64,000 nt of DNA from Enchytraeus crypticus (taxonomy: Eukaryota > Annelida > Clitellata > Enchytraeida > Enchytraeidae), in NCBI GenBank assembly GCA_905160935.1, contig CAJHZI010000655.1:747501-811500 (forward strand), written 5' to 3'. Below, one piece after another: positions 1 through 64,000 of the stretch (its first letter is position 1; every line of letters starts with the position of its first letter). A program made the translations under genes and the position numbers. The notes below the pieces were generated by a model, which saw only the letters and a list, made by a program, of their open reading frames with translations, was not told the DNA's origin and did not search any database.

Positions 1-2255
1 ATATAAATCTAAAGGGTCGTGAGGGAGCGGTACCTGTTCAGATAGCAGCGCGCGAGGGTCACGTCAGCTTAATCGAACTATTCTGCTCTGTGGACAGCAC
101 AAGCATCAACACCAAACTCTCATGTTTCGACGACCGAAGAGAAAAGTCCGCCCTTCACCTTGCCTCATCGCAAGGTCACGAAGAAGCCGTCTTGGCGCTG
201 GTGGACAAATTCCGAGCCGATGTAAACCTCGAAGACAGCCTGAGGAACAAGCCTCTACATTACGTCGTACTTCTACCGTACAAATCACGAAGCATGAATG
301 ATCGAAAACATTTCACTAATACGGCGCGACTGCTGCTAGAAAGAGGAGCTAATCCTAACTCGAGAAACACTTTCGGAGACACCCCTCTTCATCTGGCAGC
401 GATGAATCAATTCCCTAAGATAGTTGAGCTGATGCTGCAATACGGCGCCAGACCCGACGCTGAAAATGCTGAGCATCTGAAGAAAATAGATATTGTACCG
501 AGCTGGGATCATCTTACGCGGCAAATTCTACAAACTGCCGTCAAGAATTGCAAAGCAGAAAGTAGACACACTGAAATGATGGTCTTTCCAAATGTGTATG
601 ATGTTCCGATAACAACAAATTCGAATGTAGCGAAAAATTCAGCAGCAGAAAATGTCGCCCGTTCAACTTTTTTAATAGAAAATAATAAAGTTTTGAATTT
701 TGAAACATTTATTTCCGGTCCCACTAAACATGCACTAAAATCATATAATCCACATAATCTAGCCATTCCGATAGCGACATCCTCGATAAATGCGAGGAAA
801 GTAGCACATCCGCAACATAGCCTTTCTCATGGATTCAACGACAATCCTCATACACAATTAATCGACGACAAAATTCGCAATATTGCGATGGATATAATAT
901 ACGAGCTGGGAAGTACTTATAACAGAGATCTGCAGAAAGGCTTAGGAGGGCAAGGCAGTCGTGCTCGATCGTTGGATAGTGTTGCTCAAAGAAAATATAA
1001 AAAATCTCGCTCAGTCGCATGTCACGACGCTGAAGTAATTTATGCCTCGGATAAATTCGCGAGAGAGCAAGAATTCAGAATGAAGAGGAAAGAAATTGAA
1101 GTACGACGTAGTCAGGATTATTTGAATAACAGTTGTGATGTATTAGGCTGCTCAAAAAGCAGCCTCACTTCCAATATAGTCAAACCTGAAGTATCAAATC
1201 CGTCAACGCCAGGATTGAACAGAAGGTTCGAGGAAGAGGAACGTCCCATTGACTGCATCTCATCTGCAGCAGAAAAGTCTGAGAGAATAAAACAAAAAAA
1301 AAAAAAAAATTCTCTTCCTTCACGAACAAGGACAAATATAAAAGGCACGATTGCTGAATCCGTATACATGTATAACACAGATAATCTATGTGATCAATTT
1401 CCTCGTAGAAGCAACAGTTCGAAGAACACCAGTTACAAGCAAGCCACTCGAAACGAAGACTATATGAAAAGCAGCATGCCAATATTGATACTTGACAAAG
1501 AGCCCATGCCCGGTATGAATATCAATGGCACAAATATAATTGATTCACATCTAAACAGTGGTGTGTACGGGAGCGTTATTGCTGGCATTAACGAAATCGA
1601 ATCAAAATTACTGAAAGTAAATCACGACCGTCATAATGTTGATGATGAAGACAGCAAAGCAAGCTATTCTTCTTCATTAGAAGATTGTTTACGAAAGGAA
1701 AATAGAAGGGAAGGAGAAGAAAAACTCCAATCACAAATATCATCACAGAAGAAAGCAGCAGTCAGCACCACTGACACTCAAATCGGCCAACACATTATAC
1801 CGCGGTCAAGTCAGAAAAAATCACAACCAATTGCAGCTAAACCGTTAACCGCTCCTAAAAATAATACAATAAACTATAATGATAATTCCAATTACAAACC
1901 TTTACTGGAATATAAGAATTGCAACAGTTCATCTGGAATTGCTAGTGGTGAATGCCTTGACATACAATATGTGATAACCACGGCTGACAATAGAAATAAT
2001 GAAAACGTTGTAGGAGAATCACAAGAAGTTGAAGATTTCGTCGACGAGGGCGGCAAACGTGTAGCTCAACAGAGAGGTAATCTGCATATAAGCATGCAAG
2101 TAGATCCCATTCGTTATAGGACAGAATATGTTATAAGACAGCTACAACAGAAAATTGACGAATGCACTCAGTCAGAGCAGCAATCACAGCAAAATCCTTA
2201 TCACTCGACTGAAGGTCCAAGACAACAAAGAGCTTCAAAAAAATACAACAGCTAA
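1..2255 (+). CDS. Ankyrin-repeat protein copy A, last exon (5' part of gene outside window)
   Basis: The frame is open from base 3 and matches the last exon of the complete paralogue at 11686-14207, whose first bases correspond to base 1 here. It encodes the C-terminal half of the ankyrin array (motifs such as SALHLASSQGHEEAVLALV, KPLHYVV and TPLHLAAMNQFPKIVELML), then roughly 550 residues of polar, Ser/Asn/Lys/Gln-rich tail without recognisable domains. Ankyrin repeats bind proteins and the product is probably cytoplasmic; the partner is unknown. A run of seven A at 2237-2243 (six in the paralogue) shifts the frame and ends the reading at a TAA at 2253-2255, about 65 codons early. Either the copy is losing its C-terminus or this is a homopolymer error in the assembly. 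The earlier exons must lie left of the window. Confidence 0.75.
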   Translation, partial: INLKGREGAVPVQIAAREGHVSLIELFCSVDSTSINTKLSCFDDRREKSALHLASSQGHEEAVLALVDKFRADVNLEDSLRNKPLHYVVLLPYKSRSMNDRKHFTNTARLLLERGANPNSRNTFGDTPLHLAAMNQFPKIVELMLQYGARPDAENAEHLKKIDIVPSWDHLTRQILQTAVKNCKAESRHTEMMVFPNVYDVPITTNSNVAKNSAAENVARSTFLIENNKVLNFETFISGPTKHALKSYNPHNLAIPIATSSINARKVAHPQHSLSHGFNDNPHTQLIDDKIRNIAMDIIYELGSTYNRDLQKGLGGQGSRARSLDSVAQRKYKKSRSVACHDAEVIYASDKFAREQEFRMKRKEIEVRRSQDYLNNSCDVLGCSKSSLTSNIVKPEVSNPSTPGLNRRFEEEERPIDCISSAAEKSERIKQKKKKNSLPSRTRTNIKGTIAESVYMYNTDNLCDQFPRRSNSSKNTSYKQATRNEDYMKSSMPILILDKEPMPGMNINGTNIIDSHLNSGVYGSVIAGINEIESKLLKVNHDRHNVDDEDSKASYSSSLEDCLRKENRREGEEKLQSQISSQKKAAVSTTDTQIGQHIIPRSSQKKSQPIAAKPLTAPKNNTINYNDNSNYKPLLEYKNCNSSSGIASGECLDIQYVITTADNRNNENVVGESQEVEDFVDEGGKRVAQQRGNLHISMQVDPIRYRTEYVIRQLQQKIDECTQSEQQSQQNPYHSTEGPRQQRASKKYNS

Positions 2256-2457
2256 AAAATCTAGAACTGCGAAAAGAGGTAGAAAAATCAATTCAGCCGC
2301 TGAAATTGTGTATGCAGTTCAGAGATACCGAGAAGTTTATCCAGAGACTGCTGATGAAATAGACGAAAGCTACTCGGAAGACATTTACGATTCGTTTTAT
2401 TCAAAAGATTATGGAGCGTCTGAACACAACAACTATCTCTCTACGCACTTCAACTGA
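2244..2457 (+). pseudogene. Out-of-frame C-terminal block of ankyrin copy A
   Basis: After the extra A at 2237-2243 the conserved C-terminal block continues in another frame and ends at a TGA at 2455-2457. It carries GRKINSAA, YAVQR, VYPETADEIDESYSED and DSFYSKDYG, nearly the same as in copy B. Conservation of this block after the shift suggests that the indel is recent or an artefact. Only sequence of transcripts or of other individuals could tell. Confidence 0.65.
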
Positions 2458-2948
2458 ACTGCTTGAAAGTATGCCAATGCTTTCAATGAAGGCTCCAATA
2501 AGTACGAACGGTCTGAAAACTGGAGACGACTTGCAAGGGACCTTGTCAATATTTAGATTTAGTTTTCTACAATTGTGATTAATTGGGTTTAACTCTCATT
2601 TAAACCAGTTTCAAATGTGCTAAATTAAATTTGCATCCACTGTCACGAGTATGGAAGTAGTCTCTTTTAAAAAGTGTTAGAAAATGAGAGATTCCAGGTT
2701 TTTCAGTAAATAATCGATGGGAAATTATACTTTTCATGATGCAGTTCAGACGAGAGTTTCAAAACGCGGCTATCTCTTGAACACTAATATTGCTCATTAA
2801 TGACTATTTAACTGAGAGCAGATGATATCTTGAAAAGGCTGCATTAAAAAGCATCAATAACAACACCGATAGGGTGCTACTTTTGTCCACGACAGCATTT
2901 AATACTATGGATCCAATATTTCAACATGTAGATGACAGAGTGGAATCC

Positions 2949-2954
2949 AATAAA
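2949..2954 (+). promoter_or_regulatory. Poly(A) signal candidate, copy A
   Basis: AATAAA about 490 bases after the intended stop, in a context (CCAATAAAC) conserved with copy B at 14693-14698. The 3' flanks of both copies align through this point. Confidence 0.4.
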
Positions 2955-3060
2955 CGATGGGAACCAAAATCCGAGAATTCAGTTCAATTCAATATTCCAA
3001 ATTAATCCCTTCTCCAAGGAGTGTGGTTTCAGTTATTTTTATTTCCTGCTTTAAAAAGTA

Positions 3061-3846
3061 CACTGTGAGTCATAGAAAACATGTGCGCAGTATTTCGTGC
3101 ACAACTTTGACATTGTGAACCGATTTTCAAAATATTTTCAGAATTATAAAGAAGACGAAAAGTATTAACCTTAAATCTAATTTTTTGACACTTCTGGTTT
3201 ATTTTAGACAATAAGAGACGATTTTACAAACATAGTCTGTTTTTGTTGAAATTTTAAAATGGTGTTTACTAATGAAGATAACGCGCTCATAAAAAACTTG
3301 TACATCATAAAGGGTGATGGTGCACATTGGTTGATTTGCCGAATTTCCAACAAAAAATGGATGCTGGGAGGGCTAGATTGCTTATTAGATAAATTACGCC
3401 GAAAAGAAGAAAATAAATAACGTGGACGAGTTGAAGCAACGCCTGGTGGACGTTTGGCAAGACATGTAGCAATCTGTCATTGACAACGCAAAAGGTGAGT
3501 AGCGCAAGCGTCTCCGTGCTTGTATTCGCGCCAAAGGAGGACATTTTGAGCATTTGCTTTGACAGTTGACAGTAGCTGTATTACACTGTTTGTTTCGTGT
3601 GTTTCATTGTTAGTTCCACTGGATTTGTAAACATTCTGTAGCGATTGATTTACTTAAACTGAATATTGTCAGTCATGCATTTTTTCAAGCACTTCTTCAA
3701 CGCAAAATAAAAATTAACAGAGTCACTTAAGGTTATTTTATAGCAAATGTTTTCCTGATTATACCTATGCAAGAAGTTAAAAAATCGGTTCACTAATACA
3801 AAAGTTGTGAACGAGAGCCTGCGCATATGTTTTATTACTCACAGTG
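3061..3846 (+). mobile_element. Tc1/mariner-type element, internally deleted, 786 bp
   Basis: Terminal inverted repeats of about 68 bp (outer bases CACTGTGAGT) lie at 3061-3129 and 3778-3846, flanked by a TA target duplication (3059-3060 and 3847-3848). The plus strand at 3424-3563 reads as the C-terminal end of a Tc1/mariner/IS630-type transposase (DELKQRLVDVWQDM, then RKRLRACIRAKGGHFEHLL) broken by two stop codons. The element is shorter than the usual 1.3 kb, so most of the catalytic domain is missing. The paralogous segment at 14811-14812 has the uninterrupted TA site. Confidence 0.85.
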
Positions 3847-4658
3847 TATATTGCTCTCAAACTTTAAGAACCCTTTTCTCTTGTTATATTTCTTTCAAAA
3901 GGCATTCTACAGCTCTGAAGGTTAGGCCACTTTATAAATTTACATGTAAGTGACTAATTCTTGACGACAATGATACTGAATTCGTAACTTAAATTAACTT
4001 TATTGCAGGACCTGATGTAAAACTACAAAGTAGATAAATGGACTTTCCAAGGAGTCATTTTAAATCTAATTGAACTATATCAAAGACTAGAAGTAAAATG
4101 AGTCTGTATAGTTCAATTGCCTCATTGACTGCTTCAATACTAAACTCTAGCACACCTTTATACCTCTCTAATGATCTGATCTATCTCGTTCCACTAACCT
4201 CCACGTTATCAATAATAAATTGGTCCTAACCTGCATGTATTTTGTCAACAATTTGTCTATCAATTTGTAGTTTATCGTTAATATATACCACCCCTACACT
4301 ATGAAATTCACTATACATCTTGACCCTTGATCCTATAGATGTAAACTCATTCATTTCTTTCATAGTCACATCCTTTCTTTTCTCTGTCTGGCTATTAGAG
4401 CGATTCCTCTACAGGTTAAGCATTTACTAGTCATGCTGATGGTGCATAAACAAGCGCTTCTCTGCAGGAACTACTGAATTACTGCTCATGCGCAGTAGGC
4501 CTAACCCAATTCGTCGGCATTGCGCTTATGTTGCTAAATCGTAACTACTAAATCCTAAACCTAATCCTAACCCTAGCCCCTAGCCTTAACTCTAATCCTT
4601 AACATAATCAGTAAATTTGAAAAAATTAAAGATGACTTTAAAAATTTATTAACAAAAG

Positions 4659-4731
4659 TTGCGCGAGAATGAATCGAACCCCATATGTCGCGCGCTAAAG
4701 CCTGATGCTCTAATCATTGCTCTATGGCAAC
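4659..4731 (-). other. tRNA-like sequence (tRNA pseudogene or SINE head)
   Basis: On the minus strand a B-box-like GGGTTCGATTC and an A-box-like stretch sit at tRNA spacing, and the outer five bases can pair (GTTGC with GCAAC). The D stem does not pair properly and the anticodon would be TTA (stop codon reader), so a working tRNA is unlikely. Confidence 0.4.
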
Positions 4732-5290
4732 AATCGATCAATTACCGCTTAATAGATCTTTATAACAGAACAAAATATAATCTGAACAATGTAGATGATA
4801 ACTTTGTGCGTATTGGAGACGAATTAGTGAGGTTTTCGTTAGTTCATTCAGCAGTGAGTTACAGTAATCAAGTGTGGAATGAAGATCCCGCTTAACTATT
4901 GATCCCGATTTAACTGTTGGTCTATTCTTCAGTGTCCCGGACACAATACGCCTAAATGGCTGCTTGCGGTTAATCAATTTAGGTTTCTTTTCGCTATAAA
5001 TTTACTTACGGAAATCATTTAAGGAGACTTGATAACTACATGAGCCATGAAATGTTAGTTTGCATGCATAAATTGCGAAATACCGTTGCTTTATGCCAAC
5101 AGCACACTTTTCATTTCATCTTCATCTAAACAAAGCCTTGTCTAAATCAATAAAAGCAGTTAAAAGTAAAGACAGCAATTATGCAGAAATGGTGAAAAAC
5201 TAAGATTAGGGCTAATATAGCATTCAACTGACATAGTTGCATATCTTAGCACCTGAAAATTAACACATGTCCTTCCATATATAATCAATT

Positions 5291-7515
5291 CGTCAAAGCT
5301 TACCTGGCTTGACCTACAAGTGCTTGTCACGAACAACTTCAAGAAGTGGACAGTTTAGAACTTAGAACCAAGAGACACCTGAACACGTTATAAGAAGTAT
5401 TTTATGTTTGCACGATACTACTTCTATAGTTGTGTCAGAGTATGTCTAAAAGTTGCGTATACTTTTGTAATTTCAATTACTAAATTATATTATTTTAAGA
5501 ATGTTTGTAGTATTTTGTGTTACGTGCCGATTTCAAATAAGTAATGAATATTATCTGATGTACTATTTCATACATCGCAGAATCTTGATGAATCAAGTGA
5601 AATAAATTTAAATATGTTTCTCTATCTAGATTTCCAGTAATATTCATTGTTTCAACTCAATCTGACAACCGCTGTTATTTTAATGCAATAAATTTAAATT
5701 GTTATTTAATGCACTAAATATTTAAATTTTTATTTAATGCACTAACTAATGCACTAAATTTAAATTTAAATTTTAAATTAAATCTAAATTTAAATGGCAC
5801 AACAATTACAAACGGATGAAAAAATCGTTGAGATGAATAATAACTCAACATATTAAAATTCAAAGTCGTTCACATTAACAGGCCATGTACAACTACACAC
5901 ATGAAGTAAATTTAATTTACTTATAAAGCCCCAGCCGTTGCAAATAAGCTCTTTAGCCGGTTTAGCGGTGCAATTAGTACAAAAAATGAATTTGATAATA
6001 TGATCTTTATTCACCAAAATACATGACAGCATGAACAAGTATGAGTAGAACAATATATGAGTAGTTAAGGCAGGTAATAAGTAGCAGATAAGCCAAGCGG
6101 TGAACAGAAAAGTAAGTAACAAATAAATAGTATGTGATTTGACCAACACGTAGATATGTAGGTAGGTAGATTCATGTAGGTAGTTACGTACGTAAGTAAC
6201 AGGAACTAAGAAATCTACGGAGTAACTAGGTAAAAAGCGAAACACAGATATTGCATCATACGATATATTATGCAAGTGATCGTATATTATTTATGAAGGT
6301 TGACATTTAAAGGAAATATTGCGCTACAAGTATTTAGGCCTACATATGTGTCTTTGGCAGGCGTATCTAATTGAAGATGCATGCTTAATATGAAATCAAT
6401 CAAAGATTTTGAACAGTTAGAAACAATCATAGTACTTCTTTTCTATTACTGCGTACTCTCTAAATGCAATATAGTATTAGCTAAGTGCTGTATTAGCTTT
6501 TTTCGATGAATTGACAGTAATTTCTACGTCACATAATAATCGAGAACAATATTTGAGAATTTAAACTTTTAAACTTTATTATCAAAGCAGAGCCTGTCCA
6601 TTGACCCATAACTGAATGCAATCAGATTTAATAATTGTTTAAGAGATAATCCCTAGAAAACACTCAAATCTCTAAATTAGTGACTCGTTTTTTCGCTATC
6701 CGAATGTCGTGACAATCCTTCTTACAAGTATCTCATGACAACTTAAATGAAGCCAGATTTTATCACTAAGTGTAGGTTATCCATATTTATTCAAAAGCTG
6801 GGATTCGTATTGCTATGAAATACTCTCAATTTTTACGATGTAACTTGTCGTACTTGTTGTAACTTGTAGTTGATTGCAATATTATTTCTCCAATTTTTTC
6901 ACATTACTTCAGCAGATGTGATATGTTTTACATGCATTAACATTAGGTAGTTTACACACAAAAATTGGTAAATTTAGTCACTGTAAAACTTTACGGTTGT
7001 ACTACCAAAAGTATTGCAGTAGTTAAATTTAAACAATTGTACACGTATAGAGGTCGGTTGAGCACTATACTATTAATGGGAACCTGAATACCAGAATATT
7101 ATCCGATTGGTAGATTTGCAGAATAAAAAAGGAAATGATTTAAATCATTAATGTCGTTATGGTATAATTGACCTAATTTTGGTCTATGAAATGGAAATAT
7201 GGTAAATAGCCGTGTTTTGTTTCCCCTACCTCATTTTGGAGTCGGTAAAAATTCACGAATCAGAATAAATGTACCTGTGCATTATACTTAACAGATTAAA
7301 GAGGAAAGCACTGTGACTTTGCACTACAAGTGTTGGACATTTTCGAATTAGGATAACTGTATAAGATTAGAGCCTACTGTAGATGTTTTGTTGTCACAAA
7401 ATTTGTCTAATTTTACCCGAGGTTTGGTTATATCTATTTTATATTTCTGATTTGATAGAGGTAATTGAATGTATTTAATAAATTAACCTATTTATTTAAT
7501 TTGTAGTAGGCCTAC
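5291..7515. other. AT-rich intergenic stretch without recognisable gene
   Basis: Between the end of duplication copy A and the next repeat I see no open frame with domain resemblance. A short array of TTTAAATT-type repeats is at 5690-5800. Longer open stretches, such as the minus-strand frame at 5853-6275, have no protein-like features. Confidence 0.4.
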
Positions 7516-7800
7516 ATGTTTTATGCTGCTGATGATGATGATTAGATGACGATCATTATCATCATCTTCATCATTATCAGTATAATCTTCCTTTGAATCC
7601 CAGTTAAACTTGGGTCTTCTCCATTCCTCTCTGGCAAACTTTCCTTCCATTCGTATTAGAAAATTCTGTAGCGATTTCTGGAGCCTATAGGCGCTCACGA
7701 TCCGAATACCCTTTCTGAAGTTGGTTTGGATCTTAGTCTTTGTTACCTTTTATCGTCCACGGTTGGTCTATCCCTTAACAATCCGGACACAACATGGGTG
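7516..7800 (-). mobile_element. SINE-like element, 'G' family with (GAT)n tail
   Basis: Minus-strand copy of a modular repeat also seen at 41108-41356, 48604-48815, 55565-55785 and 59548-59713. The head contains a GTTGTGTCCGG motif, the body reads as 'gtgagcgcct.aggctccag', and the 3' end (AACTGGGATTC.AAGG) runs into a GAT-type microsatellite at 7525-7580. Confidence 0.65.
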
Positions 7801-8131
7801 GTTATATTACTCTTTTATTGTTATGAATCATTATTAAACTAATCTATAATACACCGATTAAGTACATTTATAGTCTAATAGTGAAAGCTATTACTAATAT
7901 CATTTAATTAACGAATGGCAATAGTTTAATTAGACAGATTAGTAACTATTTGTAATTGTTTTTCAAATTAATTGCGAATTCAGCAAGATATACATGTAAA
8001 TACCTGCTAAACGTTGAATATAATCAAAGCAATAGAATCAACATACCACGTCAGATATTCAAAAGACTACTCCGGAACCTTAAACTTATGGGCAGCATTA
8101 TCCCTTAAACTCTTCCAGAACAACTACTAAA

Positions 8132-8379
8132 ATGCTGAAAAAGGTCAGTAATATCGGATCAAAGTCAGTGAATGCCATTTCACTGGAATACGGAGCAGAG
8201 ATCCTCGATGCCATCTCGCAGAATGATGTTAAGAAATTTAAGGAAATTCTTGAAAAGCGTTTGAAGACAGATGAACGAATAACAGAATTTTGTGAGTCAA
8301 ACGTAAAACACAAAACTTCACATCACTCCGTCTGTCCTATTATACTTGCTGCTAAACTAAGATCTCCGCGAATTATAAG
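8132..8379 (+). CDS. Ankyrin copy B, exon 1
   Basis: Encodes residues 1-82 and two bases of codon 83. It starts MLKKVSNIGSKS and ends in CPIILAAKLRSPRII, the first helix of an ankyrin repeat. The donor is AAG/GTAAGA at 8380. No TATA box is obvious upstream. Confidence 0.65.
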
Positions 8380-11300
8380 GTAAGATTTGATTATCAAGAA
8401 TTCAAATATATCTTTAAATGTCAGGATGCATGTAGAAAAATGCAATTAATTATAATTTAACATACAAATCTACGCATAAGTAACATACATGTACAATCGC
8501 TTTGACATATTATCAAGTGAAGGGCGGAGGGAATATCTCTTAAATCTTTGCATTCGTTATGTGGAATCAAATCTATCGTGAACCCAGTGGTATACGCTCA
8601 CTGATAATTTTAACTAAAATCTGAATTTAATGAATAAACCTAAATGTTAAGCATTATTTACTACCTAAACTGTGCTCTTAATCTAATCTAGCCTTCCATG
8701 CTTTATTAACTTTCTTAGAATTTAATTCGTAATTAACACATGTGATTTATGGCAGCTATATGATAGAGCGTGGGTCGAATCCAAACTTCGTTTACTCTAG
8801 AGGAAATACGAACAAAGGCAGGCAGGAGATTATGACACCCTTACATATAGCGGTAGATCTCTCTCATTATGATGTCATTAATCTACTGCTGGATTTCAAC
8901 GCTTCCTGCAATGTGTACGACCACAATCATGAAACGCCTCTGCTCATCGCTGCTCAGAAAGCAGATTGGGTGTGTAAAGTTGGTTGGTGATATTGGTCTA
9001 TGCTTGACTATAAATTTTCAAAATTTAAAATTTATAAATTTACCGGTAGTTCCAAGTAAAATATTCCTCTTTACTGTCTGCTCTCACTCGTTTCAAGAAC
9101 GCCGAGTAGACCAGGAATTTGATTTTGTAAAAGATACTTAATATTAACCGAAAGTAAATATACTGTTATATACAGTATTTTAAAGCTGCTAGCAAAATTA
9201 AGATTTTTTGCAATATCTATTAAAATCTGGATCGTAATTAAACCTACTATTTCGGTGCGACTAATTTCATATCCTACCTAGATTAAGCTCTACATTATAT
9301 TTGTAATGTTACTTCTGCTCTGAAACTTTTAGCGATTGTCAGATAGAAATGAAATAATATAATATCATTTTGATTCAAAACACTCTCATTTGTTTTTGTT
9401 TACCGAGCTGATTTGACCGATCAAGAAGTAGGTACAATTAATATCGCACGTTTTTAAATACCATCAGACTGATAGAACCTATGGAATACGTTGACGCAAC
9501 TCTATTCGATCAAGTATTCTTTAATTTTTTACTTTTACGAAGGAGAAAGTGCTAAAAAGGTTGGCATATGTAGACAATTTATAAATATAATAAAGAATAA
9601 AAGGTATAACTGGCTGGGTTATGTCTTCAGAGTGAAAGGTTTACTAGAAGAGGTAAATTAGAGAAGAATGAAAGGGAAAATGGCGAGTGGAAGACCGAGA
9701 CTTCGGACGTAGGATAATTTGATAACTATTTCATACGTTTACATAAAGTGATTGACTGAGGATAGAAATATTTGGAGTTGTTTTATGTCATGGACCTGCC
9801 AATGTGCAGTTCAAAAGGAGAGATATGGAGAGAAATTTCTTTTAATGAACCAGATACAGATTGACAGCCATTTGAATACTGGGTTTACAGTTTGGGTATG
9901 GGTTATGGTATTGGTTTCTTTAGGTAATTATATAGATCACTGAATTTTCCACAAGGATTATTACGTTTGTACTTTATTTAATATTTTAATTCTTCATTTG
10001 CTACTGTAATATCAGCAACTGCTAGTTAGATTTAGATGTCGCCGTCATCGTATCCCGAGGAAAAACCTATATTAAATGATTGACGTACTGATTGATTGAC
10101 TGACTGACGTATTTATTGATTGTTTATTTAATTATTAATGTATTCGTAATTAATTAAATTCCTTTATTGATCGATTGCTTGATTTATTGATTCGTATAGG
10201 TAGCAGCTCAGATGCTGTTAGCGAAGGGAGCTGACCCCAATGTGACAGATCGATATCAGAACACTCCCCTGCACATCGCCTCAAAGTTTGGTCATCTTCA
10301 ACTCTGTAAAGTACTACTTGACGCACATGCTGGTACGCACTTGACATATTTTGAGCTTTTTATCTAGAAATCAAAAGAGTTATAGTAATTGTAGTTAGGC
10401 AGAATTCAGTTTAAACTTCTTTTATTAAGCTGTCTTACCCAAAATCTCCCTTCGTCTATGCTAAATAATTTGTGCAAAACATCTGCAAAAATGTTTCTAA
10501 AATTGAGTTCAAGTTTATGCCATATTATCGAAGGTGAAAAATATGAAGCTGCAGTGCTCTATTGACACAATCATTAAACACGACACAGTGACGTCACGGT
10601 GTGGATTCCACAGTGAATTAACAGTGAAACCACCGCAACCTGGCCACCACGTAAACGCTATTGCGCTATGTTGATCTAATTCCAACTTTTGATTTTGATA
10701 CAAAACACAAGGTTTTCCATAGTTTAGAAAACGCTCTTTCTTTCTATTCACATTTGAATCTCTCTCGTGGATTATTATGTTATGATTAGTTAAGTATTGT
10801 TAGTTACGACTTTCGAGGGTTGCTTCTAATCTGACAGGAAATCCAGACATCAAACTGGATAATCGGTTCAAATTTTTAAGAAAATAACAGCATAAATATT
10901 AATTAGTACTATTCCTTTACTAGTGCTATTCTTTCACTGGCTGAAGCCAGTGGCGATGTCGATAAGTTATTCGACCGCGGATCAGTATGTGCGAGGTTCA
11001 AATCCTAGGCTCGCCCGTCATTGACATCGCTTTCGAGTGAGGAAACTGACGTTAACATTAGCTTTACCAGCTTACTAACTGATTATCAATCTGATAAAAC
11101 AATGAAAGCGTTTATGGAAACAATTGAAGCGTTTATTAAGTAGTGTTTTGTGTAAACCAGCTATTGTTAATAATTTCTAGCATCGTTTAATATTATTCGA
11201 GTTGAATTTATTAGAATTAAATTTATTAAATACTTAAAATTTTCGAATTATAGTTTAATGAGAGAAATAGCGTTTACACAAATTAAATCTTAAACAGTTT

Positions 11301-14207
11301 TGTCTAGCATCAAAAAAGTAAACACGCATTATAGTGAAATGATCAACTATGTTAATATCTGTCACTTTTAATATCACATGTTTAAACCGTTAGGTAATTA
11401 AGACCATTTTCCGTATAACCATTCCAGTGAATGTCCGCGATTTTACTCTCAGATCAGCGCGGCTGGATTCGAACCCGGTAGGATTCAATTCACCTCATGA
11501 TCTGTCATTTAAAACTTCATGACGTTACTCCTATGCTATTAAGACATTCAAATTAATATAATATGCATTCATCAATAAAATACTATTGCATTTTTTCAGT
11601 TACATAGTGCTATTACTAATTTAAGATAACAAGCTCACATTCGTAGTAACACTAGCACTGATGGGACGGTTGCCATATTTTGCAGATATAAATCTAAAGG
11701 GGCGAGAGGGAGCAGTACCTGTTCAGATAGCAGCGCGCGAGGGTCACGTCAACTTAATCGAACTGTTCTGCTCTGTGGAGAGCACAAGCATCAACACCAA
11801 ACTCTCATGTTTCGACGACAGAAGAGAAAAGTCTGCCCTTCACCTTGCCTCATCTCAAGGTCACGAAGAAGCCGTCCTAGCGCTGGTGGACAAATTCGGA
11901 GCTGACGTGAACCTTAAAGACAACCAGTGGAACACGCCTTTACATTATGTTGTTCTACTGCCGCACAAATCTCGCAGTATGAAAGATCGAAAACATTTCA
12001 CAAACACCGCGCGACTGCTGCTGGAAAGAAGAGCTAATCCTAACGTCAGGAATGCATACGGAGACACCCCTCTTCATCTGGCAGCGATGAATCAATTCCC
12101 AAAGATAGTTGAGCTGATGCTGCAATACGGCGCCAGACCAGACGCCGAGAATGCTGAGCATCTGAAGCCTATGGATATTGTACCGAGCTGGGATCATCTT
12201 ACGCGGCAAATTCTAAAAACTGCCTTCAAGAATTGCAAAGCAGAAAATAGACGCACTGAAATGATGGACGTTCCAAATGTGTATTACGTTCCAATAGTTA
12301 CTAAAGCGAATGAATCGAAAAATTCGTCAACAGCAAATGCCGCCGTATCAATTGCTTTAGCAGAAAATAATAAGGCGTTGAATTCTGAAAAATCTATTTC
12401 CGATGCTGCTAATGCTGCACCTAAATCAGATAATCCACTTTCCCAAACCATTCCGATAGCTACATCCTCGACAAATGCGAGGCAGGTAGCACATTCACAG
12501 CATAGCCTCACTAATGGTCTTCCTATCAATCCTCATGCACCGCTAAATAGTCCCACCAGTTACTCTGGTTTCAACGGCAATGGGCAAATCGACGACAATA
12601 GTCGCATTAGAGAGTTAGATAGAATATACGAGCTAGCCAGTGCGTATAACAGAGGTCTGCAGGCTGGCGATAGAGGGCATCGTAGTCGTGCTCGATCAGT
12701 GGAAAATGTTGCACAAAGGAAACATAGAAAATCTCGCTCAGTCGCAAGTCGCGACACTGAAGTAATTTATGCCTCAGATAAATTCGCAAGGCAACAGGAA
12801 TTCAGACTGGAGAGGAAAGAAATCGCAGGACGACGTAGTCAGGAACATTTGAATGGCAGTTATGATGTATCAATCAGTACACTCAGTAGTCTCTCTTCAA
12901 GTACAGCCATAACTGAAGTGTCATATGCGTCAACGCGAGGATTGAACAGAAGGTTTGAGGAAGAGGAACGTCCCAAAGATGGCATCTCATCTGCAGCTGA
13001 ACAGGTTCAGAGAATAAAACAGAAAACAAGAAACATTTCTCTTCCATCGCAAACAAGGACAGAAATGAAAGAAACAATTGGCACATCCATACAGAGCACC
13101 GATATTCGTTTGAAATCATGTAATAAAAACGTTGGATTTGGTCAATTTTCTCGTAACAGCACCAGTTCGAAGAATACCAGTTGCAAGCAAACCGCGCCGA
13201 ACGATGACCATTTGATGATAAGCACACCAATATTGCAACTTGACAAAGAGATACTGCCTGGTGTAAATATCAATAGAGTTGATTCATTTCAAATCAGTGG
13301 TGTACATGCGAGCGTTAATGCAGACAATCACGAAATCATATCAAAATCAAAAATACGGAACGCAAATCATAGCCGTCCCAATTTTGATGTTGACAACAAC
13401 AAAGTAAACTATTCTTCATCTCTAGAGGATCATTTGCAGAAGGATAACAGAATGGAAAGAGTAGAAAAACTGCAGTCACCAATGCCATCACAGAAGGAAA
13501 CGGCAAGCTACATCAACGATAGTGCTACTCAAATCAATCAAACCATTACACCGAGATCAAATCAGAAAATACCACCTCCAATCGCAGCTAAGCCACTAAT
13601 CGCTTCTAAAAATAATACAATAAATTATTATGGTACTTCCAATTACAAGCCTTCGCAAAAATATAGTCTGAGTTGTAACAGTTCATCCAGCATTGCTAGT
13701 GATGAATGCCTTCAAGAAATACAATATGTGAGAAGTACGGTTGACAAAACAAATAATGAAAACGTTATAAGGGCACCTCAAGATGTCACAAACGAGGGTG
13801 GAAAAGGCATAGAACAGGAGAGAGATAATCTGCATATAAGCATACAACTCGATCCCAGTCGTTATAGGAAAGAGGATATTATAAGACAGCTACAACAGAA
13901 AATTGACGAATGCATTCAGTCAGAGCTGAAATCTCAGTCAAATTCATATCAATCGACTGAAGTTCCAAGGCGAAGAACAACTTCAAAAAATACAACCTCC
14001 AAAAAACCGAAAACTTCGAAAGCTAAAGGTAGAAAAATCAATTCAGCCGCTCAGACTGTGTATGCAGTTCAGAGATGTCCAGAAGTTTATCCAGAGACTG
14101 CTGATGAAATAGATGAAAGCTACTCTGAGGATAATTACGATTCATTTTATTCAAAAGATTACGGAACGCCTGACAGCAAGAACTATATCTCCACTGACTT
14201 CAACTGA
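8132..14207 (+). CDS. Ankyrin-repeat protein copy B (four exons, 1038 residues)
   Basis: Exons 8132-8379, 8756-8969, 10200-10332 and 11686-14207 join in frame with GT-AG borders and a total length divisible by three. About eight ankyrin repeats cover residues 65-360, with typical TPLHIA/TPLHLA and LLL..GA motifs, and several repeats cross exon borders smoothly. Residues 370-1038 form a polar Ser/Asn/Lys/Gln-rich tail, probably disordered, ending in an acidic, tyrosine-bearing block (VYPETADEIDESYSED). Function is inferred only as protein binding; no catalytic, kinase or membrane segment is seen. The start at 8132 is the first ATG in the exon, but the frame is open upstream to 8084 and a 5' non-coding exon is possible, because a CTCTTCCAG acceptor-like site lies at 8110-8118. 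Its tandem partner is copy A, 9.2 kb upstream of the last exon. Confidence 0.8.
8756..8969 (+). CDS. Ankyrin copy B, exon 2
   Basis: The acceptor is TTATGGCAG at 8747-8755. The first base completes a serine codon, then YMIERGSNPNF, MTPLHIAVDLSHYDVINLLL and ETPLLIAAQKADW. It ends at phase 0 with the donor GTGTGT at 8970. A stronger-looking GTAAAG at 8974 would break the frame with exon 3. Confidence 0.75.
9590..9832 (+). mobile_element. LINE 3' end remnant (GA-tail LINE family)
   Basis: In intron 2 of ankyrin copy B. It matches the better copy at 62556-63300: a decayed equivalent of the conserved tail protein (W.GHILR..LLKEVIE.RM.G), followed by 'catggacctgccaat.tgcagt' and a short GA end. 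Confidence 0.6.
10200..10332 (+). CDS. Ankyrin copy B, exon 3
   Basis: The acceptor is TCGTATAG (ends 10199) and the donor GGTACG (GT at 10333). It reads VAAQMLLAKGADPNVTDRYQ, then TPLHIASKFGHLQLCKVLL, continuing the repeat begun in exon 2 and leaving one base for exon 4, which forms the aspartate of the ADINLKG motif. Confidence 0.8.
10588..10597. promoter_or_regulatory. CRE-like palindrome GTGACGTCAC
   Basis: A perfect 10-bp palindrome with the TGACGTCA core bound by CREB/ATF proteins in animals, in intron 3 of ankyrin copy B. One isolated site in 64 kb could be chance; no role is claimed. Confidence 0.2.
10936..11073 (+). mobile_element. tRNA-derived SINE, family A
   Basis: Carries the shared core CTCGACCGCGGATCAGT-like (here TTCGACCGCGG), the B-box-like GGTTCAAATCC, then GCTCGCCCGTCA, GAGTGAGGAAACTGACGTTA and a 3' tail of TTAGCTTTA units. 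Further copies are at 22979, 28851, 34253, 36491, 41463, 48449 and 49625. Confidence 0.75.
11315..11552 (-). mobile_element. tRNA-derived SINE, family B
   Basis: On the minus strand an A-box-like TAGCATAGGAG and a perfect B box GGGTTCGAATCC stand near the 5' end, followed by a body ending near AATGCGTGTTTAC. It aligns along about 230 bp with 32425-32672, 59283-59525 and, on the other strand, 17163-17395. It lies 130 bp upstream of ankyrin exon 4. Confidence 0.7.
11686..14207 (+). CDS. Ankyrin copy B, exon 4 (last)
   Basis: The acceptor is ATATTTTGCAG (ends 11685). An upstream in-frame ATG at 11661 lies in the intron and is not the start. The exon holds the last four repeats and the entire polar tail, and ends with TGA at 14205-14207. 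It is 65 bp longer than its homologue in copy A because of in-frame gaps in the tail, which suggests past selection on the frame. Confidence 0.85.
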
Positions 14208-14692
14208 GCTTTTAGAAAGTAAGGCGGAAGGCAGGAATGAAAAAGTACGAATAATTTGTACTGGGAACGAGGACGAAGTGCAAGAGGCGCTTTCAATGTT
14301 TTGACTTAGTATTTCGTGTTTGTTAATAATTGGGTTTAACTCCCAATTTAGCCTTTTACAAATCCACTAACTTAAATTTACAGCCACTGATATGATTTTT
14401 AATGTCTATAGTCTAAATGAAATGTTAGAAAATGAGAGATTCTAGATTTTTAAGCAAATAACCGACGTGAAATGATATGTTACTGATAGAGTTCAGATTA
14501 GAGGCCCAAAACACAACTATCTCTCAAACTTTGCTATCGCTCATTATGTGCTAATATTTAATTGAGAGTGTATTGGTATCGTGATCTTACATTTTCCACA
14601 ACAACAACAACACAAGTTAAGTGCTATTTCTGACCACAACAACAATGAACATTATCAAACCAAATCCAAAAGATGAGTAGAGTGTGGGGTCC

Positions 14693-14698
14693 AATAAA
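14693..14698 (+). promoter_or_regulatory. Poly(A) signal candidate, ankyrin copy B
   Basis: AATAAA 486 bases after the stop, in the same CCAATAAAC context as copy A. A second AATAAA is at 14802-14807. Confidence 0.4.
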
Positions 14699-14949
14699 CA
14701 AAGCGAACCAAAATTCGGGAATTCCGTCCAATTCAACATTCCAAATTAATCCTTTCTCAAAGGAAAATAATGTGATTCCAGTTGTTTTTATATCTTGTTT
14801 TAATAAACTCTATTTCTCTCAGACTCTTAGAGTGCTTCTTTATTCCCATTTTATTAGAGTCAAAAGGCATTCTACTACAGCTATGCAGGATAAATGTAAG
14901 CCACTAGTGGATTTAATCCAAGTGGCTAATTCTTGTCGATAATGATCAC

Positions 14950-16955
14950 ATGTCAACAAAATGAAACTCTTTTTCTCATCAGAGATTAAAATACACTTTT
15001 CTTAAGTAATTGTTTACGTTGATTACAAATCTGCATCCAGAATATTTCTAGCACGTATAGTTTTTGAGTTATGACCGATTCAACTTTAACAATACTAAGA
15101 TCAGAGAAAGCGCATAAGTATAAGTTTGTAGTTCATTTTCTTACAACACCTTTCAGTTAATAATAATAAAAATATGCGAAACTGATCTAATTTGTCACTC
15201 AGCACAACTTCTATTGTCATGGAGTGAATAGTACTTAATTATAACCGTTGTGCGCACGATTTTCTCTTATGTGATTGGTTTGGATTATCTCGGTGCAACA
15301 TCCAGCAATAGTCTGCCATCATACTGTCATTTAAGAAGTCTTGATAACGATTTGCCATTCCTTTAATATCCTGGTGAAACCGCTCCCCTGTTCATCACCG
15401 ACTTCACTAAGATTTTCTGAGAAGAAACCTGGGTGTGACTGCAAAAAATGAATCTTCAAAGACCTTCTACAATCCATCTCTTTGTAAGCAACTAGCAAAT
15501 TCTGGATTCCTTGTCTGTAGTCCGGAGATTTATTGTTTTCTAAGAAGTTTCACAAATCTATCTGAAGGCTTGTCATGATTTTCGTTCTGAGGTACTAAGA
15601 GGCACAGGAAGCAGCAATGTTTTTGTTGTGAAACCACCTTGCACTTTGCATTCCCAGCAACATACCAATTACCTTGAGATCGCCGCAGATGCCACTGATG
15701 GTTAAGAGCTGGATGGCCTCGAGAACTATATTCACATTCTCGTAGGATTCCTTGAGGTGCACGGAGTGGGCTATCGGAATACACGGTTTTGCATTTCCAT
15801 TAGGCCTATGCAGAAGAGCGGCCTTCAAGCCTCGCTTAGAAGAATCGATAAATAACCGCCACTCAGATGGTACATGTGCCTGCCTTAAGCTTCTGAAAAG
15901 CCCATCAATGTCATTGCAATAACACAGTGAACCGTCTACTGTGAAGAATGCTGCCAAATCAAGGTTTCTTTTTCTATTGTGACTTATGCGAACATCGTTC
16001 TTAAGTAAGTTATTTTCTTTCAGCCGTGACGCAAGAAGCTCCTTTTTCTTTCGATAGAGCCAAGTCTCTGACGAGATCATTCAACTAATATTGGTTGAGC
16101 GTCCGTGGTTCCAGACTCTCCTCGAGTAAATCAGGAACAGTTGAAGATGATGGGCTATGTGCAGCTGCTGCATCATCATCTGCTTCCGTTTCGCTGTCGA
16201 TGGAATCAAGGCCCTCTTGTGAAGGTATGGGAACCGGCAACGAATCATCATAAGGTACTGGTCGGCGTGCAGAGGTATGGTCTACATAAATTATGTTGTG
16301 CTTGTCCTTTACAGAAAACTCAATTAAGTTGACGCTTCAAAAATAGCAGTCCGCATGATGATCTCTTTGCTCTCTCCATACCATAGGTATAGCGAAAGGC
16401 ATGGAAAGCTTCCTTTTGTTTGTCCAGTCACGTAAACCATTTGAACAAGCAGTGCATATGATATGTGGTGCTCAAACCTTAACTTGATCTCTAAGTCGAC
16501 AGCCGAAGTAGGCTCCGTAAAGTTTTCGAATATCCTTCGTAATAGTTCTCTTTTACGACTTCGGAGTGAGTGAACCACACACATATCAAAATGTATCCGG
16601 GTGGTTTCTACATTCTCTTGGCATATTGATTGATTTTACTTATGCAGATAAATTCAAGATGGTTGTTTAGATTACATAATGACGTCATGTGGAAGTTCCC
16701 AATTCCAAAGACTATGAAGAAAAATTTTAATCGAGGTCCGTATGGGTCAATGCGTACGTAATATGCCTGCAGAAAATTGTGAATAATGTTAATATACAAT
16801 CTGCTTCATCACAAAAACCAGACGTGATGGAGAAAAACGGTTTGCATATTTAGAATCAGCGTCAAAAATCCTATATAGATGACTCAATAATTTGCTGGAT
16901 GAAAAATCACTGTTGACCAGTGTAATTAATTCGCGATTTTTAATTAAATTGTTAG
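14950..16955 (-). mobile_element. Decayed mobile element carrying a widely multiplied unclassified gene
   Basis: This 2-kb block is absent from duplication copy A, where the flanks are continuous. Near its ends, degenerate inverted repeats (ACGTTGATTACAAATCTGCA near 15018-15037, and its relative read from the minus strand near 16845-16864) may be the remains of terminal repeats. The block carries the broken minus-strand gene described separately. The class of element is not known to me. Confidence 0.5.
15300..16080 (-). pseudogene. Broken gene of unknown function inside the 2-kb insert
   Basis: The minus strand is open for 161 codons from 16080 and contains HVPSEWRLFIDSSKRGLKA and IPIAHSVHLKESYENV. 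After a frameshift near 15640 it continues with HCCFLCL, and further on with SLKIHFLQSHPGFF, DEQG, RFHQDIKGMANRYQ in alternating frames. From memory, proteins with a similar chain of motifs (PSEWRLFIDSSK, YCCFLC, ERFHQDI) are found in many copies in arthropod and cnidarian genomes without an assigned function. The upstream part (16100-16580) is also partly open. Several frameshifts make it non-functional. Confidence 0.5.
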
Positions 16956-17162
16956 CAGACCAGGCATAAATCTGCAGAAGTGGATAAATGGATTTTCCAA
17001 GTAGTCTTTTGAAACCTGCTAATTGAGCATTCTCTGTACCTATAAGTAAAATTATTCTAATTCGATTGCCTCATTTTGACAGAGAGAGAGAGAGAGACAG
17101 AGAGAGATAATTATGTTTAGTTTCTAAAAAATAATGACTGTTAAAAAATGACTGCTAAAAGA

Positions 17163-17395
17163 ATGTCTCAATAGAGCAGCGGTTGGAAGCCCAGGTATCT
17201 TTATGAAATTTCAAATGGCAGACCGTTAGGTGAATTGAACACTATTGGTTTCGATTCCTGGCCGCGCAGATCTGAGAGAAAAATCTAGGACAATAATAGG
17301 ACTGGTTACAGGGAAAGTGGACTAAATTACCTACCGGGTTTAATATGCGGTATTAAAATTGATAGATATTAAAATGGTTGATAATTTTATTTTAA
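17163..17395 (+). mobile_element. tRNA-derived SINE, family B
   Basis: A plus-strand copy: TCTCAATAGAGCAGCGGTTG (A-box region), GGTTTCGATTCC (B box), GCGCAGATCTGAGAG, then the body and an ATTAAAATTGATAGATATTA tail shared with the three minus-strand copies. It lies only in duplication copy B. Confidence 0.65.
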
Positions 17396-17981
17396 TAAGA
17401 GTTACTTATTATAATAACCTCTGGCACATATTCATACATCGCATATCTCTTTCTATTAGCCTTCTCGTTATCTACACCATCGGTTCTAACATATTTTCTC
17501 CTACAAGAAATTATTTTTTCAATTGGTAGTACATTATTAATCTTTACTGCTCCTGCACTGTGGAATTCTCTCCGCTTTGATCTTCGATTCTGTACACATA
17601 TTACAACTATCCTACACAACAAACAAAGACACATTCGTTTCTTCCTTAGAAATATCATATTCTTTTCTGCTCTTTGGCTAACGGACTGCTTCGTTATCAG
17701 TCTCGATTTCTCTTCAATTTATGCATTTACTAGTGCATGCTGGTGGTGCAGAACTGTTTTAAGCGTAGGCTAGATTCCGTTGGAAAAGTCTCTACTGGAA
17801 AAGTCCCTGGCATGACTATCGGAGGAGGAATCGGATGTTCACTCTTCATTTTGTTGTAATGTGTTTCACTTTTCTTTAAAAAAACTGAATTATGAAGTTC
17901 TATTTGCCTATTTCATGCATTTAGTTACACCAACATGAGTCTCAGTAACGGATTCATACCTGTAGTGTACTTCTAAATATA

Positions 17982-18769
17982 TAGGGTGGTCCAGAATAAA
18001 TCAAACTATTTGGAAGGCTAATAACTTTGATAATTTTATCCGAATGTTCTACTTTATAAATTAACTTAAAGATAATTCCCATTTCTATGAACTAACTAAA
18101 TATCTAAGAGATATTATTACACATGTTTGAAATATTATCATTAGTCCCTGATATATAATTTTCAATGAAATTGCTTGAAAACTCAAAATCTAAAAATCAA
18201 GAACTTAAGATTATGCATCAGGCCTTAACTATTTCAAAAAGCGTATTGCAGTTTCTATCAATGTCCTAAATGAATTGGGAAGTAATTGAACAAATGTTCA
18301 ATATGTCCACCATGTGCCCGAATAACTGCATTCACCCGCTTGGACCACTGATCAATTGTGGAGTCCACGAGTGTTCGACTGATTTCAGCCCAACGGAGGA
18401 CAATGACTCGTTTCAAATGTTCAACGTCGTAAATTGGTTCACGTTAGACTAATTGATGAAGACAATAGTAAACGATCGATTAGTACATCGCTTTCAAATC
18501 AGGGAGGCTGTTAGGTGGTCAGTTCTACGATTCAATAAACTCTGGCAGGTTTACATACAGACGACCATATGACATGAAAAACAAGAAATTACATATCGGC
18601 GATTAATGATAATTTCTCAAACATGTGTAATAGCACCTTTTAGATATTTACCAAGTTAATGGAAAAGAGACTTGTCTTTAATTTAATTTATAAGGTCAGA
18701 CGTTTAGATAAAAACATTTGTCAAAGTTATTAGCCATCAAAATAGTTTCATTTATTCTGAACCACCCTG
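17982..18769 (-). mobile_element. Tc1/mariner-type element, internally deleted, 788 bp
   Basis: Inverted repeats about 170 bp long start (T/C)AGGGTGGT.CAGAATAA at both ends, next to TA target duplications (17980-17981 and 18770-18771). On the minus strand, about 18280-18425, an uninterrupted stretch encodes a mariner-type transposase C-terminus (LKRVIVLRWAEIS, then RVNAVIRAHGGHIEHLF). The catalytic triad region is missing, so it could only move with a helper. It is a different family from the 3061-3846 element, although almost the same length. Confidence 0.85.
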
Positions 18770-18942
18770 TACAATTTTAGGTTCACATCATTTGTGATTT
18801 ATACAAATAATTATAACGTTAAAGCATCGAAGTAATGGGACATCAAATATACGAAATAGCAAACAAAAATTAGATGTAGTAGAATCATCTGCTTTATCGA
18901 TATAATAATTTTTATGTCCGTATAAAATAATAATGTCCACTG

Positions 18943-18962
18943 CTCTCTCTCTCTTCCTCTCT

Positions 18963-18997
<35 letters not shown>

Positions 18998-19215
18998 GTT
19001 TGGCAGATTGACAGATCCAAGGTACATAGGTACATATTAATACTCAGAGTCTGCTTTGAAGCTTTCACGCTTCAGATACAGCATTATATACTAGCTTTGG
19101 GATAATATGTAGTCTGGATGGCTTCCAGAAACCTTTCACATTTTTTGCTCAAGTGCCTCTTACAATGAACGGTTAATTGCCTCGTGCAGTTAATGGTTGG
19201 TCTAATCTTCAGTGT
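18943..19215 (-). mobile_element. Remnant of modular repeat 'R' with GA tail
   Basis: On the minus strand, pieces match the fuller copy at 62076-62450: a TTAATGGTTGGTCTA / GTGTCTCGGACAC head near 19190-19215, and near 18990-19075 the 3' module (AGACTCTGAGTATTAATATG, then GGCAGA) running into a GA microsatellite at 18943-18992. The middle is heavily decayed. Confidence 0.45.
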
Positions 19216-19577
19216 CTCGGACACATCACTCCAAATTTATTCATTTAGACTTCTGCTCAATATCAGCAGACTTACGGAAGACCTGAAAGAGACTTGATAA
19301 CTAAATGTGATGTAAATTTACCTGCATGAATTGTGCGAAATACGTGTTTTATATACCAATAGTTAAATTTTAATTTCACTTCTAAACAAAACGTTTTCTG
19401 AACCGATAAAAGCGGTTCAGAGTAATAACATCAATTACGCATAAATGCTAAGTAAACTAAGCTAAGGGCTTGATTCAGTGGAAATGGTTACACATCTTAT
19501 CACCTGAAAATTAATACGTTCATATCTACCAGATCTACCTTGCTCAGATCTATCTTTACCAGATCTACCTTGCTCAG

Positions 19578-19682
19578 CTTTAATCAGCAGGTTCAGGGTT
19601 CAAATCTAGAGCTCGCCTCGTCTCTGATATGCTTCAGGTAGTGAAAACTGACGACAGCCATGGTTTTAGCTTTAGTCTTTAG
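19578..19682 (+). mobile_element. Degenerate SINE, family A
   Basis: Recognised by GGGTTCAAATCTAGAGCTCGCC, shortened here to the B-box part GGTTCAAATC, then AAACTGACG and the TTTTAGCTTTAG tail. Confidence 0.4.
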
Positions 19683-19779
19683 AAAGATCCCTGTTATAAA
19701 GTTCTCCGGGATGACAAAATCCAATGTTCAAATGATTCAATATTAAATATAATTATGATTTCTTCATTATTTTGTACAA

Positions 19780-19785
19780 TTTATT
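19780..19785 (-). promoter_or_regulatory. Poly(A) signal candidate of the receptor gene
   Basis: AATAAA on the minus strand about 100 bases after the stop codon of the receptor gene. It lies in AT-rich sequence, so a chance match cannot be excluded. Confidence 0.4.
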
Positions 19786-19883
19786 TAATTTGCTTTAAAA
19801 CTTATTATCAATTGCATCTACTGATGAGGAACGATCAATCTTGTTTTTTTAAACTGAAATCGCAAACTCACAATGATAATCTT

Positions 19884-20646
19884 TCACGCCAAATCCGTGC
19901 GAGAAAGCTGACCTGGTTCAAGCTCAAAATAGGAAATGGATTTTAGAGAGTCGTCTTCACTTCGAGACTCGAAGCGATGAGGTGGTTTAGGAGGAACTGG
20001 TAAACTTTCTATTTCATCATCCACGCTCTCGCAATCGGCTAAATCGTAGAGTCTTTGATTTGAAACGACAAAATCTCTTCCTTCAGTACAGTCACGTTGA
20101 GAAAAAGATGACAAAGAGCATTGTTTTGAAACGCCGCTGGATGCTATTTTAAAATTTGCCCTCAAGGTCTCCTGGTTATTTATTCCAAGCCCGTATACTG
20201 TTTCTCGCCCTATTGTATCCGCGAAGAAACTGCGATTTGAAACAGGTCCTTGTGAGCCGGCGGCAGATTCTGCGCAAGTATGATTAAATTGGCTGTGAGT
20301 ATCGTTAGAGCTCTTGAATTCTTTAGGTGCATGTCTCGATACCGTGGGAGCTTCCCTTCCAGTGGTTTGTCCCATGTCTGTTGAAATGCCTCTCCGAGTT
20401 CTATTTGTTCCGTAGTCGGATCGTAATCGCTGATCCAATACGGGCTTTAAATCCGTAATTTCCGGTATGTATGAGTAAATGTTGTCATCCGTCCAGTCTT
20501 CCGATGCATTATTAATTAAATTTCCAGCTCCTCGATACTGATGCGGATTCACAACGATTTTCGTCTGCGTCGAAAATTTTCCTCCCGTTTCGTAGACATC
20601 AGGAGTTCTTGATAGTCGATCGTTTGGCTGCGAATGTTTGTTCCTG
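19884..20646 (-). CDS. Receptor gene, exon 7: cytoplasmic tail
   Basis: Open to the acceptor and ending with TGA at 19884-19886. It encodes 253 polar residues with scattered tyrosines (NIYSYIP, TVYGLG, RLYDLAD, SYFELEP) and a proline-rich SLPVPPKPPHR that fits SH3-binding patterns. The acceptor reads GAGCAGCAG: exon starts at 20649, 20646 and 20643 all keep the frame. I chose 20646 (CAG/CAGGAAC). The frame runs open further upstream into the intron by chance. Confidence 0.75.
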
Positions 20647-23600
20647 CTGCTCGAGAAAATTGACAAAGTTAATAAATATATTAAGTGATTTAAGCAATAG
20701 GACACGAATTGGCAAATCTACAAGAGCTTCTATGGTTCATTAAAATTGAAAGCATTTTGTCTAATAAAAAACCAGTAACTAAAATATCAATTCAATCGAT
20801 AAATAACGTTCAGTAGTTCAGAAAGGTTTATCAAGAATCCTGCATTCTCTAAAGTAAATTAAACAAATATGGTTAAGCCTATCTTTAAATCAGCTGCAAG
20901 ATGCATTGATTTGGTGGGATTTAATTAAGCACACCAAAAATGGTTTTAAACGTTGTGAGAATCACCATAAAATACCTAGCATAAAGGACACTAAATAGTA
21001 TCCAGTAGCAATCCTTAGTGTCCATTACTTAACTAAAATGTAAGGAACATAGACTAGTGCAATGATGTAATCAAAATTAAGACAACATATTCAGACAATA
21101 TTGCAATCAAAATTAAATTGACGTTAAAGATTAATAATAAACTTTTTTACATGTATTTTTTACAAATAGCCTCTATCCATCGCCATGAGATAGGCCTGTA
21201 TAATCATTAATCACTATATTCATTTATATTTGAGTAACGAAGTTTCTGCTTGAAGCGATCACTACGTTTTGAAATAGAAACTCCATAATTCAAAAATATT
21301 ATATAAATTACAAAAACAAAATATAACATTGAAATATTCGGCACATCTGAAGAGTATAGAAGTTCTACCTTTGTTAAACCTAGTTTCAAGAAGCTTAAAC
21401 CTAATAAATTACATTTATAACTTACCATCTCAGAATGAAAAGTCCTCCGATGAGAATAAATATCGAAAACAAAACAGCAATGGCTATGATGGTAAATAGT
21501 GAAGTTCCTGAAATGCAGCAAAAAGGGACAAAAATGATCAATTTCGGCAGGTTTTCATTAAATATTTTAAGAACACAATTAGATAATTATAACTCAAGAA
21601 AACGTCGTAATAAATTCGATTTACTAACGAGACAATGAATGCCCGTTACAATCGTCAACAAGAGTGCAATTGTTTCAAAACAAAGATAAGTAAAATGTTA
21701 TAGAGATGCTTAATAAATAACTAGGACTATAAAAGTGGACTTTTTAACTACAGATAGTAATAATGCAGACTACAAAATTAATTTTTTGTCGTTATAAACG
21801 ATAGCGCTATTATTTAAATATCGATAATGCGAGGATTACTACAATATGCAACGATAGCGAGTAGATAAAGGAGTTGATTTCTTATACTGTAAATAACGAG
21901 ACGATAACTAAAATATCTTGAAATTCTAGCTAGCAATAATAGTTGGATAAAGAAAACGGCTGACTTATATATAGAGCTGCATTTGTAGCAGTCAATAATT
22001 CTGGGTAGCATATGCCACATAGCCTATATTTTTTAATAATCAAATTAGTAACTTCTATTTAAGATATTTTAATGAAATTTTGTAATATCGGTAACGAAAT
22101 TTTATGGAAAATTTGACTACGATAACGAGAAAATAACGAATTCGATGCATTTGTTTAAAGGAATTAATGATGCAATAATGATAAATATACCTCCATAAAT
22201 GTAACAAGACGATGACGAAATACATGTATGGCATTTCTGAATTACATCACTGAGAGTTTGAGAAATTTATAGGTTACTTGGTAATACTGCAGTATTTTAT
22301 TCGTATTACTATTAAAAACGGGACTCTTCAGGTTCAGCCCGTTATCGTTTTTCAAATAAAAATCCTAGGAAATGATTCACTTAGCTGTTTGACGTTTTCT
22401 TATATACCTCTATATTTATTAAAACAAGAGAAATTGCTTAGTCATTTCAAGCGAAATGAACATACCGAAATGAATGGATTTTCCGATTACAGCTGATTCT
22501 CTGTACTTTGCTAAGCTTCCTGGAATATTAATTTAAAACACTTTTGTTATTTCGCTGAAGCATTTAGTATACCTAAGAATCTGTAAAGATATTTTAAACT
22601 TTTGAAATATTACGTAAGAATATTCCACAGAATATCTCTTCTGATATATATGTACATTTTTAGCATTCATATTTCTAGTAATCTATTTTGTAGCGAGTAT
22701 TATCAGAATGGAGAATATGCGATTAATATGCCATAAACTCACTACAAACTCGAGTCAAGGTAGCTTGGAAGATAAACTGATATGGTTTTGAATTCATGAC
22801 TATCAATAAGTTTAACAGAATCTAGTCTCTAAACATGAGACACCGTCAATTGCTATGTTAAGGTACAGTTATAGCGCTGTATCGTAATTTTAACTACTGT
22901 AGATTTTAGTAACAAAATCATCTTTTTATTTGCAGCAAACAACGATACTCATTAAGAGTTATATCTATTAGTAAAATTGCTGGAGCCAGTGGCGACGTTG
23001 GTTAGATACTCGACCGCGGATCAGTAAGTGCGGGAGTTCAAATTCTGGGCTCGCTCGTCACTGATTTTGCTTTCGAGTGAGGAAACTGATGTTAACCTTA
23101 GCTTTTTAGCTTTTCGCATAACCTTAAAGCTATTTAAAGTGTCTGATAAGCAACGCAGAGGATAATGCCGGTGACGATTTCTAGAGTTACTCTTCAGCAA
23201 AGGTTAAGGCTTCACGCATCTCACACAGAGTTACGCATGTTTCGCCTTTTTGAAATAAAAGAGCTAATTTATCATCCATTTCTGTACCACAAGGGACAGA
23301 ACACATTCTAAGGGAAATAGTTTAGTGAAGGAGGTCATAGAAGGTAGAATGAAATCAAAGAGATGCAGAGACAGACCGAGATTAGGAATATCGGATGATT
23401 TAAAGATCCAGAGAAGAGTGGAGGCGTTATATACCTTGGACCTGTCAGTAGGTATTACGTTAAAACAGAGAGTGAAGGGATACTTTCAGATAGAAGGGAT
23501 ACTGGGAGTCGAACCGATGATCTCCTGCTTCTAAATGATGGTTAACCCGTCGAAATTTGAATTAACGCAAAACCCACCTGTAACTCCGGCACAGCTGTCT

Positions 23601-25239
23601 ATCGGTCCAATCCAATGGGTTCCGTTACAGGTGAACGTGATGACTTCATCTTCACCGGGGTCCTTAGTACATCCCACTAGCATCCGGTCCTCGCTTAGCC
23701 TATCAGTCCAAATCCACTGTCCTTCCACAGGATCTGCGCACCCAATTGCTGCAATATTTACAGAAAAAATACATGATTAATTTTCATACTTTCTTTATTT
23801 TAAAATGTGATTTGTTTTTTATTGAATGCTTATGTATTAATCATTGATTGTATCAGCCAGCATATATCTGTATCCAGTTATTCGTTGTGTATATATTAAC
23901 AAAATCTCAGAATTTTCTATTCCATCTGTTAAAATACATGTTTCACAGCCAAAAACCCAGCCATATAAGCCCATATTGAGGGGTAAAGCTTAATATTTGC
24001 ATAAAAGATAATATAACACGAAAACATGAGGAAGACTTAACTAAATACCTATTACACTCTAGCTTTTCTGTTTCTTTTCTTTTCTTTTTAAATACACCGA
24101 CAATTCTACTTGACCATTTCAAAATAGCATTTTTCAAAAAGCATCAAGATGACAATGGTAGTATTACGAGGCGAATGCAATAACTTTGAGAAATTGTATT
24201 GCTCGAGATATATGCTTGCATTCTTTCTTCAGAGAGCTCTACGGATATTAACCGATATGGACTCCGCATTACGGACTGTCATGGACGATTGCCTGCAGGA
24301 TTATCTTAATCCTAGACCAATAGTAATATATGGCTCCTACTGCTTCAGACGTTATTCACGAAAAGTTCAATGAAGTTCTATGCTCGAATATACGGGTACT
24401 CGTCACTCTGGAGTTGTATATTTCACTCACTCACTCCAGTGGTAGTAGTAGATATACTAAGTAGTAGATTTAAGGCACATATTCCTATTCTCGTTGCATA
24501 TTTTTGCTAGAGTAATGGTGACCCAGCCACGAATTGGAGCATCCATATCAGTAATGTAACTTATAATCCATGCGATATCGAGCACAAAGAATTTTATCAA
24601 TTGTAATATACATATTCCTATTCACGTATACATGATGTATAATCCGAAATCAAGTAATTAGTGAAAGAGTTTATAATCGTCATCAGAAGACAAAATTTTG
24701 AAGAAAAAAATCGTTCAGATCATAAGAAATGGACTGAAAAAATGATTATAAACTTGACACCTATCATCTCAATTGTTGATGCAATATCTGCATAGTGCAT
24801 AGACCTATCTACATATGATATATCTTCTCTGGCTGCAATATTCGAAATGAAATAACACATAAATAAAATGTAGTAGAGGAACCTACAAGACGAGAAATAA
24901 ACAATCACTGCTTATTTTGTTTTCGTTATTTACTCCCATTATATTTCAAATTTATCAGGCACCCATATACAGTGTTACAAAACATGTAGCTTGGGCCAAC
25001 ACTTACATGAAATAGTAGGCCAACATGCATTATTTTTAAATGCATGCATATCCTTTTAAAAATGTCTGAACATAATTGCTTTGCACACCATTTTCTTCTC
25101 TTTTATTTACTATGAATGGTGGTACCTGATTGCGTTACATGATGAATACACTGTTTATGAGATAAAAATAGTTAAAAATAAAGTTTAAATAATTAACAGC
25201 AATGATTATTTTAAAGCACTATTTTGTTGCTCTTGGGCA

Positions 25240-25279
<40 letters not shown>

Positions 25280-28200
25280 TTCTCTCTCTCTCTCTCTAAG
25301 TGTACTTCCTATTGGCAGATCCATGGCATATAAATCCTCTACATATTTCTATCCACTTCTTTTTTCTTCATATCAACATATGACTTAGTTATCAAATCGC
25401 CCTTTATCCCAACTCTTGGTCTTCCTTTAACCTTCATTCTTCAATTAATGCCTTGTTATCTCGCTCCGAAAACCATTCCATCTCAGTACATTTCCCATCC
25501 AGTTTTTTCTCTACGCCTTTTTTATGTTATCTATCAATTTATATCTATCAATTATTATAAAAACTCTTAATTTTTGTCGTGCTATTGCTCTTACCTTAAA
25601 TTTTATTATGGCTAGTATAAAAGGTAAGTTACAATTCATTACAATATAGTGATATTTGAGTTTTATGCATGATATAAAGAACCTTTATCAAACATTACAG
25701 CTGCTAAATTTTAGAGTATTGCATTCGAATTTATAACTCTGCAGTACCAATAAGTAGGAGCCCAATATACATGTAAGTGTGTAACAAAACTTAGACATTT
25801 AGCAAGAGAATGTAATTAATAGTTAACCTAATTTGTAATTAGCATCCACTCTTATGATTTTAACTATAATTTACTATAATAAATGTACTAGTTAATCATT
25901 AGCAGGTAAAAGTTTTGCCGGTTTCATTTCAAGACTCTCTTCAGAAAACAATTTCAAGTGTCCAGTTTCCTACATCGCCAAGGTTCTAAAATCCACTTAG
26001 TATTCCACACAGGTTCCACTACAGCGAGAGCCCTGGAAGAAGATGTAATCTGAGAAGGTAAGAAGGCATCGGGTGATGTCGGCTGACGGATAGAGATGGA
26101 CGTGAAGGTAGTGAGCCGTAAGGGACGCCGGCAGGTCTTGAGAGGGATTGGCGAGGATTTGAGGTGACAAGTCAATTACCGACCAGATCAAACGATTCCC
26201 GCCGTCGTCTCCTCAACCCGTCCACTCTCGCGAGCTGAGAGTAATTATTGGCTGGAAGACTAGGTAGACTATAATTTAAGCAAATTTGAAATCGCTTTAT
26301 TCCAACGGCATATCGTTAATTTTCGTTAACGTTATCTTTTTTCGTTGGCGTTATCGTTAATTTTCGTTTCATATGAAAATTTAAAGGAAAATTTATTTAC
26401 GAAAAGTTTGAGCTTCAAAATTGAGTGAAAATGGTTGAATTTAATCGGGAATGATTTGTACGTTTCTGGAATCTTATGCTTGTTAGGAAAAGACGCAGAA
26501 TCTTGCTAAGATCGAATGACAAGCAGTAGTGCCATAGTATCCTAGTACAAAATTGCAGCAAAATATTGGATCCGTAGTACAGTGCCGCAGTAGAAATCCG
26601 TAAAGCCGATGTTAACGTTCATTTCATCTCACGAAAGATATATCAGTGACGGGAAAAAGCCAGGAGTAGTAGTAATAGTAGAGTAGTACATGATTAGTAG
26701 TAGTGTCAGTATTAGTAGTACAATATTACAGTAGTGCAGTGCCTTAATAATACGATAGTATAATAATATTGATAGTACCGGAATAATAAAAATTATAGTA
26801 GCAATAGTACAATATTAATAATATATTAGTTTAGTAATAGTTCAGTACAGTACAAGTGCAGTTCTAGTAGTACATTATTAGAAGTACAGTATTAGTAGTA
26901 CAGTATTAGTAGTACAGTATTAGTAGTACAGTACTAGTAGTACAGTATTAGTAGTGCCGCATTAGTGCTAGTGCCGTAGTACAGAATGAATATAAAAAAT
27001 AATGTATATCATGTAACTGTAGGTAATGATTCAGGAAGACTACGCTCAGTTCGATTGCCAGATTTTATCAGTCAACGAAAGGCCCCATTTGATGCCAAAC
27101 CGTTGTTAAATTATAATAATAATTTTTAAGAGACACATCACAGAATTATTATCTAATTAATCAATGAAATCGTCTTAGTGAGAAATTGAATGACATATTT
27201 AATCATTATATAAATTCGGTCTTTGATATATTGCATCAAATGAATAATGATTGAATGAATCAAATGAATAATGGTTGAATGAATCAAATGAATAATGGTT
27301 GAATGAATCAAATGAATAATGGTTGACTGAATCAAATGAATAATGGTTGAATGAATCAAAGGAATAATGGTTGACTGAATCAAATGAATAATGGTTGAAT
27401 GAATCAAAGGAATAATGGTTGAATGAATCAAATGAATAATGGTTGACTGAATCAAATGAATAATGGTTGAATGAATCAAATGAATAATGGTTGAATGAAT
27501 CAAAGGAATAATGGTTGACTGAATCAAATGAATAATGGTTGAATGAATCAAAGGAATAATGGTTGAATGAATCAAATGAAGAATGGTTGAATGAATCAAA
27601 TGAATAATGGTTGAATGAATCAAATGAATAATGGTAAAATATGGTTGGCTAACTGAACCATCTGATTGGTCTGAGGTTATTTCTTGCAGAATTTAGAAAC
27701 CGTTTATGTCTCTTCTATAGGAGGTTATTATAGTAATAATAACCTCCGACAATTTCTCCGGTGTCATGACCGGTGTCCGGTCTTCGAGACCGCTTTACAG
27801 GTTTACAGATTAATTGCATTGAATGAAAACAGAATAGAGCGTTTGCCTTGAGTTTATAATAACTCACGTTGACCTGGTATTGTCGGTTAATATATAATCC
27901 CTGGTCTATTCGCATGTACCAGCCGAGACAAAGAGACCTACCGTGTAGGGGTTTACCGAACGGACGTCCCCGGGAAAGAACCCGACTTAATCCCGGATCT
28001 ACTGGCTCCGCCAAGCAGTCCTGACCGTCGTCCCTTTCTAGAATCCCCTCGGGGCCTTGCTTAATTGACGCGATGAATTTAGTACGTGAGAGCCGAACAC
28101 GCTTTAATCCTTTCAATTGAATTAGCTAACGCGACGGCTTGATTGCATTGAATGGATTGAGCTAAAACACGAAAGTTGTTTTGAATTTATTGAGTTTATG

Positions 28201-31200
28201 CGAACGCTTTCAGGTTATATTCGCATGGCAATTTTGACGATAGTTTGGGGAAGAGGGTGATACATTGGTACAGCCTGAATATTATAATCGCGAGACCTAG
28301 GTCGAAATTCCAGACCCGTCAGCAATTTATGGTCCTCAGACTAATGCGAGAGTAATTCTAAATCTGAAAGAACAGCAAAGACTGATGTTATATTTGTAAG
28401 GAGATTGATTAGGGAGTTTAGAATAAAATACTTCAGAAAAGACCAACATTTCAATTCTCGCTAAGTATTAGGCGACTAAGAAATAACTAACGAAGACAAT
28501 GGAGCATCATCTTAGGAGTAACCTAGCTCCAATTCCAAAGACTATAATCGACTTTTCATTCGACTTTGTCGAGCGAAATTTATAAATATAACCCAAGCCA
28601 AACACGAGATTCGTACATATTTGATTTCATGTTTTAAATTAGAGTATAAGACGAGTTAGTGAAATAGAGTAATAACTGACAGATCCGAGTCATTAATTAG
28701 TCAAACATTAGTCGATTTATTACTCGTGTTTTCCAGTGCTGTTCTTTCGCACTATCCAGTGTTAGTGTCTAGTCGAGGTCAACGCAAGCCCTCGTTCTAG
28801 TTAATTGACTCCTGCTTATTCAGTGCCCGCTAGTCACTTCCTTTGTAAAAAAAGCTGGTAAAGATAAAGGTAACGATAGTTTCTTCACTCGAAGGCGATG
28901 TCAGTGACGGGCGAGCCCAGGATTTGAACCTCGCACATACTGATCCGCGGTCGAGTTTCTTACCGACCGACAACTAACCTTTGTTAGAGCATACTTCAGG
29001 TAAGGGTCACACAAGTGGTACCCCCAACACTACTATGCTATACCTACTGCTATTGCCGAGACTCTGCGCCGCTTCTATACTGCCTGGTCTCGCTGTTGAC
29101 GATATCCTATGAGCCCGCGTGGAGCAGTGATGTTGAGTAATTTTAAGCGATTTAAAATAACTATAGCTTTTTTATATAAAAAACAGAACAACTTTTCTTA
29201 CTTAACATCCAGTTCACTGGATGTTAAGATAGAGAGAGGTAGACCACAACTTATGTAGGATGTGGTGATTAAGAAGAATATGGAAAACAGATGATTAACT
29301 AATGATATGTTGTGGAACAGAGTGGATTTGAGAAGGTCTATTCGTATCCCGACCATAATTAATCTGGGATTTATGGGAAGATGAGAATGATTCTAAAGGA
29401 CAGAGTTGCATACCTCTTGTACATTGTAAACAGGCCATATAAATGATAAGACATCGACTTTGTGAAGGGATCAACTTGTTGATCTAAGGAGAGTTCTTAT
29501 GGAGCGAGAAAGTAGACTTTGAGTATGAATATGTACCTTGAACCTGCCACTTGGCAGTGCACTGAAGAGATAGAAAGTAAGCCAAATGGATAACAATGTC
29601 GTTACCACTTTGATTTTAATATTAGACCCATATACTATTTCGGAGCTCTAATCGATTTGAGCAAACAGTATTGTTTTTTTCTTTGGGTAAACTGGATTGC
29701 TTTCTCAGGGAATTACGCCCCTGCTCAGTAAAAGTTATTCGAAGCTGAGGAAGGCATAGGGGCCCACCTCGTCATAAGCAGAATCCCCCAAGAGTAATGG
29801 TATATCAAAAGCAATGTAATAGATGATTTAATTTAAATACCCATTCGTATATGGACATGAAGAGGAAGACAGAGGACAGAGATGAGTCGAGGCGTTATAT
29901 ACAATGGACCTGCCAGTAGGCAGTGCACTAAGACAGATGCTAATTCATTTAACGAAATATTATTAAGATCCAGAACAAAATTTCTCAGTGCAGCTCATTC
30001 ATCGGAGTTGAACGGCACTAGGTTTTTCATGTTATAATTAGCGAACGAGACTTTTCAAGTTCAATACATCGATAAGATGCTTGAAGGTAAAAATTAAAGT
30101 ATAGCTGTACATAGTTGTCTAAGGATAATTAACTATAGCCACGTTCAATTTTTAACTAGCCTTTAGCATATAGGATTATGAGATAAAATGATCCAATATG
30201 CTGAATCAGTAACATGTATCATTTAGAAGTTTCTGAATTTAGTAAAAGAATTGATAAATAGTTTTTTATACTGTCGAGTAGGGTGTTTCTAATGTAACAT
30301 TTATAAGAGTTATCTAACTTTCATAAAGATTTATTGTCATACGCTTTCATAAAGACTCTATTCTGTACTGTAGATCTCATTATCTAAAGATTGTGTTATT
30401 TACATCAGTAGACAACACATAACTAGAGGCCTAAGATTATTCAAACAAATGTTCTGCAGAAAGCAGGAATTCTTAAACCTATTGGACAACAAGGCAGTCG
30501 CCAACCTCACACATGGATATCATCAGCTTAGAGTCCACAAAGTCTTACTGTACGGCCGTGTTGTACAGGACGCTGAGAATTTTATCATTGCTTTGAAAAA
30601 GTAATTACAACACGTAACAAGAATGTTCCATTAGATTCCGCAGCGACTCTCTCTCTCATAGGACTCTTTCAATGCTATTCTATTAGCACGCGTGTCTGTC
30701 AGAGAATATTTATCTAGCTGGAGCGACTCTGTCTGTCATAATAGAAACATTTACAGGTAATAATGAAGAAGGTTGTGGGAAGTTACCGAGTAAGTTAAGT
30801 TTTACCAAACTCGAGTCTAAAGGGATTGGAAAAGGTTAAAAGGCTAAACCCATAGTTTAACGCCAGTTTCTTGCGCCGGTTTCTTATATTTTACCATACT
30901 GAGGTCTATACTAAGATTTGAAAATGGCTAGATGCTAAAAAGCTAAACTCAGCTTTGGCGCTAGTTTCATGTCTGCAAAACTAATCAGTGTTTGGTTGGT
31001 ATGAATATGAAGGCTATATTCCAAACTGATCCGCAGTAGAACACCTAACCGCCATGCTACCGGTTAAGGCCTAAACGGCAAGATATTTGTGAGTGTAACA
31101 AATTATTTCAGTAGCTGTAGAGAGAGAATAAAATTGCACGGTAATTTGAGTAACAAACGAAATAATTGATATTGCGAATTCAACGAAATCTTAGCAAATA

Positions 31201-33668
31201 GTTTCGGAAATTTTACCAATAGTGAACCACAAAAGTGTAGTAGTAATCCGGCCACTGATATATCCCAATCATAGCACGTATCTCACACTACGTCTTAGAA
31301 GTAAAAATATCAATAGTTACGCACTATTTGTCTCTCTCAGAGCACTGCCAACTGGCAGGTCCATGATATATAAAGCCTCAATTCTTATTTGTCATCAGTT
31401 AAGACTATATGAAAATAAAAAAAACCCTTACATTTTAATATCCACGTAATGGGCACGTGTATAAACTGAATATTAAAAAGAGGAGCGAAAAAGCTAGAAA
31501 TTGGCAATCTGAGAGCGCAGGGATGTGCAATCATGGCATAAATGATGCTATAATAACATACATAACATAACGGCACACTGTCAGGAAGCACAGATGCATG
31601 TTTTTAAGACCCATTTCCTCCTTCCTCTCCATGGTTATTAGTAATCGATGCCTTTTGATGGCGCATCAATAATAATTTGTAAGTAAGGTTATAACATTAA
31701 AATTGTCAATGGATTGGGACGTTGTGCTTCATCTACTTCTTTCAAGTCTTGGTGTCTATGCTAAGAGCAATTTAGCGGTAAAGAGAAAAGCTATGTTTAT
31801 GTATTTAAACCAAATATATCAAAATGCAAAATTAACAGAGAGAAAAATAAGCCTCTTGGAAAAAGTTCACTTCAAAGCAAAATTTTGCATAAAATAAATG
31901 TTAATTTTAAAAAATAAATAAAATGAATGATTTGAAGATAATTGTGGCAAACATGGATGTCTATTCTCCCTCTCAAATATTCTGTGAAATGGCATGTCTA
32001 AGGTACACATTCCTACTCAAATTCTGCTTTTTTACTGTTTTTGATGTCTATTATTTTGCCGAAAATCCTATGGTCAACAATCGCGTGTTAGCAAATATTC
32101 TATTTCAGGATGGATGAGCATGCCGCAGATAGTGAAATAAATTTAGATATTGGGTGGGCTTAATGAGCTGTCTCTCTTAAGAACAAAGATAATTTTCAAG
32201 TAGCCCATTTGTAAAAGCTTTGAAAAAACTCTATGTAAAGATGCATGTTTCATATCTTCATAAATTAGACAAGTGTGCCGTATCCATCATAAGTGCCCAT
32301 CGTCAATGAAAAATGTCAGTTAACAGTAATGCAATGTTACTGAGGTTGAATTAGATTAATAGAACTAAACCATATATATTAAATAATATTAATTAATTAT
32401 AATAGGGTGGCTTGAAGTAAAAGTAAAGTAAACACGCATTAAAGTGAAATGTTCAACTATGTCGATATCTATCACTTTCAATACCACATAATTAAACTAT
32501 TAGGCAATTTTTAGTCCATTTTTCGTATAATCAGTCCAGTGAATGTCCGAGATTTTACTCTAAGATTAGCGCGGCTGAAATTCAAATCCGCGAGGGTTCA
32601 ATGCACCTCAGGATCTTTCATTTAAAACTTCATGACGTTGCCCCTACGCTGTTGAGAGTTGAGACATGCTAATAAGTAGAAGAACTTTCTTACCTCGTGA
32701 CCACCAAACATGAACTGATGACGTGGCGACATGTCCATCAGAAATACGAAATGCGTAATTTTATTAAGTTGTGACAGAAACTAACAGTAAATTTTCAGAT
32801 AAAGATGCATGCCAAAGAAATAAACGTAAAAAGAGGACGCGACTCTTACTCAGGATTAATAAATTAAATATAAATTGATAAAGCACATTTTGATATTTAC
32901 CTTCATAGTATATGAGAAAGTGTCGCAACCTTTTCGTCTTTTGAATTCTTATTTCCAGTCTATTCGTCGCCGTCCTGTAGACGTGTTTAATTCGATCAGG
33001 ACCTCCGCACACTGGGAAACTCTGGGGGGAAGTGGAGTCCCTAATGACGGCATAAGCCTGGCAGGATCCCGGTCTATCCGTAGACGAATCGCCGAAGTCC
33101 CACAGGGTCACATTAATGCGCTGTCCCTTTGCTACCTCGACAAGCCATGGACATCGAAACGATCCTTTGTCCGTCTCTTCTGTTAGAACGCTGGATAGGA
33201 ACCCGGACGTTGCGTTTGAAATTACTAAAAAGTTATTCTGAGAGCAGTGTTGGTTTAGTCCACCGTATACTAAAATATAAAATAGTAGGTGTTAATTAAA
33301 CTTTGTTTAGAAGTGAAAATTGTAAATATATTATAATGCTGTTAACTAAAATGCTCTTGAAAATGGATATCTATTTTAAGTCTAGTGTTTGTTCCAGTTC
33401 TCTGTAATATTAGCTCTTTAATATAGTTATTGTTTTTAAAAAGAAAACTTTATCCAAGTGTAATACTTTCGATGTGTGTTACGATATTAATCTAGATGCA
33501 TGAAATAGCATTCTAATATATAGTTTCCAACTTTTAATTGTAAAATTTGTATTTTATTCCAAAAGATTTATATAAATATCTATATATAATTTTATATATA
33601 TATACTGCATATCTAATATATAATATATATATGTATATATATACATATATATATATGTACATATATAC

Positions 33669-33710
<42 letters not shown>

Positions 33711-36700
33711 TACGGTATATATATATATATATATATATAGGGCCTATATACAGTGTTACAGGTTTATACATTTACATTTATACATCAAACTTCATATTGT
33801 TTACGCTATTTAAGCTTTTAAAAATATTTAATTGACTATGAATATTAATGAATGAATATAACTATTGAATATAAATAATCAACATTTTTAACTTATTTTC
33901 AACGAAATAGTACACAAATCATGGATTGTTTAGATTAATTGTGTTATTATATAGTATTTAGCTATTCTTTGAGAAAATAAGTAATGTCAATCAGTCTGAC
34001 TGTTGCAGTAGACCTTGTTATAGCTCTATTAAAATATTTATGTCCAATTAAAAACAAGAATGATGCTAAGATTTCATTCGGGATGTATAATTTTCACATC
34101 TTCGGCATGATTTTATCAGCCAATTTGTCGTTATTAAGTAGCCTTTGAAGCGTTCTATTAGAAGCAATAAAACTGGCCCACAATTGCCTAGTTTTGAATA
34201 TCTTATTTGCATAAGTTTAGATACAGAGCAATTGTGCAAAATTACTTGTATGTAAAGCTGGTAAAGCTGAGGTTAACGTCAATTTCCTCACTCGAAAGCG
34301 ATGTCAGTGACGGGCGATCCCACGATTTGAACCCCGCACATACTGATACGCGGTCGAGTGTCTTATCGACTTCGCCACTGGCTCCCGCCATGTAGCACTA
34401 AATTACAGCCAAACTCAAAATGTTAGAAAGAACATGTTAGAAAGTTTAATTCTAACCTGGCAAGCAGTCATAGCTGGCTTGCAGGTAAGATTTTAAATCT
34501 CGGGGGCATTCCTGGGACTTGACTCCCTCATACGCGCTGTTTGGTACGCCGATAGTGCAGAATCGACGGCCTGTTAATATAAATTAAATATAAATACTCA
34601 ACGTTTTAAACTTATTTTCAACGAAACATTACACAAATCATGGATGTAGATCTGAAGTAGACCTTAGAGTCTTTACATGTAATTTTCATTAAGCCCGTGA
34701 TTGGCCCGGGTATCCAAGAATAGACACAGAGAGACTTTCCGTAAAAGAGCAATGATTCTTATTAAAGGTATGTATCTTTTATCTTCTGTCATAATTCAGA
34801 AAATGAATTGTTTAAGCTTTAAGTAGAAAAGAGGGTACAATATTGCACTACAGTTGATAAATATAATAATGACTAGAAAAAAGATCTGGATGGGTCATGT
34901 ACTGAGAGGGAATGGTTTGCTGAAAGGAATAATTGAGTGAAGAATGAAAGGAAAACTGGTTAGAGGAAGACCGAGACTTGGGATGTAGGAGGATTTGATA
35001 ACTAATTCATATGTTTATATGAAGTGAAAGGCAGGGTATAGAAATATGTGGATGAGTTATATGCCATGGCACTGCCAATAGTCAGTGCACTAAGAGAGAG
35101 ATATAACATATAGTGGTAATGAACTAAATTGAATTAAGTTTACTGAGCACAAAATTCAGTTTCGAGCGACCATTGGCATGAGAGACACGATATACAGACA
35201 CACCATTCACTAAGTCAAATGCTCTCATTTACATCTCTTGAAGTAGCGCTAACGAATTTTCTTTCATTTAATATTTGGATTTATCATATTTGATATTGTT
35301 AATTTTCATCAAAATTCTCACGACCTCGTCAAATTCTTCACTAGAGCTAAAATAGCATCAGCATTCTCCAGTAAGCGTTAAGAGTGCTCAAATTCTGGAA
35401 CTGGAACAAATTGAAAAACTAGGGAAAAGTTCCTAAATGTACTCGTACGTTAAGAAAATGAGAAAATTTAATGTAGAAAAGATTGAGTGAACAGAAAATA
35501 CAGGCTATACAGGCACTGTACTTTCTGTGCACTCAATCTTTTCTACATCAAATTCTCTCATTATCTGAACGTATATTTTGGGACTAAATGTTAAACTAAA
35601 TAATCTTTAATGCAGGATATTTATTAATGGCCCAGACTGTTGTCTGATGACATATTCTTCGACAAGCTTAAAGCTATTCATGTTCGAATCTACGTTCATA
35701 TGTTTATGTGAACGTAAACATATTCACGTTTGTATCTGCCGTTTGGCACAGCCTTCAAGATAAATAAAATTATTTTATACCGGAGCAGAGATGGTCGGAT
35801 TGTCGGAGCACATCTGTGGAGCATCCCATGTATCCGTAGTCCCGCTCTATGCACCTCGTTAGCCTCATACGACCGTACTTAGCCTCTCTCATCAGAACCA
35901 CCTCGTCACGGCTGCAGTTTGCCTTCAACTCTTGAGTCTGACAGACTTCTATAACCTCAGCTGAAAGAGAATAATTACCAAAACTATAGTCGCTCTAAAT
36001 CTTGACAGACCTGTTTGACTGCTTTTGTAACATAAAGCAATTTCCAGATTTATAAAAAGCGTTTGATCAGTTTAATCAGTTGGTTTTTACCAAAATAAAA
36101 CTACGAAACTTGTATTTATAATACGAATGCAGAAAATTTATAACGGATAGAGCATATTGTTAGCTGCAATCATGGTCAATAAAGCTGCATGACTTCCTTT
36201 GATTGACATACATAGTGTTCTCTCATTAATTCAGTGTTAAAAGATTTGCCTTAAACCAACTTTATGGTAGAATATCGACTCAATCCATATAACAGGTAGA
36301 AAATTAGAGAACCATGTTTAAAATTATGCCTTAAACCAACAGTATGGCAGAATACAGAACAGCTCAATGGATCATTGTTACGATGAAGCACTTATTAGCG
36401 CAATCAATTAAATAACCATTAAATCGAAGGAAATTATCAATCAATAATTTAATCAATTAATTTATTGAATGAGGTATCTAATCGACTATGACTGGCTGGA
36501 GCCAGAGACGAAGTCGGTAAGACACTCGACCGCGGATCAGTATGTGCGGGGTTCAAATCCTGGGCTCGCCCGTCACTGACATCGCCTTCGAGTGAGGAAA
36601 CTGACGTTAACCTTATCTTTAGCTCTTAATAGAGTGTCCAACTCATTTCTGCTTCCTCGCAATAGCATGTCATTTATCCGTTATGTTGATTCAATACAAT

Positions 36701-39069
36701 TTCTCAAGAACTCTCTAGACTCTGCCCGGTGGAGCTCAAACATGGTTACCCTGAGTCAGTATTCAAGTCTCTCAGGACGTCAACGATAATGGAGAGTGTC
36801 AACATTGTCAGGCAGACAATGTCTGAACGAGACTGTAATTACTTTACTTTGTTGCCAGTTAGATCTTTTCAGCTCTAATCTAATATTTTCTCCCGGCCAC
36901 TAACATGACGAGCAGGAATCGTTTGACCCATGTCTTTACAGTGAACATTTCGACAGACTTGAAAGACTTTATAAATTCAATTATGCGTCATTTGTGATTA
37001 GTGATTTCCTAATAATAATCTTCTAAATTTTAGTTTTAGTTTTGAAAACCTCAGTTGCTAAGGACCCTATGTTCAATATAAATGCTTCTAACAAAATATA
37101 GGCCTAGTGTTTAATCGCTGCATACATTATTAATTTTTAATGCCCTGGGCCGTAAAAGACCCTTGGCTAAAAAGATAAAAGAGACTTTATTTAATTAAAA
37201 GTTTTTAGAAGCGCTCAAAATAAATCTCTGCACTCTGGGAAACCCGTATCAGCGAATACACCACGAAATCAGACAGCATTGAAGTGCAAGAGTGCAATAG
37301 AGAGTATCTGCAACAGAATTGATTTTACCCTTTGATCCCCTATGATGTAGCAAGTTCTCGTTTAAGGGTTCGTGTGTTCGATAAAAAACCTTTCAAACAA
37401 AATTGTGACTAGAGTGCTACTGTCCTCAACGATAGCATCGATCACTATGATACCAAACCAAACCGACACGAGGAGAGTGTAGAGTTAATAAACGGTGCAA
37501 ATCAAAATATGAGAGATCATTCCAAATAAGGGCATTAACCAATAACGGAATGGAGGTTTACGTGCTTGTTTCAGTTCACATATAGTAGGTGGAAAGGAGA
37601 GAAGAACGTCTTAAATCACAGCCTAGTTACTCGAGATTATCTAGTTTGAAAGTGCCACGAAAGCATACATTATTAGCGCGTCGAAAAGAAGTTTTCCTAT
37701 CTACACCGGACTGTGTAGTTAAGGTTTTATCAATGATTTTTCAGCTATACTTTTCAATGGCACCACAAGTGGCTATTTCTGGGCCATTCTTCACAGGCTC
37801 ATTCTTCACTTTATGGTTATTTAATTTATATTTTTATTCTCGTGCGAGGTCCAGGACACTGAAAAAAGCCAAAGTGAAAACAAATACTGTGTATGAATAT
37901 GCATCCTGGATTTTGCCAATTTGAAAAACATTAGCGAGGCGGGAAAATTCTGTTTATTGTTTTCGTTATTATTTTACCATTATTATATATTATTATTTAT
38001 TGATCACTATGCCAAGCCATATAGGCTATACATGTGAATCTAATTTTATATTTACATTTTTATATGAAATGTCTATATAGACGCATTTATATAATATTGT
38101 TATTATATATATATATACTATATATACATTTATTTATATATATTATACATAACACTGTATATATGCATAATATATATATATATAATGAATATATATATAT
38201 ATATATATATATATAATGAATATATATATATATACAATGAATATATATAATACACAGGCATATACAAGTGTATATATATATATATATATATATATATTGT
38301 GCTGGTATAGGATTATTTGGAAAATATCTATAATTATGACAACCTACCGTTTACAGTTGTGTACAGAATGAGCCTTGATTATGCCATAGGTAATGGTATA
38401 GGTCTACATACTAGTATCCCTGTATGTGTCTATGTATCTCTGTTGTATCTCTGTTTATATCTTTGTGTCTTTTGCATAGTATATATAAGACCCCGCTCCA
38501 GTTGCTCAGGGCAAGTTAATTGGGCGAGTGAACTGTGTGAGGAACGGTTGAGGGACAGTGCGAGGGATGGGCTGGTCAGTGATGGCCAGGAATTGTTGGC
38601 GGCGGGATGGCAGTTAGGGCGTTTGGAGTTGATATGTTGGAATAGGAAGCAGAGTTGTAGAGAGCAATGGAGAGACGTGACAAGGATGATTCAAGTTAAT
38701 GTCGATAGGTTAAGTTAACTTGAAACGAAGTGCAATTGTTTAGAACTTGTCATAAGAACTACAGTAACTAATAACTACAGTAATTAATGTAACAATACTT
38801 GCGTAATCTCTATTAGTACAATGGTAATAAAGAGTAATCGAATTAGCATCGTTAATAAAGTGCGTCAAGTGTTATTCATTCTAGGAACAATATGTAATCT
38901 AATTAATCAGAACCAGCCGAAAGCATGTGACATCTATGTCTTGACGAAGTGGCGGTCCCCGATCTCATCGCTATAGTAGTTCCCTAGCTAAATTGTAATT
39001 ATAGAGAGAGAGAGAACATTGATCATAAATCTGTTGCTCATCTTTCATTTACTCTTGCACAATATATAT

Positions 39070-39165
<96 letters not shown>

Positions 39166-41062
39166 AAGGAGCAATAAAGATTTTAAAGTATTTTATTTAA
39201 TGTATGCAGGATAATAACTTGTCAGCTTGTCAGCAATAAATTTCGATCGGTATTGGAAGCTGCATTGTCAGGACTCGATTAATAATTCAACAGAATATCA
39301 GCTCGTTAGCTGAGATGAAGGACCTCGGGCTCGAATGTCGACACTAAAACCTGTGGAAATTAGAACTTCATTAGCAGCAGCAACTCCACTGTGTGCAAAT
39401 TATCAGCGATACAGCAATCGGACGTCAAGCTTTGTGCGAGCTCTTTTGCAATACGAGAGATTCTAAAAATCTCGTAATTCGTTTGATTAAATAGAATTGT
39501 GTTATATTTCTTTGATTTAACAGAGCTATGACATAGATCGACTGCCATGATATCATATTTTGTTAAGCTTAAAACAACTGATACTACATTAAGCTCATGT
39601 ATTCTTGCCTAGATGAAGTATAACGAAAGCATTGCTTGAGGTGCTGATGGTCTAATTTCAACTAGTCAAATACAGTAGAGGGGCTCGAGTTAGGACTCGA
39701 GTTAGGACTCGAGTTAGGACTCGAGTTAGAACTCGAAAGATTCGTATGCTTTGGACCAAGAAAATCCAAAAAATATTTTAACGTTTGGTATTTTTATAGA
39801 TTAAAATCGATGTTAAGGTCAGTTGAAACTGTCGAAAATGCTATTCTTACGGTTTAGTCCAGGATTTGAACCCAGACAAAATGAGCCACAGCCATAGTCT
39901 TAGAGCACACTGGTTTTGCAGTTTTATCTTAAAACTCTCTAACCTCAGTGATAAAAATGATGTAAATTGCAGGGAAATTTCTCTCTCTCTCTCTCTCTAG
40001 AAATGTGATTATTCTTTAGCAACAAACCCTTTTCCAATAAAATGACAATAATACAAGTTTCACACATTCATAGAAAATTTGCTTCTATAAAAGCTAGAGT
40101 AATTAGAAACATTATGTAGAAGCAATACTATTTGTTATTAATCGTAGTTCGGCGTTTATTACTCAAGTATTCTTTGGTTGTATCTTTTCGATTCCTATAA
40201 AAATACGAGACAATTATCAGACACTGCATATTTATCTTTCAGCACCTGTAGGTAGAATTAATTAACAGAGCCAAAAGAGAATATAACTACGGACTGTCAC
40301 TGAATTGTTGTTATCTATTCTTTTTCCGGTTGAATAACTGAGCCTGCGCGGTAGCTAAGGCCAGATAAGAGAGCGAGTATCATTGACGGAAGGAGCTTAG
40401 CTGTCGGTAGGACTTGATAAGACAGCGAGCGACACAGGTTAGATCATAAAGAATTTTTTAAAAGTAAAAATGCAGAAAATCAATTGTCTTTTTACGCTAG
40501 GATGAGAGTTTTTAAGGATTTAACTATATTAAGTTTTTAGTAGACATAATTATTGCCTTCCCAAAGTATGTGAAAATCATTTACAGTATTCAAACAAACT
40601 TGCATTGATTAAAATGCTTCTTTCTGATATAGGTTATAGCGCTTTTATGGGTTATTTCATTATATGGCGTTTTATAGCATGTGTAGATTGTAATACCACG
40701 AATACATTTAAACAATCATTTTATTGTGCTATTAACCGCATTTTGTGATATACCACGCTTTATTAACTTATTCTATTCAATAATGCAGACCTTCATGTTC
40801 ATTTTTTAAAGTCCGATTATGCAAGTGCCACAGACTCTGAAATTTATTGCAGTTCAAAAGGTCTGACAACTGTTTAATTCATATATTTCACACGCTAAAT
40901 GTACATATGACTTAAAGCATTTAACTATAATTTGTCTTTAAGTCACATACTGCGGCTTTATAAAAACTCTGACTTCAAGTCAACTTTCTTTAGTTTTATG
41001 TTTACTGAATAGTAATTGAGTTCCTTTTAATATTTAGCAAATTAAATAACTATTACTGTAAC

Positions 41063-41109
<47 letters not shown>

Positions 41110-41406
41110 CCCGTGCTGTGTCCGGGTTGCTTGAAAAATAGAGCAACCGTATAAATATACTGTATACGTGTCGTAGAACGCGACATAAAAACTAGATCCA
41201 AACCAACGTCATAAAAGGCGTACGGTTGGTGAGCGCCTAGGCTCCAGAAATTGCTACAAAAACTTAAACGAATGGATAAACTTGAAAGTCAATTCGTATT
41301 CCGACCCTGGATAAACTGGGATTTAAGGGAAGATGATGATGATGATGATGATGATATATATACTGATATATATATATATATATAATATATATATATACTG
41401 ATATAT

Positions 41407-41439
<33 letters not shown>

Positions 41440-41583
41440 GTATCTATATATCCCACTTCGCCAATGGCTGAAGTCATTGGCGAAGTCGGCAAGATACTCG
41501 ACCGCGGATCAGTAGGTGTGGGTTCAAATTCTGGGCTCGCCCGTCACTGACATCGCTTTCGAGTGAGGAAACTGACGTTTTTA

Positions 41584-41631
<48 letters not shown>

Positions 41632-44600
41632 GTATATATATATATATGTATGATTCCAAAAGCATTAACTTTTGTCTATTTTTCTTTTGTATTTTTATAT
41701 TACAGAAATTTTATTGCATGTATTTATCGATCCATTAGGTAATTTAAATTAATAACAAAAGAATTTCGAGTCTTGAACCTTCGCAGATTTTAGAGGACTT
41801 AATCAATATCTTCAGAGCGTTACCCTGCAGCACTAAAACCATCTGACGATCGAAGATAACAGAGCTTCCACTGCCTTCCAACAAAACCCTATGATCCTAA
41901 TTGTCCGTAGAGAGGCATCGATCTTATATAGCTCACGCATCGGCTTCATACTTGACAAAATTTACTGACAGCACGACATCTCAAGTTTCTTCTTTAAAAC
42001 CGTCACAACTGTCATAGGCAACAGCAGCTTGCGTGATGTGATTGAATTAAAGCTGTACACACAAGTCCCTGACATTTCCTGATATCCCTGGCATTGTCTT
42101 ATGCGAGGAATCTGACGTTAAATTCTTATTTTTGAATTTTGAAGTCCCTCAAAAATTCAATGGCACAGGTTGGGTGTTCAACTGGCTGTCAATTTATACG
42201 GGGTTCGAAAATAGAGCGTATTTAAGTCATAGTTCAGTCACTTGAAAAAAATAACTGACGTTAAATTAGTCTAGAATTGTTCCAAATCCGACTTTCTTGC
42301 TATCTTCAAGTAGAAACTATTCTACATTTATTAACAATGTCTTTAATATTGATTAATAAAATTGAATTGATTGCATTATTGCTTTGGACTCTGGTCTTTG
42401 ATTGGCATAGAATAGACCCAATAACTGCTTTCATGCTGTCTAAAGGGCAATTCCACTTTTAACAATTTGATCGAATAAAAAATGCTAATCAGTCATTAAA
42501 ACCTTAAAACAGCAAAAACATCAATTATATTAGCAAAATTTCTCCAATATTAAAATAGTAATAACACTTTAATGACTATCACCATCGTTGTTCAATTCTT
42601 GGCTACAAATGGCATTAATTTTTTAATATTATACATATTTATCATTCAATGACTATCCCAGAATGTGAGAACATGAAATTTATGCAATCATCACTATATG
42701 TAATTTATCGAAGTACTAAAATATTGCTCTTGCATGGACACTTACTCGTGAATTAACCTACATATACATACAGGTTAATTCACAAGTTTTCAGCATTAGA
42801 TGATATAATGAAGGAGACTATAACACTACTGAGAAAAGGAATGCAAATCAGCCCCAGCCCAATACATGGCTTTTTAAAAACCTCAATTAGAAACCGGAGA
42901 AAGAAAATACGAAACTACTAAAACCTTAAGACTTTCAGTGTAATGAAGTATTAGTGTAAATAGTGAATATGTCCTATCGGTATCATCTACTCTTAGAAGT
43001 ATCAGAGTCACTATAGTCAAGAACAAATGCTTGTCATCAATCCTAGTAGCTTATCAGTATTTCAAGGTATCGGACTTAACAGTATTTTGAGGTATAAGAT
43101 TTATCAATATTTTGAGGTATAGGAATTATCAATATTTTAAGATATAGGACTTATCTGTATTTTAAGGTTTAGAACCTAGCAGTATGTTAGGGTACATGTA
43201 TATGACTTAATCAGTATTTTAAGGTATAGGACCTAATGAGAATTTTAAGGTATAAGACTTATCAGTGCTATTATCGTGTCGTACGCATTAGCATCAGTCA
43301 AGCACAAAACGCACATCCTATCATCAGTATAACTGGTACTTAGGTCGTATGCCCCAGTACATTATATGATTCTGTTATCTTATATGAAGTCGTAGCTGGG
43401 CCCCTTTCATGGGCCTTCAATATCTCTTATGATGGCCGGTAATTCAATAAGATAGCTCGACTAGGGACCGATTGGCTCATCCGGAAGATAAAGTATGGTC
43501 TCGTTTAAGTGCGGATGTCAGTTTGATAAAACGCTCCAGGATGGCTGCGCATCGCAGTCAGGACTTGATGCATGGATCGAACGCTAACGTTGGAGTGATG
43601 CAATATCCGGTAAACGAGAAAATATCTATAAGAGTTTGAATAAAAGAGAAAAGAAGACCGTCCATCTTAACTATAAAAGAAATATACACAAAAACACAAA
43701 AAATAGAAATGGCATTTAATTTGAACAAGGGTTATTTATGAAAAATTCTTCACAAGTATAATTTGAATTGATACTCTTTTAAATTTCAGATAGATAATAC
43801 TAAAGATTTACCCACTGCGCAATTTAATATTTCACGATACTAGGCCAAATTATTTGCTGCGCAATCAGTCCGTTACATCAACATCATCTACCTATATGGA
43901 TCCAATGTTTGGTGTGAGTTATAAGCACGCATTTTGTTCGTCCTAATAAATTATGAGCCCATTATGCTATATCATAAAATTATCACATATGTTTGGCTCA
44001 CCCAATTTCGTTAAGTTAGTCGTTGTTATCCACCGTTAAAGAACGCTTTTAACACACAAGTGAAGTTGATGTATTGCTGTAAATACAAGCAATCTACTAG
44101 AATTCTCGAGAAGAGGTAAACTCACTGCCTTGGGGGAATGTGGAGGGGTGGGTTAAAGGATAAGTGAAGGGTGGGGACATCGCCGAAGCTAACAGCAGGA
44201 TATGGGATAGGATCCGATCGAGACGCAAGGATTCAATATTTACGACACAGGACTTATGGAGGATTTAGTCGATCAGGCGGAATATGTGCCATCTCAATTA
44301 TGTGCCGGCACCTTATTCACGGGCTTAGTCAGCACAACGTTCAAGATTATGTCTATCTATCAAGTCGATCCTTCAATTATAGACCCTGACATTTTGATCT
44401 TAATGCCTTAGCTTGAGAGAAACATTACTTATAAGTAGAGATGGGAATTTTATGAATTTCCAGAGTTCGGGTTCGGTTCGGTTCGCTGAAAATGAAAGTT
44501 CCGTTCGGTTCCGGTTCGGTTAGCAGTTGACAATTTGAGAGTTCGGTTCGATTCGGTTCGTTGAAAATGAAAGTTCGGTTCGGTTCGGGTTCGGTTAGGG

Positions 44601-46580
44601 TTCGGTTCAAACAAGGGTTCGGGTTCTGTTCGGGTTCGGCTTGCTTTCCAACTCGCAAGAGTTCGATTCGAGTTCGAAATGGTTTGGATTGGATAATGTT
44701 GCAATTGTTTAACTTTACTTACATGTATAATAATCATGGTTATGACAAACATGTTTAAAAAGGTTTATGGTAAATATGATTAAAAATTCATTAAGTCATA
44801 ATATCTGCTAAATTTTTAACCTGGGTAAAAATATGACAATGAAAAAAGGAGAGAGAGAATTGGTATTTATTCCTATACATTTTTTTATATTGTTAGTTGA
44901 CAAACAAATGTTCATAATATAGATATTTAGCTTTATTATTGTATCTGAAATTTTTTCCTTGATTATAAAGAGCAAATAGAATGCATCATCAACTTTTAAA
45001 TTTTTATTGTCACTATAGGTAGGCCTACATATTAGATACGCGTATAATTATTTAAGTGGAAATGTGTTGGCTAAAATTTGATCCAATATTTCAGAGACAA
45101 ATTGCAATTTAGTAACATATAAATCTCAAATAAAGATGATTTGGTAAACACGTGTACTTCCATGGAAAAATGATCATAATATACACTGTTTGCTATCAAC
45201 TGACCAGTAATAAGCTTCATAATTTACCTTACGGTTTCAAATTTGAAACTCTCAGATCAATTATGAAGTTACGAAATGAGTTATGAAATTATTGCATTGC
45301 TATGGTGCAAAATTATTACTCCAGAGAGCCTTAACACATAGAATGTCATATATAATTATTTGTAAATCTGGCTGCAAAAATATTAAGGTAGCACATTAAA
45401 ATTAGAAAAATTCATAATTTGAATTTAACAAGAACACATCCACCTAGATTGAGTCAAGCATTTTTAGATTTTTATGGGATACTCTCATCAATTTTGTCTC
45501 CTTAGTGTTAATCTTCATTCCATATTTCAATGCCGTATCATTCAGACTATCCATTATCTTCTGTAGGCCCGTCTCGCTTCCCGCTACCATTCCTTTGTAT
45601 CGCTACCATTTTAAAATTTGTGCAGGAACCAGCCTTACCTGAATATATGTTGTTAGATAGAAGACATCTAAATGCAAAAACTAATACATATTTGTATTGT
45701 TCTAACTATCTTTATTTAATGTCAGGCTGGTGAAGAAGAAAAGAACTCCAAGAGTTTGGTTCAGTTCGGTTTGGACGAAGTCTGGGTTCGGGTTCGGTTC
45801 GGGTTCGGCCAGAGTCTGGGTTCGGGTTCGGTTTGGTTTGGCCAGAGTCTGGGTTCGGTTCGGGTTCGGTTAGAGTATGGGTTCGAGTTCGGTTAGGTCA
45901 AAATTCTAGATTTTAGGGTTCGGTTCGGGTTCGGTTCGATTCCCATCTCTACTTATAAGTACACAATGATGTACCGGCGACGCATTAAAATACAGGAAGT
46001 GTATCAGAATCACTCTCTAAACATAGACATTTCTAGTATTCAAACAAAATTCTCGATTTATACAAATACAACTAGCATGTTGTATGTTATAATAGAGTAT
46101 GTTATAATAAAGCAAACTTCACTACGCATAGGTCTATGCAGAGTAAACTATGTCGGTTAATATGTTATTGGTTAAATCATCCAAAAACTTTACATCACTT
46201 ATTCTCTCATTATTTTATTCATTCATTTGAACATTGCAATGAGTCTCTTCATCATTAAAATAACGAAGAGTAATTTCAAAGATTTCTGCAAGCAGTAGTC
46301 CATCTTTTATGGATTATCACGATCAGATTTGTGAGTTCTTTCATCTAACAGAATTCTGTCGACAAGTTTAAAGGTTAATCATTGCAGAATATCGAGGATA
46401 TAAGAGAGAAATGATAGCGGTGGAGAGGGTATCCTGGCCACACCTCAAGGATAGGGACGTGCCGCTGTCTTGGAGACCGTAACGCTCAGCTGACTCTGTC
46501 GGGATGAGAGAGGAAGAGAAATCTGAGATGAGATGAGAGAGAGAGAGAGAGAGAGGAAGAGAGGAAGAGAAACCTGAGAT

Positions 46581-46615
<35 letters not shown>

Positions 46616-46694
46616 AAGAGGAAGAGAGGAAGAGAAATCTGATATGAGAGAGAAAGAGTGAGAGAGAGAGAGGAAGAGAAATCTGAGATAAGAG

Positions 46695-46737
<43 letters not shown>

Positions 46738-49700
46738 TAAATTGTTTCTCTGTACTTGCAAACCGAGACTAAATAAAGCTTTTATTAAATTATTTGCATG
46801 TGACTTATTATATATTAGAGTTATATTCTAGATCTTGCAAAATGTTCGGTCTCTCATTGAAATATGTAACTTAAATATGGACAACTTGTAACAGTGAAAG
46901 AGTAGACCTGGCTTCAGCAGAATACCTATGTAGAGTAATTACGTTTTAGCGGCCATTTATATTAAAAATTTGGCTCATTTGCGAGAAGAATTATGTAATT
47001 AATCGTACGTAAATCAAATTAAGCAACTTGTAATTTAAATAAAAATGTCTAATTAAAATGCAGAGTCTATAATAGGCCTCGTGTATATAATAGTTAAGGC
47101 TTTTAACTAATGGTTTGGGTGAAATGGGCGTTCTCTGAACAATCTGGCTTAATGAAGACTACTTTAATATCCATTTCACTATATCATGAAACATTAGCCT
47201 ACTCATTAAAGTCCTTGGCATAATTGTTATGGTATGTATTAACGTCATCCTGGTTAACTTATTTAAATACTTATCTAATTAATAGACATGCCGTAATGAT
47301 ATCAAATATTTTATTTTGTTAATGCAATAAATATGTACCACTCAAACACATACATAAATTTATTTCTTAAACACATACGTAAACTTATTTCTTAAACACT
47401 TATCGAGTAATCGTAAACTTTATTCTAAACTCAAATATAAAAAAGTAAAGTTAATTCTTTTATCAACGTCCAAACTACAGATTAAACTTGCTCTTCGTTC
47501 TTGGTCGAAGTCTAATCATTCACCCCAACTAAGAAATTGAATCTCTTTCCCATTGCACTGCCTACTGGCAGGTCCATGGAATATAACGCCTCCACTCATC
47601 GCTATCTTCAGTTCTCATCTTCATGTCCACATACGAGTGGATCTTTAAATCATCTATAACTTTCCTTTTGAAATACCATTATTCTTGGGGGATTCTGCTT
47701 ATGACGAGGTGGGCCCCCTATGCCTTTCTCAACTTCGACTAACATTTACTGGGCAGGGGCGTCATTTCCTGAGAAAACTATCCTGTTTACCCACCTCTGA
47801 GAAATTGAGTATTTAATAATATCTCAAAGACTCGATTAAACTGAAATAACTTAAGTTAAGAGTCCGTCTACATGCTACCTGCATCTACATCGTACATTTA
47901 CATCCCGTACAACTCTGATTTGAGCTATAATCAACACTGATTTATATGGATGCAAAAGAAATAACAAATGCAATAGATAAAAAGATAAAAGTCAGAATTT
48001 TAAATAACTATCATAATCTCAGGCAACAACCGGAAGGAAGGTTATTAAACTTCAGGAGAAGCTGAGCGTATCTACACTAAAAACCGGATTTGCATCACAA
48101 CACAGCACCCTGACTGTAGCTAAGCTGTGCATTTCAAATTGAAGATAGATTTGAGTCAATTAATTTAATGCAATGTCAATTAATTGAAACATTTAGATAA
48201 GGAACAAAGAATATGTGGTCGAATTGTTAACTTGAGACAGTAGCCAATTACATTTTTAACAATCAATAGCAGAGTATATAACAAATAAACATTTTGTAAT
48301 AAAAATAATATACATTTCAAATAATAATAAATATATAACTAATATAAATTTTATAATATATTGCATATATATATACTACCACTGCATATATGTATAATAT
48401 ATATATACTGTATATATATATATATACATGTACATATATATATATATTCATTGGCTGAAGCAAGTGGCGATGTCGGTAAGATATTCTACTGCGGATCAGT
48501 AGGTGCGGGCTTAAAATCCTGGGTTCATCACTGACATCGCTTTTGAGTGAGGAAACTGAAGTTAATATTCTCTTTTTTACTACTTTATATAATATATACA
48601 GTATACAATATATAATATCATCGTCATCATCTTCCCTTGAATCCCAGTTCAACCAGGGTCGAGATACGAACAGACTGTCTCAAATCCTCTCTGTCCTCCA
48701 CCACACCACCAGCCAATCCCCTATTTGAGACTTTTCCATTCGTTTAAATTTTTGTAGCAATTTCTGGAGCCTAGGCGCTCACCAACCGAATGCCCTTTCT
48801 GACGTTGGTAACAGTATACAATATACAGTATATGAGTATAAAAATCAAATAAAATTCCACTTTTATAGAAAATCTGCTTGAAGTTCTACATTAGAGAACA
48901 AGAAGGGAATTTGCAATCTAGATCGTAACTCAAATAAAAATAAGTAATGTAAATCCTGAGCCCAACCAAGCGTGGGCTCATTCGGTGGTATATTTGGTAC
49001 TCGGGGAGGGGAGGGGCTGAGTCAGTTATTGAATCATGCAAGAGCAGTCGCTTCACGTCCCCTGTGGACGAATAGCAAATAAATTTCGACTGATCCTGAC
49101 CGCCAAACGGTTACAGGCGCCAGATATAATCTCAATTGAATTTCTCCCGGCAGGCGAACAGCCACCTCTAGTCCGCTCTGGGACTTTGGAACCGGTATCC
49201 GTCTTTCCTGTGGTCGTATTAACTTCACGAGAACAGATCGTGATCTCAACCTCAGAATGTTATTCAGTCCGGTTGGATCATCTCCTCAGAATGATATTCT
49301 TTTTAATAAAATGAATGTTTTGAGAATACTGAGCTTAACTGTAAACTTTTTTATGGCAGTCATGCGGAAGTTAGATGTGTTTAAAACGAAGCTAGATGAT
49401 GGCCACGTAAGCAACAAGCTTATCTGATAAGCAATATCCTTCAGGTTCTAATCCGCGCCCGAGCAGTCTCTGTCAGTAGGGTTATAGTAACCTACACACA
49501 GATGTTAACCTTTATAAAATCAACATTGTTTAATAAAAGTTATAAAACTTTAAACAATGTTGACTTTTTACATCGACGTCAAAAACTTGACGTTAAATTT
49601 ATTAAAATGTTGACTGTACTTCTTACTGGAGCCAGTGGCGAAGTCGGTAAGATATTCGACCACGGATCAGTAGGTGCGTGTTCAAATCCTGGGCTCGCCC

Positions 49701-52700
49701 GTCACTAAGATCGCTTTCGAGTGAGGAAACTGACGTTAGCCCTAGCTTTATCAGCTTTTACTTTAAAACTCTTCAGTCTGACATTTACTAAAATAACTGA
49801 TTATGTGTTTAATTCTTCTAAAATAACTGATTAGGTGTTTAATGTTTAGATACATAGCTGATTAGAGGTGGAAACTCAGAAAAATCTGTGTTTGAAATAG
49901 TGGGTAGTCTTAATCTAGTCTTTAGTAGTTTTTTAAACTTTGACATAGTAATTAGAGCCTACAATAAATGTAGAAAGCTAGACCTAGCACAACTGAACAT
50001 AAACAAACTCATCTTCATAGATAGGACGTACAAAAATATTGGAACTCATGGGAAAACTCCAGCTATCAAAAGAATTTAGTGTAACTTGCTTATACGAAAT
50101 ACAAAGAAACTGTGTTGACATGAATCTGGAAAACCGCGAGCTTAACGCGCATATTAAAATAAATCGAAGTATTTTTAAAAGTTGTCTTATTAAGCAATTT
50201 ATAAGCAAGTTTACTTTCTGAGTGATTTTATAACAACTTATGTACCCAATAAGTTGCATTTTTTAGAAAATTATAAAATGATCTGTGAAATAAAAAAATA
50301 TTAAGAGCAAAGTTTGGAGTCTTTTTCGATACCACATGGAAATGGTAGAGTCTGTACAGCTGGAATCTGAACTATCGTTTACAATGTGACAGCAAATTAA
50401 TATTTTATTTAAATATTTATATCTCATCGAATAATTATAACGGCTTAAAATTATTACTTTTATAATGACTTCTGTTCAAAGGGCCGTCCGACTTCCAATG
50501 CGGCCGAACATGGATACTACTGTCTATTAGAAGCTTATGGATTAGAATTGAATTTTTAGCAGAGTTTTACCGAGGAAAATATTTTCTGATGGTATTTTTA
50601 TTCAAATAGCTGAACATGAGGCTACATATTACATGCTTATCTATCCGAAGCTTTTGCGAGTTTTCTACAGTATCAGTATCATCAATTATTTTAGACGCGA
50701 ATTGTATAGCACTATGAGACGTGCGATTATTATGCAATGAAATATGCAATATTATTTAATGAGACATTTAATTCTTGTCATGAGATATGCAACTATTATG
50801 CAGTAAGGCATATAATTATTTAATTTGCAGTGACATGAGAAATTATTATGCAAAGAAATATGTAATTATTATACAATGCAACATGCAATTATTATTTAAT
50901 AAGACTTGCAGTTATTATGCAATAAGACATGCAATTGTTATGCAGTTGAAATAAATCTTGCAGCATTTTTCGTTTCGAATTTGATTAAACTGCACCAGAA
51001 CCTATCATTGATACTTGAAAAGTCATACCCCTTATAAATACTTGAAAAGCAAAAATATAGTCCTTTTCAAAAATTATAACTATTTAAATTACTTTATGCA
51101 TTTATTAACAATATACTAAATGTAATTAATCCTCAACCAATAAATGCTTCCTGAAATAAACAATTACTTGCATTGGTTTTTATTTTTTCGAAAGTTTCGA
51201 CGTTCATATTAAATATGATTAGTATATTTCTCAACATACTGGGTTAATCTTTTTAATTTCTCTTCTAGTATCTTTTCCTCTCTCCGTTTACTATATATTG
51301 CTCTTACTTTCCTATAGCATTGATTTCCGTTCAACTCTCAATTGTACGAATAACAGAGTGAATCTTTTCTCATTCTCTCTATTGTCAGCCATTTCATTTA
51401 TCTGCTACACTTAAATGTTAAAGAATCACTTCGATTTTGTTGGTATTACTTTATCTTAGGACGACAGAATAATGAGTAACTCAATACTTCAGGTTTTATT
51501 TCTGCTTAGGAAGTACATTATATTAAGTGCAATTTCTCTCTCTCTCTCTCTCTCTTATTGCTCTGCTTACTGGCAGATCCGTGGTATATAACGCCTCTTC
51601 TCAGCTCTATATTCCGCGTTCCTGTCCGTGTCCACATACGAATGGATCTTTAAGTCATCTACAACATTTCTTTTATTATACAACTATTTTTGGGGATTCT
51701 GCCTAGCCTATAACATTTCTTTTGATATAAAATTATTCTTGGGGATTCTGCTTGTGACGAAGTGGACCCATATGCCTTCCTCAGCTTCGACTAAAATTTG
51801 GGGCACGGGCGTCATTCCTTGAGAAAACAATCCTGTTTACGCTTCTTTAGTACAATATCATGCATTAATAAGTCTATTCAGAATGTGCACTCCATAATAT
51901 ATGCATTGTATAAATCAAGAACATTTCTCAAGAATCCTCTTGGAAGCGATTCCATCTAATGCAGTAGAACCTCTAAAATGGGTGCGAATTACGCGCTATG
52001 AATCCTATCCAATGGGCATCTATACTCCATTAGAGAGCATCAGAGGAATAACATTTCCAGGATTTTATGAGCTGGAGATAGGATCGCCAGAGTGAGGTAG
52101 CAGGTGTTTCGGTCGACAGTCTCGAGCCCTCTGTCTGATGCGCACTAAATGAGCAATATAGGAATATAAAATTCCATTATTTATCGACTTCTCTACTCGG
52201 GGCAAGTGAAGGTGATGACTTCTGACTCGATCTCTTTTCTCATCACGTTTCTATCTAAGGATTATAATCTCCTGCGCTTTCTCGAGAATGCTATCTGACA
52301 TCTGCAGGATATTCTCGAAATAATGTCACCAAATGGGACGCTAATAAAGAGTAGGACTGGTCATTCAAGATGGCTTTGCAGGTCAGAGAAATAACTTTAA
52401 TAAACACTCTATTTTATTGCGATGAAAGAAGATGATAATAAATATATACCCGTATATATCTATATGTACATGTATATATATATATATATATATATAATTA
52501 TTTATATATAATTATATATGCTCGTATATATAATATATAAAGGTCTATATATGTAGCCTAATAGAATATATAATAGAATATAATATATATATTATAGAAA
52601 TAGAATATATAATTATATATAGAAGAATATATATATATATATATATATACATGTGTATATATATATATATATAGAATATGTACATGTGTATATATATATA

Positions 52701-54216
52701 TAAGAATTTTCTCAACATATTTCGGAAGAAGATCTCTCTAAGCTTACAACATTTTCTCCTCAGTACATTTCTTTTGCCGATTGGTCTGGGTGAACTGATC
52801 TGTAGTGATGTTTGTTGTTGGGGACGTCCCTGACATCATCCCTGGATGAGGTAACGGACGTTAAACCTTTATTATTATTATTATTATTGTTATTATTATT
52901 ATTATTATTATAGGATAAGGCCCTAGACATAGAAATATTAAACTTTTCTAGGTTGTTAAAATATTCAGTCTTCTTCCCTATTTTTTACATGATCGCATCT
53001 TTGACTTCATTCGTACAGTTCAGGCTCTAACCACTTTCTTTTCTAAACATATTTTCCTCTATTAGAGATGCAGCTCTTTCTCTCTTTGCAGCATCATAAC
53101 AGTCTCTTAAATTTATAACATGGACCACTGAAGAATAGACAATCCGTTTACTGTGCGTGTTCCTGCAATCTATTAATATGCAAATGAGGAAGGCAATTTA
53201 ATGCCATATTAGATAATAAATATGTCCTAAGCTAAAAGACTTCTGGTTTGACAATGGAATGACAACATTCCACAAGTAAAATTATGTACCTTTAAACTGT
53301 CATCTGCTACGAAAGTTGGAGTGAATAGCACAAACAATCAAAGACACCCAGTCTATTTTACTATATGCTGGCATAACACGTGAAGGACTAAATGTCATAA
53401 TATAACTGAAGTTTAAAGTTGATTTTCTCATCCTTAGTTCATATAAAGAATAATCAAGCAATAAAAGTCAACTATAATCACTCTAAATTACAAAACGAAA
53501 ATTCACATATTTTGATGAGACATTCATGTTACGACCAAAACACTACAAATTTGAACAACAGCAAACTGCACTTGTCTTAAGAGGTAGCTAAGCAGGAAGC
53601 TGGGGAAGGTAATGGAAACCCACATAAAATGTAGCATTTTTTCAAGCTAAGGCTAAATAAAGTTTGGCAAAGACCTAGTCATTGCCAAACTTTATTTAGC
53701 ATTAGCTTGTAAAAATGCGTCACGGTAACAGCGCCACGGCCGGTTACTGGGCTTCGAGACTGCTTTTCAGATGCCTGATAAATTTGTTGTAGTCTTTTTC
53801 CGCTGTTAATCATATCATAGTTTTTATTAGCGTCAAATTACAGCAAACGCAGATATACTATAAATCGTACAAGGTCCCAAGAAATATCCATTTATTGTTG
53901 AATTTCCTGGGCTTGTACCCAGGCCAATTGATTCCGAGGCGAACAGTCTAACAGTTGCGTAATATTCTGTCCCCACTATTATTGAGTGTGAAGACAGAGT
54001 GTGAGTGGAAATATGTACATCGGACCTGCTACTTGACAGAGCACTAGAGAAAGAAAACTAATATAAATAAATAATTAAATTCGTAAAACTATTTAACAAA
54101 TCAATTCAATGAAAACAACATTACAGAAGAAAACACTCACCTGCTTCTGCGTCGTAACAGAGTAATAATCCAAAAGCGAGAATGAATCCAGGTTGAATAT
54201 ATTTAACAGCAATCAT
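19884..54216 (-). CDS. Transmembrane receptor with SUEL lectin, CUB and CCP-like domains (seven exons, 584 residues)
   Basis: Seven exons, 54141-54216, 35781-35960, 34457-34570, 32901-33269, 23578-23748, 21426-21507 and 19884-20646, join in frame with GT-AG borders to 1755 bp including the stop. Order: signal peptide (1-25), SUEL/galactose-binding lectin-like domain (about 30-121), CUB domain (127-246), CCP/sushi-like module (250-300), transmembrane helix (308-329) and cytoplasmic tail (331-584). The sequons NCS, NATS, NVT and NGT lie in the extracellular part. The product should be a type I surface protein that binds glycans or proteins outside and recruits partners inside. All introns between extracellular exons are phase 1, typical of shuffled modules. 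I know of no named vertebrate protein with this order, and extra alternative exons in the 18-kb first intron are not excluded. Confidence 0.8.
21426..21507 (-). CDS. Receptor gene, exon 6: transmembrane segment
   Basis: The acceptor is TGCATTTCAG (ends 21508) and the donor GATG/GTAAGT. It reads TSLFTIIAIAVLFSIFIL followed by IGGLFILR, one hydrophobic helix with a basic stop-transfer residue on the inner side. It enters at phase 1 and leaves at phase 2, fitting both neighbours. Confidence 0.8.
22979..23115 (+). mobile_element. tRNA-derived SINE, family A
   Basis: Core CTCGACCGCGGATCAGTAAG, B-box-like GTTCAAATTC, GAGTGAGGAAACTGATGTTA and tail TTAGCTTTTTAGC. It lies in receptor intron 5, opposite to the gene. 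Confidence 0.75.
23283..23480 (+). mobile_element. LINE 3' end remnant (GA-tail family)
   Basis: Reads HILR..SLVKEVIEGRMKSK-like, then R.RPRLGISDDLKI, followed by the shared 'ataccttggacctgtcagtag' module with degenerate GA end. It is homologous to the minus-strand copy at 62556-63300. Confidence 0.65.
23578..23748 (-). CDS. Receptor gene, exon 5: CCP/sushi-like module
   Basis: 171 bp with phase 1 on both sides; acceptor AATATTGCAG, donor ACAG/GTGGGT. It encodes IGCADPVEGQWIWTDR, then MLVGCTKD, ITFTCNGTHWIGPIDSC. The four cysteines and the final G.W.G....C pattern fit a CCP/sushi module, but at under 60 residues with an unusual first half it could be a divergent relative. Confidence 0.75.
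25232..25520 (-). mobile_element. LINE 3' end remnant with GA microsatellite
   Basis: On the minus strand, equivalents of RMKVKGRPRVGI..DL and of the 'atccatggcatataaa' module read into a (CT)n/(GA)n run at 25243-25299. Same family as 62556-63300. Confidence 0.6.
25937..26240. other. GC-richer island of unknown nature
   Basis: Stands out from its AT-rich surroundings. The minus strand is open from about 26195 to 25997 (LPASLTAHYLHVHLYPSAD, then CLLTFSDYIFFQGSRCSG) but closed at both ends without good splice sites that fit the receptor's phase. It could be a decayed exon or an element fragment. Confidence 0.3.
26660..26960 (+). repeat. Degenerate TAGTA / 14-bp tandem repeat
   Basis: Low-complexity TAG-rich DNA that becomes a regular 14-bp repeat (AGTATTAGTAGTAC) near 26880-26960. 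Confidence 0.6.
27253..27636 (+). repeat. 24-bp minisatellite, 16 units
   Basis: The unit reads GAATGAATCAAA then TGAATAATGGTT. Units 4, 6, 9 and 12 carry GACT for GAAT, and units 5, 7, 11 and 13 carry AGG for ATG, so variants are interspersed in a semi-regular order. Because the unit is 24 bp the minus strand stays open as an 8-residue repeat, which is not evidence of a gene. Confidence 0.9.
27715..28130. other. GC-richer island with TATA-like motif
   Basis: The minus strand is open for 133 codons (RFGKPLH-like and GRSLCLGWYMRIDQG motifs, no family recognised). The plus strand has TATATAATCCC at 27890-27900 followed by GC-rich sequence, as in an LTR or promoter. The candidate splice borders are phase 0 and would not fit the receptor. 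A stretch at 27762-27800 resembles 53725-53765. Confidence 0.3.
28851..28970 (-). mobile_element. tRNA-derived SINE, family A
   Basis: Minus-strand copy with reverse complements of GACCGCGGATCAGTATGTGC, GGTTCAAATCC and GACATCG.CTTCGAGTGA. The last part, toward TTACCAGCTTT, is kept. Confidence 0.7.
29201..29228. other. Perfect 12-bp stem-loop
   Basis: CTTAACATCCAG, loop TTCA, CTGGATGTTAAG. It lies directly before a LINE-tail remnant. Confidence 0.7.
29229..29400 (+). mobile_element. LINE 3' end remnant (GAT-tail family)
   Basis: Reads as a typical end of a LINE polyprotein (ERGRPQL, then DVV.KNMEN, LWNRVDLRRSIRIP) with stops. It ends in AATCTGGGATTTATGGGAAG plus GATGAGAATGA, the same 3' end that G-family SINE-like elements carry at 41280-41356. 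Confidence 0.55.
29447..29580 (+). mobile_element. 3' module of modular repeat 'R'
   Basis: Nearly identical to 62325-62450: 'gacatcgactttgtgaaggg', 'tggagcgagaaag.agacttt', 'cttgaacctgccacttggca'. The head part is absent. Confidence 0.65.
29685..29945 (+). mobile_element. Composite SINE-like element 'C' with LINE-type tail
   Basis: A head (GGGTAAACTGGATTG, 'ctcaggga.ttacgcccctg', 'gaagctgaggaaggcatagg') is joined to the tail of the GA-tail LINE (GGCGTTATATACAATGGACC, then TGCCAGTAGGCAGTGCACTA). The same join is found at 47545-47795 and 51535-51845 on the other strand. Confidence 0.65.
31325..31390 (-). mobile_element. LINE GA-tail fragment
   Basis: Minus strand: TATATCATGGACCTGCCAGT then TGGCAGTGCTCTGAGAGAG, the terminal module of the GA-tail LINE family. 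Confidence 0.55.
32425..32672 (-). mobile_element. tRNA-derived SINE, family B
   Basis: Aligns with 11315-11552 along its length, for example GTGAATGTCCG.GATTTTACTC and AAAACTTCATGACGTT on the plus strand. The B box is slightly decayed (GGATTTGAATTTC). It lies 230 bp from the CUB exon. Confidence 0.7.
32901..33269 (-). CDS. Receptor gene, exon 4: CUB domain
   Basis: 369 bp, phase 1 on both sides; acceptor ATATTTTAG, donor GAAG/GTAAAT. It reads LNQHCSQNNFLVISNATSGF, then CPWLVEVAKGQRINVTLWDF, SCQAYAVIRD, VCGGPDRIKHVY and NRLEIRIQ, closing with HFLIYYEG. The CPW, G..I.VTL.DF, C..Y.VI and CGG elements and the final aromatic F.I.Y strand are CUB hallmarks, and the whole 110-120 residue domain sits in this exon. 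Confidence 0.85.
33579..33740. repeat. AT microsatellite
   Basis: (TA)n with CATATA interruptions. Open frames rich in Ile and Tyr inside are artefacts. Confidence 0.9.
34253..34388 (-). mobile_element. tRNA-derived SINE, family A
   Basis: A near full-length minus-strand copy ending 69 bp short of receptor exon 3. It shows GGTTCAAATCGTGGGATCGC on the minus strand, the GACATCGCTTTCGAGTGAGG block and an AGCTTTACCAGCTTTAC tail. Confidence 0.75.
34457..34570 (-). CDS. Receptor gene, exon 3: second half of SUEL lectin domain
   Basis: 114 bp, phase 1 on both sides; acceptor TATTAACAG, donor CCAG/GTTAGA. It encodes RRFCTIGVPNSAYEG, then CPRDLKSYLQASYDCLP. Joined to exon 2 it gives CSGRRFCTIGVPN, the C.G+..C.I.V.N pattern of SUEL (galactose-binding lectin) domains, with the closing KYL..Y.C replaced here by SYLQASYDC. 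Confidence 0.8.
34838..35102 (+). mobile_element. LINE 3' end remnant (GA-tail family)
   Basis: Reads KKIWMGHVLRGNGLLKGIIE, then RMKGKLVRGRPRLGM and the module GCCATGGCACTGCCAATAGT / CAGTGCACTAAGAGAGAG. It lies in receptor intron 2. Confidence 0.7.
35446..35573. repeat. Long inverted repeat (58-bp arms, 12-base loop)
   Basis: Arms 35446-35503 and 35516-35573 match at 52 of 58 positions; the core TGTAGAAAAGATTGAGTG is perfect. It lies in receptor intron 2 between a LINE remnant and exon 2. It could be a tiny foldback/MITE-like element or an RNA hairpin. Confidence 0.85.
35781..35960 (-). CDS. Receptor gene, exon 2: first half of SUEL lectin domain
   Basis: 180 bp, phase 1 on both sides; acceptor TCTCTTTCAG, donor TCCG/GTATAA. 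It reads EVIEVCQTQELKANCSRDEV, then LMREAKYGRMRLTRC, GYMGCSTDVLRQSDHLCS. The early C..Q.L.A.C, the YGR triplet, the C..DVL pattern and the C near the end follow the SUEL family. Confidence 0.8.
36226..36345 (+). repeat. Direct repeat, two units of about 80 bp
   Basis: The core TGCCTTAAACCAAC.TATGG is repeated at 36248 and 36330 with similar flanks (AGAATA.CGA.CTCAAT). Confidence 0.6.
36491..36629 (+). mobile_element. tRNA-derived SINE, family A
   Basis: One of the best-preserved copies: GACACTCGACCGCGGATCAG, GGGGTTCAAATCCTGGGCTC, GACATCGCCTTCGAGTGAGG and a TTATCTTTAGCTC tail. Confidence 0.8.
38102..38298. repeat. AT microsatellite
   Basis: (TA)n interrupted by ATGAATATA units. Confidence 0.9.
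38480..38840 (+). other. GC-richer island with TATA box and poly(A)-like signals (LTR-like?)
   Basis: A TATATATAAGACCCC box at 38480-38494 is followed by about 230 bp of GC-richer DNA that is open on the plus strand to 38716 but resembles no protein I know. AATAAAG follows at 38827 and again near 38858. This layout resembles a promoter-to-polyadenylation unit of a solo LTR, but TG...CA ends with a target duplication were not found. Confidence 0.25.
39061..39163. repeat. AT microsatellite
   Basis: Almost pure (TA)n in two runs split by GCAA. Confidence 0.9.
39683..39735 (+). repeat. 14-bp tandem repeat, about four units
   Basis: The unit CTCGAGTTAGGA plus a GA-type joint contains the palindrome CTCGAG (XhoI site) each time. 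Confidence 0.85.
39835..39915 (-). other. tRNA-like sequence (SINE head or tRNA pseudogene)
   Basis: The minus strand shows a good B box, GGGTTCAAATCCTGG, and an A-box-like region about 50 bases upstream. No closed cloverleaf was found. The body does not match SINE family A or B. Confidence 0.35.
41063..41107. repeat. AT microsatellite
   Basis: (TA)n directly abutting the head of a G-family element. Confidence 0.85.
41108..41356 (+). mobile_element. SINE-like element, 'G' family with (GAT)n tail
   Basis: The most complete copy: head CCCCGTGCTGTGTCCGGGTT, middle GGTTGGTGAGCGCCTAGGCT, 3' end TCGTATTCCGACCCTGG and AACTGGGATTTAAGGGAAG, then (GAT)n. AT microsatellites flank it on both sides. Confidence 0.7.
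41357..41455. repeat. AT microsatellite
   Basis: (TA)n with ATACTGATATA units, between a G-family element and a family A SINE. Confidence 0.85.
41463..41591 (+). mobile_element. tRNA-derived SINE, family A
   Basis: Has ACTCGACCGCGGATCAGTAG, GGTTCAAATTCTGGGCTCGC and GAGTGAGGAAACTGACG. It ends in a (TA)n run (41588-41660). Confidence 0.75.
42163..42272 (+). mobile_element. Degenerate SINE (family A-like)
   Basis: A GGGGTTCGAAAAT B-box-like stretch and the ACTGACGTTAAATTAG tail are left. A second AATCTGACGTTAAATTC tail at 42108 suggests another eroded copy just upstream. Confidence 0.3.
42748..42783. other. 12-bp stem-loop
   Basis: GTGAATTAACCT, 12-base loop, AGGTTAATTCAC. AT-rich, weak stem. 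Confidence 0.5.
43053..43267 (+). repeat. Degenerate tandem repeat, about 27 bp, eight units
   Basis: The unit is close to TATCAGTATTTTAAGG followed by TATAGGACT, with drift between units. Confidence 0.7.
43380..43620. other. GC-richer island of unknown nature
   Basis: Unique-looking sequence of balanced composition (CGTAGCTGGGCCCCTTTCAT and onward) with no long open frame and no splice borders that fit the receptor. Confidence 0.25.
44436..45952. mobile_element. Non-autonomous hAT-type element (1517 bp)
   Basis: Ends in the inverted repeat TAGAGATGGGAAT and is flanked by a perfect 8-bp target duplication CTTATAAG (44428-44435 and 45953-45960), the hAT signature. Both subterminal regions (44465-44645 and 45775-45945) are arrays of GGTTCGGTTCG / GGGTTCGG units pointing the same way. 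No transposase is recognisable in the AT-rich middle. A LINE fragment is nested inside. The intact target duplication suggests a fairly recent insertion. Confidence 0.85.
45470..45600 (-). mobile_element. LINE fragment nested in the hAT element
   Basis: Matches 63190-63295: TTAATCTTCATTCCA, ATCATTCAGACTATCCATTA and CTTCTGTAGGCC on the plus strand, that is, the part of the reverse transcriptase just after the active site on the minus strand. Confidence 0.65.
46525..46733 (+). repeat. GA microsatellite, compound
   Basis: GAGA runs with AGGAAGAGAAATCTGAGATG inserted at intervals, so a longer unit of about 50-70 bp is itself repeated about four times. Confidence 0.85.
47545..47795 (-). mobile_element. 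Composite SINE-like element 'C'
   Basis: Minus-strand copy of the element at 29685-29945, with the LINE-type tail (TTATATTCCATGGACCTGCC, AGTAGGCAGTGCAATGG) and the head CAGAAATGACGCCCC-like at its start. Confidence 0.65.
48352..48448. repeat. AT microsatellite
   Basis: (TA)n directly before a family A SINE. Confidence 0.85.
48449..48577 (+). mobile_element. tRNA-derived SINE, family A
   Basis: A diverged copy (CTACTGCGGATCAGTAGGTG, TGAGTGAGGAAACTGAAGTT). The B box is mutated to GCTTAAAATCC and the GCTCGCC block is deleted. Confidence 0.65.
48604..48815 (-). mobile_element. SINE-like element, 'G' family, with longer LINE tail
   Basis: On the minus strand the element ends in AACTGGGATTCAAGGGAAG and GATGATGACGATG, preceded by about 60 bp (GGAGGACAGAGAGGATTTGA) that other G copies lack but that resembles the end of the GAT-tail LINE at 29229-29400. 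Confidence 0.65.
48950..49300. other. GC-richer island, open in both directions
   Basis: The plus strand is open for 92 codons (ISIEFLPAGEQPPLVRSGTL, then VFPVVVLTSREQIVISTSEC) and the minus strand for 71. Neither resembles a domain I know, and no receptor-compatible splice sites were found. Codon-like composition on the plus strand makes a captured or decayed coding fragment possible. Confidence 0.3.
49516..49568. other. 17-bp stem-loop
   Basis: AAAATCAACATTGTTTA, 18-base loop, then TAAACAATGTTGACTTTT; one mismatch. Confidence 0.6.
49625..49762 (+). mobile_element. tRNA-derived SINE, family A
   Basis: Near full length: ACTGGAGCCAGTGGCGAAGT, TTCAAATCCTGGGCTCGCCC, CTTTCGAGTGAGGAAACTGA and a tail of GCTTTATCAGCTTTTA. 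Confidence 0.8.
50725..50945 (+). repeat. Degenerate tandem repeat, about 22-25 bp
   Basis: Units close to ATGCAATAAGACATGCAATT with TATT spacers, about nine drifting copies. Confidence 0.65.
51535..51845 (-). mobile_element. Composite SINE-like element 'C' with GA microsatellite
   Basis: Third copy. An internal segment (ACATTTCTTTT.ATA.AA.TATT then TTGGGGATTCTGCCT/TTG) is present twice, so part of the body is tandemly duplicated. It ends in (CT)n at 51535-51555 on the plus strand. Confidence 0.65.
52441..52702. repeat. AT microsatellite, compound
   Basis: (TA)n with ACATGTGTATATA and AGAATATA units. A short (TTA)n run is separate, at 52866-52911, after a SINE-like ACGGACGTTAAACC tail. Confidence 0.85.
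53632..53719. repeat. Inverted repeat with 38-bp arms and 11-base loop
   Basis: The inner 27 bp (AAGCTAAGGCTAAATAAAGT...) match at 26 of 27 positions, and the outer bases (GCATTTTTTCA against GCATTTTTACA) extend the stem. The left arm continues the conserved part of modular repeat R (GGAAGGTAATGGAAACC, CATTTTTTCAAGCTA). Confidence 0.8.
53990..54055 (+). mobile_element. 3' module of modular repeat 'R'
   Basis: GAAATATGTACATCGGACCT, GCTACTTGACAGAGCACTAG and AGAAAGAAA match the R-type end. Confidence 0.45.
54141..54216 (-). CDS. Receptor gene, exon 1: signal peptide
   Basis: ATG at 54216 opens 25 codons, MIAVKYIQPGFILAFGLLLC then YDAEA, a typical signal peptide with the basic start, hydrophobic core and small residues before the cut. 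The donor GCAG/GTGAGT leaves phase 1, fitting exon 2. An in-frame TAA at 54244-54246 limits the start upstream. Confidence 0.75.
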
Positions 54217-54302
54217 AACTACCTCGTTAAGTTTGCGGCAGAATTACATGTATCGATATATTTTTATTGTTTATCTGATTTCATTGCCATGAAAGCAAGC
54301 CA

Positions 54303-54308
54303 TTTATA
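54303..54308 (-). promoter_or_regulatory. TATA-box candidate of the receptor gene
   Basis: TATAAA on the minus strand, 87 bases before the ATG, would place transcription start near 54275. Two ATGs between box and start codon would lie upstream of that start. In AT-rich DNA the match may be chance. Confidence 0.35.
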
Positions 54309-54409
54309 AAACGTTCTAGAGAGCTGAACCGCTGAACTGTGAGGTTAAAAGAGATGATTAGAGAGATGTGAGACGTCACGTTCTAAGCAGCTTTGCTGCA
54401 GATGTTCCC

Positions 54410-54593
54410 GCTAGACTTGTCAAAGAGATGCGACAGAGAGGAGAGAGGGTGCGAGACTGAGAAAGAGAGCGAGAGAACGCGAAAGAGGCGCAGAGAGGGA
54501 GAGAGAGAGAGAGAGAGAGCTTGCGAGATAGAGATAGAGAGAGAAAGAGAAAGAGAGAGAGAATGAGAGAGAGAAAGAGAACGAAAGAGATTC

Positions 54594-54632
<39 letters not shown>

Positions 54633-54779
54633 GATAGAGATAGAGAGAGAAAGAGAAAGAGAGAGAGAGAGAGAATGAGAGAGAGAAAGAGAAAGAAAGA
54701 GATTCGGATAGAGAGAGAGAGAGAGAGAGAAAGAGAAAGAGAGAGAGAGAAAGAGAAAGAAAGAGATTCGGATAGATAC

Positions 54780-54856
<77 letters not shown>

Positions 54857-54872
54857 CAGTGAGAAAGAGAAA
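54410..54872 (+). repeat. GA microsatellite, compound, just upstream of the receptor gene
   Basis: Long GA runs with a higher-order unit (TTGCGAGATAGAGATAGAGA ... AGAGATTCGGATAGAGAG) repeated about three times, and a short (TA)n block at 54779-54801. Polypurine on the plus strand. Confidence 0.9.
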
Positions 54873-56415
54873 GAGTAGGAAAGATAATAAGAGGAGAAAA
54901 GATTTAAACGAGAGAATGCTAGATACTCGTATGTAGTGAAAGAAAAAGGGAAAAATAAATAAGTATAAAAATAAGTGAATAAGAGGAAAATGTATATAAA
55001 ATGAATTATATATGCAGATAGAAAAAAGTAATCATTTATTTATTAATAATTATTTACTAGCATTATTTCTCGAGGTGGTCAGCTAGATAGCGCAATTTAT
55101 GCCCTCTTTTGTGGCCGCAAGATAAACTGTTTTAATTAAATGATTTCAATTTAAATGATTGTTAGGTTTACATTCATTGATGTTATGTCTGTATAATAAG
55201 TGATGGGCAAAATACTTTTTAAAAGTATTTTGAAAATACTTTTTAAAAGTATTATGAAAAATATTTTCATAAATTTAATATAATTACAATTTCAAATTAA
55301 GAATTTTGTATAATTAAATTTGCGCAATTGAGGTGAAACTAAAACCTAATTCGAAATTTTATGATTAAAACTCTGAGGTCCATTTAATTTCAATGATTAA
55401 ATGAGACAAACGGGTTTTCCACCATCGAAGTCGAACGACATTGTCAAGCAACATGGGTGTTGATTGTAGCAATTACAAAACATACAAAAACCTGCTTTTA
55501 CATCTTAAAGATTTATTCAGAAGATGGCAGACGTCATCTTCCAGTTGATCAAAGATTAGCTAGGGTCGGGCCTCGAATAGACCTTCTCCACTCTTCTCTG
55601 TCTCATACCGTATCATCCCTACTTATACTCTTCCTTTCGTTTTATATAAAATTAAAGCAATTTCCTAACTACGTAATGCCCTTTCTTACGTTGGTTTGGA
55701 CCATATTTTGTCGCCTTTAACAGCAATGCAGTCCACGGTTGATCTATTGTTGAGCAACCCGGACGCAACACAGGTAAAAGAAGTAAAATATGGCAGCTGT
55801 GAATAGCAAAATTCATTGCTACATGCCTGGACATTTAAATCCTCTTGTTCCTTATTCAAATTTCTAGATTTAAGATAAATGAACTATCCACGTATATTTA
55901 TTTAATCAACTTTAGGCTTGCTGCTTTTTGGTAGATAAAGAAAAGCTGAGAATTCCTTTAAAAAAATCAAACTTTTGTATTTTTAGTTCAATATGGAAAT
56001 CTAAATTGTTGGTGTTCTGCTCTATGGCCATACAGTTCCTTAGGAATCCGCAAACCATTGATTTGTGCTGCAGTTTATTGTTTATTGTTATGTTACTAAT
56101 TTCTGTAAAGTGTAGTGGTTTGAAATAAATAAATAATAAGTGCATTTTGAATTTATAAAATTTATTTGTGTTTCAGGTTTAATTTAACATTACATTCGTG
56201 TAGCACATGTTAAGCTGTAGGTGTACTTCTCACTGAGCGTGAGGTTTCTCCTGATACTGGTGTTTTAATGCGGTCATTACTAATAATATCTTCATGTTTA
56301 ATTGCTTGCTATGTTTATTTATGATATGGTTATAAATAAATATCATATTAGCGTATTGATACAGCTTAGTTTATTATGCCTTATATAACCTGATGATATA
56401 GTTTAGTAAAGATCT
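54873..56415. other. Intergenic stretch
   Basis: No gene recognised. At 55200-55275 a GGGCAAAATACTTTTTAAAA stretch with AAAGTATTTT repeats resembles the end of a MITE, but no matching opposite end was found. Confidence 0.35.
55565..55785 (-). mobile_element. SINE-like element, 'G' family
   Basis: Minus strand: GTTGCGTCCGGGTTGCTCAA, GGTCCAAACCAACGTAAG. The 3' end is weak (GAAGGTCTATTCGAGGCCCG). Confidence 0.55.
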
Positions 56416-56439
56416 CATCCATCATAAATATGTTTCTCT

Positions 56440-56715
56440 TTCTTTCTCTGTCTCAAGTGTTCTGCTAAGTGGCAGATCCAATGCACGTATTCCCATTCAA
56501 AGGCTGTTTTTCAAGCTCCATTAGAAGCATTTCGTCGATCAACGAGTTAATCCCTTCATAAAAGCCTATGTCTTATTAGCACCCTAATGTAGCCGATAGC
56601 TTGGTAATAATATGGCTTCTGCTGTAGTTTCGCGTTGCCTTATTTAGTTCTTTCTCAGTCGCCTCTTACAACACGCGCAGTTTAACGTTGGTCTATTTTC
56701 AGCGGTCCGGACCCA
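56440..56715 (-). mobile_element. Modular repeat 'R', nearly complete
   Basis: On the minus strand: CCCGTGTTGGGTCCGGACC-type head, GTAAGAGGCGACTGAG, GAAGGGATTAACTCG, CGACGAAATGCTTCTAATGG and GATCTGCCACTTAGCAGAAC, then GA. Confidence 0.6.
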
Positions 56716-59280
56716 ACACGGGATAAAATAAATGTATGTGTTTATCTGACTCTTAGTATTAATGGCTGACATGCGGAGCTGCAGAAATCATAAATTATGA
56801 AATGTAACAGAGAAGCAAAGTAAACTTTTACTTCCAATACTAAGCAGAATGCTACTATTAAAGCTTATTTGCAATATGTTTCATTCTAATATGAAGTAAA
56901 AATTATAAATCGTTATTTTCAATCGTTTTCGACGTTAATCGTTATATACGGGTATTTTTTGTTTGAAACTAAATTTTGCGACGTAGGTAATAAAAATCCT
57001 TTTTGATGTTTGAGTAGCTTAATTGAAAACTGGACGTACATGTATAATTTGTGAACTCTTTGAACTTGCAGAAATAACATTTTTACACTAGAGATTAGTC
57101 ACACCTTCATATAATGGTGCATATAGTGTTTTGATCTGAAGGGAGCTCCAAATAAAAGTCAGATAATCAGGCATGTTGTAGACTAAACCTTGCGACAAGT
57201 TAAAGGAAAATGGTTCAATGCCATGATCAAGACTTTTTAGATTTTGATCAGGCACGGCCAAAATAAAATTCAAAACTAAGTTAAACTCAAAATTTGAATC
57301 ACAATCGAAATCAATGCTATCGAAACAGGAAGAATAATAAAAACGAAGTTTATTAAACAATATTTACATTGTTATGCTAATGAGAATTGATTTGCTAGAC
57401 TTGACTTTCTAAGAATCATTATTACTAATATAAAAAATTAATATTTATAATCTTTACTTAGTACCTTTCTAAAATCTTGTATCGACTAGAGGTAATAGGG
57501 TCAATTTCTATCTTTGTCCTCTTGAAGCAATGAAACCAGGATCTTGTAGTCAAAATATGGAGTATTAAGCTGGTATTAAGATAACATTAAGCGAAAATCT
57601 AGAAAGAACTATTTTTAATGAGTTTGTAAAAAGTTATGCTGCATTTTGAAGCCATTTGCAAATCTCAAAATCATTTAACAATCCAATGAATGAATGCACT
57701 AGATATGAACCATCACTCTAGTGATCTCTTGAGTAAATCTTAAATCAAGTATTTTTAAAGCCTATATTCTTTCAAATGACGAAGATCTTAAATTGTGTTT
57801 TAAACTCCCTACAGTTGCTTTGCGATAGACTCAGCTAAGGTTCATGAAGGCTCAAAGCCAATGAGGGTGCGGTTATGCTACACAGCTCATCAAACATGTA
57901 GCAGATAAACTCTGCTGCTCAGCCAACAGTCGGTTGATTGTTTCCTGTGGTGCCAGAGAGACGAACAAGACGTCCTGGGAGGCTAGCGGTGAGGGTACGC
58001 TAGGGACAACTGTTAGCATCTGCTCGTCGAGGTTTGTGGGATTGACTGGATCGGACGATTAAAAAGTTCGTAACATGGTCTGAACTGCTCACACATAATT
58101 GTCCGTGCGCAGTTCAAGGTCTGAAGGTGTCCAATACATTGAACCTAGAGTGAAATGTTGTACGTTATTTCATGGGCCGTTGAACGATAGTAAAGTGCAA
58201 CGATCAGCATGTCGAAGCTTTAAAGGTGCAACGTTTGGTACGTGAAAAAGCTACTTTAATGGAATTATTACTTGTATATTTCGTTAGTAAACTGATAGTT
58301 ACATATCACACGGATTTAATTTCATTTAGGATAGCAATCGTGTAGTGCATATAGGCCTAAATGTCGGTGTAAACATTAGCTAAAATTTAAAATAGAGAAT
58401 TGAAGTAGAGAAATTGGAGTTTACGACAGTGCACACATACATGTACATACAGAGTACAGACTATAGAAATCGCCGTTGTTGTTAAGTTGATAACAGACAA
58501 ATTGTTTAATTGAAATAATTGACTACGCAATTGTATCACGTGTATTGATGTAATTCAAACCTAGCTCAGCATATGCTGCCCTCTGGTATGTGTGGCTTTC
58601 AGACTTTTACAAACATCAGTTAAATGAGATGAGAATTTAACGTTCATTTTCTTCATAACTGGCGATATAAATATTCAGCAAGTGTAGTGACTATCACAAG
58701 AAAATTGTAAAATTTGCAAGTGTTTGCAATGCATTGCATGGATAAAACTGTCTGAAATTGAAATTGAAACACATAATTAGCATGGAAAAGGAAGTTATAG
58801 TCTTCACCATATTAACAGACTTCCTCATATAGTCTCAGATAGAAGATACTTTCCTCATTCAATTGTGACTTGGTTTAGACTACAAATTATTAATTATAAT
58901 TTTGTTTTTAATTAATGATCAAGCAATCGTCAGGTTTTCTTAAAATGTCTACTAAGAGCTTCATCAAATTAGGATAAGTTTAATTTAAACATTCAGGGAA
59001 GCATTCAATCACGCATATGCTCACATTCATTTCAAAAGAAAAGCGAAGACAATATAATTTCATACAAAACGTACTAACAGGTGTGCACACCTACATAGGT
59101 ATGCAATCTACTATAAGCTTTGTAATTTAACTTAATTGATTTTCGCTTAACGAAGATAGAGCGATATAATACACAAGCGATTGGGTCCATAATTTGACGA
59201 ACAGCTGTTGTTATTTAGAGCGAAGAGGTGAACTTGTTTTGCGCTAGATAAGCGACTAGTCTCGTCAATCCCATTGATAA
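56716..59280. other. Intergenic stretch
   Basis: No gene recognised. The minus-strand frame at 57088-57360 (90 codons) has no recognisable features. A GC-richer part at 57790-58240 is listed separately. Confidence 0.4.
57790..58240. other. GC-richer island without open frame
   Basis: About 450 bp of balanced composition with several CG dinucleotides, no long open frame and no repeat relatives in the window. It could be a promoter, a non-coding exon or an old element. Confidence 0.25.
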
Positions 59281-59282
59281 AG

Positions 59283-59525
59283 TTTAATAAGGTTAAACAC
59301 ATATTATATTGAATTCAAGAATTATATCCAGGATTATATCTATCACTTTACATATCACATGCTTAAATTGCTCAGCAGTTTATAGTCAATTGACCATGTT
59401 ACCGGTCCTGCGAATATCCAATATTTTACTCTCAGATCAGCTCGACTGGGAATTGATCCCAGGACCTCAGGAACAACCATTGGAAAATTCATAACGTTAT
59501 CCTACACTCCTACACATTTAGATGT
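59283..59525 (-). mobile_element. tRNA-derived SINE, family B
   Basis: Aligns with 11315-11552, for example ATATTTTACTCTCAGATCAG and TTCATAACGTTATCCTAC on the plus strand. B box GGGATCAATTCC on the minus strand is partly decayed. Confidence 0.65.
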
Positions 59526-59547
59526 CATGTTGCAAATGAAATAAATG

Positions 59548-59713
59548 TTACCCGCGTTGAAACCGGGTTGCTACAGAATAGACCAACCCAGGACTCTCTC
59601 ACCATAAACGGCGACAAAGCACTAAGATCCAAAACAAAATTAGAAGAGGCATTCGGTTGGTGAGCTCCTAGGCCTCAGAAATAGCTACAAAATTTTCTAA
59701 AACAAATGAAAAT
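59548..59713 (+). mobile_element. SINE-like element, 'G' family
   Basis: CCCGCGTTGAAACCGGGTTG, GGCATTCGGTTGGTGAGCTC and CTAGGCCTCAGAAATAGCTA. Its tail is replaced by the hairpin that follows. Confidence 0.6.
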
Positions 59714-59783
59714 GAAGGTCTGTTCTTGCCCTAAACTTGGATGGACCCCTCTCCAACCAGGTTTAGGGCAAGAACAGACCTTC
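59714..59783. repeat. Near-perfect hairpin, 27-bp arms
   Basis: GAAGGTCTGTTCTTGCCCTA... at 59714-59740 pairs with 59757-59783 at 26 of 27 positions, with a 16-base loop. Confidence 0.85.
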
Positions 59784-60195
59784 TTTTTCAATGGAAGATA
59801 ATAATTCAATGGAAAATAATGATGATGAAATCATAAATGAAACATACTTAGCGCTCCGCTTGTTTAAGTAAGCCAATTAATCTGATGCAATCAGATTAAT
59901 GATATAATTGAAAAATTAAAAATTAAAATTAAATCAATTAAATAATTGAAAATGGTCGATACGGTAAAAAAAAGTAAAACATTCCTGACGCAATAACATC
60001 ACTCATTTAAATGCCACTTCATATTTGCAGCTTCAGAATTTCATTTAAGGTTTTCATTAAAGTTAAATTAAGGATTTTAAGTTATCGCCTCAATTCTTGA
60101 TCGCAATTTTTTTGAATCCAAACAACCTGACGATGTACGGACATTCAGTCCTTGTTGCACAGACATACAGAATAGATGAATTATTATAGAATATA

Positions 60196-60196
60196 C

Positions 60197-60241
<45 letters not shown>
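60196..60241. repeat. AT microsatellite
   Basis: Pure (TA)n. Confidence 0.9.
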
Positions 60242-60243
<2 letters not shown>

Positions 60244-62070
60244 CCTAGCTTTTTTACATTTTACTATAACCATGTGTAACTCGCTTCTATGATGTGTAGT
60301 AATCTTACTATTGTAACTTGATTACAGAAAATATACCTAAATACATCGAAGTGGAACTGTAATACATTATTCAGGCATACTAGACTTTACTAGTATTAGG
60401 CGGATACAATATGCACACAAGATACTCAACCGTCATTGTCATGATGTATTGTAAGTATCCATTAACATATCTATACTGCTTAACTATTTCAGCATTAACA
60501 GTTTTAATGTTAAAATGCTTACTAAGTTACTAGTATCCTTTTAATCGTCTTTAATAAATAGCAATTTGCTATTGGAAACGCTGGCCAATTAAGAGCAACT
60601 TGATACAAAATGTGAAAAATGCAGGCATTGTCACGAAAACCATCTTATACCATTATTTTGTGATGTTACCTCGACAAAGAGATACGGTGATGAGATAGAG
60701 ATAAAAATCATAAAATAACGAGTTAGAGAGATATAATAACGTAGCTTCAGACTGTTATATAACGACAGCCTGGCGGTTAGCGATGTGAACCTTTAATAAT
60801 AAGACAACTCCTTCTAAACCGAGTATGTACATTGTGTACCTCGATCGAACTGACAACTTGTTTACATGTATATGTGAAACCTCTGTTTAATCCTCATGAG
60901 TGGTCTGTTAGGCTATTCGCACGCATGCGCTGCTAATTCATTTAGAAATATAATTATGATATCTCTTACAGATTTGCGGAATTACAGGTATTATTTTTTA
61001 CCTTTTTCGTAATTTAACATATCATAATTAAACATTTTTAATAATTAGTCTTTTCAGACTAAGGTTAATAAATTCTCTCTGGTAATGACGGTATTGAAAG
61101 AGGTTTAACATAACAAACTCCTACAGGTAGTCAAGTAGTTAAATTTTGTTTGTCAAAATTGTGTTTGACGAATTCATGTGCACACGATGAAGAAGAGGTT
61201 TGTTTACTTGAATTGTTTATGCCGATAGTGCCTTTGTGAAATCTGAGTCGTTTAAAGTATTTTAAGCGAGTAAGCCTACACTTACATCAAATTTTCATGC
61301 TTTGGAAGTAATGCGTTGCCAGTGCTGCGGCCGATACATTGAAGAATAAGTATTTCAAGTGTCGAAATTTCAAGCTTTCAAGAGGCGAATAAGCAGCAAA
61401 TGAGGAAAGAAATTTAAAAAATATATCAGAGAAATTATATTTTTCCTAAATATTAAACTTTAAAAACATTAGGTAAAATTAAATTAAATTAAATGTTTAA
61501 AGTGAAATGAAGCTTTGATAAGGGATTAACCTCTGTATCAACTAATTGATTGACTGATTGCTCTTACTGAGCAAGAAAGAAGACTTGAATATGTACCTTA
61601 GACCTACTACTAGACAGAAACTTAGAGGGAGCGTGTTTGATGACCAAATTTTATGATGTTGTGCGTCGCCTAAAATATAATAAAATGTAGGCCCTATAAT
61701 ATGCAGGCGTCGAGTCAAGTATTATGCCTTTTAATAATACTTTCTACAATATGCACGTGCATGTATAAATATACAATTAAATTAAGATTGCCGTACGATT
61801 AACTTCCTTCTTTCAAACGACATTTCGTGTGTACTTTGACTGATAAGATTCATTTCGTGCCAGAGATAGTGTAAGCGAATGCCGTATAAGTGAGGCTAAA
61901 GCTCCCCCATCCATAATTCTAACTTCGGAGATAGCCTTAAGGACCAAGAAAGCATAGTAGTCATACATATTTTTAATAAATATCTTAAATAACATCAAAT
62001 TAAGAAGATGACTAAGTTCGAATGCAACTTAGATTTTAGATTTCAAAACCGATTTATCTGTCTATATTAT
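60242..62070. other. Intergenic stretch
   Basis: AT-rich, with no gene recognised. At 61500-61635 a remnant of the modular repeat R 3' module is visible (AAGGGATTAACCTC, GAATATGTACCTTAGACCT). Confidence 0.4.
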
Positions 62071-62075
62071 CAATT

Positions 62076-62450
62076 ATATTGCCCCGTGTTGTGCTCGGGT
62101 GTGGTTGGACCACTGCAGAATTGGGCAACCGCAAACAATCTGCCGCGTGTACGTAAGAGGCGACTAAAGGCAGAAGCTGAGGATGGCAAGATGGGACCCA
62201 CCTCACCATGAAATATTTTCCTCCAGGATTAAATGGTAATTAATCCACCTAACTGAGGAAGGCAACGGGAAACCACCTCAGAAGCCATATTTTTTCCAAG
62301 CTATAGGCTACATAAGGTATGGATAAGACATAGACTTTGTGAAGGGATTAACTGGTTGATCTAAGGAGTGCTTTTATGGAGCGAGAAAGCAGACTTTGAG
62401 TATGAATATGTATCTTGAACCTGCCACTTGGCATTGGCAGGGCACTGAAG
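62076..62450 (+). mobile_element. Modular repeat 'R', best copy
   Basis: Head GCCCCGTGTTGTGCTCGGG, GTAAGAGGCGACTAAAGGCA, AGGAAGGCAACGGGAAACCA, then GACATAGACTTTGTGAAGGG, GGTTGATCTAAGGAG and CTTGAACCTGCCACTTGGCA, ending in GAGA. The head resembles the G family, while the end differs. Confidence 0.65.
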
Positions 62451-62555
62451 AGAAGACGAGAGAATATCAATTATTAATTTTTATAAATTTAGTATTTATT
62501 AATATCTACGAACTTAACTTACTGATCCAAAGTCATAAAATGAAACTAGTCGATA

Positions 62556-62558
62556 TTG

Positions 62559-62593
<35 letters not shown>

Positions 62594-63300
62594 TCTCTCT
62601 CTTAATGCACTGACTATTAGCAGGTCCATGGTATATAACGCCTCACTCTCTCTGTCTTCCGTATTCCTCATCATGTCAACATATGAGTGGGTCTTTAAAT
62701 CATCTAACATTCCTAAGCTCGGCCAGCCTCTGCCTCTATTTCCTTCCATTCTGCTTTCTATGACCTCTTTTAGTAGACTTTCCCCCCTTAGAATGTGTCC
62801 TATCCAACTCTTCTTCCTATTTCCTAGTACATTTATCAACTGTCAATCTGTACCAATTCTGTCCAGAACTTCCTCATTGGTTACCTTTTGAGTCTAGCTA
62901 ATGCTTTCAATTCTTCTCCATATCCACATTTCCAATGCCTCTAGTTTCCTGATATCTTCCTTCCTTAAGGTCCATGTTTCACATCCATATAATAGTGTGG
63001 CCCAAACCAAGGTTTTAGCTATTTTTATCATTGTGTCTTTCTTTAGACTTTTTGTTAAATTTCTTTCCTGTTAGCAAAGGCCTCTTGTGTTTGTGCAATC
63101 CTACAGCATATTTCAGTCTCACATTTCCTATCATCTGCTATAGTATGACCTAGCTATTTGAAACTCCTTACCTGTTCCAATCTCGTACCATTCATTATTT
63201 GTCTTTTTGATGTTAATCTTCATTCCAAATGCTGTATCATTCAGGCTATCCATTAACTTCTGCAGTCCAGTATCGCTGCCAGCTACCATATAAATACCGA
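62556..63300 (-). mobile_element. Non-LTR retrotransposon (LINE) 3' end with reverse-transcriptase remnant
   Basis: On the minus strand, from 63300: GSDTGLQKLMDSLNDTAFGM and KINIKKT, the region after the reverse transcriptase active site (the F.DD motif itself is degraded to FLDYGN). Then, with breaks, KTLVWATLLYGCETWTLRKE, LEALEMWIWRRIESIS, SWIGHILRGESLLKEVIESR and MLDDLKTHS. It ends in GTCAGTGCATTAAGAGAGAG and (GA)n. This C-terminal chain is common in invertebrate LINEs; I do not assign a clade. Only the 3' part of the element is present. Confidence 0.8.
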
Positions 63301-64000
63301 TATTGCCATAATCTAAAAAATAAGTCACTTTTAACCAACAATCTCGAGAGTTTCATTAAAGCCACATCAATATTCACATCTGTATAAAGCTGTTATCGTT
63401 CATCCAAAAAGTTGAAAGTTACTCAAAACGATTTATCAAAAAAGGTAAAACACTTATGCTGAGATGAAAAGGAATGCCGATTATATAATTTATTGGAGCA
63501 GTTATGCTCTAAGGACCAGTCTGTATGTAGTCGAGGAAAAGATTTATATACAATTTCAGATCATACCCTCAAATTTAAGATTAAGAATTAAAGTCTGAAG
63601 CATTTGCACTAAATGTACTATTTGACATTATTCTGCTTATAATCGTATGGTTTAAGCTACTACCATTAGCTGGTCAAAATGTTGAATTTAATTGTTTCTG
63701 GTTTTCAAATTTCAGTTTGGCCGCATCCTGCGACTTCTGTATGCCTAGGTAAGCGTGAGATACTCTGATATATCAAGATGTGGTCGTCAGATAACGAAAC
63801 AAATATGGAATATTCATTTTACTCATAACTAAATTTAAATTTTCTTCAATCTGGCTCACGCTATTTTGATTCTTGCATTGCTGCGTGCTACCCTACTCAT
63901 TCGTTTATCAACTGCCAAATAAATAGAATGCAAAGATTAACTGTTCGCGTGTCGCAATGTATGTTTAAAATAGATTCACGAAAAGAATATTAAATAATTA
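63301..64000. other. Right edge, no gene supported
   Basis: AT-rich. The only curiosity is a 33-bp stretch at 63716-63748 between a good acceptor and donor, described in the findings. Confidence 0.4.

Follow-up and report, generated by a model that had tools for sequence, protein, structure and literature searches.

A candidate single-pass membrane receptor with a SUEL domain and a probable CUB domain in the annelid Enchytraeus crypticus

The stretch of DNA analysed here (the window) comprises 64,000 nucleotides of Enchytraeus crypticus contig CAJHZI010000655.1 (GCA_905160935.1). Its minus strand contains seven exons that join, from 54216 to 19884, into an unbroken reading of 584 residues followed by a stop codon. 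All six introns of this model have GT-AG borders with matching phases; the start phases of exons 1 to 7 are 0, 1, 1, 1, 1, 1 and 2, and the borders of the ectodomain exons are in phase 1 throughout. The number of exons, the protein length, the splice borders and the fitting phases put forward in a first-pass annotation of the window were all reproduced, at the same outer coordinates. Exon 1 (54141-54216), the only candidate between 35970 and 64000 under the thresholds given below, supplies the start codon and the signal peptide MIAVKYIQPGFILAFGLLLCYDAEA. Exons 2 (35781-35960) and 3 (34457-34570) encode the first and second parts of a SUEL domain, as assigned by Pfam and by alignment to PDB sequences, with exon 2 carrying the motif KYGR and ending in a weak donor, GTATAA. 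Exon 4 (32901-33269), a phase 1-1 exon, holds an entire CUB-like domain with four cysteines, for which the Pfam CUB score lies below the curated cut-off. Exon 5 (23578-23748) encodes a short module of putative identity, recognised by its count of four cysteines, and exon 6 (21426-21507) the transmembrane segment, at about residues 308-330 (hydropathy maximum 3.03). Exon 7 (19884-20646) encodes a cytoplasmic tail of 253 residues with PKPPHR and ISYFEL and includes the stop codon; it begins at a CAGCAG tandem acceptor, which may give a protein of 583 or 584 residues. The locus is plausibly an intact animal gene for a membrane receptor.

Several other features lie within the window. All seven copies of a dispersed repeat of ~130 nt (mean column identity 77%) are in introns of the receptor gene model, and repeat comparison placed them on the plus strand at 22974-23106, 36490-36621, 41462-41592, 48449-48576 and 49620-49758 and on the minus strand at 28843-28967 and 34246-34390. 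The repeat includes what we take to be a tRNA-like A-box (TGGCGAAGTCGG) and B-box (GGTTCAAATCC) and is a probable tRNA-derived SINE; Rfam and tRNA scans of the whole window were empty. The intron between the CUB exon and the four-cysteine exon contains a 24-bp tandem repeat (27235-27635; 16.7 copies, 94% matches) whose minus strand is open as an 8-residue repeat, and a 63-nt direct repeat of 90% identity occupies 33864-33926 and 34583-34645, the near edge of one copy being 13 bases from the first base of exon 3. Some patches outside the exons are rich in G+C (25981-26280, 27861-28140, 38461-38700, 48941-49280 and 57821-58100), and a single frame taken from each of 27715-28125, 38311-38718 and 57873-58058 had no Pfam match. 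Open frames with ankyrin repeats are found on the plus strand at 3-2255 (750 residues, open at the window edge) and at 11625-14207 (860 residues); they are 64% identical over 777 aligned columns and probably form a tandem duplicate pair. On the minus strand, frames at 62546-63352 resemble, by eye, what we take to be remnants of a non-LTR reverse transcriptase, and none of the three pieces scanned had a Pfam match. Those at 15595-16635, also on the minus strand, presumably resemble a protein common in invertebrate genomes beside mobile elements; the two frames scanned there likewise lacked Pfam matches.

The exons of the receptor gene differ in how clearly they stand out as coding. The G+C content is 44-54% in five of the seven, compared to 26-35% in the introns, and exons 1 (37%) and 6 (35%) are indistinct from introns by this measure. 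As a control for openness by chance, we drew 20,000 random stretches from the gene's own introns. At the lengths of exon 4 (369 nt) and exon 7 (763 nt), 0.33% and none of these were open, respectively. The corresponding figures were 3.2% at 180 nt (exon 2), 3.5% at 171 nt (exon 5) and 9.6% at 114 nt (exon 3), so that exons 2, 3 and 5 are unremarkable by openness alone and draw their support from the domain content that they encode. The SUEL sequence is continuous across the junction of exons 2 and 3 in the PDB alignment, despite the weak donor of exon 2. For exon 1, the minus strand of 35970-64000 was scanned for ATG-led first exons that encode a hydrophobic core and end in a phase-1 donor scoring above 3; under these thresholds of our own choosing, exon 1 alone emerged as a signal-peptide-like first exon. 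This uniqueness depends on the donor threshold, since two of the six donors in the same model, those of exon 2 (-1.23) and exon 3 (2.97), would fail it. Codon usage, for which the reference was a single gene (the ankyrin frame at 11625-14207), ranks the coding frame first in exons 6 and 7, with all frames of exon 6 negative; in exon 1 it comes second and in each of exons 2-5 last. As the coding frame is not first in five of the seven exons, the gene model is without codon-usage support.

These observations raise the question as to whether the transcript might differ from the model, with exon 1 or exon 7 belonging to another gene, or with additional exons within the 18-kb and 9-kb introns. The introns are long and rich in repeats, the exon 2 donor is weak and there are several G+C-rich patches outside the exons, all of which would fit such a transcript. 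On the other hand, phases and frames agree throughout, exon 1 is unique under our thresholds, and the frames taken from three of the G+C-rich patches, one from each, have no Pfam match, so that we consider a different transcript unlikely. The lack of a codon-usage signal in five of seven exons could also be expected of a decayed or non-expressed copy. That possibility appears very slight, however, as 584 codons are free of stops and frameshifts, the splice dinucleotides are intact and the 16 ectodomain cysteines form complete modules.

The first domain of the predicted receptor is a SUEL/RBL domain, in agreement with the first-pass annotation. Pfam PF02140 (SUEL) matches it significantly in the context of the whole protein (E 2.1e-5, 25.2 bits), and the excised segment (E 2.7e-7) scores 31.3 bits, 0.1 bit short of the curated cut-off of 31.4. 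Searching the PDB with the whole protein (E up to 0.1) gave a single match, latrophilin-1 (2jx9; 0.026), and the excised domain, at E up to 1, matched seven sequences, each a latrophilin or a rhamnose-binding lectin, with 2jx9 again the best (0.0047). Eight cysteines (32, 41, 62, 72, 84, 90, 107 and 121) align with those of latrophilin-1 2jx9, and the YGR motif is present as KYGR at residues 53-56. Sixteen cysteines lie in the ectodomain past the signal peptide, divided over the three modules as 8, 4 and 4. None of ten shuffles in which the cysteines were held fixed (five of SUEL, five of CUB) matched SUEL or CUB in Pfam, and four of them matched another family, with a best E of 0.044. Two other Pfam matches on the SUEL piece, CVNH (E 0.061) and SAMD1_SHD (E 0.12), were set aside as chance, and NCBIfam gave no match for any of the three ectodomain modules. 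Among the weaker PDB matches are the rhamnose-binding lectins CSL2 and CSL3 (E 0.27 and 0.88), which share the SUEL domain. CSL2 and CSL3 are free fish-egg lectins with tandem domains, whereas the window protein would be membrane-bound and has a single SUEL domain, in which the sugar-site glutamate discussed below is absent.

The second domain is probably a CUB domain. Pfam PF00431 matches with E 0.019 (15.7 bits) in the whole protein and with E 0.0012 (19.6 bits) when the domain is excised, below the curated cut-off of 21.4; the CUB domain claimed previously is graded here as probable. By itself, the whole-protein value is weak, since shuffled sequences match other families down to E 0.044. 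CUB domains have four cysteines in a characteristic order, and the four in exon 4 (132, 163, 193 and 211) follow a CUB-like order. The exon has five weak matches in the PDB (E up to 5; best E 0.23), four of them enteropeptidase chains and one TSG-6; both are CUB-containing proteins. A single-sequence AlphaFold2 model was uninformative (mean pLDDT 37.3), and scanning prokaryotic genome contigs with a pattern of the exon produced 31 pattern matches and no relative.

Exon 5 is harder to name. Sushi domains have four cysteines and a tryptophan before the last, and the module has cysteines at 250, 273, 287 and 299 with a tryptophan preceding the last one, in THWIGPIDSC. No Pfam family, Sushi PF00084 included, matches the exon at E up to 10 (HMMER filtering removes most of those with E beyond about 0.1), and Sushi PF00084 is likewise absent from the whole-protein Pfam scan at E up to 1. 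In the PDB, the exon matches two sequences, scIg12 and dIG14-scdim-EF62, and no sushi chain, and its structure model is unconfident (mean pLDDT 47.7). Because Sushi-like cysteines and tryptophan are accompanied by neither a Sushi match nor a confident model, we call it a four-cysteine module, and the CCP identity given to it in the first-pass annotation is not retained. Of the single-pass SUEL-CUB-CCP-TM order proposed there, the single pass, the SUEL domain and a probable CUB domain stand.

The segment encoded by exon 6 is the only predicted membrane helix besides the signal peptide; a Pfam match to PspG at this helix (E 0.12) was set aside as chance. The 253-residue tail that follows has no Pfam match. 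It had been described as signalling-type, with several tyrosine motifs and a proline-rich motif, and we compared its motif counts to those in 2000 shuffles. There are two YxxPhi motifs (YFEL and YSYI) against 1.5 expected and one ITIM-like motif (ISYFEL) against 0.33 expected (P 0.28), which puts the tyrosine motifs at shuffle frequency. The proline motif PxxPx[KR] does occur, as PKPPHR, and is marginal (one against 0.09 expected, P 0.084). As no other motif is even marginal, the label signalling-type amounts to a guess from the length and position of the tail. NPxY, YxxM, YxN, [RK]xxPxxP, dileucine, acidic dileucine and PDZ-end motifs were all absent from the motif scan of the tail, which for ITAM relied on visual inspection. 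A scavenger or endocytic receptor, in which YFEL would drive uptake rather than signalling, would have the multiple ectodomain modules seen here and could use either the single YFEL or the single YSYI. Yet two YxxPhi motifs are close to what shuffling yields, and the tail has neither NPxY nor acidic dileucine, which makes an endocytic role improbable.

An important question is whether the SUEL domain would recognise a glycan or a protein. The latrophilin-1 RBL domain, in the structural account available to us, holds rhamnose via Glu42, Tyr63, Gly117 and Lys120, with Gln77 and Tyr119 flanking the methyl group of the sugar (PMC2430599). According to the same account, sugar binding by RBL domains requires a glutamate directly after the first cysteine, and the E42Q variant of latrophilin-1 binds rhamnose about 80-fold more weakly (Kd 141 mM instead of 1.78 mM) (PMC2430599). 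We mapped these positions by alignment to 2jx9, with latrophilin numbers obtained by counting. The required glutamate is absent from the window protein, in which Gln33, after Cys32, takes the place of Glu42. Gln77, Gly117 and Tyr119 are replaced by Gly68, Arg109 and Leu111, Tyr63 is kept as Tyr54, and Lys120 corresponds to Lys112, a loop-2 lysine beside a one-residue insertion in the alignment. Since the SUEL domain lacks the glutamate that the latrophilin-1 RBL needs for sugar, a protein ligand is favoured over glycan sensing, and this part of the receptor more likely grips protein than sugar; the domain may still bind sugar weakly or in an altered way, as Tyr63 is kept and Lys120 aligns with a lysine. 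Non-carbohydrate ligands are also what the authors of the latrophilin study prefer for receptor RBL domains, in the text available (PMC2430599). The first-pass annotation had left the choice between a glycan- and a protein-sensing receptor open; the former is weakened by Gln33 and the latter gains. A lectin receptor that binds rhamnose- or galactose-type sugars, for example microbial ones, and signals through its tail would agree with membership of the SUEL family, with the retained Tyr54 and the aligned Lys112, and with the sugar binding described for egg RBLs (PMC2430599). Against it are the change of Glu42 to Gln33, for which E42Q and its effect in latrophilin-1 are a direct parallel, the change of Gly117 to Arg109, and the presence of one SUEL domain only, when the RBLs characterised by 2008 cluster via repeats or oligomers, as far as this source describes them (PMC2430599). 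We regard such a receptor as somewhat unlikely and prefer a protein ligand.

Among the matches listed for the open-access literature, no named receptor combines SUEL, CUB and one membrane helix; to that extent, the earlier suggestion of an undescribed receptor may hold. Those domains that can be recognised in the protein nevertheless belong to known types. Drosophila CG42402 is, we assume, a SUEL-domain gene and hence a candidate orthologue. In the portions of the literature accessible to us, CG42402 appears in an embryonic macrophage gene list, in the neighbourhood of Gfat1 and in a tissue-expression table, without its domains being named. Orthologues are likely annotated as uncharacterised proteins. 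Gal_Lectin, CUB and Sushi occur together in only one open-access paper, on Oikopleura, which was rejected as a precedent as these domains are in legends for secreted house proteins; no membrane protein that combines SUEL and CUB was found in the available parts of it (PMC3390340). A GPCR SUEL entry from Apolygus is, in the text available, the latrophilin Cirl and not a matching receptor, and no matching architecture was found in the text available on rotifer lectins and on Aplysia.

Two families are nevertheless instructive. Latrophilins (ADGRL, Lat-1) have an extracellular RBL domain and provide the solved structure nearest in sequence (2jx9, E 0.0047), but they are adhesion GPCRs with seven membrane passes, and the single helix predicted here rules out membership. 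EVA-1/EVA1C (C21orf63) is closer in layout, being described in the text available as a single-pass protein whose extracellular SUEL/RBL lectin-like domains have degenerate sugar sites (PMC4133157, PMC2430599). C. elegans EVA-1 is a co-receptor for protein cues, and both of its lectin-like domains are needed for binding of secreted MADD-4, as far as that source reports (PMC4133157). However, EVA-1 combines two RBL domains with a short tail, in contrast to one SUEL domain and 253 tail residues in the window protein, and these differences rule out membership of the EVA-1 family. In addition, the term CUB is absent from the main text of PMC4133157, whereas the window protein has a probable CUB domain and a four-cysteine module.

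With moderate confidence, we lean towards an intact gene for a type I single-pass receptor or co-receptor that would work in an EVA-1-like manner and bind a protein ligand via SUEL and CUB. The working model is EVA-1 as a single-pass RBL receptor for protein guidance cues. The SUEL and CUB domains would jointly hold the protein ligand, which we infer for this head from the absence of the glutamate needed in latrophilin-1. Ligand binding, or pairing with a co-receptor, might then bring the tail to cytoplasmic partners, and its one SH3-type proline motif could recruit an SH3 protein. A bolder proposal, which we consider doubtful, is that the protein belongs to an undescribed class of co-receptors across one animal lineage, in which a sugar-blind SUEL domain would join a CUB domain and a four-cysteine module of new fold in one protein-binding unit, and a long, SH3-binding tail would lead to signalling, as in a guidance or immune-cell receptor. 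Whether receptor-attached SUEL domains have sugar or protein ligands was left open by the latrophilin structural work, as far as the text available goes (PMC2430599). With one SUEL domain, a natural glutamine at the sugar-site glutamate and a CUB neighbour, the predicted protein would be a clean test case for this question, and the locus would add a receptor without a known ligand, whose partners could be sought.
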